In this document: in pieces, positions 1-35,476 of the stretch | How the letters are laid out: every line of letters starts with the position of its first letter | Numbering within the stretch: position 1 is the stretch's first letter | Position numbers and translations under genes: made by a program | IMG/VR virus record: IMGVR_UViG_3300047546_001285 | Coordinates: 1 to 35,476 of that record | Direction: 5' to 3' (one strand) | DNA: 35,476 bases | From: a virus | The notes under the pieces: model-generated | Databases searched by the model: none | The model's input: the letters and a program-made list of their open reading frames with translations, nothing else | What the model was told of the DNA's origin: nothing

Positions 1-156
1 GCTTGTGATAATTATTTCGAAATCAAATTAATGTACGATAAAATGCTTCAGGCAATGGAGTGCGGAGAATACGTGCTCGCTGAAGAACTGTATGCTGACA
101 TTGAGAAGGCTATAGATAATTGTCCAAACGAAATCAAGAAAAGCTGTGGCTGTTAA
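1..156 (+). CDS. Unknown protein, 3' part only
   Basis: The reading frame is open from base 1 to a TAA at 154-156, giving the last 51 residues of a gene that begins left of the window. The visible part is mostly helical and acidic and ends in KKSCGC. The next gene begins at a GTG inside its last codons. By position it belongs to the tail or structural operon. I do not recognise the family. The Cys-rich end resembles the Cys-containing N-terminal region of the next protein only in general character. Confidence 0.7.
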   Translation, partial: ACDNYFEIKLMYDKMLQAMECGEYVLAEELYADIEKAIDNCPNEIKKSCGC

Positions 157-1231
157 GTACGACTTAGACGCATACCTGAAATCATACATCGCTGCTACAC
201 AAAAGGCGATATGTGAGTATTCTCAAAATCAAATTGACGATTCTGTTTATGATGTTCCTTGTCATTCTTACGAAGAACACATCAAGAAGTGTTTGTTCCT
301 GAAATTTTGCTTGGAAAACATCGAATGTTATTCTGACGAAGAGCAAGACTACGTTATTTCATTGGCTAACCGTTATGCCAAGAACTGTGGTGGTTGTGTT
401 GTAACAGATGCTGAGCTTGCTGCGTTTAAAAATACCCCAATGGGCAAAGAACTGATTGGTGCGTTTTTGGATGCAGACGTAAAGAAATATAAAGATAAGA
501 GTGGGGTCTCAGATGGCGTAATTATCTCAATAGTAAACACCTACGTATTAGAACTAAAAGCCGCTGGAATATGGTCTAAATTCTACGCAATCTATCCTTT
601 CTTGGGAGGAACATCAGCAACAACATCTTATAACCTCAAAGACGCTGACTACTATAAAATCAACTGGGCAGGCACAATGTCATATGGAACATTGGGTGTC
701 GATTTTGATGGAGTATCAGGCTTTGGGGATACTAACTTTGACTTTAGTGCAATTTCCTCAACAATTGAGAATATTCACTTTTCATTCTATACACCAGACG
801 CAAACGGTGGACTTGCTAACGTACCAATGGGTGTGGGTAGTACTGCCGCTGATGACCGTATTCGAATGGCATTTGACGCAGGAACAAATAACTACTATGC
901 TGATATGTGGAGTAATGGAAGCGTTGCTGGTCGTGTTCTTGTTGCTGGATTGGGTGCACCTGCTGGTCACTATTTGGCAACTCGATATAGTGCTTCTGCT
1001 GCCTTCGTTTATTTGGATGGTGTTCAAATGGCAACAAATGCAACAACTGTTGATGTAAGTGATGTACCTTCTGATACATTTTATGTGGGTGCTACAAATT
1101 TAGCTGGGGTGGCCTCAGGTTTCACAACCAAAACTTTCGGATTAGCCACAATTGGTCAACACTTGACCGCCTCAGACATCACTGCATTTCAAACAATAAC
1201 TGATAAATTTTTAACCTCGTTAGGACGATAA
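146..1231 (+). CDS. Putative receptor-binding or tail-fibre protein with LamG-like C-terminal domain
   Basis: This 361-residue protein starts at GTG 146, overlapping the end of the previous gene by 11 bases. No earlier start fits as well. Residues 1-90 form a helical, Cys-containing head region. From about residue 130 it carries the module ELKAAGIWSKFYAIYPFLGG followed by a beta-rich domain of about 180 residues. It ends with a helix, HLTASDITAFQTITDKFLTS. The same start and end signatures flank the body of the protein at 5901-7268. That arrangement is typical of concanavalin A/LamG-like lectin domains in Bacteroidetes phage tails. Glycan or surface binding at the virion tip is inferred from fold type and position. 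The lectin fold is a family-level impression. Confidence 0.65.
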   Translation: MAVKYDLDAYLKSYIAATQKAICEYSQNQIDDSVYDVPCHSYEEHIKKCLFLKFCLENIECYSDEEQDYVISLANRYAKNCGGCVVTDAELAAFKNTPMGKELIGAFLDADVKKYKDKSGVSDGVIISIVNTYVLELKAAGIWSKFYAIYPFLGGTSATTSYNLKDADYYKINWAGTMSYGTLGVDFDGVSGFGDTNFDFSAISSTIENIHFSFYTPDANGGLANVPMGVGSTAADDRIRMAFDAGTNNYYADMWSNGSVAGRVLVAGLGAPAGHYLATRYSASAAFVYLDGVQMATNATTVDVSDVPSDTFYVGATNLAGVASGFTTKTFGLATIGQHLTASDITAFQTITDKFLTSLGR

Positions 1232-1240
1232 CTCATAAAC

Positions 1241-1825
1241 ATGTTTACAAGAGAACAAATTGAAAAGGCTGTTAAATCTAAGGGTTATAAGTACTTCGAG
1301 AACGGAGACTATAACATGAATGTAATCGGAATTCGCAATAGCGGAATAGGTAATAAGGTTACAGATTTATTCGACGATTGGTTGACTCTTTCTTTCAAGA
1401 TTGATGGAGTATGGCAATTTTATATTTGGAATGCTACTACCGATCCAGGAAAAGCTCCTATGCTCAAAGGAAATAATGGAACAGGTACTGCTCGTGTAGT
1501 TCCCGGTCAATATCCCGGTTCTCATTTTATAGGCTTACATCAGGGTAAATATGAGGCCCTCAAACAAAAAGCCAACGTGAAGGTTTATCGCGATGCTGAC
1601 AAAGATTCGGAGTACGATACAGACAAAATCACCGAGGGGGTTTATGGAATCAATATCCACAAGGCTGGTCAAGATTCAAAAATCATCTCAACGTGGAGCG
1701 AGGGTTGTCAAGTGTTTAAAAGAGTAAAGGACTTTGACGTATTTATGAAGTTCTGTAAAACAGCTGCTAAACTACACGGCAACTCATTTACCTACACTCT
1801 TATCGAAAGTAAAGACATTATTTAA
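1241..1825 (+). CDS. Putative endolysin with L,D-transpeptidase-like catalytic motif
   Basis: This 194-residue protein has no signal peptide. Residues 133-158 contain GVYGINIHKAG, then SEGCQVF. A His (H140) lies 13 residues before a Ser-x-Gly-Cys (S153-C156), which resembles the H...S-x-G-C active site of YkuD/L,D-transpeptidase-like enzymes. The region around residues 88-100 (PGQYPGSHFIGLHQG) may form the substrate groove. I infer a peptidoglycan-active enzyme, either a virion-associated or a lysis hydrolase, cutting or exchanging peptide bonds in the host wall. It lies between two tail-fibre genes, which suits either role. An unrelated Cys peptidase is the main alternative. Confidence 0.55.
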   Translation: MFTREQIEKAVKSKGYKYFENGDYNMNVIGIRNSGIGNKVTDLFDDWLTLSFKIDGVWQFYIWNATTDPGKAPMLKGNNGTGTARVVPGQYPGSHFIGLHQGKYEALKQKANVKVYRDADKDSEYDTDKITEGVYGINIHKAGQDSKIISTWSEGCQVFKRVKDFDVFMKFCKTAAKLHGNSFTYTLIESKDII

Positions 1826-1834
1826 TCCCTCTTA

Positions 1835-4800
1835 ATGGCAGCACTCGATAATATAGCATCAGAGTTATTAAAGTCTGCTAATGAAGCGGATTTAATATTT
1901 AAAAGAACTCGTGACCAAGCACAGAGGGACAAGGCTGTTCGTCTGCGTAGAATTGTTGAGAATTTGCGCCAATTAATAATTGGTGATATGCTCAAGTCCA
2001 CTTATGATACAGATGACGATGGTGTTGTAGATGCCTCTGAGACCGTTCGCATAATTGTAAGAAATAGCACGGGATCTACTTTAAATAAAGGATCTGTAGT
2101 TTATCTTAGCGGAGCAACAGGAAATAGACCTAATGCTCTCTTGTCTCAAGCAAATGCTGAGTCTACTTCATCTAAAACTATCGGTATTGTAATTGCTAAT
2201 ATTCCAAACAATAGTGATGGATATGTTGCAGTAAGTGGTACATTACACGATTTGGATACATCGGCCTTTACGGCAGGTAGTGATGTTTGGTTATCTCCAA
2301 CCGTAGCCGGGGGCCTCACTACAACTGTACCGACTGAACCCAACCATTCAGTTTTCATAGGTTATATAGCACGTTCACATCCCACCCAAGGACGATTAGT
2401 AATTTTAATTCAAAATGGATATGAACTAAATGAACTACACGATGTAAACGCCCCAACTCCCTCGAATGGAGATTTGCTTCAATATGATTCAGTTAATAAT
2501 TATTGGAAAAACGTAGCCTCCTCAGTTGCTGTTCCAACTCCAACGCTCGCACAGGTAACAACGGCGGGGAATACGACTACAAATGGAATAGTACTGGGGT
2601 CTGCTACAGCTATAACGGCATCTCCATATACGCTACAGGTGGTAGGCGGATCTGGAGGAAGTGCAATATTCTCAAACGCAGCAAAAACGCAAGGGTTAAA
2701 CATTAACTTAACAACGGCTGGAGAGACAAGGATATATGGAGATTATTTTGGAGCTGGAGTAGATCAAAAGTTGATACTTGGAACATTTGCAAACAGGGCC
2801 ACACAACTTGTTCTTCAGACATCAGGAAACGTAGGGATTGGAACTACTACTGACGCTGGGTACAAGTTGGACGTTAATGGCACAATAAGATCAACCAGCT
2901 CTATCTGGACAGATTTTTTGTCTCCCGTTGGATCAACTATGTATATTTATAGCATAGGGCTATCTGGAGGTGCGTATAACAGATTAAATATTTATTACAA
3001 TAGTGTAAACGGATTTGTAATGCAATCCGATGGTGGTGGTGGTGGAAGTAGAAGTATGAGTGTATTCGGAGGGGGCCCTGGAGGTGTTTTGAACTTAGGA
3101 ACAAACGGGGCAACAAGATGGACACTACTTAGCAGTTATGATGCATCAGGGGCAGGTCACTTTATACCTAACGGAACAAATACATATGATATAGGAAATT
3201 CTTCTAACACAGTAAGAAACCTATATTCCAATCGTGCCATTTTTTCTGGATCAGTGACGGCATCGGCAGCAATTGCAAATGCTGTTTCTATTACAAATAC
3301 ACTCGTAGCGGCAGCTAACAACGACGTGCTTGTTGGACTAGACATCAACCCTACGTTTACTAATGGTGCATTTACGGGGGTAACGAATACGACTTTAAGA
3401 GTTACGGGAAATAGTACTTTAATTGGTAATCTGACTATAACGTCGAATAATGGAAGCATAATAAACCAAAACTCATATGCTTCAAACGTTTTTACCGTTA
3501 AGGCTGTAAATAATACCACAGATATAGGTGGTATGATAATAAATGCAGGAACGGGTGATAGCCGTTTTGGTAGCTTTAGAGTTGGTGGCGGTTATTATAC
3601 TACATTCTATGTAAACAATGCTGAACTAATAAGATTATCTACTTCCAATAACGTATTAATCGGAACCACTACAGACGCAGGCTATAAGCTAGATGTTAAT
3701 GGAACCGCGAGAATTCAGGGTGTAATAACAGGAAGTGTTGGGGGTGGTGCAATCACGTTAGGAGCTGCTTCTGCAAACCAATCTGCGATAAGCATAAATG
3801 GGTATTTTACTGGAAACGGAGCAATTATAACAAGCAATGCCAATGGAAGAAGTTTCAACTCTATAATTGGTGCTCAAAACTCTGGTATTATATCATCGTA
3901 CAACGGTAACGCTCAAGGACAAACGGTAGCTAACCATTATTTTTTAGCAACAGGGAACATCAATTTAACTGATGGGGCGATTGATTTACATGGTTTTGCG
4001 TTTACGCCAACAATTGTAAGTGAAACAGGCGCTACAATAAAAGCATTTAGTAGTACTTTATCTGCTGCATCAAACCATTACAACTTATATCTATCTGGGA
4101 CTGCACAAAACTATTTAGCTGGTAGAGTAGGTATTGGGTTGACTAATCCACAAGGGGCTACACATATTGCAGTAGCAAGTGGAACTCCTGCTTTAGTTTT
4201 GTCAGATGTTGGAGCACCAGATGCAATTCCAACCTTGCAATTTAGAAGAGGTCCATTATCTGCATTTTCTCTACAGGTTGATTTCCCAAGCAATAACAAA
4301 GCACGTTTTCAAATAGGAGATGCGGTTACTGGGTATGAATTTACAGGAGGCAACTTGGGATTAACTGGTGGAAGATCAATTGAGTTTGCAGGAATAACAG
4401 GACAAGTGGCTACCGCTATAGTAGGAAGCATACATACAGATAACAATAATGGTCAATTGTTATTTTCTACTCGTGGAAGTGCTGTAACAGCAGAAAGGGC
4501 AAGAATAACAAATAACGGAAACTTCTTGATCAACACTACCACAGACGCAGGCTATAAATTAGACGTTAACGGAACTGGAAGATTCAGCGGTCAGGTAAAA
4601 TTTGACAACTCCAATATCATCGCAACAGGAATAACCTCTCAAGTAGCAAACTTCCAAATAGCGAGAGCGAATACAAATACATCTGTTGAGATAATTGGTG
4701 GTGCTACATCTGTTAAATTTGACGCAACAAGTGCTTCAGCGTCAACACAGTTTGCAGGAAAAGTAGCCATTGGTTCTGCGTACTTTACGCCAACAGAGAT

Positions 4801-4978
4801 GCTTCATGTTGACGGATCAATCAAGTCATCAGCACTCACCATAAACGGGCCAGTATTGGCTACTGGAGGAGTGTTGAGCAGCATTGCTGGATATACCGGT
4901 CTATTCACCGTACCGACAAATCCTCCAGGAATGCAAACTTTAGATATTCAGAATGGAATTATTGTAAATGTTTTGTAA
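1835..4978 (+). CDS. Large tail-fibre or tail-spike protein
   Basis: This is the largest protein in the window, at 1047 residues. Residues 1-60 are a helical, charged virion-attachment region. Residues 65-200 are a beta-rich shaft domain (VRNSTGSTLNKGSVVYLSGA). The rest is long, low-complexity beta structure rich in Asn, Gly, Thr and Ser. The phrase TTTDAGYKLDVNGT occurs three times, at about residues 336, 610 and 900, and marks repeat units of roughly 280 residues. Such phrases are common in Bacteroidetes phage fibres. The C-terminus (YTGLFTVPTN...) is not an S74-type self-cleaving chaperone. Trimerisation and host attachment are inferred from the family. Three near-identical DNA segments give the gene scope to vary by internal recombination. 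Confidence 0.8.
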   Translation: MAALDNIASELLKSANEADLIFKRTRDQAQRDKAVRLRRIVENLRQLIIGDMLKSTYDTDDDGVVDASETVRIIVRNSTGSTLNKGSVVYLSGATGNRPNALLSQANAESTSSKTIGIVIANIPNNSDGYVAVSGTLHDLDTSAFTAGSDVWLSPTVAGGLTTTVPTEPNHSVFIGYIARSHPTQGRLVILIQNGYELNELHDVNAPTPSNGDLLQYDSVNNYWKNVASSVAVPTPTLAQVTTAGNTTTNGIVLGSATAITASPYTLQVVGGSGGSAIFSNAAKTQGLNINLTTAGETRIYGDYFGAGVDQKLILGTFANRATQLVLQTSGNVGIGTTTDAGYKLDVNGTIRSTSSIWTDFLSPVGSTMYIYSIGLSGGAYNRLNIYYNSVNGFVMQSDGGGGGSRSMSVFGGGPGGVLNLGTNGATRWTLLSSYDASGAGHFIPNGTNTYDIGNSSNTVRNLYSNRAIFSGSVTASAAIANAVSITNTLVAAANNDVLVGLDINPTFTNGAFTGVTNTTLRVTGNSTLIGNLTITSNNGSIINQNSYASNVFTVKAVNNTTDIGGMIINAGTGDSRFGSFRVGGGYYTTFYVNNAELIRLSTSNNVLIGTTTDAGYKLDVNGTARIQGVITGSVGGGAITLGAASANQSAISINGYFTGNGAIITSNANGRSFNSIIGAQNSGIISSYNGNAQGQTVANHYFLATGNINLTDGAIDLHGFAFTPTIVSETGATIKAFSSTLSAASNHYNLYLSGTAQNYLAGRVGIGLTNPQGATHIAVASGTPALVLSDVGAPDAIPTLQFRRGPLSAFSLQVDFPSNNKARFQIGDAVTGYEFTGGNLGLTGGRSIEFAGITGQVATAIVGSIHTDNNNGQLLFSTRGSAVTAERARITNNGNFLINTTTDAGYKLDVNGTGRFSGQVKFDNSNIIATGITSQVANFQIARANTNTSVEIIGGATSVKFDATSASASTQFAGKVAIGSAYFTPTEMLHVDGSIKSSALTINGPVLATGGVLSSIAGYTGLFTVPTNPPGMQTLDIQNGIIVNVL

Positions 4979-5004
4979 ATGTTTTATAATAACGAATTAT
5001 TTTA

Positions 5005-5012
5005 TATATTTG
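5005..5012 (+). promoter_or_regulatory. Bacteroidetes-type -7 promoter element (TATATTTG)
   Basis: TATATTTG matches the TAnnTTTG -7 consensus and ends 4 bases before the ATG at 5017. I found no well-spaced TTG (-33 element), so the match rests on the -7 box and on the identical 4-base spacing at other genes here. Transcription would start at or very near the start codon. Confidence 0.5.
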
Positions 5013-5016
5013 TGCT

Positions 5017-5295
5017 ATGATTAAGATTCAAACTATAACAGTACCAACAAAAGGTGAAGGTAATCTGTTTCAATTAAAGTCTAACGGATTTGTAATTGGT
5101 TCAGTTAACCCACAACCAGTTAGTTGTTATTGGCAAGTATTTGCCTCAGAGGAAGTTGAGGGAGTACTTACGCCCACCATTTGTGTAATAGATGGAAATA
5201 TCACAATGCCATCAGAAATCTATGAAGAGTGGGGTACAAACGATGGCTTTGTTATTGACTGGGCTTGCGATCAATTAGGATTTACAATTATATGA
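5017..5295 (+). CDS. Small conserved phage protein downstream of the tail fibre
   Basis: This is a 92-residue protein, mostly beta at the N-terminus (IKIQTITVPTKGEG), with a Trp-containing core (CYWQVFASEE) and an acidic, aromatic end. It has no membrane segment or known catalytic motif. It follows the big fibre gene, has its own promoter-like box, and overlaps the next gene by ATGA. Small proteins of this kind follow fibre genes in related phages. A fibre cap or assembly role is only an inference from position. Confidence 0.65.
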   Translation: MIKIQTITVPTKGEGNLFQLKSNGFVIGSVNPQPVSCYWQVFASEEVEGVLTPTICVIDGNITMPSEIYEEWGTNDGFVIDWACDQLGFTII

Positions 5296-5549
5296 TAAAC
5301 TTCAACAAAAACTTAGTAGATCTCGAAGGAAAAGAGATTGAAGGAGCAGTAATCGGCAAGGTAATTGCCCAAGTATTAGTACAAAACACCAAGGGAGATG
5401 CTCTCAAGTTGTGGCACATTGCTACTAAATTGCACAACGGAGAAGAATTAGACCTTGACAAGAGCGATGAGGAAATGCTGAAAAATATAATCAAGGAATC
5501 AGAAACCTTGACTATTTTGACTAAAGCGCAGGCTCTGGAGTGTTTTTAA
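5292..5549 (+). CDS. Small acidic protein, possible tail or fibre accessory
   Basis: I chose ATG 5292, which overlaps the preceding TGA as ATGA; an upstream in-frame start at 5265 would overlap by 31 bases and is less likely. The product has 85 residues and is mostly helical. Residues about 1-40 are amphipathic (DLEGKEIEGAVIGKVIAQVL) and the end is acidic (LDLDKSDEEMLKNIIKES). I recall similar proteins in Bacteroidetes phages but no assigned function. A strong terminator follows 24 bases later, so this is the last gene of the first tail transcript. Confidence 0.65.
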   Translation: MINFNKNLVDLEGKEIEGAVIGKVIAQVLVQNTKGDALKLWHIATKLHNGEELDLDKSDEEMLKNIIKESETLTILTKAQALECF

Positions 5550-5572
5550 TCAACCCATTACCCGTTCTAAAG

Positions 5573-5605
5573 AGGCAGCCTAATCGGTTGCCTTTTTTGT
5601 TTTTA
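5573..5605 (+). terminator. Intrinsic terminator after the tail-fibre operon
   Basis: AGGCAGCC (5573-5580) pairs with GGTTGCCT (5586-5593) around a 5-base loop, giving 8 pairs including one G-U. A run of six T's, then GTTTTT, follows. The wobble pair favours plus-strand RNA. Confidence 0.85.
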
Positions 5606-5618
5606 ATTCGTATCTTTG
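5588..5618 (+). promoter_or_regulatory. Bacteroidetes-type promoter (TTG-N20-TATCTTTG)
   Basis: TTG at 5588-5590 and TATCTTTG at 5611-5618 are 20 bases apart. The -7 box ends 4 bases before the ATG at 5623. The -33 element lies inside the 3' arm of the terminator, so termination of one operon and initiation of the next are packed into about 45 bases. Confidence 0.7.
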
Positions 5619-5622
5619 ATAT

Positions 5623-5904
5623 ATGCAAGAAGTATTCTCAAGAACAATTGACTTTCAAAGCGGTTTGACCGGATGTCAAGTCATCTCCAATACATCAGCC
5701 AACACAGGTGCCTTTCAAGGATTTGTGGTTAACTCAGACGCTGTCGTAGCACAAGTTTTGAATCCAGCAGGGACAGATATTACCTCTGCTTTGGGTCTTA
5801 CTGGTGTGACAATTAAGCAAGGTATGCTTATCACCGCAGCGAAGGGGTCTCACTTCTCTTCAATCACCTTAACTAGCGGAAGTATTGTAGCTTATCTGAA
5901 ATGA
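5623..5904 (+). CDS. Small beta-rich structural or fibre-associated protein
   Basis: This 93-residue protein is rich in Thr, Ser, Val and Gly, with no charged helices and no membrane segment (TGCQVISNTSANTGAFQGF, then ITLTSGSIVAYLK). The composition suggests a compact beta fold of the kind seen in phage decoration or fibre-tip proteins. It is the first gene behind a clear promoter and overlaps the next receptor-binding gene by ATGA. I recall homologues in Bacteroidetes phages in the same place but no proven role. Confidence 0.6.
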   Translation: MQEVFSRTIDFQSGLTGCQVISNTSANTGAFQGFVVNSDAVVAQVLNPAGTDITSALGLTGVTIKQGMLITAAKGSHFSSITLTSGSIVAYLK

Positions 5905-7268
5905 TAGGAATTGGCTTAAATATAAATAACCGTGTAGTAGGAGGGTTTGACTCTTCCGCATCCGCATTTTTTACCGCTACGGGCATCACGGGAACAACGG
6001 AACAACAAGCCGTCAACACGCTTGTAACTTCGTTAAAATCAGCGGGTCTATGGTCAAAGATGAAGGCGGTGTATCCGTTTGTTACGGATAATAGGAATTT
6101 GTTGTCATATACGGAGGCGTTTGATAATGCGACTTGGAGCAAAGGAAGTTCTACAGTTACTGCAAATGCGACAACCGCACCGAATGGGACTTTAACTGCG
6201 GATGCAATAATCCCAACAGTTGGAAGTGATAACCAACATAATATATTCCAATCATTAAGCCTACAAAGTGGTCAATCATATACATTTTCTGCAAGTTTGA
6301 AGGCGTTTGGGTACACTTATGCAATGTTATCAATTTACGATGGTAGTTTCAAATATGTAATTTTTGATTTGACGAATGGTGTTGTAACAAATTCAGCAAG
6401 CGGAACAACATATACAATTTCAAGCCAAGGAGATGGATGGTATAGATGTTCTGTTTCAATTACATCAAGTGGAACTATTACGGGTTTTAATTATATCGGA
6501 CCTGTACCTACATCAAATTTTGTTCAACCAACATCTTGGACCGCAAACGGAACATCTGGAATATATGGATGGGGGGCTCAAACAAATTTAGGCTCAACTG
6601 CAACCACCTACCAACCCATCGCAACTACCCAACAATCCTACATAAGTAACCAATTCAAATATAACTTGGTTAACCCCGTAGATAGTGACGCAGCGTTTAG
6701 GGGTGTGTTTAACGGAGGGTGGACATTTAGTAACAATGGGGCTACACCGAACGGGACGAATGGGTATATGGATACGAAGTTGAATCCTTTATCTGCAAGC
6801 ATATCTGCAACAAGCATGCATATTTCAACATATTTACGCACTAATAATGATGGTGTATATTGCGATATGGGGGCTTATGACGGGAATCCTGCAAATTATC
6901 AAATTTCTACATATGCAAGAATTACAAATATATGCTATGTAGATTTAGGTGCGCAATTACAAACAAGACAAACCTATTCAAACACCGATAGTAGTGGTTA
7001 TTATATAGCGAGTAGAACGGCAAATAATGTATTAAAAGCATTTAAAAATAATACACTCAAAGCAACCAATACTAATACAAATACCGCATCGATGCTAAGT
7101 AAAAATATATTTATTTCGGCTAATAATGATACTGGCAGTGCAATTACTCAATTTTCAAATCGCCAAACCGCCTTCTCCTCAATCGGTGATGGCCTCACCG
7201 ACACCGAAGCAACCGCCCTATATAATGCAGTGCAAACATTTCAAACCTCACTTTCTCGCCAAGTATAA
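5901..7268 (+). CDS. Putative receptor-binding protein with inserted carbohydrate-binding-like domain
   Basis: This is a 455-residue protein with three parts. Residues 30-60 (LVTSLKSAGLWSKMKAVYPF) match the start of the LamG-like module in the protein at 146-1231. Residues about 65-245 (NLLSYTEAFDNATWSKG to ATTYQPIAT) form a beta-sandwich resembling the carbohydrate-binding-like domains common in phage tail proteins. Residues 255-455 resume the LamG-like body and end with GLTDTEATALYNAVQTF. The ATG overlaps the previous TGA. I infer that it binds a host glycan at the tail tip. The insertion of one domain inside another suggests domain swapping among receptor-binding proteins. Confidence 0.65.
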   Translation: MIGIGLNINNRVVGGFDSSASAFFTATGITGTTEQQAVNTLVTSLKSAGLWSKMKAVYPFVTDNRNLLSYTEAFDNATWSKGSSTVTANATTAPNGTLTADAIIPTVGSDNQHNIFQSLSLQSGQSYTFSASLKAFGYTYAMLSIYDGSFKYVIFDLTNGVVTNSASGTTYTISSQGDGWYRCSVSITSSGTITGFNYIGPVPTSNFVQPTSWTANGTSGIYGWGAQTNLGSTATTYQPIATTQQSYISNQFKYNLVNPVDSDAAFRGVFNGGWTFSNNGATPNGTNGYMDTKLNPLSASISATSMHISTYLRTNNDGVYCDMGAYDGNPANYQISTYARITNICYVDLGAQLQTRQTYSNTDSSGYYIASRTANNVLKAFKNNTLKATNTNTNTASMLSKNIFISANNDTGSAITQFSNRQTAFSSIGDGLTDTEATALYNAVQTFQTSLSRQV

Positions 7269-7525
7269 TGCTAACCCTATCAACCATAACAACCGAAGAT
7301 ATTACCACGCTTGTGGGATTGCTTACCATAGAGCAAAAAGACACGATACAAGGTCAAGCATATTCGCCCGATTGCTATTTTAACCCCATTTCTGATATAA
7401 ATGGAAATTGGGTTATCTCAACCGAGGAGATGCAAAATTGCCAAACCCCTGAATTTATGTGGGTCAAAGATTTAGAACTCATCCCATTTGAACCTAAGCC
7501 AAGCCCACCTATTCTAAATTTGTAA
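7268..7525 (+). CDS. Small conserved protein paired with the receptor-binding gene
   Basis: This 85-residue protein starts with LTLSTITTEDITTLVGLLT and has a central DINGNWVISTEEM and a Pro-rich end. It overlaps the upstream gene by TAATG, so the two are probably co-translated. I recognise the family from Bacteroidetes phages, usually directly after LamG-like fibre genes. A chaperone or cap for that fibre is inferred from position only. Confidence 0.65.
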   Translation: MLTLSTITTEDITTLVGLLTIEQKDTIQGQAYSPDCYFNPISDINGNWVISTEEMQNCQTPEFMWVKDLELIPFEPKPSPPILNL

Positions 7526-7550
7526 AAAAAGAAAATTTTAAGTAACTTAG
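7520..7550 (+). promoter_or_regulatory. Possible promoter of the holin operon (TTG-N20-TAACTTAG)
   Basis: TTG 7520-7522 and TAACTTAG 7543-7550 are 20 bases apart. The box ends 4 bases before ATG 7555, the same geometry as the other promoters here. The -7 box departs from TAnnTTTG at one position. Confidence 0.4.
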
Positions 7551-7554
7551 TATT

Positions 7555-7785
7555 ATGAAAATCTTAGAGATATTCAAAGACGAACACGGTAAATTTTCAT
7601 CTAATCGCTTCGTGGGTATACTATGTGCTATTGCTTTGTGTGTTACTATGTATCACAATTCTTTTTCTGAAAAACATGTTGCACCCGCTTCTATTTTAGT
7701 AGAGTGTGTAACTGCTCTTGCATTCGGTGCATTGGGTCTAGGAGCAGCTAACAAAATCTTCAAGAAAAAGAATGGCGAAGGATAA
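7555..7785 (+). CDS. Putative holin
   Basis: This is a 76-residue protein with a short charged N-terminus (EIFKDEHGKFSSNRF), a hydrophobic segment at about residues 20-37 and a second at about 46-66. It ends in a basic tail (KIFKKKNGEG). This is the usual plan of small phage holins in Bacteroidetes phages: two membrane helices and a Lys-rich cytoplasmic end. It opens the second plus-strand operon and may have its own promoter. The likely role is timed permeabilisation of the inner membrane so that lysis enzymes act. A non-holin membrane protein cannot be excluded. Confidence 0.6.
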   Translation: MKILEIFKDEHGKFSSNRFVGILCAIALCVTMYHNSFSEKHVAPASILVECVTALAFGALGLGAANKIFKKKNGEG

Positions 7786-8062
7786 TCCAATACCAAAAAC
7801 GACAAGAGGTAAGAATGCAAATTACCTTCCTACAAAGAAGGGAGCAGGCATGACGGCTAAAGGTGTTGCTGCTTATCGTAAAGCAAATCCCGGAAGTAAA
7901 TTGAAGACTGCTGTAACTGGTAAGGTTAAGGCAGGTAGTGCAGACGCTAAGAGACGCAAATCATTTTGTGCTCGTAGTGCTGGTCAAATGAAAATGTTTC
8001 CCAAGGCGGCCTCAGATCCAAATTCACGTCTGAGACAAGCCCGTAAAAGATGGAAGTGCTAA
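7772..8062 (+). CDS. Basic protein of the DUF6321 type
   Basis: This 96-residue, strongly basic protein has phrases KKGAGMTAKGVAAYRKANPG, RRKSFCARSAGQMK and NSRLRQARKRWKC. These match the DUF6321 family, which is widespread in phages and of unknown function. Two Cys (in KSFC and the terminal WKC) and many Lys/Arg suggest nucleic-acid binding, possibly metal-assisted; that part is inference. The gene overlaps the holin gene by 14 bases and begins the run of basic proteins. Confidence 0.75.
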   Translation: MAKDNPIPKTTRGKNANYLPTKKGAGMTAKGVAAYRKANPGSKLKTAVTGKVKAGSADAKRRKSFCARSAGQMKMFPKAASDPNSRLRQARKRWKC

Positions 8063-8063
8063 T

Positions 8064-8171
8064 ATGTACAACTGTAATTTTGTAGCTAAGAAGCTAGAAC
8101 ACAACAACTCAAAACCCACCAAACCAAGCGGTAAGGTGAAAGTATCAAAAAATAAACCAACAAAGAAATGA
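8064..8171 (+). CDS. Tiny basic protein, 35 residues
   Basis: ATG 8064 follows the previous stop by one base. Its TGA overlaps the next ATG (ATGA at 8168), which supports the gene despite its length. The product begins MYNCNFVAKKLEHNN and ends in a Lys-, Pro- and Ser-rich tail. I do not recognise a family. The tight coupling and charge match its neighbours. Confidence 0.55.
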   Translation: MYNCNFVAKKLEHNNSKPTKPSGKVKVSKNKPTKK

Positions 8172-8335
8172 AAAAACCAATAAAAAAAGCCGCTACTAAG
8201 AAGATTTCTGAGTACGGAGGTATGGAAAAGTATGCATCTAAAAAGGCTGAGATGAAACACGAAAAGAAAGAAGGCAAGAAAGTTGAATCAAAGGAAAAGA
8301 TGATGTTTGGTAAAATGATCAAAAAGAAAAAATAA
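8168..8335 (+). CDS. Tiny Lys-rich protein, 55 residues
   Basis: The gene is framed by overlaps on both sides (ATGA at 8168, TAATG at 8333-8337). The product starts MKKPIKKAATKKISEYGG and ends MIKKKK, with about a third lysine and several Met. No membrane segment or known motif is present. DNA or RNA binding is possible from charge alone. Confidence 0.6.
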   Translation: MKKPIKKAATKKISEYGGMEKYASKKAEMKHEKKEGKKVESKEKMMFGKMIKKKK

Positions 8336-8547
8336 TGGCTTACGGTACCAAGAAACAAAGATCTGCAATTGTTAAAAAAGCAAGAGCAGGTGTTGACCTT
8401 CAGGGAAAAGGAAAAGAATTCAAACCGATGGCTGAAAAAGTAGCTAAAAGCTATATGAAAAAAGGCATGAGTAAAGCCAAAGCAACCGCCATTGGTAAAG
8501 CTACTGCTGCCAAAAGCATGTGGAAAAACTTAACCAAAAAGAAATGA
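8335..8547 (+). CDS. Lys/Ala-rich histone-tail-like small protein
   Basis: This is a 70-residue protein (MAYGTKKQRSAIVKKARAGV, then KAKATAIGKATAAKSMWKN) rich in Lys and Ala, with helical propensity in both halves and no acidic patches. The composition resembles nucleoid-binding tails. It overlaps both neighbours (TAATG at its start, ATGA at its end). DNA binding is inferred from composition only. Confidence 0.6.
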   Translation: MAYGTKKQRSAIVKKARAGVDLQGKGKEFKPMAEKVAKSYMKKGMSKAKATAIGKATAAKSMWKNLTKKK

Positions 8548-8813
8548 GTGCTTCAAAAAGTCTTCCGATTAATTTTGAACAATTTCAGAAAAATCCAGTT
8601 GCTGCCGTGGCTTTTTGTATGCTTTTGGCTGTTAGCTATTTGTACTTTGACTTGCGTGCAAACAATCAGGCACAAATTGATGAATGTAGAAAAGAAATGG
8701 CAGTACTTCGTGCAGAGCAAAAGCAAGCATATCGTGCACTAAAAACCGCAGACTCTGCCTTATCCGCAGCGATAACGGAACTACGTATCATCAATTCAAT
8801 GAAGAAGCTATGA
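8544..8813 (+). CDS. Single-pass membrane protein with periplasmic coiled coil
   Basis: I chose ATG 8544 (ATGA overlap); an upstream GTG at 8520 is less likely. Of 89 residues, about 19-37 form one membrane helix (AAVAFCMLLAVSYLYFDL). It is followed by a predicted coiled coil, rich in Ala, Glu, Arg and Gln, to about residue 80. This is the shape of an inner-membrane spanin or a holin accessory. It sits next to another membrane/coiled-coil protein, so the two may act as a pair. The role is inferred. Confidence 0.55.
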   Translation: MSASKSLPINFEQFQKNPVAAVAFCMLLAVSYLYFDLRANNQAQIDECRKEMAVLRAEQKQAYRALKTADSALSAAITELRIINSMKKL

Positions 8814-9253
8814 GACTGCTCTGGATTTTTGCAATCTTGTTTATGGGCGGCTACATCTTCACAGCGAGTTGGGCAGTTGAACCAGCACCAATTAATGAGA
8901 TGGAAGCTTTACTGAAGAAAATTCAACATAATACCAAGGCTGTAGGTCAAGCGACTCAAGCTGCTCGTGAGGTAAGTGAGAAATTAGTAGAGGCAAAAGT
9001 TGAGGAGAAAGAAGAACTGAAAGAAGCTGTTATTGTTGCTGAGGCCAAAGTTGAAAAGGTACAAGAAGTAATACAAAAGATGGAAGAAAAAGTTGAGTTT
9101 TATACTGTTAAGATGATAGGAAATGGAGTAGACACTTCATTTCAAGAAGTATCTTTTAGTGGTCCTGTATATGAAGCCTACCTCAATTATTTAGAAGAAG
9201 GCGGAAAAGAAGATTTTGATTATTTCAGAATGTACTTATGGCAACAAAAGTAA
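8810..9253 (+). CDS. Exported or anchored coiled-coil protein
   Basis: This is a 147-residue protein. Residues 2-22 (RLLWIFAILFMGGYIFTASW) are a signal peptide or signal anchor without a lipobox Cys. Residues 30-95 form a long Glu/Lys/Ala/Val coiled coil. The C-terminal 50 residues are a small acidic, aromatic domain (GPVYEAYLNYLEEGGKED). It overlaps the previous gene by ATGA. An envelope-spanning lysis or tail function is plausible because of the pairing with the coiled-coil protein upstream. I do not recognise the family. Confidence 0.6.
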   Translation: MRLLWIFAILFMGGYIFTASWAVEPAPINEMEALLKKIQHNTKAVGQATQAAREVSEKLVEAKVEEKEELKEAVIVAEAKVEKVQEVIQKMEEKVEFYTVKMIGNGVDTSFQEVSFSGPVYEAYLNYLEEGGKEDFDYFRMYLWQQK

Positions 9254-9360
9254 AAAGTAACGCATCGACGTTCAGAGCAAAGCCACGAGTTAAACTTCGT
9301 AGGCATACCAAGCATAAAAATAAACACAAAAGTTCTAAACCCTATAACCGTCAAGGATAA
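9238..9360 (+). CDS. Tiny basic protein, 40 residues, conserved in Bacteroidetes phages
   Basis: ATG 9238 lies inside the end of the previous gene and the TAA overlaps the next ATG (TAATG at 9358-9362). The product starts MATKVKSNASTFRAKPRVKL and continues with alternating His/Lys/Ser to YNRQG, almost wholly basic. I recall similar STFRAKP proteins in many Bacteroidetes phages, with no known function. Confidence 0.65.
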   Translation: MATKVKSNASTFRAKPRVKLRRHTKHKNKHKSSKPYNRQG

Positions 9361-9704
9361 TGAAAGACGCTTGCTACACCAAAGTCAAAGCACAATATGA
9401 TGTATTTCCTTCAGCTAGGGCATCACAGGCAATTGCAAAGTGTAGAAAGTCAAAGGGTCAAGTAAAAAAGACAAAGGCGGGCTCAGATCTAAAAAGATGG
9501 GGAGCAGAGAAGTGGGTAGACACCAAGAGCGGTAAAGCCTGTGGTGCAGGAGGAAAGAATGAATATTGTCGTCCTTCGAAAAGAGTAAGTTCAAAAACCC
9601 CAGTTACCAAATCAGAATTGAGTCCATCGAAACTCGCAGCAAAGAAAGCTGAGAAGTCAAGAGTAGGAATGGGCAAACGAGTTACTAATGTAAAGAGAAA
9701 ATGA
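9360..9704 (+). CDS. Basic protein of the DUF5872 type
   Basis: This 114-residue protein has the phrases DACYTKVKAQYDVFPSARAS, RWGAEKWVDTKSGKACG and EYCRPSKRVSSKTP, which I recognise as DUF5872-like. The Cys residues (C4, C27 and those in KACG and EYC) may bind a metal. Very high Lys content again suggests nucleic-acid binding. Start and stop overlap both neighbours. Function is unknown. Confidence 0.7.
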   Translation: MKDACYTKVKAQYDVFPSARASQAIAKCRKSKGQVKKTKAGSDLKRWGAEKWVDTKSGKACGAGGKNEYCRPSKRVSSKTPVTKSELSPSKLAAKKAEKSRVGMGKRVTNVKRK

Positions 9705-9817
9705 AAGAAGGATTCCTATTTGGTATTTTATTCGTTACCTTTACAGTAGGAATATCATATATTTTAGGCGAAATAATGGACAAGAGAGATGAAAAACAAA
9801 ATCGTAGGGAAAAATAA
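9701..9817 (+). CDS. Tiny single-pass membrane protein, 38 residues
   Basis: ATG 9701 overlaps the previous TGA (ATGA). Residues 4-24 are one hydrophobic helix (GFLFGILFVTFTVGISYILG), followed by a charged tail (MDKRDEKQNRREK). It overlaps the next gene by 29 bases in another frame. It could be a lysis regulator or pinholin-like peptide; this is inference. Confidence 0.5.
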   Translation: MKEGFLFGILFVTFTVGISYILGEIMDKRDEKQNRREK

Positions 9818-10055
9818 AAGACCATCTTCAAATAAAGCCACAGGACGCGATTACAGCTACGATAAGGAATATCAGAAGGGCAAGGTAGCATATCGTCAAG
9901 AACTTAACGCAGAGGCCCGCAAAAGGGGTATTTATGGTAAGAGAGCAACCAAGGGTGTAGACCTCTCTCACAAGAAGGACGGAAAAATGGTATTAGAAAA
10001 GAAAAGTACCAACCGTGCCCGTCAGGGATCTAACGGTAAATCTACTAAAAAGTAA
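9789..10055 (+). CDS. Basic protein resembling a degenerate HNH-type protein
   Basis: This is an 88-residue basic protein. The N-terminal half has RDYSYDKEYQKGKVAYRQEL. The C-terminal half (GVDLSHKKDGKMVLEKKSTN) resembles the end of phage HNH proteins, where D-x-D-H and an NRS/NRA segment are usual. Here the DVDH core reads DLSH, so nuclease activity is doubtful. Its TAA lies inside the end of the terminase gene on the other strand (11-base convergent overlap). A DNA-binding or structural role is possible. Confidence 0.55.
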   Translation: MKNKIVGKNKRPSSNKATGRDYSYDKEYQKGKVAYRQELNAEARKRGIYGKRATKGVDLSHKKDGKMVLEKKSTNRARQGSNGKSTKK

Positions 10056-11874
10056 CCTCTCTCCAGACTTTCATTGCCTTTCCATTCTGATATACAATCA
10101 TCGGAATGGTTTTCTTCTGAGGCGCAGCATCAACTTTCTTCTTGAGTTTTTCCATCAGATCTTTGTGATAGATTTCACAACCAACCACAGCATCCAACAA
10201 ATCCGTATTCTCGGTAATGTAGACCTTTGCTTCTTCAATCATCTGAATCAAATAAACTGACTCAAAGTTCTTACGAAGATAATCAATCAAATAAGCATTG
10301 GCTCTTTCTGCGGTGTGGTCATTCTTATACCAGCCATAAGGTCTGTCTTTACTCAAGAATGTTTTACCTAAGTTTCTTGGTGACGGAGCCAACAAATCTT
10401 GACGATTGTTTGTTCTGTATGTATCCAAGATAACACCACCTCGGTTAATCTCAATCATAACCTTTGCCCCACCGAAATAATCTTGTAGGTTGATGTTGTT
10501 GGTCATAATCAAATCTGGATCTGCTGCTCTTTCTTTGTAGAATCCAACGTATGTATTAGTGTCTAAGTTCTTGATTGCTATACAGTTATCAGAGCCATCT
10601 CCCAGTTTAGATGAAATGAATGGAATCGGGTCCATCCCTGCAATGTATTTGTGATTGGGATTGTATCTTTCAAGGAGTGTAAACTTTCCTTCTTTGTCTG
10701 GCTTTACCTGAAGTTCTCCGCTGATATCTTTGTAAATAATACATTTTTCAATCGGTGGGGGCTCAGACAAAATAATTCTTTCCTGTTGATTTAATTTATG
10801 AATAACATCCACAGGCAAAGCACCATGAGAGGTAGAAGAAAATACTTCATTAATATCTAATGGATACTGCTTAATAAATGAATTAAGGAATGACTTATCT
10901 TCAATCTTATCTAACTTCTCACGAGTCTTATTAATCCACTCTGTTGCTCCCTCAATATCAGAATACCCATTAGGACAGAAGTTAAGAATCTTTCCCGTCT
11001 CTCTACCCTCTCCATCAATCTCTGGTGCTTCCATAATTCCCATGTTTCCAGGAAGAAATACAGTAAGCAAGTTAAGATTCTCAGCATTCTTCCAAAGGTT
11101 GTTTGCAAGTTTCTGTCCCACACTAGTTGATTCTCCTGCGCTTCCTCCAATGACGATTGGTGCCACCTTGATAAAACCAGACTTAACGCTTGCTTGAGCC
11201 GACTTATAAACCTGATCGGCCTTACTATGCAACATACACTCATCAATCAATACGTGCATCGCACGATAGGCTTCCAATGCAGTTGGAGTATCTTGTGTTT
11301 CTCTTGTGATAATTTGAGAATCCAGTCCACTAATTTCACCTGTCTTTTGGTCTTTTACTCCCATGTGTAAATATCCAACCTGACGAGTTGAAATGATATC
11401 AGGCTTGATATAAGGATTCAGATTATCATAAATAATTCTTGTTTTTTCTTTGAATAGAGTTTCCAAACGAGTTTTATCTGCACTGGTAATCAATGAAGTA
11501 GAACCCGGGTTTGTAAGTGCAATCCACATTGGGGCAACTCCACCAAAGATTAACGAAAGTCCTATCTCACGCCTCTTAGTTACAAATAAGTCGTGGTTAG
11601 TATTTCTTGCGTTTATATAAGCCTCATAGATTAACTCATCTACATCTCTCCAGATGGGTCGTTTTCTAAATCCTCTGGCGTCTTTAATCATACACTGAGT
11701 TAAAGCAAAGTAATGAATACCAGTCAATCCGAACTTTCCTTCGTGCCAGTTTTCCATTTCATTTCCCCACCAAATATCTTTTTCTTTATTTGTTGCATGT
11801 GGGTCTAGTCCATATTTACTGAACCATTCATTGTATTCAAACTTCGGTAGTTTTTTGTTTTCTATGATTTCCAT
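10045..11874 (-). CDS. terL: Terminase large subunit
   Basis: This is a 609-residue DNA-packaging motor. The ATPase domain has a Walker A-like VTKRREIGLS at residues 98-107 and a Walker B HVLIDEC at 207-213 (D211, E212). The C-terminal nuclease domain begins near residue 400, with YIAGMDP (D415) as the likely first metal ligand. Length and order match phage TerL, which cuts concatemeric DNA and pumps it into the prohead through the portal. The gene is on the minus strand, convergent with the structural genes, and starts by TAATG overlap with the gene at 11874-12197. It is the last gene of its transcript and no terminator is evident. Confidence 0.9.
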   Translation of the reverse strand: MEIIENKKLPKFEYNEWFSKYGLDPHATNKEKDIWWGNEMENWHEGKFGLTGIHYFALTQCMIKDARGFRKRPIWRDVDELIYEAYINARNTNHDLFVTKRREIGLSLIFGGVAPMWIALTNPGSTSLITSADKTRLETLFKEKTRIIYDNLNPYIKPDIISTRQVGYLHMGVKDQKTGEISGLDSQIITRETQDTPTALEAYRAMHVLIDECMLHSKADQVYKSAQASVKSGFIKVAPIVIGGSAGESTSVGQKLANNLWKNAENLNLLTVFLPGNMGIMEAPEIDGEGRETGKILNFCPNGYSDIEGATEWINKTREKLDKIEDKSFLNSFIKQYPLDINEVFSSTSHGALPVDVIHKLNQQERIILSEPPPIEKCIIYKDISGELQVKPDKEGKFTLLERYNPNHKYIAGMDPIPFISSKLGDGSDNCIAIKNLDTNTYVGFYKERAADPDLIMTNNINLQDYFGGAKVMIEINRGGVILDTYRTNNRQDLLAPSPRNLGKTFLSKDRPYGWYKNDHTAERANAYLIDYLRKNFESVYLIQMIEEAKVYITENTDLLDAVVGCEIYHKDLMEKLKKKVDAAPQKKTIPMIVYQNGKAMKVWREVTF

Positions 11875-12197
11875 TATAATCTCTTGGCTGAAGACATCCT
11901 ATCTAAAAACGACACACTTTCGTCTACTGTTTCTTTTTCAGGATAGGCTTCTAACTTAGCTAATTTCAATGACTTGTTGATTTTGTCTCCTGCTTGTAAC
12001 AACTGAAACAATCCCTTTTGGTAGTCATCATCCAAGTTTAATGTCTTGTTCTTTACGGCATCCATTAACTGTTTTGAAGCCGATACCAATGTAGAATAGA
12101 AATCTTTAGCAGGATCTGTGTCCTGTAAACTAATCCTTTCAATGGCATCAGCTTCAGATATTTTATTTTCCTTTAGGAACTTTTGAAGTTTTTCCAT
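11874..12197 (-). CDS. Possible terminase small subunit or packaging accessory
   Basis: This is a 107-residue, highly helical, charged protein (LQKFLKENKISEADAIERIS, then DFYSTLVSASKQLMDAVKN). It is directly upstream of terL with a TAATG overlap. The size, helical character and place fit a small terminase subunit, which recognises phage DNA for packaging. No helix-turn-helix motif is obvious, so the call rests mainly on position. Confidence 0.45.
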   Translation of the reverse strand: MEKLQKFLKENKISEADAIERISLQDTDPAKDFYSTLVSASKQLMDAVKNKTLNLDDDYQKGLFQLLQAGDKINKSLKLAKLEAYPEKETVDESVSFLDRMSSAKRL

Positions 12198-12342
12198 CTT
12201 TGATAGCTTTTATCTTTTTCTTTTGGGCTTCTATCTGCTTCTGAGCCTTGTTCTTAGACTCTTCGTTTTGAGTCTGTTCATAGAATTCCCACCATCCGAA
12301 AAGCTTTTCGAGTTCTTTTACTTCTTTATTTATATTCGCCAT
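12163..12342 (-). CDS. Small helical protein of the packaging operon
   Basis: I prefer ATG 12342 (59 residues, MANINKEVKELEKLFGWW); an in-frame ATG at 12363 would overlap the upstream gene by 34 bases. The product has an aromatic core (GWWEFYEQ) followed by a Lys/Gln/Glu-rich coiled-coil stretch and a basic tail (KTSKVPKGK). It overlaps the next gene by 35 bases. I recall similar proteins next to terminase genes in Bacteroidetes phages, with no known function. Confidence 0.6.
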   Translation of the reverse strand: MANINKEVKELEKLFGWWEFYEQTQNEESKNKAQKQIEAQKKKIKAIKDGKTSKVPKGK

Positions 12343-12719
12343 AAGTTTATTGCTGTTTTCCAAAATTCTAAATCAAATTCAAGCATATCTCCTTCGAGTA
12401 TCTCCCACTCCAAAGACTTAACCAACTTAAATAGGTTTGCCATTGCGTGTAATTGAGCTACTGAGGGATTGCTGACATATCTGTAATCTCCGTTTAATCC
12501 TCCTTGAATAGCTAGGTGAATTTCAGTCTGAGGCCTCAGAACATGAATCTTTCCTTCTCTATCTAGGAAGTGAGTAAACAAGTCTTCTTTGTGACCTAAT
12601 CCTCCCATGTGATAAGTAGGAGTATCAATCTTCGGTTTCTTACGAGCATACTCTAATACCTCAGTAGCAACTAATCTATCTTCAGGTCTTGTGTATGTCC
12701 AATAGACGTAGAGTTTCAT
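12330..12719 (-). CDS. Unknown protein, 129 residues
   Basis: It begins MKLYVYWTYTRPEDRLVATE and contains YHMGGLGHKEDLFTHFLDRE. The C-terminus is acidic with Trp (SLEWEILEGDMLEFDLEFW). It is soluble and mixed alpha/beta. There is no motif I can name. It lies 3 bases after the DUF3310 gene, in the same operon as terminase. A 14-base palindrome, TCTGAGGCCTCAGA, lies within it at 12527-12540. Confidence 0.6.
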   Translation of the reverse strand: MKLYVYWTYTRPEDRLVATEVLEYARKKPKIDTPTYHMGGLGHKEDLFTHFLDREGKIHVLRPQTEIHLAIQGGLNGDYRYVSNPSVAQLHAMANLFKLVKSLEWEILEGDMLEFDLEFWKTAINLWRI

Positions 12720-12722
12720 AAC

Positions 12723-13013
12723 TTAAAGTTTAGACCAAAGGGGATCTTGTGTGAATGATGTAACCATTGACGGACTAGACTTACGAACAAATTCTTCTTC
12801 TGTCGAATTATTGTCAATCATCTTCTGCAAATACCACATTGCTTTTTTTAGGTCTTCGACTCCACCCTTTTCCTCACAGCGCCATAGATATTTAATTACA
12901 TTGGCAGTACACACTGCGTCTAATCCCTTTTTATTTACTGTAGCAGCTTCTAGGGCATCAATGCATTCGACTTTTCCCTGCTTATAGTGTGACGGATTAA
13001 TGTTATCTTTCAT
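12723..13013 (-). CDS. DUF3310 family protein
   Basis: This 96-residue protein has the family signature at its N-terminus: INPSHYKQGKVECIDALEAA, then ANVIKYLWRCEEKGGVEDLK and AMWYLQKMI. DUF3310 proteins are common in tailed phages and sometimes labelled nucleotide-kinase-like. Their biochemical role is not settled. The gene overlaps the metallophosphoesterase stop at base 13013. The last 25 residues lie outside the conserved core. Confidence 0.85.
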   Translation of the reverse strand: MKDNINPSHYKQGKVECIDALEAATVNKKGLDAVCTANVIKYLWRCEEKGGVEDLKKAMWYLQKMIDNNSTEEEFVRKSSPSMVTSFTQDPLWSKL

Positions 13014-14020
13014 TATAGTATTTGTCCATTAATGATTTTGAAGTTCTCAACGTGGAAGGTAAGGTCTTCGTGAACTGTAACGTAAGCAAATCCGTTGGCC
13101 CATTTTGTGAATGCGTATGGACGATAGTCAGGACTCAAGTTACACAAGCAACCCATTGACCAAACACCAACTTGTTCTCCACGCAAATTACTTTCAGAGT
13201 GATGAGAAACTTGATGATAGTGACCCACGATAGTAGAAGCCTTAGCTTTCAAGAACATACCACGAGCAGGGTTTACGGGTGAGAATACTGACTCGCCCAA
13301 TTCGTGACCGTGAAGCACTGTCAGTTTACCCAAGTTAATCATTTCTCTGTTGACAGGAATAATTCTGTACTCATCCAACCGCAACAATGATTCCAAACTA
13401 ATGTCATTCAAGTCAGCCAACTCACGAGCATTTCTCAACACGTAGGCTCTCATACGCTCCTCGTGGTTTCCAATCTTATAGAAGATTGCTTGTGTTGGAA
13501 ATAACTCTCTCAAATACTTGAAGAAGTTTCTTCCCATTTCCAATTCTTCTGAAATCTTTGGTCTGCGAATCTCCTTTGAAAAACGAGACACATCATAACA
13601 ATCCAAGATATCTCCATTGAGGATGATTGTATCTACTTCGTGAGATACTCCGTATTCTAATGCAGCAGCAAGAGCGTCCTCATCGTGAAAGGGCAAGTGA
13701 ATATCAGAAAGAATCAAATACTTTCCTTTACCCAAATTCACAGGCTCCATGTTTTCAGCCTTTGATAGAATGTTTAATTTAGCTAATCCTTCTTTTACGC
13801 TTGAGTGTTTTACATCGGTGACATGACCAGCAGAAACAGCGTTTTTTAATTTCTTCTCTCCGTTGGCTCCTTTGTAATAACGAATGGTAGAGCGTGCCAT
13901 TTCAACATCAGCAAACAATCCTTCTTCTCGTGTAAAAATCATACTTGCCAATGTTCTATTTGGCATGTCAGGGAACTGAGCGATATAGCCTAATACTATA
14001 TCCTGCTTTGTGCTTTTCAT
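13013..14020 (-). CDS. Calcineurin-like metallophosphoesterase
   Basis: I chose ATG 14020 (335 residues, MKSTKQDIVLGYIAQFP), which overlaps the spanin stop as ATGA; the longer frame from 14077 lies wholly within the spanin gene. The N-terminal 80 residues are helical and may bind DNA (RTLASMIFTREEG). The phosphoesterase core carries LSDIHLPFHD, NGDILD, GNHEER, LHGHE and GHYHQ, which are the five metal-binding motifs of the superfamily. Likely a two-metal phosphodiesterase or phosphatase; the substrate is unknown. DNA-end or nucleotide processing during replication or packaging is possible. Confidence 0.85.
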   Translation of the reverse strand: MKSTKQDIVLGYIAQFPDMPNRTLASMIFTREEGLFADVEMARSTIRYYKGANGEKKLKNAVSAGHVTDVKHSSVKEGLAKLNILSKAENMEPVNLGKGKYLILSDIHLPFHDEDALAAALEYGVSHEVDTIILNGDILDCYDVSRFSKEIRRPKISEELEMGRNFFKYLRELFPTQAIFYKIGNHEERMRAYVLRNARELADLNDISLESLLRLDEYRIIPVNREMINLGKLTVLHGHELGESVFSPVNPARGMFLKAKASTIVGHYHQVSHHSESNLRGEQVGVWSMGCLCNLSPDYRPYAFTKWANGFAYVTVHEDLTFHVENFKIINGQIL

Positions 14021-14421
14021 TTCTTTAAGAATATGGTTGCAATAATACCAATTAAAAATGAAATAATCAAGTACCACCAGTTGATCATATACTTGGTATA
14101 AACCTTACCCGCAACCTTAACCTCGTAAGGTATTGTATCTCTGTAAGTTATGGTATCGGGTTTAACTGTTACACCGAAGAAGTTGCCTTTCTTTTCGATG
14201 ATTAGTTTTTTGGTTTCAATGATTGTATCGTGTTCAATGATGAATGAATCTCTGTATTCGGGTAAAGGAACCTTAACTTCTTTGATGATTGTATCCTTTA
14301 CAATTACTGTATCGGTCTCAACTAAATAGGGATATTTGTGTACCAATCGGTCATATCTTTTCTTTGGTGTACCGCAAGAGATTACCATAATGGTCATTGC
14401 GATAATAAATAGATTTTTCAT
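14017..14421 (-). CDS. Putative unimolecular spanin (lipoprotein with C-terminal membrane anchor)
   Basis: Of 134 residues, 1-16 are a lipoprotein signal ending in ISC (C16), so the mature protein would be lipidated and sent to the outer membrane. The middle is a beta-prone, charged stretch full of DTI/DTV phrases (VETDTVIVKDTIIKEVKVP). Residues about 113-131 form a membrane helix followed by LKK. An N-terminal lipobox plus a C-terminal inner-membrane helix is the defining plan of a u-spanin, which joins or fuses the two membranes in the last step of lysis. It has its own promoter box 4 bases upstream. Confidence 0.75.
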   Translation of the reverse strand: MKNLFIIAMTIMVISCGTPKKRYDRLVHKYPYLVETDTVIVKDTIIKEVKVPLPEYRDSFIIEHDTIIETKKLIIEKKGNFFGVTVKPDTITYRDTIPYEVKVAGKVYTKYMINWWYLIISFLIGIIATIFLKK

Positions 14422-14425
14422 ATTG

Positions 14426-14433
14426 CAAATATA
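14426..14433 (-). promoter_or_regulatory. Bacteroidetes-type -7 element of the spanin operon
   Basis: On the minus strand TATATTTG ends 4 bases before the ATG at 14421. No TTG stands at the expected -33 place. That region is occupied by the inverted repeat at 14442-14484, so a bound regulator may replace it. Confidence 0.55.
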
Positions 14434-14441
14434 AGGTTTAT

Positions 14442-14484
14442 ACTTATAAGTTTACTATAAACTACAAACTATAAACTTATAAGT
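14442..14484 (-). promoter_or_regulatory. Inverted-repeat operator-like site upstream of the spanin promoter
   Basis: ACTTATAAGTTTA (14442-14454) and TAAACTTATAAGT (14472-14484) are perfect 13-base inverted arms 17 bases apart. Each arm begins or ends with the palindrome ACTTATAAGT. The site covers the -33 region of the spanin promoter, which fits an activator or repressor of late genes. Confidence 0.5.
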
Positions 14485-14545
14485 CGCCAAAACACATAAA
14501 AATAACACGATTTGGCAAGTTATAAGACTGAGGCCTTAGGTAAAC

Positions 14546-14568
14546 AAAAAGGGCAGCCGAAGCCGCCC
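14546..14568 (-). terminator. Intrinsic terminator of the replication operon
   Basis: On the minus strand GGGCGGC pairs with GCTGCCC around a TTCG tetraloop (7 pairs, one G-U), then five T's. It lies 24 bases after the stop of the exonuclease gene and would end the long transcript that comes from the right. Confidence 0.9.
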
Positions 14569-14591
14569 CAAGTGTAAAATAGACATCATTT

Positions 14592-15161
14592 TTAGCCGTG
14601 TAATATTTCGTTGTAGATTTGTTCTGTCAACTCAATATCATAGAGTGCATCATGAAGACTTTCATCTAAAACATCAATGTCAAACTCTTTGGCAACTGTA
14701 GACAATTTAAAGTTTGGCATCTTAGCTCGAGACGAAGCAAGGTAGACCGAAGCCATAACCATTACATCGTGAGTATCGGCCCAAAACCAAGAACCAAAGT
14801 AATTATCTCCCATTTGAGTAAAGAATGCTCGAAAGAATTGATTATCAAAAGATGCATTGTTGTATCCAACCAAATGAAACTTATCTGTTTTATTGTACTT
14901 GTCTACATATTTTGACAAGATGGCAATTAATTCAGAATAAACTTCATGCATCGGTTTGTAGTTTGCCAAATCCTCACGAGTGATTCCTCCTACAGCAAGT
15001 GCCTCATCTTCAATGATTGCATCTTTGTGTGGTTGAACTTTGAAGTTAAATGTTTCTTTTGTCTCACCGTCAATCACAATTTTACCTGAGATTTGGTGGA
15101 TTCCGTTCTTCCAGAATTTTACTCCTGTTGTTTCTAAATCGTAAAAAAATAATTTATTCAT
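14592..15161 (-). CDS. DnaQ-like 3'-5' exonuclease (DEDDh)
   Basis: This 189-residue protein has exonuclease motif I FFYDLETTG (D8, E10), motif II NNASFDNQFF (D106) and motif III SLHDALYDIELT (H170, D175). Together these are the DEDDh set of metal-dependent exonucleases. It would remove nucleotides from 3' ends, either proofreading or processing DNA. The DNA polymerase here has its own exonuclease domain, so this one may act in repair, recombination or host DNA breakdown. It is the last gene before the terminator. Confidence 0.88.
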   Translation of the reverse strand: MNKLFFYDLETTGVKFWKNGIHQISGKIVIDGETKETFNFKVQPHKDAIIEDEALAVGGITREDLANYKPMHEVYSELIAILSKYVDKYNKTDKFHLVGYNNASFDNQFFRAFFTQMGDNYFGSWFWADTHDVMVMASVYLASSRAKMPNFKLSTVAKEFDIDVLDESLHDALYDIELTEQIYNEILHG

Positions 15162-15170
15162 GTTTTTAAG

Positions 15171-17030
15171 TTATGATATTTCACAGTTCCCTCCGCTACA
15201 TGCGAGGTTCTCACTCAGATTTGTATTGTCTCCGATCTCTACAATATTTGCGACATTGATGGCGTGCAAGTTCTTAGATAGTTCCAAGTATGTAACCTCA
15301 TCGATTGTTTCAAATGGAGTCTGTTGGTACGAGCCCAAATCTTCAGGAAGGAACGAAAGGCCGTTGTAGAAGTTTTGATTCTCCCACAACCACTCGCCTA
15401 CTTCTGCCCACTCATCTTGTTTGATGGTTACAGTTGCACTTACGTTATGTGTATTGTTTCCGAAGTTGTGTCCCGGTTGAATCCAATTCTGATGTAAGTA
15501 CTTTACTCTTTCTAAAAATGAAAGTGCGGTCTCAGAACTTCTTGTAATCGCTCCCTTAGGTGCAGCCACAGGAATAGAAATAACCGCTTGAGATTGTGGC
15601 TTCATCACATCGTCTTCAAGTAATTCAGGATGATACAACGATAAGTAAGTGTACATTGCCTCATTCTTTCCTACACGAATTCTACGGATGTAGTACTCAT
15701 CGTGCCAAGCATGTACGCCTGATGATGTACCGAGAACCAAAGAAGAAGTTCCCGAAGGTTTCACACAAGTGATACGAGCAGCACGATTGATTCCAATCTT
15801 CTCAGCAAACCACTCGTTTGCCACAGTAGCAACCCCAGTAGCCTCAGCTAAATCTAATTTCAAAACTGCTCCGCTTGCAATACCTGTCATACCAATTCCC
15901 AATAGGGCCTCAGCTTCTGTTGTTTTCTTCCACACACTACGCAAGTAATGGAAATCTGTGTAAGATGCTTGCAAAGTTCCAATGACAGCAGCATAGAAAA
16001 CACGAGAGTTGAAATCTTCTTGGTCTGCGACATCAGAAGCATTGACTTCCACCAAGTTACAGAACTGAAATGAATTGAGGGCAATCTCACAACAAGGATT
16101 GGTGCCCATCTCAATATCATTTGTGAAATAGAAACCGGGCTCACCTGAGTTACTCAACTCAACTTTCTTCCAAAGTTCCAAGAATGATTGTTTATCAACG
16201 TCTCCGTTTCTTTCAATCACTGCACTGTTGTTGGCACGACCACGCTGAGGATTCAGTTCCCACCAATTACCAAACTTGCAGGTCAACATGTCCTCATCAT
16301 CGTAATCAAACAAAGAAATCATTGCAGATCTACGAATACCACCACTCAAAACCGCATCAGCAATATGACACAGAATATCGTGACAATCTACAGAAGTTAA
16401 TTTTTCACCGTCTTGTTTGCGGTCAAGGATAGCCTCAATATGAGTCAAGCACATCTTCAGTGGCTCAGGTCCTGGAGCAACACCACCACTAGTAATCAAT
16501 CGCTCACCTTTTGGACGAATAGCACGATAATCAAAGTTGGGTTTCCAAGTGCTGAGACCGAAGTAAGACTTCATCAAAACCTTAATAGAATCAGCCCATC
16601 CTTCAATTGAATCACCAATCAAGTATCTTCTGTTTCTCTCAGCCTTTTTAATTTTAGGCAAAGCGTTGATGTGTTTACGCTGAACAGAATAACCTACACC
16701 TGTACCTGAAAGAAGAAGAAACATTGTCTCGTTGAATGCACGATAATCATCAATGTGCAAGTAAGAGCAGTTGAACAAACGAGTGTTGTTTACCTCAATT
16801 GGCTTGCCCCCAAACTGAAGTGAACGCATGGAAGGAAGAATCTTCTTAGAGTAAACCAATTCGTAAGCCTTTTCAATAGTCTCACTCAACTCAGGAAACT
16901 TCTTTAAGTGCATTTCCTTATTGCGGTCTACGAGTTCAGTCCAAGTTTCCCTGCGACCCAATTCAGGTACGTATTTGGCGTATTTCATCCAAACCGTGAT
17001 GTCCGATAGTATAGCGTGATTTAGTTCCAT
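15171..17030 (-). CDS. nrdJ: Class II (adenosylcobalamin-dependent) ribonucleotide reductase
   Basis: This 619-residue enzyme is of the monomeric ribonucleoside-triphosphate reductase type. C88 in LFNCSYL and C324 in FQFCNL are the redox pair. NPCCEI at 312-316 gives the thiyl Cys (C313) and E315; the 11-residue spacing to C324 matches Lactobacillus leichmannii RTPR. C611 and C616 in ACSGGNCEIS are the C-terminal shuttle. It makes deoxynucleotides for phage DNA using vitamin B12 and needs no oxygen or small subunit. Its neighbours are MazG-like and polymerase genes. At about 740 residues the L. leichmannii enzyme is longer, so some surface or allosteric parts may be missing. Confidence 0.88.
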   Translation of the reverse strand: MELNHAILSDITVWMKYAKYVPELGRRETWTELVDRNKEMHLKKFPELSETIEKAYELVYSKKILPSMRSLQFGGKPIEVNNTRLFNCSYLHIDDYRAFNETMFLLLSGTGVGYSVQRKHINALPKIKKAERNRRYLIGDSIEGWADSIKVLMKSYFGLSTWKPNFDYRAIRPKGERLITSGGVAPGPEPLKMCLTHIEAILDRKQDGEKLTSVDCHDILCHIADAVLSGGIRRSAMISLFDYDDEDMLTCKFGNWWELNPQRGRANNSAVIERNGDVDKQSFLELWKKVELSNSGEPGFYFTNDIEMGTNPCCEIALNSFQFCNLVEVNASDVADQEDFNSRVFYAAVIGTLQASYTDFHYLRSVWKKTTEAEALLGIGMTGIASGAVLKLDLAEATGVATVANEWFAEKIGINRAARITCVKPSGTSSLVLGTSSGVHAWHDEYYIRRIRVGKNEAMYTYLSLYHPELLEDDVMKPQSQAVISIPVAAPKGAITRSSETALSFLERVKYLHQNWIQPGHNFGNNTHNVSATVTIKQDEWAEVGEWLWENQNFYNGLSFLPEDLGSYQQTPFETIDEVTYLELSKNLHAINVANIVEIGDNTNLSENLACSGGNCEIS

Positions 17031-17031
17031 A

Positions 17032-17424
17032 TTAGAATGTTTTGCCGTGTTTGTAGCCTCTCAATTTGTTGTAGTTAATCTTGAGGAGAATGTGTGTTTC
17101 CAAATCTATGCCAAGTCCACCACATAGGTCAAATAGGCGAATTACAGTGTCGGCAATCTCATCCTCGAATGAATTTTTGACATGGCTTTCGAACTCATGC
17201 TTGAAAGTCTCAGCATCCATTGGGTGTGGGTCTTCTACATAAGCATTGTAAAGTGAGGCCACAATGTCAGGATTTGATTTGTGTTCTTTGCGGAGTGCTT
17301 CCAATCCTTCAGATAATTCTGAAACGATGAGCATTAACAATTCTGGTACATTGCGTTCTGAATCCCAGAAGCCTTTTTCTTTTGCGGTTGCGTGTGACAA
17401 CTCAATTAGTGTATTGATATTCAT
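17032..17424 (-). CDS. MazG-like nucleotide pyrophosphohydrolase
   Basis: This is a 130-residue all-alpha protein. SELSEGLEALR (E36, E39) and FEDEIADTVIRLFDL (E89, D92) form the E-x-x-E and E-x-x-D metal-binding helices of the all-alpha NTP pyrophosphatase superfamily. It would split a nucleoside triphosphate to monophosphate and pyrophosphate. In phages such enzymes clear unusual nucleotides or alter alarmone levels; which applies here is unknown. It starts 4 bases after the polymerase gene and ends 1 base before nrdJ. Confidence 0.82.
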   Translation of the reverse strand: MNINTLIELSHATAKEKGFWDSERNVPELLMLIVSELSEGLEALRKEHKSNPDIVASLYNAYVEDPHPMDAETFKHEFESHVKNSFEDEIADTVIRLFDLCGGLGIDLETHILLKINYNKLRGYKHGKTF

Positions 17425-17428
17425 GTTG

Positions 17429-19282
17429 TTAAAATAAGGTTAATTGTTGTGGTTCAATCTCATCGATAATCTTTTTGCATTCGATACCGAAGAAATTGTA
17501 ATCTATTTGGTAGTCTTCCCAATTTTCTTTTTCCTCGAAGTAATTACACTCTCGTGCAAATCCTCCTGCCAAAAGGCTATTGAGTCGTCCATCAACATTT
17601 TGTTTGAATACGGAATCGCCCGTTGTAGTTGGAAGAAAGCGCATAACTTTGCCAAGATTTTTGATAATCTTTTGGCCTTCCTCAACCGTGTGGACCTCTG
17701 CGTGCCATCCTTTAGTCGCCTTATATCTTCCGAAAAAATCATAAATGTTGCGTGATTCAAAGATAGTATTTTTAATTGGAATTTTTGATACAAAATATTT
17801 CTCTAATGCCTTTGGTACAATGAGGTAAGAGTTGTCTTTATGCCAGTCTTTTTCTGTCTCAAAGATGCCTTTCTTCTTGACTTTACCCTCTACTGACTCG
17901 GCTAAATAATTATTAACATCTCGTATAATCATTTGTTTATACTTACTGTCCTCAAGAATTAATCCTGTGAGTTTCATAAAGCGTTGATTTATCTCCTCGA
18001 TTCTTGCGATGCTATTCTTATGAACTCTCACGGTAAGACCATCGGTGTTAATCTGTAGCAACTGAACATTCTTTGCATTTGTCATGTAAGCCTCAGCAAG
18101 CATGGTTAACAGAAGTTGTCCATTTACGGTAATTCGATAGAAATAATATCTATCAAAGAATGCACTTGTTGATTCTCCTGTCTTACCGAAGATTCCATTC
18201 AACGCAAGTTTTAGTCCTGCTTGAACTACATCGTCTCCTGCTTTCTGTGCCTCAACGCGGTCATCAAATATCTTCTTGTATGTGTCAATAAAAACTTCCT
18301 GTGGGATATGTTTTGGATGAAAGTTATTCGTAATGGCAATGTTTGGATAATAAGATTTAACATCGTAGTCAATGATTTCATATTCATCATCGGCTTCATA
18401 CTTACCCGCAGGAATACATCCGTGAATACCACCTACTCCATAGTGGAAATGGAAGCCCTTAAATATTACGGTGTGTTTGAATTTTGTGTCGTCTGTAATT
18501 ACAGTCCTTTTAATTGAGTCCAGTAAATACTGAAACTCTCGGTTCTGAAACTTAATGTATGGAATTACACAGTCCTCCAAATATACAGCCTTGTCATATC
18601 TTACTCTTTCTTTCAAATCCTTCTTGTCTAATCCACTTGCTGCTTTGATATATCGTAGGAAGATTTCCTCTCCGATTGCAACATCGGGTCTGTTTAAGAA
18701 GTTTGCCTTGTACATTTTTGAGAAGGCTTTGCGAAACTCAATCTTTTCAGCACAAAGAAAGTAGAACTTTCGAGTAGACAAAACATCATTCAAGTTGTAG
18801 GAAAGAACAGACTCGACTTGATCTTCGGTAATTTCCTGCTCGTGACTGATGGGCATCTCCTGTACGTTATACCAACCCATAGCAACCTGTAGGGATTTAA
18901 GAGATGTTCTCCTTGCCTTATTGTTGTAGTGATTAATTAAGTAAAGGTCGAGCTGATTCTTCATCTTTGTTCGTGGCTTCTCGTTATCTTCTTTTGTGAT
19001 AAACTGTTGAACAAATATGTAAATCGAATACGCTACGTTGTGTCCCGGCATATCCTTGTATCTATCCTTGTTATCAATGATGTGGTCCAATACAACAGCA
19101 TCAAATCCGATGTTGTTAAATCCGACCATTGTCATTGCTTGGTCAAGATACTCTACTAATTTTTCCGTATCGTTATTCCAAGGAGAGATTGTGAATACGG
19201 TTGGGGTCTCAGAATCCTCTTCTATATCCGTATAGGAGAAGAAGTTCCTCATTGTCTCAATATCATAGATTACTGTTTTCAT
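17429..19282 (-). CDS. Compact family B DNA polymerase with 3'-5' exonuclease domain
   Basis: This is a 617-residue protein. The exonuclease motifs are YDIET (6-10), GFNNIGFDAVVLD (54-66) and SYNLNDVLSTRKF (161-173). The polymerase motifs are A, DYDVKSYYPN (305-314); B, KLALNGIFGKT (358-368); and C, QINTDGLTV (410-418). Motif C reads NTD rather than the usual DTD. The second Asp, which is the essential metal ligand, is kept. It is much shorter than T4-like polymerases (about 900 residues). It overlaps the primase-helicase gene by 20 bases and forms the core replisome with it. Confidence 0.87.
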   Translation of the reverse strand: MKTVIYDIETMRNFFSYTDIEEDSETPTVFTISPWNNDTEKLVEYLDQAMTMVGFNNIGFDAVVLDHIIDNKDRYKDMPGHNVAYSIYIFVQQFITKEDNEKPRTKMKNQLDLYLINHYNNKARRTSLKSLQVAMGWYNVQEMPISHEQEITEDQVESVLSYNLNDVLSTRKFYFLCAEKIEFRKAFSKMYKANFLNRPDVAIGEEIFLRYIKAASGLDKKDLKERVRYDKAVYLEDCVIPYIKFQNREFQYLLDSIKRTVITDDTKFKHTVIFKGFHFHYGVGGIHGCIPAGKYEADDEYEIIDYDVKSYYPNIAITNNFHPKHIPQEVFIDTYKKIFDDRVEAQKAGDDVVQAGLKLALNGIFGKTGESTSAFFDRYYFYRITVNGQLLLTMLAEAYMTNAKNVQLLQINTDGLTVRVHKNSIARIEEINQRFMKLTGLILEDSKYKQMIIRDVNNYLAESVEGKVKKKGIFETEKDWHKDNSYLIVPKALEKYFVSKIPIKNTIFESRNIYDFFGRYKATKGWHAEVHTVEEGQKIIKNLGKVMRFLPTTTGDSVFKQNVDGRLNSLLAGGFARECNYFEEKENWEDYQIDYNFFGIECKKIIDEIEPQQLTLF

Positions 19283-20972
19283 CGAATGTTAAATAGCTTT
19301 GTGAATAAAGGATATCAAGTAGTCGTTCAAATCTACCATCTTCCGAATAGCGTCCTGTTAATTTATCAAAATTATAGTCCACTGAACCAAGTTGTCCTCT
19401 GAAGTGATACTTCATTTTCTGCACGTGTAAAGATACAGTGTGGTCTTGTGCTTGGTCTGTGTAATCCCTGTGTATTGCAATACCCACATCAGGAGCATTG
19501 AAGAAGTGAGAACTCTGTGCAATATCATAGAGTCTTGGTACAGCATATTGACCGTTACTCTTTTCCATCTTGCGAGGGTGAGCAGCCAGTGTGATGTTGA
19601 TATTATATTTCAAGGCTGTCTTCTTCATCTTACGAAGCATCTCACCGATTCTTTCGTGGGCACTTTCTTCCTTGCTTTGAGTATCAATGTAGTTGAATGG
19701 GTCAATGCACAAACAATCAATTCCGTATCGTTTAATCATAGTCACGGTCAAATCCAAGATATGATTGAGAGTAAACTCTTCCATCTCCTCTACGTTGAAG
19801 AAGAAGAAATGCTTATCCAACTTGGTCATGATAACTCTAATCTCTTCAGGAGTCATGGTTGACAATGCCTTGCCTGAGATTTGTTCAGCCATACGAGATA
19901 GTTTCAGTGGTGCTACGTTCTCGGGTGAAAAGATTGCAAACTTCCAATCAGATATAATCGCAAGACGTGCATACATATAATCCAACCACGTGCTCTTTCC
20001 TGAACCCGGTACGCCCGTAAGTACTACGAGTTCGCCTTTGTTCCAAGTTAAGTGCTTATCTGTCTGCGTCATAGCAACAGTCTCACCCTTTGGGTATCCT
20101 GTTCGTGCAAATCCAACTACGTCTTGAATGTAATCCGATGTGCGTGCTATCTCCTTGATTGGAATGGGTTGGGCCTCAGAATATAATTTCTTAATGGCTT
20201 CTACCCCATGTGCCTTGAGTACATCGTTAGCATCCTTGGCATCTTCGGGAAAGTGAATTACAAAAACATTTGATTGATCAAAGCGTCTCGCAAGGTCCTC
20301 CTTGAGTTTTTGTCCCGGACCATCGTTATCAGTCGCGAGAATAATCTTCTTGTTTTCAAAATAAGAATACGTATCATCTAACCATTGTAAATTGTTAACT
20401 CCTTTGCTTGCTCCGTTGGGACAAGAGACAGCGAATGGGTATCCTGCTTGATACCATACCATTGCTTCTTCTTCTCCTTCGCAAATAATAATCTCACTGC
20501 TATCTTTGATTCTGTTCAAGTTGTAGGGAATCTTCTTTGCTCCACTAACCATCTTGAACTTCTTATCTGAAGTTTTGAATTTTATATTTACTAATTCGTC
20601 TCCGTCATAGTAATTAAAGCAAATGACCTTGTGTTTCTGCTCATCTTGTGGCATCCACTCAATAGACATCGAGACACCAAAGGCATCTACAGTTTCCTGC
20701 GAGATACCTCTGGACTCGAAGTATTTAGTCACTCTGCTATCGGGTGCTTCGGTTTTGGGTTCGGGCTTTGTGTATTGTTTTACACTAGCTACTGAACCTT
20801 TCTTTTGACAGTGATGGCACTTAAAGAGACCCTCGTCTATGTTTACTGATAGAGAAGGGTCTGAGGCTTTCTTTCTTGTGTGTGCACACCACGGACATTG
20901 TGTTTTAATAATTCCACTAAAGTGTCCTTTAGTGTCAATACCTGCTTTAGTTAGTTCGGCTTGATAACTCAT
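19263..20972 (-). CDS. Primase-helicase of the T7 gp4 type
   Basis: This is a 569-residue fusion of primase and replicative helicase. A zinc ribbon is formed by C26, C29, C52 and C55 (CPWC, FKCHHC). The TOPRIM primase core has IIICEGEEEAM (about 161-171) and ILATDNDGPG (211-220). The RecA-like helicase has Walker A LTGVPGSGKST (318-328), a Walker B-like CLCIDPFNYID and ITLAAHPRKM. It would unwind the fork and lay down RNA primers for the DNA polymerase encoded next to it. The C-terminus (residues after about 560) overlaps the start of the polymerase gene. Confidence 0.9.
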   Translation of the reverse strand: MSYQAELTKAGIDTKGHFSGIIKTQCPWCAHTRKKASDPSLSVNIDEGLFKCHHCQKKGSVASVKQYTKPEPKTEAPDSRVTKYFESRGISQETVDAFGVSMSIEWMPQDEQKHKVICFNYYDGDELVNIKFKTSDKKFKMVSGAKKIPYNLNRIKDSSEIIICEGEEEAMVWYQAGYPFAVSCPNGASKGVNNLQWLDDTYSYFENKKIILATDNDGPGQKLKEDLARRFDQSNVFVIHFPEDAKDANDVLKAHGVEAIKKLYSEAQPIPIKEIARTSDYIQDVVGFARTGYPKGETVAMTQTDKHLTWNKGELVVLTGVPGSGKSTWLDYMYARLAIISDWKFAIFSPENVAPLKLSRMAEQISGKALSTMTPEEIRVIMTKLDKHFFFFNVEEMEEFTLNHILDLTVTMIKRYGIDCLCIDPFNYIDTQSKEESAHERIGEMLRKMKKTALKYNINITLAAHPRKMEKSNGQYAVPRLYDIAQSSHFFNAPDVGIAIHRDYTDQAQDHTVSLHVQKMKYHFRGQLGSVDYNFDKLTGRYSEDGRFERLLDILYSQSYLTFDENSNL

Positions 20973-20975
20973 TGG

Positions 20976-21317
20976 TTAAATAATAAATGCTCGTTTTCCT
21001 CTTATTGGGAACTTCCAAGTCTTGATTGCTGATTTCCAACTCTTCATTTTGTTCTTGCCGATCATCCAGCCTTTTGCTTCATAGAAGTTCCAAAACTTTT
21101 CTGCTTCTTGTTGTGCGTCTATTACGTCCATAGAATTTAGGTATGAGGCCACCTCCTCCATTGTTGGTGTTTGAAATCTACGACTTGGGGTCTCAGTCTC
21201 AATACTTTCTGGCAATGAGTAAAACAACTCATCTAAGCTTGACCATTCTCCCCTAGTTTGTCCTTCAATCAATCCCTTCAGGATTAATCTAATTGTTTGA
21301 TATTCTTCGTTTTTCAT
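20976..21317 (-). CDS. Possible replication accessory protein with C-terminal GW-KMKSWKSA module
   Basis: This 113-residue protein has an acidic helical N-terminus. Its C-terminal module (TMEEVASYL, KFWNFYEAKGWMIGKNKM, then SWKSAIKTW) recurs in many Bacteroidetes phage proteins, often next to or fused with replication initiator or helicase-loader genes. It sits 3 bases upstream of the primase-helicase gene, which fits a helicase loader or initiator fragment. The N-terminal DNA-binding part of longer homologues is absent. The function is inferred. Confidence 0.55.
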   Translation of the reverse strand: MKNEEYQTIRLILKGLIEGQTRGEWSSLDELFYSLPESIETETPSRRFQTPTMEEVASYLNSMDVIDAQQEAEKFWNFYEAKGWMIGKNKMKSWKSAIKTWKFPIRGKRAFII

Positions 21318-21601
21318 ATTTTAAAATCTGAGTATTTAAGTCCCCATTGTACATTAACCCACATCATCTCTTTCTCGGCTAATTTCTTAGTCATTTTTAA
21401 TTCTTTTCTGAGATAAGCGACTCCCCACTGTTTCCATTCTTCTGCTTGTGCAGTAGTCATAGTCCATTGGGTATACCAATCATCCTTGCGACCTTTGACA
21501 TCGTCGAATGTAACTTCGTGACCTGCAATAATAAACATCTGATTAATCAAATCTACTACTGCCTTTTCTCGTTTTTGTTCTCTAGTTAATCGTTTTTCCA
21601 T
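21314..21601 (-). CDS. Conserved Bacteroidetes-phage protein, 95 residues
   Basis: It is helical and Trp-rich: REKAVVDLINQMFIIAGHEV, DDWYTQWTMTTAQAEEWKQW and NVQWGLKYSDF. I recognise this protein type from many Bacteroidetes phages, near replication genes, always without a function. It overlaps the next gene by ATGA and the previous one by 16 bases. No catalytic motif is seen. Confidence 0.7.
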   Translation of the reverse strand: MEKRLTREQKREKAVVDLINQMFIIAGHEVTFDDVKGRKDDWYTQWTMTTAQAEEWKQWGVAYLRKELKMTKKLAEKEMMWVNVQWGLKYSDFKI

Positions 21602-21891
21602 AGCTCGTATAAACTGTTTTTTGTTGCAAACTTAATGTAGTTTTCTTTCTCCTCCAAGATTTCTGTAATAGTTGTTGTCATCCAAGTAAACTGAAATGCT
21701 TGTGGGTCTAGAATAAATGACCTACCTACTGCTGCTTTCTTGTGTAATTTTTTAAAGCTGCCGTCCTCAGTCCACTCAATCCATCCTACTTGATGACCTA
21801 CGTTAAGCAAGCCATCGTTTTCTCTGATTAACTTGTATTTAAACAACTCATCCAGGTTTAAGTCAATCTTAACTTGTTTTATCTTGCTCAT
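21586..21891 (-). CDS. Unknown protein, 101 residues, with strong Shine-Dalgarno
   Basis: A mixed alpha/beta protein (KIKQVKIDLNLDELFKYKLI, then GWIEWTEDGSFKKL and EKENYIKFATKNSLYEL). It has no known motif. The start ATG 21891 is preceded by AAGGAGGTAAACA, one of the few strong Shine-Dalgarno sites in the window. That site lies inside the last codons of the upstream gene, so the two are translationally coupled. Confidence 0.65.
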   Translation of the reverse strand: MSKIKQVKIDLNLDELFKYKLIRENDGLLNVGHQVGWIEWTEDGSFKKLHKKAAVGRSFILDPQAFQFTWMTTTITEILEEKENYIKFATKNSLYELWKND

Positions 21892-22238
21892 TGTTTACCT
21901 CCTTGTATTTTATCACGCATCCATTTTGCGCCTGCCTCAAATTCATTGTCAAAACCCGAGTAATTAATTGCCTGTTTATGTACCTCCTCATCACTTGGCA
22001 GTTCAATGGGGGTATAATACCTAGGGGTATAATACCTATGCAAAAAATCATCTACAGTTCTTGTTGCACCAATTAATCCAATTAACATATGCTTGACTTG
22101 TTCTTCAGTGTATAGTTTCATACTTTGTTTATTGTTGCTCATTGTTTTATCTGTTAAAAATTTATTTAGTGTTTCACTTGTTTCATTGCTTAACGCTTCA
22201 TCAAGTTTGTTTTCAAGTTTATTTAAGTCAAGGCTCAT
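21888..22238 (-). CDS. Unknown protein, apparent fusion of two small modules
   Basis: This is a 116-residue protein. Residues 1-31 (LNKLENKLDEALSNETSETL) form one module. From M33 (MSNNKQSMKLYTEEQVKHM) the sequence looks like a separate protein start. The DNA around M33 repeats the start region of the gene at 27444-27653 with one mismatch in 30 bases. An in-frame fusion, or a second internal start at 22142, is possible. The end (AGAKWMRDKIQGGKQ) carries the next gene's Shine-Dalgarno. A 15-base tandem duplication encodes YYTPRYYTP. Function unknown. Confidence 0.6.
   Translation of the reverse strand: MSLDLNKLENKLDEALSNETSETLNKFLTDKTMSNNKQSMKLYTEEQVKHMLIGLIGATRTVDDFLHRYYTPRYYTPIELPSDEEVHKQAINYSGFDNEFEAGAKWMRDKIQGGKQ
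22009..22037. repeat. Tandem duplication of GGGGTATAATACCT
   Basis: GGGGTATAATACCT occurs at 22009-22022 and again at 22024-22037 (period 15). It adds five residues in frame (YYTPR) to the protein at 21888-22238 and looks like a recent slippage or duplication event. Confidence 0.8.
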
Positions 22239-22513
22239 TGCTCACCTCCTCCGTAGGTTTCGTTGTAGTATTCATTAAAGTCAACTTTCATTAGACCAGT
22301 TTCCCAACTTTTTATGTGTTGGTCTTTTTCCATTTCTTTGGCTTGGTTAAGTATTTCTTTCATACTTAAGTTGGGTTTTAACATTTCTTCTTCTAACCAT
22401 TCAATTGCCGTCTGTTTTTTTGGCTTCCCCGTGTTGTTTCCCTTTGCAAATTGATTAACCTTATCAAGGTACTCAACTGCATTCATCTCCGTTTGTTGTT
22501 TATTGTTTGTCAT
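22235..22513 (-). CDS. Small accessory protein, NETYGGGEQ family
   Basis: This 92-residue protein has KKQTAIEWLEEEMLK in the middle, QAKEMEKDQHIKSWETG, and the end FNEYYNETYGGGEQ. I know the family from many Bacteroidetes phages; the function is unknown. It is a paralogue of the genes at 22842-23117 and 27444-27653. Its own start has a Shine-Dalgarno at 22520-22524 (GGAGGTAACAA). Its last codons carry the Shine-Dalgarno for the next gene. Confidence 0.72.
   Translation of the reverse strand: MTNNKQQTEMNAVEYLDKVNQFAKGNNTGKPKKQTAIEWLEEEMLKPNLSMKEILNQAKEMEKDQHIKSWETGLMKVDFNEYYNETYGGGEQ
22236..22272. repeat. 37-base direct repeat, copy 1 (copy 2 at 22843-22879)
   Basis: An identical 37-base segment spans the end of one NETYGGGEQ-family gene and the start codon of the next gene, here and at 22843-22879. 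It holds the C-terminal codons, the GGAGGAGGTGA Shine-Dalgarno and the ATGA junction. Being perfect at DNA level, it is probably a young duplication or a recombination joint. Confidence 0.85.
22245..22252 (-). promoter_or_regulatory. Strong Shine-Dalgarno inside coding sequence (for 21888-22238)
   Basis: On the minus strand GGAGGAGGTGAGCA precedes ATG 22238. The bases encode Gly-Gly-Gly-Glu-Gln at the end of the upstream protein. Equivalent sites are at 22852-22859 (for the gene starting 22845), 22520-22524 (for 22513) and 21898-21902 (for 21891). Most other genes in the window have none. Confidence 0.75.
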
Positions 22514-22530
22514 TTGTTACCTCCGTATGC

Positions 22531-22845
22531 TTATGTGTGTGATTTAATGTGTTCAATTGCTTTTTCTATGTTCTGATACCCTGTACCAATCTCTTGCCAA
22601 TCACCCCCGTACTGAGGCGTTACAAAACATCTGTACAGTCCATTGATTAATCTTACTTCACCATGTGCCTCTTCGCCAAAATCTATTTCATAGACAACTT
22701 GTTGTTTGTCTTTCTCCATAAGTTCTTTTAATTTTTCTTTACGCTCTTTTCTTAGTTGCTCTCGGTTTTCAATACGCCATTTGTTCTTTGCTATTGCATC
22801 CGATTGTTCTGCGTTTTCAAGGAGTTGTTTTATCTTGTCGTTCAT
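22531..22845 (-). CDS. Unknown protein with N-terminal coiled coil
   Basis: In this 104-residue protein, residues 1-45 are a charged helix or coiled coil (KWRIENREQLRKERKEKLKE). Residues 48-104 form a small beta-rich domain (EEAHGEVRLINGLYRCFV, then GTGYQNIEKAIEHIKSHT). It starts at ATG 22845 with the Shine-Dalgarno carried by the upstream gene. I do not recognise the family. Confidence 0.62.
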   Translation of the reverse strand: MNDKIKQLLENAEQSDAIAKNKWRIENREQLRKERKEKLKELMEKDKQQVVYEIDFGEEAHGEVRLINGLYRCFVTPQYGGDWQEIGTGYQNIEKAIEHIKSHT

Positions 22846-23117
22846 TGCTCACCTCCTCCGTAGGTTTCGTTGTAGTATTGTTCACCAGTTATTGGTAGTG
22901 TACTTTCAGGATAATCAATTCCATGAACTGTTCCTTTGTTGTATGCAGTTTCAATTCTTTCCTTCTCCATTTCTTTGGCTTGTTTTTTTAATTCTAGATA
23001 TTCACTTACATCAATTGAAATTTGGATTCGTTTAATACTCGCATTTTCCCAAGCATTCCCCTTGAGTTCTAGTTGGTCGATAAATTCTTCCACTGCCGTT
23101 TGTTGTTTAGTTCTCAT
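22842..23117 (-). CDS. Small accessory protein, NETYGGGEQ family
   Basis: This 91-residue paralogue of 22235-22513 starts MRTKQQTAVEEFIDQLELKG, has LKKQAKEMEKERIETAYNKG, and ends QYYNETYGGGEQ. The last 37 bases of the gene region are identical to the other copy (22236-22272). It overlaps both neighbours. Function is unknown; these are typical middle-region accessory genes. Confidence 0.72.
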   Translation of the reverse strand: MRTKQQTAVEEFIDQLELKGNAWENASIKRIQISIDVSEYLELKKQAKEMEKERIETAYNKGTVHGIDYPESTLPITGEQYYNETYGGGEQ

Positions 23118-23392
23118 GGTCTGTATTTCTTATCAATTAACTCTACTACGTTCCAAATGAACAGCGATACACCACACAGTGTCCACATCCAATGTCTGAA
23201 GCCCCAGTGCGTAGATGGCATATGGTCTTGCTGTCTGTAAGAACATCCTACTATGTCGTAAGAATTACCTTCGACGATTACTTTTCCACCTTGACAAACC
23301 CAATCTCCAAAGAAGTCTGGGAATGTTTCGGGAATGAACGAGAATAACATTGCAATCGCAAAGATTGCTACTAGTCTTAATTTATTTTTCAT
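23114..23392 (-). CDS. Two-helix membrane protein
   Basis: I chose ATG 23392 (92 residues), which overlaps the ThyX stop as ATGA; the longer frame from 23449 lies in thyX. Residues 4-23 are hydrophobic (KLRLVAIFAIAMLFSFIPET) and may be a signal or membrane helix. Residues about 65-82 (HWMWTLCGVSLFIWNVV) form a second helix. Between them is a short extracytoplasmic segment with two Cys (DWVCQGGKVIVEGNSYDIVG). It may modify the envelope; no family is recognised. Confidence 0.6.
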   Translation of the reverse strand: MKNKLRLVAIFAIAMLFSFIPETFPDFFGDWVCQGGKVIVEGNSYDIVGCSYRQQDHMPSTHWGFRHWMWTLCGVSLFIWNVVELIDKKYRP

Positions 23393-24042
23393 GGTTTGAT
23401 CATTTTGAGTGTGTGTTTGAATGGGTTTCCTTCTATATTCTCTACGCATAACATCATCATTTCTGCTATGTTTCGGGTCTCAGCCTGCGCATCTGGTTTA
23501 CTTCTCAAATTATATAAATGAATAAAAGCCTGTAAAGATCCAGTCCAAATGAACTCAGTCATTAGGTTTAACGGCAAAACCATTCTGGCCTGTTCCTTAG
23601 ATACACCTAATTCTAATAGATGTTCGTAATTCTGCTTGGCTTGCTTGATAGATTCTCCCATTATGCTATTTGCTACTGATTGTTTGTATGTATCAATTGT
23701 ACCATCACTACCTTGTTTAGAATCTTTAGACTGTTCTCTCCATTCACCAAAAGAAACACTATAATATTCATCAGAGAAATCAACATAACGACCGCTGATT
23801 GAGTTTACCGATATTCCGACAGTGTGCTTAAATAACTGGCGTTCCACAAATATGGGGCACTTGATTCTAAACTGTAACTGAGGATGTCTAAATGGAGAAG
23901 TATGTCCATGAGTCCAAAGATATTTAATAAGCCTTGAGTTTTGGTCCTCTGTGTAGTTAGAGGCATCTTTTCCGTATGACACTCTTGCCACATTTGCAAT
24001 CATTTCGTCGTTTCCGAAGTGGGATAATAATTCAACTTTCAT
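23389..24042 (-). CDS. thyX: Flavin-dependent thymidylate synthase
   Basis: This is a 217-residue protein. ERQLFKHTVGISVNSISGRY at residues 67-86 corresponds to the ThyX signature. S78, N80, S83, R85 and Y86 are conserved. The classical RHR reads as a K-H-T-V-G variant, as in some phage ThyX proteins. TSPFRHPQLQFRIKCPI and LPLNLMTEFIWTGSLQAF are further family segments. It methylates dUMP to dTMP using FAD and methylene-tetrahydrofolate, supplying thymidine for phage DNA alongside nrdJ. The gene overlaps both neighbours by a few bases. Confidence 0.88.
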   Translation of the reverse strand: MKVELLSHFGNDEMIANVARVSYGKDASNYTEDQNSRLIKYLWTHGHTSPFRHPQLQFRIKCPIFVERQLFKHTVGISVNSISGRYVDFSDEYYSVSFGEWREQSKDSKQGSDGTIDTYKQSVANSIMGESIKQAKQNYEHLLELGVSKEQARMVLPLNLMTEFIWTGSLQAFIHLYNLRSKPDAQAETRNIAEMMMLCVENIEGNPFKHTLKMIKP

Positions 24043-24175
24043 TTTTCTTTTCTAAATATTCTGCGAATGAAATAGCCGTACTCTCGCTAGGAAAAGTACT
24101 AACTAACTCTTGTTTGTAATAAACACGCCACACATCTACTCCATTGACTGTGGCTTTAACTATTCTTGTGTTCAT
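24032..24175 (-). CDS. Small unknown protein, 47 residues
   Basis: ATG 24175 overlaps the preceding TGA (ATGA) and the stop overlaps thyX by 11 bases. The product (MNTRIVKATVNGVDVWRVYY, then a helical end SFAEYLEKKN) has a beta-beta-alpha look, like small phage proteins that cap or bind partners. No family is recognised, but the framing by overlaps supports it. Confidence 0.55.
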   Translation of the reverse strand: MNTRIVKATVNGVDVWRVYYKQELVSTFPSESTAISFAEYLEKKNES

Positions 24176-24522
24176 GTTAGGAGGTCTTTGAATTTTTTAC
24201 GCTTATCAATTTGTTCTGTTCTATGTTTCTCTTTCTCTAGTTCAGGTACTCTTCTCAGCATGCTTTCTTCAAGAATATCTGAGGCGCTAGTTTCAAGGAA
24301 GTCTACAAAGGTAATGTATTTTGCTAATTCTGTCCAAGAAGATTTTCTAATTACTTCAGTTGCCTTTTCGTAACTTGAACAATCCTTGTAGATCATAGCA
24401 TCACCAATTATATCTGACAGCATATCAGTACGATAGCGAATGTAGTTGTCGTCTGTTATTGCAAAAATAAACCCGCTGGGTGTGTAGATTAATATCTTTT
24501 CCCAATCAAATGAGTCCTTCAT
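24172..24522 (-). CDS. Unknown protein, 116 residues
   Basis: The N-terminus is beta-rich and aromatic (FDWEKILIYTPSGFIFAITD) and the second half is helical and charged, ending EKEKHRTEQIDKRKKFKDL. It overlaps the end of the serine recombinase gene by 17 bases. No motif is known. It may be an accessory of the recombinase by position only. Confidence 0.55.
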   Translation of the reverse strand: MKDSFDWEKILIYTPSGFIFAITDDNYIRYRTDMLSDIIGDAMIYKDCSSYEKATEVIRKSSWTELAKYITFVDFLETSASDILEESMLRRVPELEKEKHRTEQIDKRKKFKDLLT

Positions 24523-25201
24523 ATATGTTGTTTCTTAGTATTTTGGTTATGGTTGTTGATTCTATTCTCCCACCTTTCTTGCCTTTGATTCCTTGTTTGT
24601 TTAGTTCACGGGCTATGTCTTTGTAAGTGAGGCCTCCCTCCCTCAAATCGTAAACCGTTTTGACTATCTTCATTTCACTATCATCAGGTATTAGTTTCCC
24701 ATCAACTTTGAGAAAGCCCAATGGGGTAACGCCACAATATACCTTGCGTTCTTTCTTTAAGTGTGACATAACACTTGTGATAAGTTCTCCCCTTTGATTG
24801 GATTCAAACTCAGCAAATGCTGCAATCATTTGAAGCATAAGTTTGCCGTGAGATGTACGAGTGTCTACTTGAAAGTCTTGCGTGTAGAATGCCACGTCTT
24901 TCTTTTCGAGGAAGTCAATCCATTTCAAAGTATCTTTGAGGTTCCTACCAAAACGAGATAGACTGTATACGGCAACTACATCAATCTTCTTTTGTTCAGC
25001 CAATCTAATCATCTTCATAAACTCAGGGCGATTCTCAAATCGTTTACCTGATACGCCTGGATCTGAGAACTGATAACGAATCTCGCAGTCGTTCATATTA
25101 CAGAACGCTTGTAGTTTCTCTAACTGATTGTCTAACGAAGAGCCGTCTTCGACTTGGTCAACGTGTGACACCCTCGTGTATATCGCTGCTACTTTCTTCA
25201 T
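24506..25201 (-). CDS. Serine recombinase (resolvase/invertase type)
   Basis: In this 231-residue protein, residues 1-140 are a serine-recombinase catalytic domain: AAIYTRVSHVDQ with the nucleophile S12, DPGVSGKRFENRP, YSLSRFGRNLKD (catalytic Arg) and GKLMLQMIAAFAEFE leading into the long E helix. Residues 150-231 are a short recombinase/helix-turn-helix region (GLTYKDIARELNKQGIKGKK). The zinc ribbon and coiled coil of large serine integrases are absent, so it is nearer to resolvases or invertases. I saw no flanking inverted recombination sites. It could resolve genome multimers or switch DNA. Confidence 0.85.
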   Translation of the reverse strand: MKKVAAIYTRVSHVDQVEDGSSLDNQLEKLQAFCNMNDCEIRYQFSDPGVSGKRFENRPEFMKMIRLAEQKKIDVVAVYSLSRFGRNLKDTLKWIDFLEKKDVAFYTQDFQVDTRTSHGKLMLQMIAAFAEFESNQRGELITSVMSHLKKERKVYCGVTPLGFLKVDGKLIPDDSEMKIVKTVYDLREGGLTYKDIARELNKQGIKGKKGGRIESTTITKILRNNIYEGLI

Positions 25202-25544
25202 TTTTAGTTTGCTTTTCTTTTAGTTTTCCAATTGATGATTTAATAATCTGATTCATAATTGTATTGTAATCTACTCCGATTGTATTGGCGTATGCTGCCA
25301 ATGTCGTGGAGTTTCTTCGTGTCATTGTAACATTGATTAACTTGTTAGGCTTTCTTTTGGCAAATGCTTTTCGTGATAATCTAACTCTATGTTTGATGCA
25401 GTAGTAATAAACTAAATCAGACACCAATACATCTACGTCTCTAAAATCAAATTTGTGTGCAAGTTGATGCAATTGATCGTACAGTCCATTAGGAATACTA
25501 ATGGTTGTTTGGTGTTTTGATTTTTGTTTTCTTACTTTCTCCAT
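25158..25544 (-). CDS. Putative ribbon-helix-helix DNA-binding protein
   Basis: I chose ATG 25544 (128 residues, MEKVRKQKSKHQTTISIPNG). Residues 12-50 (TTISIPNGLYDQLHQLAHKF) and residues about 70-110 (NKLINVTMTRRNSTTLAAYA) each look like a beta strand followed by two helices, so two RHH-like units may be present. It is basic. It overlaps the recombinase gene by 44 bases, an unusually long overlap, and may regulate it or help it bind DNA. The RHH call is by pattern and not certain. Confidence 0.5.
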   Translation of the reverse strand: MEKVRKQKSKHQTTISIPNGLYDQLHQLAHKFDFRDVDVLVSDLVYYYCIKHRVRLSRKAFAKRKPNKLINVTMTRRNSTTLAAYANTIGVDYNTIMNQIIKSSIGKLKEKQTKNEESSSDIHEGVTR

Positions 25545-25663
25545 CTTGTCCAATATATCCAAAATCCTAATAAGCCAATGATTGTAAAGTCTACAATACA
25601 AGGGGCAAAGTCAGACCAAAAGTTCTTTAGTCTAATCGATAGAAAATACAATCGCTTCTTCAT
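25532..25663 (-). CDS. Small membrane protein, 43 residues
   Basis: A short frame from ATG 25663 to TAA 25532 overlaps both neighbours. It begins MKKRLYFLSIRLKNFWSD. It has one hydrophobic helix (IVDFTIIGLLGFWIYW) and a basic end (TRWRK), giving a positive-inside single-pass protein. Support comes from the good membrane profile and from the gap it fills between two genes. Confidence 0.45.
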   Translation of the reverse strand: MKKRLYFLSIRLKNFWSDFAPCIVDFTIIGLLGFWIYWTRWRK

Positions 25664-26036
25664 TGATGTCGATTTTATTTACAATCATATTGTCTTCACA
25701 TTGAAAGTAGTAGGCAAGATTGGAACCTAATGCGATGTATGGTCCTCCGCTTGGGTCTACAAAGTCAATAACATTCTCCTTCGACTTTACGTGCTTGGAG
25801 TATTTATTAAAGAAGTCATAGTCTGTTTCCATCTTTCTTTCAAACTCTTCACGAGAAAGATTGGGGTCTGAGGCCTCAGTCATATAAACAATGTAGGCTG
25901 TATCATAATCGTTAGCCAATCCAAATCGAAGACCCATTTCAAACATGCCTGTCATCTTAACAGTGTTTCCTTCTTTCTCAAATCGAATACGGTCACCGTA
26001 ACGATTACTTCTCTCAATTATTATATGATTATCCAT
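25632..26036 (-). CDS. Unknown acidic protein, 134 residues
   Basis: It is a soluble mixed protein: IIIERSNRYGDRIRFEKEGN, TEASDPNLSREEFERKMETD and DPSGGPYIALGSNLAYYFQ. No family is recognised. The codons for Glu-Ala-Ser lie in the palindrome CTGAGGCCTCAG at 25868-25879. About 40 AT-rich bases separate it from the next gene upstream. Confidence 0.6.
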   Translation of the reverse strand: MDNHIIIERSNRYGDRIRFEKEGNTVKMTGMFEMGLRFGLANDYDTAYIVYMTEASDPNLSREEFERKMETDYDFFNKYSKHVKSKENVIDFVDPSGGPYIALGSNLAYYFQCEDNMIVNKIDINEEAIVFSID

Positions 26037-26077
26037 AAAGTTTTTTAATAATTAAATTGTTTTAATTTTAATTTTGA

Positions 26078-26275
26078 TTAAATTCTTGTGATTTCTGCTA
26101 CTAATAAATTAACTAATTCTTCTCGTGTCAAATGTTCTTGGTCATAACGTGACACAATCGCAATCAGATTTTCTTTTCTGTAGTTTGCAATAGACTTGAC
26201 CAATTCAGCAAATGCATTCTCTGTGTTCTCACTGAGTTTTTCTTTTTCTACTAATTTGTTGTTTGTTGTGTTCAT
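26078..26275 (-). CDS. Small helical protein, 65 residues
   Basis: The product is a charged helical protein (KLVEKEKLSENTENAFAELV, then QEHLTREELVNLLVAEITRI). It overlaps the next gene by ATGA. No known family. It lies in the run of small accessory genes. Confidence 0.58.
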   Translation of the reverse strand: MNTTNNKLVEKEKLSENTENAFAELVKSIANYRKENLIAIVSRYDQEHLTREELVNLLVAEITRI

Positions 26276-26496
26276 GAGTGTTGTTTTAAGTATTCGATTA
26301 TTTTGTTTTCTAGTCCGTTTGTTTCATCAAGAATGTGTTTGAGTGTATCCAAAGACGAACTCTTAATGTGAGGGTGTTTGAACTCCTCTCCATTCCAATA
26401 AGCAACGGTATCTTCACGGTGGAACATATTCCACATTTTGTTAAATGGATTGTAATGTAACAACCAATCGTAAGTGCTCTTTATCATGATATTCAT
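26272..26496 (-). CDS. Small unknown protein, 74 residues
   Basis: ATG 26496 overlaps the glucosaminidase stop (ATGA); a second in-frame ATG lies three codons later. The N-terminal half is aromatic (STYDWLLHYNPFNKMWNMF) and the C-terminal half helical (DTLKHILDETNGLENKIIEY). Function unknown. Confidence 0.58.
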   Translation of the reverse strand: MNIMIKSTYDWLLHYNPFNKMWNMFHREDTVAYWNGEEFKHPHIKSSSLDTLKHILDETNGLENKIIEYLKQHS

Positions 26497-26993
26497 TTTA
26501 CTGACTTTAGTGTTTGAACATATCGTGGGTCGGAAGCATACGAACCGTCAATCTTATTTAAATATCTGTTTTGTATGTGAATGTAGCACTTAATACAATC
26601 TCTATACGTATTGTATTTTGCGTACACTCCATGCTTGCCGGCTACAAATTTACAATTGTGGTACGTAATTCCAAATAAATTTTTTGCCTGTTGTCCCACA
26701 TTAGACTTGCCGTGATTACTTTCTATCTTAGATTGTGCACACGCCATTGCTGCTAACACTGCACCGTTCTTAGTTAATTCGGCTGTTATGCCTGAGTCTG
26801 TGAGTTTGACGTCTTGTTCTGTAACTGCCTCAACTGTTTTAGTATGAGTTATGTATCGAATCTTTTCTGGGAGTTGGCTATAATAAATCAAGCCTGAGCC
26901 CAATAAAATGTTAATCAAGACAGATACCCAAAAACCTTTGGTCATATCTCTGTACCGAACCAATTGAAGGTCGTCATTAATTTTTAATATCAT
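26493..26993 (-). CDS. Membrane-anchored glucosaminidase-like lytic enzyme
   Basis: In this 166-residue protein, residues 1-19 are cytoplasmic and about 20-38 form a membrane helix (GFWVSVLINILLGSGLIYY). Residues 75-166 resemble the glucosaminidase (GH73/FlgJ-type) domain. AAMACAQSKIESNHGKS carries the likely catalytic Glu (E91), followed by AKNLFGIT and YAKYNTYRDCIKCYIHI. It would cut the glycan chains of peptidoglycan from the periplasmic side of the inner membrane. It is far from the other lysis genes, which suggests an earlier role or superinfection control; that is inference. Confidence 0.72.
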   Translation of the reverse strand: MILKINDDLQLVRYRDMTKGFWVSVLINILLGSGLIYYSQLPEKIRYITHTKTVEAVTEQDVKLTDSGITAELTKNGAVLAAMACAQSKIESNHGKSNVGQQAKNLFGITYHNCKFVAGKHGVYAKYNTYRDCIKCYIHIQNRYLNKIDGSYASDPRYVQTLKSVK

Positions 26994-27005
26994 AATTTAT
27001 TTTTA

Positions 27006-27128
27006 TTAAAATAACATAATATAAATTAGCGATAGCCAAATTATAAATGTTATTGACATAGATGCTGCGAAAGGATGCTCTTCTGCAAACTTTTCAACGT
27101 GAGCCCAAAGTTGTTTAATCGTCTTCAT
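27006..27128 (-). CDS. Small membrane protein, 40 residues
   Basis: ATG 27128 overlaps the upstream frame; the stop is TAA 27006-27008. The N-terminal half is amphipathic (MKTIKQLWAHVEKFAEEHPF) and residues 24-40 form a membrane helix running to the C-terminus (ITFIIWLSLIYIMLF). The shape fits a small single-pass protein. No family recognised. Confidence 0.5.
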   Translation of the reverse strand: MKTIKQLWAHVEKFAEEHPFAASMSITFIIWLSLIYIMLF

Positions 27129-27231
27129 ATAAATCGTTATAAATGTAGTAATATCTAAACATTGTGTCACTTACTGCTGTTGATGTCCACGTTACCGTAT
27201 TCTCAACAAAGACTATTGTCATCAAGTACAT
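27115..27231 (-). CDS. Small protein, 38 residues, first gene of a leaderless transcript
   Basis: The frame from ATG 27231 ends at TAA 27115-27117 inside the next gene. The product begins MYLMTIVFVENTVTWTST and ends in aromatic and acidic residues (RYYYIYNDLYEDD). It is supported by a full promoter whose -7 box ends 4 bases before its ATG. Function unknown. Confidence 0.5.
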   Translation of the reverse strand: MYLMTIVFVENTVTWTSTAVSDTMFRYYYIYNDLYEDD

Positions 27232-27235
27232 GGCA

Positions 27236-27266
27236 CAAATATATTACTTCTTTCTGTTTCTAACAA
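27236..27266 (-). promoter_or_regulatory. Bacteroidetes-type promoter (TTG-N20-TATATTTG)
   Basis: On the minus strand TTG (27264-27266) and TATATTTG (27236-27243) are exactly 20 bases apart and the box ends 4 bases before ATG 27231. It overlaps the 3' end of the gene at 27244-27447 and would drive the genes to its left. Confidence 0.65.
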
Positions 27267-27447
27267 TTCTTTTTTCTTTTTCTTCTTTGAGTTCATCAAA
27301 TGTAAAATCAAATCCCTGGCTTGGGGTCTCACTCTCCCATCTATCCAACATAGCAAGGATATGGGCATACTTATCGTCTGAATACATCATATGATGCACA
27401 AGTAAAGCAATAAGTTGTTTGCGTTGATTAATGTCTAATCTTTTCAT
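27244..27447 (-). CDS. Small basic helical protein, 67 residues
   Basis: It contains DINQRKQLIALLVHHMMYSD, SETPSQGFDFTFDEL, then a basic end KEEKEKRIVRNRKK. It overlaps the upstream gene by ATGA. No family recognised. Its SETPS codons carry one copy of the GGGGTCTCA motif (27323-27331). Confidence 0.58.
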   Translation of the reverse strand: MKRLDINQRKQLIALLVHHMMYSDDKYAHILAMLDRWESETPSQGFDFTFDELKEEKEKRIVRNRKK

Positions 27448-27653
27448 TGTCCAAATGTTTCGTTGTAAACTTCTTCAAATGTGCCTTCTCCTGTTAATTG
27501 AAAATTTCTACCACATTCAAAAATTTTTTGCGACTCCTCCTTGTGCATTGCTTTGGCTTGTTCAATTTCAAATTGATGTAATGATAAATCAAAACCATAA
27601 TCAATTAAGTGATGTACCAACCTCTCCACGCTACTTTGTTTATTATTGCTCAT
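27444..27653 (-). CDS. Small accessory protein, NETFG family
   Basis: This 69-residue protein, MSNNKQSSVERLVHHLIDYG with the end FEEVYNETFGQ, is a shorter paralogue of the two NETYGGGEQ proteins at 22235-23117. Its start region is a near-exact 30-base repeat of DNA at 22121-22150. A weak Shine-Dalgarno (GGAGT) lies upstream. Function unknown. Confidence 0.68.
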   Translation of the reverse strand: MSNNKQSSVERLVHHLIDYGFDLSLHQFEIEQAKAMHKEESQKIFECGRNFQLTGEGTFEEVYNETFGQ

Positions 27654-27657
27654 TGTT

Positions 27658-28167
27658 TTATACTCCTATGATTCTAATTGAATATTGACTGAATACAAAC
27701 TCACGGTTGTTGTAGGCTTCTTGAAAGCCAGTAAGTGAGTAAACTTTACCAACAGCCTCAGCATTCAGCATAAACTCTTCGTCTGTCATTTCATCATCAT
27801 CTTCATCATCAACTAAGTACACACGTAGTTCTTTATCTACATGACCTTTGTACGCAGAGATAAATCCTGTGAGCATTGTGTACTCGTTTGGATACTGTGC
27901 GGGAAGATCAAGCCAGCAATCTACGGTTCTAAGCATATGGTACATGGTTGTTCTGTCGCGTCCAAAGGATTGTGCTACGAGGTCTTGATTGATTTTCTCT
28001 AATTCAAGAGATACATAGCAACCGATGTTGCGTATGATAACCATATTTGTTACCTGTGTACTTGTGTAGGTTTCTTTCGATACACCGAAATAAGATTCTA
28101 ATTGTGAGTGAATCTTTTCTAATTTGTCTGCTGTTGGTTTGTCCAATACTCTTTTAGATTTTGTCAT
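27658..28167 (-). CDS. DnaA C-terminal-domain-like protein
   Basis: This is a 169-residue protein. Residues 10-90 resemble domain IV of DnaA: QLESYFGVS, a helical segment, then DLVAQSFGRDRTTMYHMLRT. In DnaA the equivalent helix-turn-helix with a GRDHSTV-like signature reads the origin. The AAA+ part is missing. Residues 100-135 are very acidic (DDEDDDEMTDEEF) and the end (FQEAYNNREFVFSQYSIRII) is a separate small module. It may bind the phage or host origin, or act as a repressor. It overlaps the upstream gene by 14 bases. Confidence 0.62.
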   Translation of the reverse strand: MTKSKRVLDKPTADKLEKIHSQLESYFGVSKETYTSTQVTNMVIIRNIGCYVSLELEKINQDLVAQSFGRDRTTMYHMLRTVDCWLDLPAQYPNEYTMLTGFISAYKGHVDKELRVYLVDDEDDDEMTDEEFMLNAEAVGKVYSLTGFQEAYNNREFVFSQYSIRIIGV

Positions 28168-28390
28168 TGTTTGATTTGTTTGAATTGTTAAATATTTCGA
28201 TAAGTTGTTTTAGGTCTGAGGCCTCAGATATAAAAATATCCATATCACCAACCTGTACTTGCATTACACCCATTTCGTTGATGTCACCAATAAGGTAGTC
28301 ATAATCTGTAATCTTGAGTCGCATAAACTCATAGTCATCAAAAACCATAGACTCAAAGCCCATGTGAATTAAATCTTCTTTATTTATCAT
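28154..28390 (-). CDS. Small acidic protein, 78 residues
   Basis: Begins MINKEDLIHMGFESMVFDDY, contains two beta hairpins (MRLKITDYDYLIGDI and VMQVQVGDMDIFI), and ends in a helix (LKQLIEIFNNSN). Proteins of this plan are frequent in Bacteroidetes phages, without known function. The palindrome TCTGAGGCCTCAGA (28215-28228) encodes its SEAS residues. Confidence 0.62.
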   Translation of the reverse strand: MINKEDLIHMGFESMVFDDYEFMRLKITDYDYLIGDINEMGVMQVQVGDMDIFISEASDLKQLIEIFNNSNKSNNDKI

Positions 28391-28395
28391 ATGTA

Positions 28396-28599
28396 TTATA
28401 TGTGGAATGTTAGATAATGTTTTACTTGTTCGTAGTGTGCAATCTCATTTCTGTTTTGCCACTCGTGTGATTTTAGAGCCTCGATTACTTTCTTGATTGC
28501 CAAGATAGAACAGTATCGTGCTATCTGCTCGTCGATGGGGTCTGGGTACATATACAACATTTCATTGTATAAGTGCTTGGCTTCTTCTTCGTGTGTCAT
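28396..28599 (-). CDS. Small helical protein, 67 residues
   Basis: THEEEAKHLYNEMLYMYPDP is followed by ARYCSILAIKKVIEALKSHE and an aromatic end (HYEQVKHYLTFHI). The pattern of a Cys in a helix, then a Trp-rich linker and a helix, matches small accessory proteins common in Bacteroidetes phages. No function known. Confidence 0.62.
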   Translation of the reverse strand: MTHEEEAKHLYNEMLYMYPDPIDEQIARYCSILAIKKVIEALKSHEWQNRNEIAHYEQVKHYLTFHI

Positions 28600-28602
28600 A
28601 CT

Positions 28603-28908
28603 TTATGAATTAATAACTAAAAATAAAAACATACCTCTGTTGAACAAATTGTTAGCCTTCTGCAATCTTTCTTTTGTGCTTTTTGTGTACATTGATCTGT
28701 CGGGTATTTCTTCTAAGTCTTGCAAGTCAAATAACTTTTCCCACTTGCCGTTTACTAACTGATATCCTGAAAATATTTCAACAGCATTGCTTGCTTCATA
28801 AGTCATTTTGAATTTGGTATTGTTGTCCACGTGCTTTTTAATCACAGTATCGTATGAATAAAATGTTTCGTGGCACGATGCTCGGTAAATTTCTACTAGT
28901 TCTTTCAT
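28603..28908 (-). CDS. Unknown protein, 101 residues
   Basis: A soluble mixed protein: KELVEIYRASCHETFYSYDT, SGYQLVNGKWEKLFDLQDLE and a hydrophobic end (NLFNRGMFLFLVINS). The end could be a weak membrane helix but is short. No family recognised. Confidence 0.58.
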   Translation of the reverse strand: MKELVEIYRASCHETFYSYDTVIKKHVDNNTKFKMTYEASNAVEIFSGYQLVNGKWEKLFDLQDLEEIPDRSMYTKSTKERLQKANNLFNRGMFLFLVINS

Positions 28909-28930
28909 GTTTTATTCTTTTCCACTATCA

Positions 28931-29128
28931 TCAGTCGAGTGACTGTCTCCAACTTCTCAGTTGAGAGAGCAAGTACAGTTGCTCGGTTGTTTCGTTTGAC
29001 TTGGGTTTGTTAGCCATTAAATAATTAAGTTGTGCTGTCTCACTTGTGATGCGACGAGACAATGCAATCTTCAAGTCCTTACCTTTAAGGTGTCTTGAAT
29101 CTCTACGATAGACTTTTAGTTTATTCAT
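28931..29128 (-). CDS. Small basic protein, 65 residues
   Basis: Basic and helical: NKLKVYRRDSRHLKGKDLKI, then SETAQLNYLMANKPKSN and a Leu/Arg helix (LYLLSQLRSWRQSLD). It may be a nucleic-acid or protein binder. No family recognised. Confidence 0.55.
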   Translation of the reverse strand: MNKLKVYRRDSRHLKGKDLKIALSRRITSETAQLNYLMANKPKSNETTEQLYLLSQLRSWRQSLD

Positions 29129-29134
29129 ATCTTA

Positions 29135-29554
29135 TTAATAACCGTTTTCTCTTAGTTCTATTTCTTGTTGGAAGTGATACCCCCAAGGTGTCAAAGCAAA
29201 TGACTCAACGAGTCCTACGTAATACCAAAAGATATCGTACAATGAGTCGTCTGATATTTCTGATAATGTCATTGGGTCGGGGGTCTCAAACCTCATCCCT
29301 TCCTCATACGCACGTCTCCATAACATTGTATCTCTCCACTCTCTAACACCCAATGCACACAACATAAACCTAACAGGTTTCTTTGCAATGGTATCAATGT
29401 CAAGGTTAGGCTTCTCTTGCCACTCCGCAAGAAGTTTACCCTGCTTATCTTCAATGACACCGCTAGTCAAGGCATCATCATAAATACTTCTGTCATAAAA
29501 CCATAGGGCTGTATTGCCCATGAATTTCTTTGTTTGTTCTGTTTTAGCTTGCAT
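29135..29554 (-). CDS. Unknown Trp-rich protein, 139 residues
   Basis: A helical, aromatic protein: NTALWFYDRSIYDDALTSG, KPVRFMLCALGVREWRDTML and DIFWYYVGLVESFALTPWGY. No catalytic motif that I can name. It overlaps the first paralogue of the tandem array by 11 bases. Its FETPDP codons carry a GGGGTCTCA copy (29280-29288). Confidence 0.58.
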   Translation of the reverse strand: MQAKTEQTKKFMGNTALWFYDRSIYDDALTSGVIEDKQGKLLAEWQEKPNLDIDTIAKKPVRFMLCALGVREWRDTMLWRRAYEEGMRFETPDPMTLSEISDDSLYDIFWYYVGLVESFALTPWGYHFQQEIELRENGY

Positions 29555-29864
29555 AACTTAATTGGTTTAATCGATTAATTTCTTCATAAATTAATTTAAG
29601 GTCGTTGTTTATTTTTTCAATCAGTTCGTCTGTTGGTTTACAGTAATATATTTCTTTCGTTCTATGGTCATCGGGAGTTGCCCATCCCCGAACGTATATT
29701 GTAGGCTCAATATGGTGGATACCCCACTCAGGACAAGCGGATGACTGTATGACAATGCCTCTTGTGTTTATCTGAATATGATCCATATTACGAACCCGCT
29801 GATACACTACTCGCATGAATACATCATCGTCTTTTCTTACGAGCAAAATTCTAAAGGGGTACAT
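29544..29864 (-). CDS. Tandem-array paralogue 5 (PFRILLVRK/RVVYQ family)
   Basis: This is a 106-residue member of a five-gene family lying head to tail. The N-terminus MYPFRILLVRKDDDVFMRVV is followed by Y-Q. The middle has YVRGWATPDDHRTKE, matching the family's xxRGD-x-x-x-x-DH place with GWA instead of GDQ. The C-terminal helix ends NNDLKLIYEEINRLNQL. It is the most diverged in the central loop. No known family. It overlaps the next copy by 14 bases. Confidence 0.68.
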   Translation of the reverse strand: MYPFRILLVRKDDDVFMRVVYQRVRNMDHIQINTRGIVIQSSACPEWGIHHIEPTIYVRGWATPDDHRTKEIYYCKPTDELIEKINNDLKLIYEEINRLNQLSYAS

Positions 29865-30123
29865 GATTTTTTATTGTTTGGTTAATTTGATTTAATTTTA
29901 AAATAGTTTCTTCTGTGTATGGTACACTCTCTACCAAATTATTGTAAGGGGAATAATCCCCTCTTAGGTACACGCCAAAAAACATACCTGTAATTAATTG
30001 TGGAGACCAAGAGCAACGAACTATAAAATTATCTGTGACTAGGTCTGGTCGACCGTCTTGATAAACAACACGGTAGAATAGACGGTCTCCTCTTTTTACG
30101 ACTAATACTTTAAACTTGTTCAT
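29851..30123 (-). CDS. Tandem-array paralogue 4
   Basis: This 90-residue protein has NKFKVLVVKRGDRLFYRVVY then QDGRPDL at the N-terminus. GVYLRGDYSPYNNLV keeps RGD but has lost the DH pair. The C-terminal helix is EETILKLNQINQTIKNH. The first 40 residues are closest to paralogue 3 (RVVYQEGRP). It starts inside the end of paralogue 3. Function unknown. Confidence 0.68.
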   Translation of the reverse strand: MNKFKVLVVKRGDRLFYRVVYQDGRPDLVTDNFIVRCSWSPQLITGMFFGVYLRGDYSPYNNLVESVPYTEETILKLNQINQTIKNHVPL

Positions 30124-30391
30124 GGATTGAATTGTTTATTCTTTCAACAAAAGCCACGATGTCATCTGAGACCCGACCTTCTGATCTTTGGTGATACTCG
30201 TGATCAGCACGTCTCTGATCTCCTCGTAAAAATATTGTACCAATATCATCCTCAACAGCAAGTTCTACGCAGTCACAACAATTAATTTTTACATCGATGT
30301 CACGGTTTAACGTAGGTCGACCCTCTTGATATACTACACGAGTATAAAGATAGCCTTGTCTTCTAACGATTAAGAGTCTAAAAGGGTACAT
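30110..30391 (-). CDS. Tandem-array paralogue 3
   Basis: This 93-residue protein has YPFRLLIVRRQGYLYTRVVY at the N-terminus, then QEGRPTL, a CCDC cluster, and IFLRGDQRRADHEYHQR, the full central signature. The C-terminal helix is DIVAFVERINNSIHEQV. It and paralogue 1 share FLRGDQR-ADH almost exactly. Overlaps are 14 bases with paralogue 4 and 22 bases with paralogue 2. Function unknown. Confidence 0.7.
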   Translation of the reverse strand: MYPFRLLIVRRQGYLYTRVVYQEGRPTLNRDIDVKINCCDCVELAVEDDIGTIFLRGDQRRADHEYHQRSEGRVSDDIVAFVERINNSIHEQV

Positions 30392-30654
30392 TTTATTTTT
30401 TCATTAAATTCGTGAAGAGATGGAAGATATCTATCTAGATTGGAAAAATTATTTGGTCTGTGTTCTTCGTGAGATATATCAAAACCATCTATTATATTTT
30501 CTTTTCCGTATCTACTTCTGGGATATGTCGAATAGTAACCATCGTTGTATTTGATTCCGTACTCGGGGTAGTCTTTTCCGTTTGAATATACTCTGCGAAA
30601 AGAATAGCCGTCGTTTTTTCTAACTATGAGGATTCTAAATGGATATGTTTTCAT
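30370..30654 (-). CDS. Tandem-array paralogue 2
   Basis: This 94-residue protein has KTYPFRILIVRKNDGYSFRR at the N-terminus, then V-Y-S-N-G. The central signature is largely lost but a HEEHRPNN remains where DH normally stands. A Tyr-rich loop (KYNDGYYSTYPRSRYGKE) is unique to it. The C-terminal helix is SLHEFNEKIKCTLLD. It is framed by overlaps of about 20 bases on both sides. Confidence 0.68.
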   Translation of the reverse strand: MKTYPFRILIVRKNDGYSFRRVYSNGKDYPEYGIKYNDGYYSTYPRSRYGKENIIDGFDISHEEHRPNNFSNLDRYLPSLHEFNEKIKCTLLDS

Positions 30655-30952
30655 GGTAGTAATTGTTTACTTCTTGTATCATTGATTTTAAATCATCAAT
30701 ATCTTCATATTCATAATATGATTTATCTATTCTGTGATCTGCGTGACGTTGGTCACCTCTAAGAAATAAAATATTTTCGCTAGACCTTAACTCGGGAGTA
30801 TTGACTGACTTAATCTTTAGTGGTCCCCAATGTTCAGTGTATTGGTAATGATCGGGATAAATAACAGGGTCCTGTCTAACAACTCTTGTGAGTACTTGAT
30901 CGTCTTTGATGACGCACAATACTTTTATATTTTTGAAGTTTATACTTTCCAT
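30635..30952 (-). CDS. Tandem-array paralogue 1
   Basis: This 105-residue protein is the first gene of the array. The N-terminus is NFKNIKVLCVIKDDQVLTRV then VRQDP. The central signature is ILFLRGDQRHADHRIDK. The C-terminal helix is DIDDLKSMIQEVNNYYHENI. Behind its start lies the hairpin that holds a GGGGTCTCA copy. It probably begins the array's translation, and the others follow by overlap. No function can be assigned. Confidence 0.7.
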   Translation of the reverse strand: MESINFKNIKVLCVIKDDQVLTRVVRQDPVIYPDHYQYTEHWGPLKIKSVNTPELRSSENILFLRGDQRHADHRIDKSYYEYEDIDDLKSMIQEVNNYYHENISI

Positions 30953-30960
30953 ATTTTTAA

Positions 30961-30999
30961 GATTAAAAATGGGGTCTCAGATTACTCATCAACCCCATT
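30961..30999 (-). terminator. Probable terminator or attenuator between amidotransferase and array
   Basis: On the minus strand AATGGGGT pairs with ACCCCATT (30992-30999 with 30968-30975), 8 pairs with a 16-base loop, followed by TTTAATC. The T tract is short and the loop large, so read-through is likely. The loop side contains the GGGGTCTCA motif. Confidence 0.45.
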
Positions 31000-31011
31000 A
31001 AACCAAACTAA

Positions 31012-31803
31012 TTAAAACAAAGATTCTGTATAAGATTTAACTGCCTTATGGTGTGTCTTGCACATAGCACACTGACAATTAACTAGGTCATCACCATACC
31101 CTTTCATCAACTCTATACCACAGTCAAGACAATAGCCCAATTCAATAGATGACTTCTCATAATCATCATCGAATTTATTGTAGTAATCATTCCAATCTTT
31201 CGATGCATAATCTACATTGGCATTGGTAGTCTTGGTGGTTTGTAGTTGGTGTCCGTAGTAGCGGAGTGTTGGATCGAGATAAGACTTGTTGCTGAACCAT
31301 GACTCACCATCCCAAAAGCCTGCTTTCTCATTGACAATAGTAACCTCATTGTCATTGCCCATAAAGATAAGTTTGTTGTATGAGCCAATGAAGTCAGCGA
31401 TAAGAGTCATGACGCTGTTGGACTTGGTAAAGTTCTTGGGCATATCTTTGAGGAACTCATTGAAGTGCCACGTGTCAGAGAACTCTGATACCCCGTAAGA
31501 GAAGTCATTGATGATACCATTGTGTACAAAACCTACAGTCTCGTCGACAATGAACGGGTGGATGTTACGTTCATCAACTACACCGTGAGTACGAATACGG
31601 AAGTGCAGTACAACTTTCTCGGTAACTTTGCGAACCTCTTGATACTTTTTGAAGAATGCTTTGAATGATTTGAGTTGCTTATATACTTGCAACTCTCCGT
31701 TCTCTACCCACAACATACCTGCACCGTCATCGTTAGAGTTCCAGCAGTTCTGTAATGTTTTCTTGGTAAGTAAATCTTTGTTGTTGTAAATTGCGATACA
31801 CAT
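31012..31803 (-). CDS. Class II glutamine amidotransferase-like protein with zinc ribbon
   Basis: This is a 263-residue protein. It begins MCIAIYNN, so removal of Met exposes the catalytic Cys2 of an N-terminal-nucleophile amidotransferase. DDGAGMLWV (25-33), LHFRIRTHG (66-74), NIHPFIV and GFVHNGII (91-98) match the class II glutamine amidotransferase core. It would release ammonia from glutamine. The C-terminus has five Cys (C225, C228, C243, C245, C248) in a zinc-ribbon-like arrangement. The upstream neighbour is an amidoligase, a pairing known in phages and bacteria, so the two may jointly form amide bonds. Confidence 0.8.
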   Translation of the reverse strand: MCIAIYNNKDLLTKKTLQNCWNSNDDGAGMLWVENGELQVYKQLKSFKAFFKKYQEVRKVTEKVVLHFRIRTHGVVDERNIHPFIVDETVGFVHNGIINDFSYGVSEFSDTWHFNEFLKDMPKNFTKSNSVMTLIADFIGSYNKLIFMGNDNEVTIVNEKAGFWDGESWFSNKSYLDPTLRYYGHQLQTTKTTNANVDYASKDWNDYYNKFDDDYEKSSIELGYCLDCGIELMKGYGDDLVNCQCAMCKTHHKAVKSYTESLF

Positions 31804-31845
31804 GATTTTTAATTTTATTTTTTAATTGGTTGGTTGATTGATTAA

Positions 31846-33114
31846 TTAGTTAGTTTCGATTGGTAATGTAGTCATAGGACTAGTTGTGTTGTTCATGAAG
31901 TCATCTTGTTGTTCGGGTGTTAGGTCATCCCAATCTACAATGATGATAGGATTATCCCACACAGTACCCGCTACGTTGGTAATCTTCTTGACTTTCTTGG
32001 GTGCTTTGACAATCTTTTTCTTGACAAGATAGTTGTGAGTGTCGATGATGTCGAATGAATACTCACGACAATATTTGTAGAATAACTCAGCCTTGGCAAT
32101 GATTTGTTCTACACTGTACACCTTGCGAAGTAAAGCATGTAACTTACCACGACCATCAAGCATATTTTTGAGGACTTGGGCCTCACTTACATCACGATTG
32201 GATACCATATACTTAATAAGTTCAGTACGCCACAACAGATTAGATACATTACGAACAGCACCAAAGATACGAAACTCTAAACGAGAGTCTTTGATAAACA
32301 CCGCACCATACTTATCATTGGCACTACTATGCTTGGAGATAGCAGGACAATAAGTATTGTTGACACGACCATTGTACAAACAGTAAAGCAAAGGCATATA
32401 AGATTTGATAGACTGATACAACTCACGATTAGTCATACTGATGTGAGAGATATTGATATGACCACCACAAGACTTGGAGTAGTCAGCATCGATATAACTC
32501 TTTACATTGGCAAAGGTATCAGCATTGACCTTGAACATATCAAAGACAGGAGATACAAACTCAAAGCCACTGTAATCATCGAGAGAACCATCGCGTTCTT
32601 TTGCCCAACCCGTACGTCTGAAACATTCATACGCTGACTCTTCTGTCTTGACATCGTAGTCTTCTTTCTCTACCTCATAAGCAATACGCCACTCTGCACG
32701 CTGTGCCTCGGGAGAGAACACACGATTGCCCGAATGATAATCGAACGTGTAATCTTTATCGTTATCTTCTTCTTCGGTATAAAACTCACCGTCATCATGA
32801 AGATACAAGCCATAGTCACGAGCAACATCGTCGTTCATTGCGTAGTCAAAGCGGCAACCGTTGACTGAATAGTACTCACACTCATGACTAGAAAAGTAAC
32901 CGCAGTTACCGTGTCGGTCAATGAGTCCGTAAAGAGCATCGTCTCGCCAAATGTCTTCTTCGAGATACGAACACTCGACAATTCTACCTTTGTCTTGGAG
33001 GTCTTCATACTGTGTGTCAGTAAGCCAAGCGTCTAAGTAAGTGTAGTGTCTGGCTTGTGATTGAGGTACGATTGTACCATCGTAGGTCGTTACTAAAATT
33101 TCAGTAGTTTCCAT
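31846..33114 (-). CDS. Amidoligase family (COOH-NH2 ligase-like) protein
   Basis: This is a 422-residue protein. After an acidic 140-residue N-terminal region comes an amidoligase core. AYEVEKE (145-151) stands in the place of the usual GxExE strand. DGSL (175-178), GFEFVSP (183-189), CGGHINIS (216-223) and RLEFRIFGA (278-286) follow in the expected order. Amidoligases are ATP-dependent, glutamine-synthetase-like enzymes that join carboxyl and amino groups. The N-terminus (YLEEDIWRDDALYGLIDRHG, Cys- and Tyr-rich) is not part of the core and may hold the substrate or a partner. It lies 42 bases upstream of the class II amidotransferase. The substrate is unknown. Confidence 0.75.
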   Translation of the reverse strand: METTEILVTTYDGTIVPQSQARHYTYLDAWLTDTQYEDLQDKGRIVECSYLEEDIWRDDALYGLIDRHGNCGYFSSHECEYYSVNGCRFDYAMNDDVARDYGLYLHDDGEFYTEEEDNDKDYTFDYHSGNRVFSPEAQRAEWRIAYEVEKEDYDVKTEESAYECFRRTGWAKERDGSLDDYSGFEFVSPVFDMFKVNADTFANVKSYIDADYSKSCGGHINISHISMTNRELYQSIKSYMPLLYCLYNGRVNNTYCPAISKHSSANDKYGAVFIKDSRLEFRIFGAVRNVSNLLWRTELIKYMVSNRDVSEAQVLKNMLDGRGKLHALLRKVYSVEQIIAKAELFYKYCREYSFDIIDTHNYLVKKKIVKAPKKVKKITNVAGTVWDNPIIIVDWDDLTPEQQDDFMNNTTSPMTTLPIETN

Positions 33115-33134
33115 AAGTTTTTAATTAGGTTTTA

Positions 33135-33497
33135 TTAATTGGTTTTAATTTGTTTTACATTGTCCCACAATTTAACAGACTGATTGTAAAGATAGACAGC
33201 CAATAAAGATTGTGCTTTTGATTTGTCGGTATAGTAACACTCTTGCTCACCTAAATACTCGGTCATTAATTCACCGTCATATACAAACCACTTGCCGTCT
33301 TTCGCGTATGGTAGTTCGCACTCCACACCCACGAGAGTATACTCAATGGCTTCTTCAATTGGTTCTTCTGGCTCGTCCCAATTAATGTTGAAAACCCGCA
33401 TCTCAGTGACACGAGTTTCAAATAGGTGAGTGTAGTGAGGGTGTAAGCACCACACAGTACTACCGATGGTTAGTTGTTGTTGTTCGTTTGGTGTCAT
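33135..33497 (-). CDS. Unknown protein of the amidoligase operon
   Basis: In this 120-residue protein, the N-terminal half is beta-rich (GSTVWCLHPHYTHLFETRVT). An acidic loop (EPEEPIEEAIEY) follows. The end is helical with TDKSKAQSLLAVYLYNQSV. The N-terminus could be a small SH3-like barrel. It is 20 bases upstream of the amidoligase gene. No family recognised. Confidence 0.6.
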   Translation of the reverse strand: MTPNEQQQLTIGSTVWCLHPHYTHLFETRVTEMRVFNINWDEPEEPIEEAIEYTLVGVECELPYAKDGKWFVYDGELMTEYLGEQECYYTDKSKAQSLLAVYLYNQSVKLWDNVKQIKTN

Positions 33498-33500
33498 TGC

Positions 33501-33599
33501 TTACCATTTTACTTTTTTAAGTTCAAGCATCCAACAAATGCCATAAGTGATTAGTAACAATAACGCTACCGCTATGACTGAATCAGTTAGTATTTTCAT
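33501..33599 (-). CDS. Tiny single-pass membrane protein, 32 residues
   Basis: ATG 33599 overlaps the upstream TGA (ATGA) and its TAA is 3 bases before the next start. Residues 5-24 form one membrane helix (TDSVIAVALLLLITYGICW) and the tail is basic (LKKVKW). The framing by neighbours supports it. Function unknown. Confidence 0.55.
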   Translation of the reverse strand: MKILTDSVIAVALLLLITYGICWMLELKKVKW

Positions 33600-33760
33600 G
33601 CCCGATAGTATTTATTTTCTGTTGTGATACCATACTTGAACGCCTTACGTTCTTTGGGTTGAATTGCTGACGTTCTTGTTTGACCGTTTACAACCTTCCG
33701 TTTGTAACGATTGCGCAGTTCGTCAATCTCTGCGGTTGTGAGGAATTTAACTTGAATCAT
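33596..33760 (-). CDS. Small basic protein, 54 residues
   Basis: ATG 33760 is preceded by the AACCAATTAATTAAAAA leader shared with the gene at 33863-34345. The product MIQVKFLTTAEIDELRNRYK is followed by a basic middle and FKYGITTENKYYRA. It may bind nucleic acid. The shared leader and the ATGA junction with the next gene make it convincing. Confidence 0.6.
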   Translation of the reverse strand: MIQVKFLTTAEIDELRNRYKRKVVNGQTRTSAIQPKERKAFKYGITTENKYYRA

Positions 33761-33783
33761 TTGTTTTTAATTAATTGGTTTGG

Positions 33784-33851
33784 AAATGTGGTTGCGTTTG
33801 ACACACTGACAACCCCCACCCAATTAAGAGAGGGGGTCTCAGACCACATTT
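33784..33851 (-). promoter_or_regulatory. Nested hairpin element between operon genes
   Basis: AAATGTGGT (33784-33792) pairs with ACCACATTT (33843-33851). Inside it ACCCCC (33812-33817) pairs with GGGGGT (33832-33837), with CTGA and TCAG between. The structure holds one GGGGTCTCA copy and fills the gap between 33760 and 33863. It has no T tract, so it is more likely a regulatory or processing element than a terminator. Confidence 0.5.
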
Positions 33852-33862
33852 AGAATTTACTT

Positions 33863-34345
33863 TTACTGTGCTACTGATAAGAACTGCTTCATTGTAGAAT
33901 CACATAAGGCACGCATAGAGTCAGTACGCACATACTCACCACTCGCAATGTCCACCACATTAGGACGACTTGCTTTTGGTCGTTTCTGTTTAGCCACCGC
34001 AGTAAGCATATCCACAAGGTAACAAGCAAAGTTTTTGATACCACGCTCACCACAGATACGCACACCTTCCTCAAAGGTATCACGCAAGGCACTACCGACA
34101 TTGTCCAATGTGGTATCTTCATAGCACACTTTGAGGTTGATTGGCTTGTTTAATTTGTACGGACACCGCTTGTACCGCCTTTGCACATCAAGGACATCAA
34201 AGAATTGGTCTACAAGGTCGCCAATAACAACACCGACAGCGTCCGCGTCAACAAATTCAACGGACAATTCACGAGGGGACACAATAAAGCGTCCGCTTTT
34301 TGTCTCACAATCTTGCGAAACAAAAATAGTTAGTTTTTTAGACAT
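33863..34345 (-). CDS. Unknown protein, 160 residues, first gene after the structured region
   Basis: It starts MSKKLTIFVSQDCETKSGRF, has an acidic middle (SVEFVDADAVGVVIGDLVDQ), a helical region with several Cys (RICGERGIKNFACYLVDML) and a basic stretch (KQKRPKASRP). No family is recognised. It is probably the first protein gene of the leftward transcript beginning at about 34912, and is preceded by the shared AT-rich leader. Confidence 0.6.
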   Translation of the reverse strand: MSKKLTIFVSQDCETKSGRFIVSPRELSVEFVDADAVGVVIGDLVDQFFDVLDVQRRYKRCPYKLNKPINLKVCYEDTTLDNVGSALRDTFEEGVRICGERGIKNFACYLVDMLTAVAKQKRPKASRPNVVDIASGEYVRTDSMRALCDSTMKQFLSVAQ

Positions 34346-34367
34346 AAATTTTTAATTAATTGGTTTT

Positions 34368-34912
34368 GTGGGTGCGTAGCATTGAAGCAAGTCAACATAA
34401 ATTGACCGCACCCGATAGCAGTTGGGTACATACATAGTACATACCCAAAACATAGAAGACACACTAATAGTGTGTTTGTTCGTTCGTGTTCGTGTAGCAT
34501 AATTGCTACTTGTAATGTATTCAAGGAAAGGTAGACACACCTGTCCCGCTGTGGTTTTACCATATATTACCCACATAGTACCCATCAAGGGTCGGACTGC
34601 CCATTACGGCTATCTACTTGACTATAATTTGCCACCACGATAAATCGCGTCCGTTTGTGTTACCTCGCCCATAGCGTTCCCATTCAAGTATGGTAAAACA
34701 CCCTTGTTACAATCGTTAGGTCATGGAAAGTCCATGCCGTCCGCTATGTCGGTTTGCCTGTTTCGTCAGACAATAGTTCGTCACGCTGAAAACACCACAT
34801 TTTCAGTTAGAACTAATCATAAGATTTGCACTAGATACACGATTGACACCCCGCTTTCATCGGCTAACCTTTCAGTCCCTACCTTGATAGTCAATAACGA
34901 TATTTCTAATAC
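34368..34912 (-). ncRNA. Candidate structured RNA of about 545 bases
   Basis: No convincing frame is open, and many hairpins occur. They are CTGAAAA/TTTTCAG (34786-34806), TGCCTG/CAGACA (34755-34772), CATGGA/TCCATG (34719-34738), GTAGCA/TGCTAC (34494-34509), ACACACT/AGTGTGT (34459-34475), TTGGGTA/TACCCAA (34422-34448), and GGGTGCG/CGCACCC (34370-34413) enclosing GTCAA/TTGAC. Long-range pairs are GTTTTACCATA with TATGGTAAAAC (34554-34564, 34689-34699) and CATAGCG with CGCTATG (34670-34676, 34742-34748); these cross, as in a pseudoknot. At 34755-34772 and 34422-34448 the minus-strand copy has G-U pairs where the plus copy would have A-C mismatches, so the RNA is probably minus-strand. A good promoter stands at its 5' end. 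Confidence 0.55.
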
Positions 34913-34916
34913 GATA

Positions 34917-34946
34917 CAAAGATACAACAAAAATTCAGATATTCAA
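34917..34946 (-). promoter_or_regulatory. Bacteroidetes-type promoter for the structured RNA and leftward operon
   Basis: On the minus strand TTG (34944-34946), 19 bases, then TATCTTTG (34917-34924). Transcription would begin near 34912 and run into the structured region and then the gene at 34345. An A/T-rich tract (34960-34980) lies upstream. Confidence 0.65.
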
Positions 34947-34959
34947 CACATCCCCAACT

Positions 34960-35136
34960 TTTTTTTTACATTTTTTCAAAAATAATTTGTAACTAATTGA
35001 ATATCAATAACTTACAAAAGTAATTTAGAATAATTCTAAATAGCGTGGCGAAATTTCCCTTTTATATAATAGGAATCGGGCGCGCGCGTATGGTAGGTGG
35101 AAAGTGGTTGATTTGCAAATATGCAATGTCATTTTA
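34960..35136. other. AT-rich spacer with a GCGCGCGC patch, no gene seen
   Basis: From 34960 to about 35060 the sequence is A/T-rich with homopolymer T and A runs. A short GGGCGCGCGCGT patch lies near 35080, and a palindrome ATTTGCAAAT at 35111-35120. I see no supported gene on either strand. An AT-rich stretch next to repeats is typical of phage origins or control regions; this is inference. Confidence 0.4.
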
Positions 35137-35184
35137 TTGTCATAAAAATGTACGGGCTATCTTTGTCATATTATTGTCATAAAA
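35135..35184. repeat. Two copies of TTATTGTCATAAAA
   Basis: TTATTGTCATAAAA occurs at 35135-35148 and 35171-35184, spaced 36 bases, with further TGTCAT copies between and before them. They flank the -7 box of the possible rightward promoter, so they may be regulator-binding sites. Confidence 0.6.
35137..35165 (+). promoter_or_regulatory. Possible rightward promoter (TTG-N18-TATCTTTG)
   Basis: TTG 35137-35139 and TATCTTTG 35158-35165 are 18 bases apart on the plus strand. It would drive genes beyond the right edge and be divergent from the promoter at 34917. The iteron-like repeats lie downstream in its leader. Confidence 0.4.
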
Positions 35185-35229
35185 TCCAATTCACTTGTTT
35201 AATTCATGCCTTTTTATTATAGAAATTGG

Positions 35230-35373
35230 TGTCCAAAAAAACAGACATTTGTTCGTTACCCTTGTAGTATGCAGTAGACAACCAAAGTGATCAGTTTTCT
35301 GGACAGTAATTGTCTAAAAAAATGGACATGGCTGTCTAATTTAATGGAAATCGTGTGTCCAATTTAATGGGCG
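35230..35373. repeat. Four 18-base iteron-like repeats, TGTCYAAWWWAAHRGRM-type
   Basis: Copies are TGTCCAAAAAAACAGACA (35230-35247), TGTCTAAAAAAATGGACA (35311-35328), TGTCTAATTTAATGGAAA (35333-35350) and TGTCCAATTTAATGGGCG (35356-35373). The first two are imperfect palindromes with TGTC/GACA ends. The last three start 22 and 23 bases apart, about two helical turns, so a protein could bind them on one face. A further half-site TGGACA is at 35300-35305. They could be replication iterons or repressor operators. Confidence 0.65.
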
Positions 35374-35476
35374 GGGAGTTTTATTTTGACGGGGGTGGAC
35401 CCGGAAATGCAACGTTTACCTACCCCACTCGCACAAACAGTAAATTTAAAAGGTAGGGGGGGTATAACCCCGGGGG
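35374..35476. other. G-rich end region, no gene seen
   Basis: This stretch alternates G-rich and C-rich blocks: GACGGGGGTGGACCCGG, CCTACCCC, GGTAGGGGGGGT. It ends with a small hairpin, GGGGT-ATA-ACCCC. I see no gene wholly inside it; a gene start just beyond the edge is possible. Confidence 0.4.

Follow-up and report, generated by a model that had tools for sequence, protein, structure and literature searches.

The virus record analysed here, a partial genome of 35,476 bases (hereafter the window), carries a dispersed motif whose sites arose repeatedly and independently, at new places, in different phage lineages. The word GGGGTCTCA is one dialect of a wider 12-bp non-palindromic motif (approximately TKSGGNCTCAGA, occasionally the perfect dyad TCTGAGGCCTCAGA), because other forms are equally enriched and the strands are balanced once the GGGG form is set aside. 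Very probably, the motif is a recognition site. The clade that carries it probably consists of uncultured phages infecting Bacteroidota.

An earlier note on this DNA had described eight copies of GGGGTCTCA, all on the plus strand, against an expectation far below one. Each copy was recovered where it had been placed, and the reverse complement was absent from the window. Dinucleotide shuffles gave a mean of 0.13 copies and a maximum of 1. In a k-mer count against a second-order Markov model, the check that the note had proposed, GGGGTCTCA ranked first among over-represented 9-mers. In the same model GGCCTCAG, GCCTCAGA and the palindrome TCTGAGGCCTCAGA matched the GGGG form in enrichment. The equal enrichment of GGCCTCAG and TCTGAGGCCTCAGA, and the restriction of polarity to the GGGG form, had been missed. 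The excess of the core GGYCTCA is also real, although the count given for it, about 27, was too low; we found 33 on both strands, compared with 5.5 expected. These occupy 30 distinct places, because three palindromic places count twice. The words with the strongest enrichment in the window belong to GGNCTCAG(A), with a consensus close to TKSGGNCTCAGA that at times becomes the palindrome TCTGAGGCCTCAGA. As had been claimed, gene context is mixed: three GGGGTCTCA copies are sense within a gene, three are antisense and two are intergenic. The principal sites are as follows.

503–511, plus strand: GGGGTCTCA site, sense in a gene; retained in G003 and L049
5844–5852, plus strand: GGGGTCTCA site, sense in a gene
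19203–19211, plus strand: GGGGTCTCAGA site, antisense within the DNA polymerase gene; retained in 9/9 aligned relatives
21187–21195, plus strand: GGGGTCTCA site, antisense in a gene; GGYCTCA retained in relatives, with a C/T change and adjacent indels
27323–27331, plus strand: GGGGTCTCA site; retained in L055, L010 and L051 (G003)
29280–29288, plus strand: GGGGTCTCA site, antisense in a gene; retained in L055, absent from L051 (G003)
30971–30979, plus strand: GGGGTCTCAGA site, intergenic, upstream of gene 30635–30952
33833–33841, plus strand: GGGGTCTCAGA site, intergenic
12527–12540, no strand: palindromic TCTGAGGCCTCAGA, within gene 12330–12719; retained in most aligned relatives
25867–25880, no strand: palindromic form with core CTGAGGCCTCAG
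28215–28228, no strand: palindromic TCTGAGGCCTCAGA, directly upstream of the DnaA-like gene
8008–8016, plus strand: GGCCTCAGA site in the DUF6321 gene; retained in nearly all relatives, possibly through protein constraint
15528–15536, plus strand: GGTCTCAGA site, antisense within the ribonucleotide reductase gene
20172–20180, plus strand: GGCCTCAGA site, antisense within the primase-helicase gene
2037–2044, minus strand: GGTCTCAG site within a tail-fibre-like gene
16552–16559, minus strand: GGTCTCAG site within the ribonucleotide reductase gene
30165–30173, minus strand: GGTCTCAGA site in a small gene

Most words that differ by a single base from GGTCTCAG or GGCCTCAG were near background; the third position was the exception and takes any of the four bases. 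A matrix built from 411 sites reads approximately T-T/G-G/C-G-G-N-C-T-C-A-G-A; an A follows the core, weak T/G/C preferences precede it, and G is scarce in the bases that come after. The motif is thus an imperfect dyad. Its right half, CTCAG, is strict and its left half looser; when both are perfect the result is CTGAGGCCTCAG.

Polarity had been presented as a hallmark of the motif. The 8:0 distribution of GGGGTCTCA stands for the window. However, polarity is not a defining property: it depends on lineage, its sign flips with respect to the terminase gene, and about half of the related sites lie on the opposite strand. Excluding the GGGG form, GGYCTCA sites in the window were split 13 plus to 12 minus, and the restriction of polarity to the GGGG form had a one-sided hypergeometric probability of ~0.015. 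Other GGGG runs in the window were skewed 55:36 in the direction of GGGGTCTCA. Against that background the 8:0 split reaches no more than p = 0.026. Measured relative to the terminase strand, the GGGG form was distributed 0:8 in the window, 2:8 in G003 and 1:8 in G465. Conversely, the direction was opposite in G469 (3:0), G016 (2:0) and G470 (2:0). Across genomes the motif mostly leans toward the GGGG-richer strand, and polarity mostly follows G-run skew and gene layout. Sense sites outnumbered antisense sites 207 to 143 in 22 genomes and fragments. TGA blocks one antisense frame, so that the motif can be read in three frames as sense but in only two as antisense, and a ratio of 60:40 is predicted. 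Gene direction was rejected as a cause of polarity, since this stop frame alone accounts for the ratio.

We shuffled synonymous codons, a procedure that preserves every protein and the codon pool. Shuffled window genes were expected to hold 0.89 copies of GGYCTCAG and 19 were observed, so codon use does not explain the motif, as the earlier note had argued. The equivalent figures were 1.35 expected and 36 observed for the relative G461, and 1.14 and 1 for the motif-negative genome G466. Third codon positions were 78% conserved within motif sites, compared with 63% in the flanks, and selection acts on the DNA itself. Site sharing between lineages was mapped through protein alignments. The window shared 0/12 mappable sites with G465, 2/12 with G461 and 5/19 with G003; sharing between lineages was typically 0–30%. 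Conservation of the motif at non-homologous places in related phages, which had been suggested as a check, was therefore found. Because mappable sites are mostly unshared, they were gained independently, and shared gene ancestry is no explanation. It is extremely improbable that codon choice, amino-acid usage, composition or chance produced the motif. Antisense copies do often give the same peptides (S/T-E-T-P, E-A-S-D), and G-run skew accounts for part of the polarity. Nevertheless, synonymous shuffles and Markov models yield 5–25 fold fewer sites, some copies are intergenic, and third positions are conserved within sites.

The motif occurred at 5–25 times expectation in related contigs of 20–72 kb and in near-complete genomes, with terminase identity down to ~61%. 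It was the top or near-top word in relatives at terminase identities down to 61–66%. In G003, the closest large relative, GGGGTCTCA was the top 9-mer by both-strand score (eight plus, two minus), and its sites were mostly at places unaligned to those of the window. The top word in more distant genomes was GGTCTCAGA, CTGAGACC or CTGAGGCC, enriched 5–25 fold or more. In whole genomes GGNCTCAG outnumbered its reversed control by 45:2 (G461), 44:2 (G464), 39:0 (G469) and 44:2 (G472). A sister clade (G466, G467, G468 and G471) was near background, and the corresponding ratios for its first three members were 6:5, 14:8 and 13:4. Density was ~1 site per 1–2.5 kb throughout a ~67 kb clade genome. Viral contigs were retrieved with the exact palindrome or with TTGGGTCTCAGATT, and the truly enriched ones encode relatives of the clade; unrelated contigs with either word were at background or GC-rich, so enrichment is essentially confined to relatives. 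A host-factor motif common to unrelated phages was rejected, since scanning viral contigs for the palindrome and for the 14-mer revealed enrichment essentially only in relatives. The motif-negative sister clade (L223–L234, L243–L244) shows mild enrichment of CCCCGGG. The word ACCRAAGGTT, repeated in G466–G468 and G471, was rejected as a dispersed motif because most of its copies are repeats inside one gene.

Relatives of the window, identified through DNA polymerase and terminase, include genomes of 62–72 kb, three of which have end repeats of 77–127 bp. Terminase relatives were absent from cultured phage records and none were found in bacterial genomes. Among the core genes of the clade are those for a small serine recombinase, DNA polymerase, terminase, primase-helicase, a 113-aa protein (c10), and a YqaJ nuclease (c11) with its neighbour (c12); a TerS-like protein of 107 aa is also among the core DNA-binding candidates. 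Relatives encode a nuclease of the YqaJ/lambda-exonuclease type. Most genes in the window have no Shine-Dalgarno sequence upstream. This, together with the type of tail-fibre repeat, suggests a Bacteroidota host for the clade. Several adjoining genes at 21586–22845 (minus strand) do have strong GGAGG ribosome-binding sites, which most other genes lack. Small basic proteins of the DUF6321 and DUF5872 types are encoded close to terminase (7772–8062 and 9360–9704, plus strand), and a tandem row of small paralogues (MYPFRILLVRK-like) occupies 29544–30952 on the minus strand. A polar word around AACCAATTAA, with an A/T-rich leader, precedes several small-gene starts on the minus strand (upstream of 29554, 31803, 33114 and 34345) and is a possible promoter or leader element. 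The relatives G461, G464, G469, G470 and G472 encode a small C5-cytosine methylase-like protein (cluster c41); none was seen in the window.

The reader of the motif could belong to the host or to the phage. We counted GGTCTCAGA, GGYCTCAGA or GGNCTCAGA in sets of 47, 395, 248 and 194 genomes (~850); the sets overlap somewhat and consist almost entirely of Bacteroidota. None of these sampled genomes was enriched; the maximum was ~0.04 per kb, near the reversed control, compared with 0.39 per kb for GGYCTCAGA in the window. Since the sampled bacterial genomes and unrelated viral contigs are at background, the clade itself is a likelier source of the factor than the host. Thus, the reader is probably phage-encoded, although it may instead come from an unsampled host. 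Three proteins of the window were considered as binders.

24506–25201, minus strand: small serine recombinase, 230 aa (Resolvase PF00239, 7.5e-37; Recombinase PF07508, 1.8e-11)
25158–25601, minus strand: tandem ribbon-helix-helix (Arc-like) protein adjoining the recombinase (phrog_582, 2e-6)
27658–28167, minus strand: DnaA domain IV-like helix-turn-helix protein (PF08299, 1.9e-6, under the Pfam cut-off)

The small serine recombinase is a possible binder. It occurs in motif-positive and motif-negative genomes alike; read by eye, its C-terminal loop separates strong-motif genomes from the motif-negative clade, G462 excepted. The recombinase gene is mostly preceded by the Arc-like gene, and two divergent recombinase types swap between lineages. 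The Arc-like protein was attractive because the motif is an imperfect dyad. However, it was not supported as the binder; membrane-like proteins occupy its position in the motif-positive genomes G016, G017 and G465. The DnaA-like protein is stand-alone, fast evolving and found in most relatives. The asymmetry of DnaA boxes made it attractive, but it too was not supported. The gene was not found in G017, which carries the motif, and residues of its recognition helix differ between lineages with a common motif; both observations count against a DnaA box array. Most other candidates were core genes that motif-negative genomes carry as well, and no protein was singled out.

The explanation that we find best overall, tentatively and at a little short of an even chance, is a dispersed site for a putative clade-specific factor, probably phage-encoded, that marks the phage's own genome. 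A trans-acting factor restricted to the clade, most likely encoded by the phage, would bind the motif. By doing so it would set the phage's genome apart from other DNA, as happens with Chi or DNA uptake sequences. In the least certain step, the motif would act when the phage recombines, replicates or packages its DNA, rather than in compaction or partition; such a role is plausible but somewhat less likely than not. More specifically, the motif may be an address word like a DNA uptake sequence or Chi, through which a phage-encoded reader would have recombination, replication or packaging favour phage DNA over that of the host or of rival phages, while dialects drift. This is conceivable, though somewhat unlikely. 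Exchange breakpoints between relatives were not significantly nearer the motif (P = 0.06 and 0.13–0.40), which leaves a recombination role unsupported.

The likeliest of the alternatives, though still unlikely, is compaction, partition or anchoring by a sequence-specific architectural protein on ~30–45 sites per genome. Spread over the whole genome on both strands would suit such a protein, as would the imperfect dyad, the scarcity of close pairs in the window and in G461, and the over-regular spacing in G470 and G472. However, G003, G017 and G462 have random or clustered spacing, and no candidate protein was found. The Chi-type reading, in which the phage keeps sites recognised by host RecBCD/AddAB and so spares its DNA ends, is improbable. 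The motif is like Chi in being dispersed, over-represented, non-palindromic, uneven between strands and independent of coding, but it has no significant link to breakpoints and is not enriched in the sampled candidate hosts or in unrelated phages. Of the earlier interpretation, a real dispersed DNA-level motif is upheld, and a Chi-like, packaging or nucleoid role exerted by a phage protein is conceivable. Polarity as the motif's defining feature finds no support, nor, as far as the ~850 Bacteroidota genomes extend, does a Chi site common to phage and host.

Two further readings draw on phage systems, and we consider both very improbable. Localised nicks, known from phage tf, T5 and phiKMV-like phages, depend on a short consensus that is repeated along the genome and cut in one strand. 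Phage tf has 14 nick sites, TACT/RTGMC, on a single strand (PMC3517423), and in the window GGGGTCTCA is likewise confined to one strand. Conversely, the wider motif occupies both strands in many relatives, and strand preference reverses between lineages. Stoperators are operators for a phage repressor; in cluster A mycobacteriophages they are asymmetric, number tens per genome and have lineage-specific variants (PMC6550527, PMC9283540). Our motif shares these features. Stoperators mostly point one way with respect to transcription, whereas the motif has no orientation preference beyond the stop-codon expectation. Its sites are also mostly within genes, and no lysogeny module was recognised. 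As for a cognate repressor, the Arc-like protein is present, but at its locus in motif-positive G016, G017 and G465 none was found.

DNA uptake sequences are short non-palindromic words that occur ~1 per kb, on both strands and mostly in genes. Among known systems, it is these that the motif pattern appears most to resemble; it too is clade-specific, genome-wide, on both strands, coding-independent and divided into dialects. According to PMC3630211 and PMC1939737, the uptake sequences of Neisseriaceae and Pasteurellaceae have clade-specific dialects and are thought to serve self-recognition. They differ in belonging to bacterial chromosomes and transformation, whereas the motif belongs to a phage clade. 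We know of no uptake machinery or process in phages. Lambda exonuclease, a phage recombination nuclease, pauses at the short strand-specific word GGCGA (PMC7496540). The phages of this clade encode a YqaJ nuclease, for which pausing is putative; in contrast to the motif, genome-wide dispersal or selection is not known for GGCGA.

No account of such a motif in a phage was found in the open-access part of the literature that was searched. Words that mark a genome as self are known genome-wide in bacteria (Chi, DNA uptake sequences, KOPS), and a few phages have them in the form of operators or nick sites. The motif is a DNA signature by which metagenomic fragments can be assigned to the clade. 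A selected, clade-specific word with dozens of independently gained sites, in phages of ~67 kb, would make a self-recognition or genome-organising system of the phage's own testable.

Follow-up and report, generated by a model that had tools for sequence, protein, structure and literature searches.

A diverged tandem array of small paralogous proteins, from an apparently undescribed family, in a freshwater-type bacteriophage

Introduction

Phage anti-defence genes are known to be amplified in tandem, as has been described for tifA of phage T4 (PMC9391042) and for amplification driven by SegB (PMC13096335). A second described system that bears on the present locus is the module of an amidoligase and a class II glutamine amidotransferase carried by mycobacteriophage Marvin and the Methylophilales phages MEP401 and MEP402, and proposals summarised in PMC10580990 assign cell-wall modification or metabolite synthesis to such pairs.

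Here we consider a tandem array of five small genes in a freshwater-type bacteriophage, IMG/VR record IMGVR_UViG_3300047546_001285, positions 1 to 35,476; this whole stretch of 35,476 bases is referred to below as the window. The host is probably a member of the Bacteroidota and perhaps Flavobacterium, as judged from the similarity of the primase-helicase and from A-rich regions before start codons. The two genes upstream of the array resemble the amidoligase and amidotransferase module, of which the array is not a part as that module is described by Iyer et al. (2009), cited in PMC10580990. A reading of the window from its letters alone (the sequence-only reading) had proposed that the five genes are diverged paralogues of an unrecognised family.

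Results

The array and its conserved segments

Five overlapping open reading frames, W1 to W5, lie head to tail on the minus strand of the window at 29544-30952. In order they are W1 (30635..30952, 105 aa), W2 (30370..30654, 94 aa), W3 (30110..30391, 93 aa), W4 (29851..30123, 90 aa) and W5 (29544..29864, 106 aa). Thus there are indeed five genes of 90-106 codons, each of which starts inside the end of the preceding one; the overlaps are 14-22 nt in length (20, 22, 14 and 14 nt from the W1-W2 to the W4-W5 junction), and W5 in turn overlaps by 11 nt the next gene, which lies on the same strand at 29135..29554 and has no assigned function. The encoded proteins are small (10.6-12.7 kDa), and three of the five have a pI of 5.4-6.4.

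A profile built from the five proteins picks out exactly these five in the 35,476-base record, and in pairwise local alignments most pairs score above all 200 shuffles, the relationship between W1 and W2 being seen only by way of the remaining copies. With three further homologues in a related phage (see below), we regard it as all but certain that W1 to W5 are a true homologous array of tandem paralogues. The copies are old in appearance, with 19-36% identity to one another.

The N-terminal signature proposed from the sequence is present throughout: all five proteins open with F-R/K-x-L-x-V, after which comes R-V-V-Y-Q or a variant of it. The second proposed signature, LRGDQRxADH in three or four copies, holds in part. 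It is complete in W1 (FLRGDQRHADH) and W3 (FLRGDQRRADH) only, is partly retained in W4 (LRGDYSPYNN) and W5 (VRGWATPDDH), and is missing from W2, the most degenerate copy, which has no LRG and whose C-terminus is read in another frame at its junction. Pairwise identity is 54% in the N-terminal first strand, 85% in RVVYQ and 65% in the LRG strand, as against 10-17% in the stretches between these segments, so the strong differences noted in the central loops are borne out. The invariant columns are confined to M, F, L, R, V and N; the alignment contains no invariant residue of a catalytic type, no invariant K, E or D, and no common C-terminal tail.

Searches for known families

Neither the eight array proteins (five from the window and three from the related phage) nor their profile gave a significant match in Pfam, PHROGs, NCBIfam, PADLOC or PDB sequences, where scattered single weak matches were all that appeared (best E 0.013, for one member). 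The sole match to a PHROGs virion family likewise involves one member, at E 0.24. Small paralogous beta-proteins do occur as decoration proteins, but this single weak match counts against the idea that the array encodes several versions of a minor virion, capsid-decoration or tail protein. The array, moreover, shares its strand and region with replication and accessory genes, the structural block being elsewhere and on the other strand, and we consider a virion role very unlikely. Within the window, a 1047-aa structural-type protein is encoded at 1835-4978, in which a motif like I(G/N)TTTDAGYKLDVNGT is repeated several times.

Single array proteins found no relatives in IMG/VR, and tblastn searches with the array proteins found no member among 50,697 phage records. 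Two patterns of the form F-R/K-x-L...RVVYQ recovered from IMG/VR all three array genes of the related phage, the rest of their matches being chance frames; this recovery is a positive control for the 13-residue spacing of the pattern. A DNA pattern for LRGDQRxADH matched chance frames only. In GTDB genomes, the pattern with a 12-residue spacing yielded 34 stretches, of which one (L083) was a marginal match to the profile; it lies antisense to a gene of 1709 aa and was rejected. No match to the profile turned up in 792 Bacteroidota genomes, made up of 397 from the family of Maribacter and 395 from the phylum, a set with no positive control among them. Scans for exact motifs and searches with single sequences miss diverged members, and the family may be much wider than its present carriers. 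As far as these comparisons go, the family appears to be previously undescribed and new to every library searched, and the profile places the array proteins in no characterised family, in agreement with the sequence-only reading.

Divergence between related phages

Using the terminase as bait, we collected 34 loci from related phages, mostly on short contigs. The profile finds array homologues in one of them, where three genes, G1 to G3, lie at L048:5455-6284. The corresponding phage, G007, is the 67-kb contig IMGVR_UViG_3300033067_000449, whose terminase is 93% identical to that of the window. Its array occupies the same position, after amidotransferase-like and amidoligase-like genes and before a homologue of the downstream gene, and these flanking genes are 84%, 69% and 58% identical, respectively, to those of the window, whereas the arrays themselves share only about 30% identity. 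When the 40 minus-strand genes of the window were compared with the examined parts of G007, most shared genes were 52-95% identical and core genes mostly 73-95%, as against 31% for W1 and 33% for W3; W4 and W5 gave no match as single queries in the same parts. The array has thus diverged far faster than nearly all other shared genes. It does not stand alone in this but marks the far end of a gradient, because the genes just downstream are also less similar than the core (44-58%) and a ThyX-like gene matches at 36%. The latter gene, at 23389-24042 of the window, falls in a stretch that runs towards the end of the G007 contig, and its neighbours at 24172-25201 are 90-94% identical to their counterparts; its low identity reflects either gene replacement or an effect of the contig end.

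The two arrays differ in copy number, with five genes in the window and three in G007. W1 and G1 (L048:5997-6284) are reciprocal best matches with a common N-terminus, ME-x-INF, and by this evidence the first copies are orthologous. W5 and G3 group in the tree with a support of 0.84, and W5 is the best match of G3, so the last copies are probably orthologous as well. This first and last pairing implies that at least two array genes existed before the two phages separated, and it is the middle of the array that varies, with three copies in the window and one in G007. In a third phage, G023, the downstream gene is almost identical and the contig begins inside the tail of a W5 homologue, whose C-terminus reads ELIEKINNDLKLIYQPTN where the window has ...LIYEEINRLNQLSYAS; the last overlap is therefore not conserved in G023. 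The profile finds no array member in the more distant relatives G017, G024 and G025, in the records examined. The family is thus carried by two phages and one contig end, and the variation seen in related phages, namely five versus three copies, a kept scaffold and hypervariable segments, comes from one comparison.

The fast divergence could instead result from relaxed constraint, with the array as accessory baggage in which old duplicates drift and W2 is heading for loss. The missing LRG and changed frame of W2, the difference in copy number between the two phages and the altered C-terminus of the last gene between near-identical strains are all compatible with such drift. On the other hand, all eight array frames of the two phages are open, and RVVYQ (85%) and LRG (65%) persist amid strong divergence, which drift would not be expected to preserve. 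We therefore consider drift an improbable account of the array.

Junctions and leader

The two phages together have six internal junctions. At five of them, the stop codon of the upstream gene is embedded, one frame back, in the F-R/K codons of the next gene (TTTAGA or TTTAAA), 14-20 nt from the first base of the downstream ATG. At the sixth, W2-W3, this stop is still there, but W2 reads another frame. The first genes of the two arrays have no array gene upstream and carry TTCAAA, so that F-K is kept there without an embedded stop. A signature wholly forced by the overlapping stop is thereby rejected, since the first genes retain F-K and RVVYQ lies beyond the overlaps. The overlap accounts for some of the resemblance at the two termini, such as the ELPV tails seen in G1 and G2, and it is the overlapping next gene that largely sets the C-termini of the array proteins; RVVYQ and LRG both lie outside the overlaps and are not explained in this way. 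The junction geometry fits coupling by termination and reinitiation, and the array is probably made from one transcript with its copies produced by translational coupling.

The leader that separates the amidotransferase-like gene from W1 contains a terminator-like hairpin (30968..30999, minus strand), AAUGGGGUU...GACCCCAUU followed by a U-run, with z values of -2.83 and -1.70. The hairpin is present in G007, where pairing is kept through a compensatory change from U-A to C-G. It is preceded by a leader block, TTTTAATTAGTTTGGTTTAATGGGG (30993..31017, minus strand), that G007 carries without change and that is found nowhere else in the window; the 19-nt core of the block has a single occurrence there, where chance would give 0.02 when as many as three mismatches are allowed. 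The hairpin looks like a terminator or attenuator, two sequences being too few to prove the structure, and, conserved ahead of W1, it may allow separate expression of the array and the amidotransferase-like gene. Rfam gave nothing credible across the array region.

The neighbouring putative enzymes

Both genes upstream of the array are on the minus strand. The nearer, at 31012..31803, encodes a class II glutamine-amidotransferase-like protein with an N-terminal Cys after the initiating Met and the motifs HFRIRTHG and HNG; the farther, at 31846..33114, encodes an amidoligase-like protein with GFEFVSP, CGGHINIS and RLEFRIF. By tblastn the former matches phage proteins annotated as class II glutamine amidotransferase, including those of phages of the Marvin and MEP401/402 type, and the latter matches the PHROG amidoligase family at E 0.013 only. 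Because both fall below the Pfam cut-offs, their designation as amide-forming enzymes rests on motifs and context. Bait searches with the two proteins found no phage other than G007.

The sequence-only reading offered, as one option, that the array proteins are substrates of these enzymes. As such, or as carrier partners, they would be conjugated or amidated to give modified peptides or surface-active products. The array directly follows the ligase and amidotransferase genes in both carrier phages, the 62.9-kb relative G017 lacks all three elements, and the roles proposed for phage ligase/amidotransferase pairs, as summarised in PMC10580990, would be compatible with such products. The co-occurrence comes, however, from one lineage, and the array begins beyond the terminator-like hairpin that follows the enzyme genes. 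The proteins have no invariant Lys, Glu or Asp as an acceptor and no common tail, and their C-termini track the start of the next gene. Pairs of this type also occur in other phages without a detectable array: the profile finds no member in MEP402, Marvin or MW202828. With no conserved acceptor, tails set by the overlapping gene and pairs that lack the array elsewhere, the substrate reading is weaker than that of a binder family developed below, and we think it rather improbable; what stands of the earlier suggestion is that the array is encoded beside these enzymes in both phages. In MW202828 (L071:4152-7152), an uncharacterised protein weakly similar to the window's ligase-like protein adjoins a glutamine-amidotransferase domain fused to a gamma-glutamylamine cyclotransferase (GGACT) domain, an arrangement that is a variant of the enzyme module.

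Predicted structure

AlphaFold models of W3 and G2, predicted separately, have the same five strands and final helix (beta5-alpha), at low confidence (mean pLDDT 63.5 and 68.6, respectively). Structure prediction thus points, at that confidence, to a consistent fold and not to unrelated folds. The amphipathic terminal helix claimed for every copy is upheld as far as a helix is predicted in both models; its amphipathicity is clear only in W5, which is equalled by 5 of 300 shuffled tails, compared with 17-172 of 300 for the other copies. Fold searches of the PDB with these low-confidence models gave no match below E 0.1 and none with Z of at least 2. The best viral match, far above all others, is the BFVD model A0A8D9C9H8, a 105-aa uncharacterised protein of an uncultured marine phage, with a Foldseek probability of 0.98 and a TM-score of 0.58/0.55 over the whole length. 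At 10% sequence identity and an E-value of 0.025, obtained with a low-confidence query model, we take this resemblance as a lead only.

We considered whether proteins of this kind might act within the phage as nucleic-acid-binding or regulatory proteins of the small beta-barrel type, each with its own site, in transcription, replication or recombination. A small beta-rich fold whose conserved R, Y, Q and R positions could contact nucleic acid would suit such a role, and a DnaA-C-like gene lies a few kb from the array. The low-confidence models nevertheless match no OB, Sm, SH3 or other nucleic-acid fold, the pI of three of the five proteins is 5.4-6.4, and proteins with such a role would be expected to be conserved at least as well as their flanks, whereas the array is less conserved. 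We judge this role unlikely.

Other features of the window and related phages

Two genes that are intact in the window are interrupted in its relatives. In one related phage (L018:1-1842), an intein-like insert sits precisely within the Walker A loop (GVPG|SGKST) of the primase-helicase. The insert is itself broken into three overlapping open reading frames, of which the middle one is HNH-like, and represents a fractured, possibly split, intein; the L051 primase-helicase is divided at that residue too, about 321. The ribonucleotide reductase of a near-identical phage (L035:2916-6678) contains a group I intron with an open reading frame after residue 144 (Rfam RF00028 at 3370-3561) and, in frame at residue 313, an intein-like element; this is also the residue at which the L036 ribonucleotide reductase is split.

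Two neighbouring small proteins of the window (22235-22513 and 22842-23117) have a common C-terminal tail, YYNETYGGGEQ, whose DNA (GGAGGAGGTGAGCAATG) doubles as a Shine-Dalgarno-like stretch and the start of the gene that follows. L051:6346-6555 has a tail resembling it, YYNETYGGNK.

Discussion

We suggest that W1 to W5 belong to a lineage-specific family that arose by ancient duplication and whose members are small, soluble and built on one predicted beta5-alpha domain. Their common scaffold (the first strand, RVVYQ and LRG) is retained, and the segments between, like the copy number, change fast. Each copy would act by binding and not by catalysis, its variable segments recognising targets in the host that are most likely components of its defences or machinery to be shut down early in infection, and tandem duplication would have supplied new specificities. 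We arrive at a family of binders directed against host targets because the proteins are small and soluble, have no invariant catalytic residue, combine a scaffold with variable segments, differ in copy number, diverge fast and occupy an accessory position. The interpretation that we tentatively favour is that these lineage-specific binders have diversified to serve counter-defence or the takeover of the host.

A bolder formulation, which we put forward as no better than a speculative possibility, is that the locus is a phage diversification locus of an undescribed type, in which one beta5-alpha scaffold has given rise to a coupled, overlapping array of binders that differ in specificity and are directed against host defence, under a conserved leader hairpin, so that each phage would carry a small repertoire of inhibitors with one fold.

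To our knowledge, few counter-defence or host-takeover proteins have been described in Bacteroidota, and the array is a compact candidate set for screens of such functions in this phylum. Should its copies turn out to act on different targets, it would exemplify the natural diversification of one small fold inside one phage.

The array has no sequence relation to known anti-defence families, as judged through PHROG, Pfam, NCBIfam and PDB sequences, or to the tifA and SegB-type systems, and its anti-defence role is putative. What the array has in common with tifA and SegB-type amplification (PMC9391042, PMC13096335) is a set of small phage proteins in varying copy number, five versus three genes in the two phages, with 90-106 aa per protein in the window. 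The repeats of those systems, in contrast, are recent and were selected in the laboratory, whereas the copies of W1 to W5 are old, 19-36% identical and diversified.

Follow-up and report, generated by a model that had tools for sequence, protein, structure and literature searches.

A divergent phage pair of predicted amidoligase and class II glutamine amidotransferase genes and its likely glutamine-dependent amide-forming chemistry

The window, meaning the whole stretch of DNA that was analyzed, comprises the 35,476 bases of an IMG/VR virus record. On its minus strand lie an amidoligase gene and, 43 bp downstream of it, a gene for a class II glutamine amidotransferase, as shown in Table 1. The open reading frames, coordinates and motifs quoted for this locus in the initial annotation were all found on that strand. 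The neighboring genes named there were present as well, except for the one placed at 33501, where no open reading frame of at least 40 aa was found.

Table 1. Coordinates of the gene pair and its predicted parts in the window.
Feature	Position	Strand	Basis
Amidoligase gene, glutamine-synthetase-like, divergent Amidoligase_2 relative, 422 aa	31846-33114	minus	ORF, relatives, model
N-terminal domain (residues 1-137), probably of degenerate LIM/zinc-ribbon-like repeats, with the YHSGNR motif near its end	32704-33114	minus	pLDDT, relatives
Glutamine-synthetase-like catalytic domain, residues 138-345	32080-32703	minus	invariant residues, VIA-align
Amidoligase C-terminal part, residues 346-422	31849-32079	minus	low pLDDT, tail alignment
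Class II (Ntn) glutamine amidotransferase gene, 263 aa	31012-31803	minus	ORF, profile matches, fold
Ntn glutaminase core, residues 1-185: Cys2, Arg69, Asn95-Gly96, Asp110	31249-31803	minus	invariance, GlmS alignment
C-terminal zinc ribbon, C225-x2-C228 ... C245-x2-C248	31060-31131	minus	sequence

Both genes were also found, with their order kept, in the sister contig 3300033067_000449 (L001), which was the sole close relative of the pair detected. Identity between the two contigs was 69% for the amidoligase and 85% for the amidotransferase. The dN/dS values relative to L001, calculated with a Nei-Gojobori script, were about 0.25 and 0.13, respectively, and both genes are therefore maintained under purifying selection. 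Since L001 keeps the two reading frames in order, with low dN/dS, they are not chance ORFs.

The motifs DGSL, GFEFVSP, CGGHIN and RLEFR all fall within the amidoligase, which carries the conserved motif set of this family (ExE, DGS...GxE, GxH and E-x-R). Residues E147, E149, D175, E185, G217, H219, R250, E280 and R282 were identical in all 54 aligned amidoligases. No Pfam family, PF12224 included, matched the window protein, and its match to phrog_7469 ("amidoligase") in PHROG was weak (E = 0.013). PF12224 (Amidoligase_2) was matched by 21 of the 54 aligned amidoligases, with a best E-value of 1.2e-10, the window protein not being among them. As the Pfam signal of the window proteins themselves is weak, the family assignment rests on their relatives and on structure.

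The AlphaFold2 model of the amidoligase was confident, with a mean pLDDT of 86.4. In structural searches with Foldseek, residues 138-343 matched glutamine synthetases (GS), GmaS and YbdK, with E-values from 1.7e-4 to 1e-3 and probabilities up to 1.00 for GmaS and GS. Comparison of the same residues by VIA-align yielded Z 9.6 with human GS (rmsd 3.9, 172 aligned) and Z 9.3 with YbdK (rmsd 3.9, 186 aligned). Among viral models (BFVD), the structural matches that carry names were mostly phage amidoligases, including those of crAss-like and Cellulophaga phages.

The last 27 residues of the amidoligase (31849-31929) are identical in L001 despite predicted disorder. A role of this tail as a docking or self-tag peptide was considered and set aside; the tail is limited to the window and L001.

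Residues 1-137 form a separate region, with pLDDT mostly above 90 in the AlphaFold2 model. At the same place, many relatives carry CxxC-rich repeats, with as many as nine CxxC, and others have comparable acidic repeats that lack cysteine pairs. Several of the CxxC-rich N-termini finish in an IHxYSYxP-like motif, and many of those without cysteine pairs finish in a YHSGxR-like motif. The N-terminus of the window amidoligase contains no CxxC and therefore looks like a degenerate derivative. Among the BFVD structural matches is one with the name "LIM domain containing protein". Judged from the repeats of the relatives and from this LIM-named match, the extension is probably a degenerate LIM/zinc-ribbon-like repeat array. 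The acidic, Cys/Tyr-rich N-terminal extension pointed out in the initial annotation does exist, yet the whole family shares such a region, apparently made of degenerate LIM/zinc-ribbon-like repeats, and it is no special addition to this protein. It also evolves faster than the catalytic domain, with 47% versus 79% identity to L001.

The amidotransferase starts with Met-Cys and carries CLDC...CAMC at its end. M1-C2, R69, N95, G96 and D110 were invariant in all 49 aligned amidotransferases, and a CxxC...CxxC tail was present in 38 of these 49 relatives. The match of the window protein to GATase_6 (E = 4e-4) lay under the Pfam curated cut-off, and that to GATase_4 was also weak. The amidotransferase profile matched GlmS and PurF, with GlmS aligned around HTRWATHG...HNG. 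For the AlphaFold2 model, likewise confident with a mean pLDDT of 82.7, the best structural match was the glutaminase domain of GlmS (Foldseek E = 1.5e-8), followed by PurF and EgtC. One further locus (L005, 5001-6218) encodes a fusion protein in which the amidotransferase is joined by a GGACT gamma-glutamyl(amine) cyclotransferase domain and, at the C-terminus, a zinc ribbon.

Co-occurrence of the two genes was determined from both sides. When starting from the amidoligase, an adjacent amidotransferase was present in 75 of 80 viral relatives; four of the other five contigs end before an amidotransferase could appear, and the fifth has one about 700 bp away. Ten of these 80 loci were amidoligase-amidotransferase-amidoligase triplets. 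On the amidotransferase side, a profile built from six sequences retrieved 519 relatives from viral contigs, and 80 of these were retained. The contigs of this set overlap with those of the 80 amidoligase relatives, so that the two are not independent samples. By script count, 85 of 97 loci had an amidoligase no more than 200 bp upstream. These loci include some duplicates, and several of the exceptions seem to reflect start-codon artefacts, contig ends or an amidoligase lying downstream. The divergence of the two proteins was correlated (Pearson 0.68 over 42 pairs, with 0 of 2000 permutations as high), uncorrected for shared phage history. A fused amidoligase-amidotransferase protein was also looked for, and none was found among the collected ORFs.

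The pairing is nearly obligate among viral contigs. Hundreds of them encode a relative of the amidotransferase, and the amidoligase almost always adjoins it where the flanks allow checking. The view of the two genes as an amidoligase-amidotransferase module, put forward in the initial annotation, is supported by the families of the relatives, by the folds, by the invariant catalytic-type residues and by this near-obligate adjacency in both directions. Neither a loss of the predicted ATP/metal-binding residues nor an absence of the pair from related genomes, both named there as outcomes that would speak against a module, was observed.

The same search in bacterial and archaeal genomes yielded only 11 relatives. 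Clear cellular pairs often lay beside recombinases, or beside further amidoligases and a cyclotransferase. In a Brachyspira contig (L103, 4065-9381), an amidoligase, an amidotransferase, two further amidoligases and a cyclotransferase stand in a row. In an Ignavibacteriae MAG (L097, 3793-9627), the pair is flanked on one side by a recombinase and on the other by a short prokaryotic Argonaute together with its associated Aga-type protein and a TIR-like gene.

The phage of the window encodes a replication set consisting of DNA polymerase, primase-helicase, ribonucleotide reductase and metallophosphoesterase, together with thymidylate synthase, a resolvase-type recombinase and an Arc-like repressor. 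The last two (24506-25601) could mean that the phage is temperate. The ribonucleotide reductase (15171-17030) shares 62% identity with its counterpart in Microcystis phage Mel-JY01, and the polymerase is far less close to that of any listed phage. A membrane-anchored glucosaminidase-like gene is located at 26493-26993. A stretch without an obvious gene (34969-35437) is 75% identical over about 496 bp to positions 7168-7658 of L001 and has no Rfam match; no RNA family of Rfam was found elsewhere in the window either. A tally of 76 neighbor Pfam families, made in search of a conserved third gene, consisted mainly of replication and nuclease genes and revealed no recurrent partner. Known defence families were likewise considered, and PADLOC gave no convincing match for the window proteins tested.

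The two genes are proposed to specify a single glutamine-dependent amide-forming enzyme whose parts lie on two polypeptides, and we assign this reading a probability of about 60%. Glutamine-dependent amide formation is the likely chemistry of the predicted enzymes. Once Met1 has been removed, the Ntn amidotransferase would use Cys2 to hydrolyze glutamine and free ammonia for the amidoligase, with which it would presumably form a complex. With ATP and a divalent metal, the amidoligase would activate a carboxylate as an acyl phosphate, the residues concerned presumably being E147, E149, E185 and E280 together with the H219/R250/R282 set. Attack of ammonia, or of another amine, on the acyl phosphate would then give the amide. 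Binding of the partner or of a macromolecular target is the probable role of two further parts, the amidotransferase zinc ribbon and the degenerate LIM-like repeats in the amidoligase.

Most likely, such an enzyme would benefit the phage by converting carboxylates of the infected cell to amides, possibly in peptidoglycan peptides or in proteins. In 11 loci (9 distinct sequences), a relative of the glucosaminidase follows the amidotransferase on the same strand at a distance of 2.9-4.9 kb downstream. This synteny is a circumstantial hint of a role at the envelope, but the gene could be a lysis gene in related phages.

Several other readings of the pair were considered. A possible, if tentative, one is that the two proteins amidate or tag a specific host or phage protein recognized by the zinc-ribbon/LIM-like repeats. 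The large, well-folded and fast-evolving N-terminal domain, the LIM-like repeats of the relatives and the presence of PafA/Dop, enzymes that act on proteins, among the structural matches of the amidoligase are consistent with it. However, the repeats could instead bind a partner enzyme or nucleic acid, and no co-conserved substrate gene was found among the loci searched.

It is unlikely that the pair serves a gamma-glutamyl cycle, in which, as in pathways of EgtC or GmaS type, the amidoligase would link glutamate through its gamma-carboxylate to an amine and the Ntn enzyme would hydrolyze or transfer the gamma-glutamyl group, with no ammonia channelling. The Foldseek matches to GmaS and EgtC point in this direction, as do the GGACT fusion of L005 and the GGACT genes near the module in L103, LUZ24 and StenR_269. 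That fusion is, however, a single case, and for the amidotransferase the GlmS glutaminase is a better match than EgtC in both structure and sequence. Searches with the LUZ24 and StenR_269 proteins also revealed no recognizable cyclotransferase in the window.

A bolder reading can also be formulated, which we consider quite unlikely. The pair would then be a widespread phage enzyme, sufficient on its own, whose degenerate LIM-like repeats direct it to a specific host macromolecule; glutamine-dependent amidation would mark this target, possibly to block host defence or competing phages. A role in such conflict would fit the cellular copy beside the short-Argonaute defence system.

An assignment to small-molecule metabolism, with the pair making an amide metabolite, a cofactor or a nucleotide derivative as an auxiliary metabolic gene for nitrogen handling, appears improbable. 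GS is the archetype of the fold, and Phage-ZRK32, which has genes of the same kinds, was reported to make a Pseudomonas strain grow better with nitrate or ammonium (PMC10945688); that study links such genes to nitrogen use but did not address them one by one. Targeting-type repeats would moreover be unexpected in a small-molecule enzyme, and the neighbors of the pair are mainly replication genes.

The small genes around the pair include those at 33135, 33596 and 33863 and a tandem array of five paralogous small proteins (29544-30952) with the motif YPFRxLxVRK...RVVYQ...FLRGD, of which L001 has three copies. Among the loci examined, relatives of these neighbors and of the array were found only in L001; direct scans with one array gene and with 33135 gave none beyond it. 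The idea that they encode dedicated substrates, carriers or anchors, also raised in the initial annotation, is highly improbable: they lie close by on the same strand and the array varies in copy number, but they are absent beside the widespread pair in all other loci searched and are therefore poor candidates for conserved substrates or carriers.

When compared with known systems, the order of amidoligase followed by amidotransferase was also observed in the named phages LUZ24, Marvin, MEP401/402 and StenR_269. The pair is known from LUZ24, tf, UFV-P2, Marvin, the OM43 phages MEP401/402 and RIO-1-like phages. No direct experimental test or measured activity was found in the literature for such a pair or a close relative. 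Papers citing Iyer et al. 2009 credit that work with the idea of cell-wall modification against superinfection.

The modules of LUZ24-like, phiEco32-like and RIO-1-like podoviruses resemble the window in having an amidoligase and then a class II amidotransferase, of the same predicted families, in the early/replication region. However, these modules often add an ATP-grasp, a second COOH.NH2 ligase and a gamma-glutamyl cyclotransferase, none of which was found in the window by phmmer with LUZ24 and StenR_269 proteins, the window possibly being a genome fragment. The extra ATP-grasp and cyclotransferase genes of some phages suggest peptide or gamma-glutamyl chemistry rather than simple ammonia transfer and count against the main reading. 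Identity to LUZ24 gp18 and StenR_269 was only about 18-19%.

Adjacent pairs are also present in the Methylophilales phages MEP401 and MEP402 and in the isolate ctgrD200. The window amidotransferase is 40% identical to MEP401 gp06, whereas the amidoligases of these three phages are only about 20-25% identical to that of the window and have a different, longer N-terminus. In mycobacteriophage Marvin, gp105-gp106 show the same order and the same two families but are very divergent, and both are annotated merely as glutamine amidotransferase domain proteins. A passage in PMC10580990 cites a possible link of the Marvin pair to secondary metabolites or host interaction.

At the family level, PF12224 (Amidoligase_2) shows the same conserved residues across the alignment, although the window protein falls short of the model. 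With the class II glutaminase domains of GlmS and PurF type, the amidotransferase shares the Ntn fold, the Cys nucleophile and the Arg, Asn-Gly and Asp positions. Unlike GlmS and PurF, it stands alone, with its own zinc ribbon and no synthase fusion. The window pair is a divergent, minimal member of the known phage amidoligase/GATase module of LUZ24, tf, Marvin and MEP401/402, and its compact two-gene form without accessory genes is convenient for testing phage amidation of cell wall, proteins or metabolites.

Follow-up and report, generated by a model that had tools for sequence, protein, structure and literature searches.

In the window analysed here, a single virus record of 35,476 bases, about 545 bases (34368-34912) behind a promoter hold no supported gene: the open reading frames there are short, and the two related contigs described below do not share them. 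The initial annotation had read this region as one long structured RNA at the head of the leftward operon, reminiscent of GOLLD or ROOL. Is there such an RNA, on which strand and over what length does it extend, and what might it do for the phage?

The last ~247 nucleotides form a conserved structured RNA

Homologues, whose collection had been named as a check, were found on two IMG/VR contigs of uncultured phages: L003 (3833-4152), reached via the 422-aa gene at window 31846-33114, and L005 (4728-4972), reached via the 54-aa gene. The family has three members, all from metagenomes. On both contigs the RNA shares the operon's strand and carries compensatory changes; the early promoter region lies upstream of it and the 54-aa gene downstream.

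Compared with shuffled sequences, the whole minus-strand RNA of the window gave a folding z of -3.3, with coding controls scattering around 0. Excess structure over all 545 nt, as first proposed, did not hold up: the 3' half (34368-34614) reached z -4.34 (0/200 shuffles as good) and the 5' half (34615-34908) z -0.52 (57/200), while 270-nt coding controls fell between -1.9 and +1.7. RNAalifold on a sequence-only alignment of the three 3' halves returned 47 pairs, 11 of them with two-sided changes; with a second sequence-only alignment, the energy was 7.85 sd below that of column-shuffled alignments (0/100), the opposite strand giving -5.6 in the same test. A curated structure comprises nine helices and 45 pairs, with 133/135 cells forming standard pairs and 17 pairs changing on both sides across the three sequences, a count that is descriptive because the helices were picked by inspection. 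When three helices were counted on the alignment, 97% of cells paired, as against 28-48% with slid partners. A leave-one-out covariance model of the 121-nt sub-block 34494-34614, trained on the window and L003, retrieved L005 at E 7.9e-14 with the next match at 1.4; each phage record holds one copy of the RNA by covariance model.

Based on homologues, RNAalifold, the leave-one-out model and single-sequence folding, we are close to certain that a conserved structured RNA exists at this locus in three phages. The structured minus-strand RNA that had been claimed thus stands, at a supported length of ~247 nt (34368-34614, minus strand) instead of 545, as a conserved phage RNA family not in Rfam 15. 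One might object that three sequences, with curated helices chosen after inspection, could reflect chance folding devoid of function, but the column-shuffle z of -7.85 and the leave-one-out E-value already contradict this scarcely credible explanation. The proposed strand was also borne out: the RNA strand out-folds its complement in each 3' half, and the minus strand is correct because seven G-U cells in conserved helices would turn into A-C mismatches if the complement were the RNA.

Helices, loops and a recurrent GCGG motif

The hairpins listed in the initial annotation are present in the sequence; all window coordinates in this section refer to the minus strand. A long-range helix closes the domain (GAUAGC, 34614-34609, with GCUAUC, 34419-34414). 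The hairpin UGUGG/CCACA (34550-34575), which bears the conserved loop AUAUAUGGUAA and is followed by GCGG, shows two-sided changes to UCACG/CGUGG in L003 and GACGG/CCGUC in L005. Immediately 3' of the GCGG lies the hairpin GACA/UGUC (34534-34545; UACA/UGUA in L003, AUAU/AUAU in L005), and further on GUAGC-AAUUAU-GCUAC (34494-34509), whose loop is invariant and whose stem reads GUUGC/GUAAC in L003 and GUAGU/GCUAC in L005. Behind a conserved ACGAA..AA, the hairpin ACACACUA-U-UAGUGUGU (34459-34475) is replaced by ACACGGC/GUCGUGU in L003 and AGUGCAG/UUGCACU in L005, with two-sided change in 6/7 pairs. The hairpin UUGGGUAUGUAC/GUAUGUACCCAA (34422-34448) is optional, with AUAC..GUAU in the corresponding position of L003 and no clear counterpart in L005. 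The domain ends in a terminal stem GGGUGCG/CGCACCC with an inner hairpin GUCAA/UUGAC and a conserved CUUCAAUG internal loop (34370-34413); the outer stem is invariant, and the inner one reads GACAC/GUGUC in L005 and GACA/UGUC in L003.

The conserved loops of the RNA are AAUUAU, AUAYAUGRUAA and UUCRAUG. The three RNAs together contain 18 copies of the motif GCGG where 4.2 would be expected, a 4.3-fold enrichment over dinucleotide shuffles (0/500), with only 4 of the copies in the window; the motif often sits at the junction where one helix stops and the next starts. Two candidate pairings were discarded: a stem of GCGUU, behind the terminator-like hairpin of L003 and L005, with the terminal AACGC, which is missing in the window, and a pairing of the conserved loop with upstream sequence, seen in the window only.

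The 5' half diverges between the three phages

In the window, the 5' half of the transcript (34615-34908, minus strand) gave no evidence of conserved structure, by its folding z and by alignment: the 5' halves of the window and its relatives yielded no useful alignment and no RNAalifold signal. Those of L003 and L005 out-fold shuffles, with z of -2.5 and -5.2. The inverted repeat behind the previously noted 11-pair helix is present (34554-34564/34689-34699). The helix does modestly better than random expectation in the window (p 0.024) and has no counterpart in L003 (0.91) or L005 (0.46). The pseudoknot that had been drawn from it fares likewise. Its crossing 7-nt repeat (34670-34676/34742-34748) exists, yet the pseudoknot is unsupported because the 11-pair helix is confined to the window. 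The 7-nt helix may match a local UAGCG-GUAA-CGCUA hairpin of L003 at ~3736-3749, a correspondence that is suggestive only. No covariation-supported pseudoknot was found in the three sequences, a sample in which others could be missed.

The RNA is positioned as a probable leader of the early operon

A promoter had been claimed upstream of the RNA, and a Bacteroidota-type promoter, TTG-N19-TATCTTTG, indeed lies at 34946-34917 (minus strand), with similar promoters at L003 2682 and L005 3554; the predicted transcription start is ~34910. The RNA can therefore be said to follow an early promoter, as the phrase "head of the leftward operon" implied, but it does not head all leftward genes: upstream of the promoter region, the relatives carry more genes on the same strand, among them a YqaJ exonuclease. 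At its 3' end, the terminal stem lies 23-35 nt ahead of the next start codon in the window, L003 and L005, separated from it by an A-rich tract in which we found weak hairpins and no terminator. Because the RNA ends this close to a start codon without a terminator, it would be made as part of the early-operon mRNA, and a stand-alone large RNA is no more likely than an operon leader.

Since position, strand and missing terminator all fit, our preferred reading, to which we give a probability of about one half, is that the ~247-nt domain is the 3'-terminal portion of the early (replication) operon's untranslated leader and acts in cis. Judged from sequence, the most likely role of the RNA is to control how the genes after it are expressed. 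Its transcription would start in the Bacteroidota-type promoter region upstream, and it would stay within the early mRNA, initially at least; the domain would fold on the emerging transcript and could prepare polymerase or mRNA for a long operon, by anti-termination, by stabilisation or by keeping the A-rich ribosome-binding region open. Service to one particular gene is unlikely because the gene that follows differs: the 160-aa gene in the window, the 54-aa gene in the relatives. Several observations count against the leader reading, a size well above that of the put RNAs discussed below among them. In L003 and L005 an intrinsic-terminator-like hairpin lies ahead of the RNA, which cannot suppress it because the hairpin comes first; the window showed only one strong leftward terminator farther along (14569-14550); and the conserved loops would fit tertiary or intermolecular contacts equally well.

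The closest parallel is the put (polymerase-utilisation) RNA of phage HK022. RNAs of the put type make RNA polymerase terminator-resistant. They sit immediately after early promoters, exert their effect in cis over 10 kb and are each ~70 nt long with two stem-loops (PMC9378689). The RNA described here is likewise structured, just behind a phage early promoter and upstream of a long early operon; this arrangement of promoter and operon is found in the window, whereas one gene and the terminator-like hairpin intervene in L003 and L005. It differs in size, the domain of ~247 nt and at least eight helices being several times larger than put, and in belonging to phages of another bacterial phylum. 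If the RNA does condition the early operon, phages of the Bacteroidota would have an RNA-based means of taking over transcription or the stability of mRNA; to our knowledge, no such phage element is known from this phylum.

Comparison with large phage RNAs

The main rival to the leader reading is a stand-alone, trans-acting RNA of the GOLLD/ROOL kind, self-assembling or serving as a scaffold, that would be excised from the early transcript, for instance by RNase III cutting at a long helix of L003 and L005 described below; we regard it as rather doubtful. GOLLD and ROOL are often neighbours of tRNA islands in phages or prophages, have covariation-supported pseudoknots and form homo-oligomeric cages. 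The untranslated length of 540-650 nt in total, the strong folding of L005 (z -7.4), the conserved single-stranded loops and the potential RNase III site speak for such an RNA, as does a conserved 3' half joined to a divergent 5' half, a pattern reported for GOLLD (PMC12286853), which is likewise phage-encoded. With ROOL it shares a phage-borne, complex structure and the lack of an assigned function. However, the likeness to GOLLD or ROOL suggested initially found no backing in Rfam, where no family matched at the gathering threshold, these two included. The RNA is also shorter than GOLLD, ends directly before a gene without a terminator, shows no structure in its 5' half in the window, and lacks the covariation-supported pseudoknot of ROOL. 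Nor is it part of a tRNA array in the window, which holds no tRNA; in L005 a tRNA-Trp, called on the overlapping contig L007, precedes the RNA by ~4 kb, and L010 has one in the corresponding position. If it stands alone, the RNA would enlarge the small group of large phage RNAs that still await an assigned function.

Other searches returned little. When the three RNAs were scanned permissively against Rfam, one chance-level sRNA match was the sole result, and the group I and group II intron models had no match in Rfam scans. The terminal-stem pattern recovered L003 and L005 among viral contigs, plus L008, a chance match inside actinophage-like genes; across 84,980 species genomes it gave six matches in unrelated taxa against ~7 estimated by chance, at loci with no covariance-model match. 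The core-hairpin pattern found nothing besides L003 and L005 in viral contigs, where an exact 25-mer from the 5' half and the 160-aa protein as a single query had no match either. Phage and plasmid DNA collections yielded nothing, the distant primase relatives L033-L035 are without the RNA, and contigs from the linked-protein and YqaJ searches (L010, L024, L025) stop ahead of its position.

A linked protein gene adjoins the RNA

The window has the order promoter, RNA, 160-aa gene (33863-34345, minus strand, directly 3' of the RNA) and 54-aa gene (33599-33760, minus strand). In L003 and L005 the order is promoter, leader, 197/205-aa gene, terminator-like hairpin, RNA and 54-aa gene; the latter, there directly 3' of the RNA, is 93% and 63% identical. 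By alignment, the 160-, 197- and 205-aa proteins form one family of no assigned function, and the gene adjoins the RNA in 3/3 phages. In the relatives it is enclosed by a 20-25 bp helix (L003 2780-3476, z -6.1; L005 3654-4386, z -6.8). The sequence of this helix is entirely different in the two, and it might be cut by RNase III or hold the gene in a loop.

That the gene stays beside the RNA even though the side differs, together with the GCGG repeats as possible binding sites, would agree with an RNA working with this protein, either as an RNP or as a protein-binding RNA that autoregulates the gene. We consider this improbable: related phages keep neighbours linked without functional ties, the predicted structure of the protein (pLDDT 72) matched nothing in PDB or BFVD with an E-value of 0.001 or lower, GCGG has few copies in the window, and many of its copies lie at helix ends and may be structural. 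Equally improbable is its extended form, in which a large RNA and its own protein partner constitute one unit, a new RNA class whose RNA and protein would function as an RNP or as an RNA assembly at an early stage of infection, with the protein gene looped out by the helix 5' of the RNA in two phages and moved behind it in the third.

Behind the 160-aa gene, window 33765-33855 (minus strand) holds a second structured stretch, in which AAATGTGGT..ACCACATTT closes an ACCCCC..GGGGGT hairpin; it is followed by a AACCAATTAATTAAAAA tract, as is the RNA.

Sequence upstream of the promoter and the phage host

A conserved noncoding stretch lies upstream of the promoter (window 34950-35476, L003 2050-2700, L005 2880-3600). 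It contains TGTCYAATTTAATGGACAT-like and TTATTGTCATAAAA repeats, in L005 also three TTTGTTTAAACAAA palindromes, and could be an operator or origin by resemblance; several contigs break within or close to it. Its proximity might suggest that the hairpins act as DNA, in a replication origin or packaging site. The TGTCYAATTTAATGGACAT-like repeats are located outside the RNA, however, and with G-U pairs on one strand only and better folding of that strand, a DNA element is very improbable.

The leftward genes of the window include terminase, RNR, primase/helicase and thymidylate synthase. Because promoters of the Bacteroidota type (TTG-N17..21-TAnnTTTG) are present and the primase has relatives in Flavobacterium phages, the host is probably a member of the Bacteroidota. 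No close relative of the phage group was found among 50,697 phage records. Within the leftward operon, 24506-25201 (minus strand) encodes a protein matching integrase/DNA invertase PHROGs. Window 27658-28167 (minus strand) encodes a 169-aa protein with a weak match, under its cut-off, to the DnaA C-terminal helix-turn-helix (Pfam PF08299). A glutamine-amidotransferase-like protein of 263 aa (31012-31803, minus strand) is 85% identical to that of L003 and ~40% to those of Methylophilales phages.
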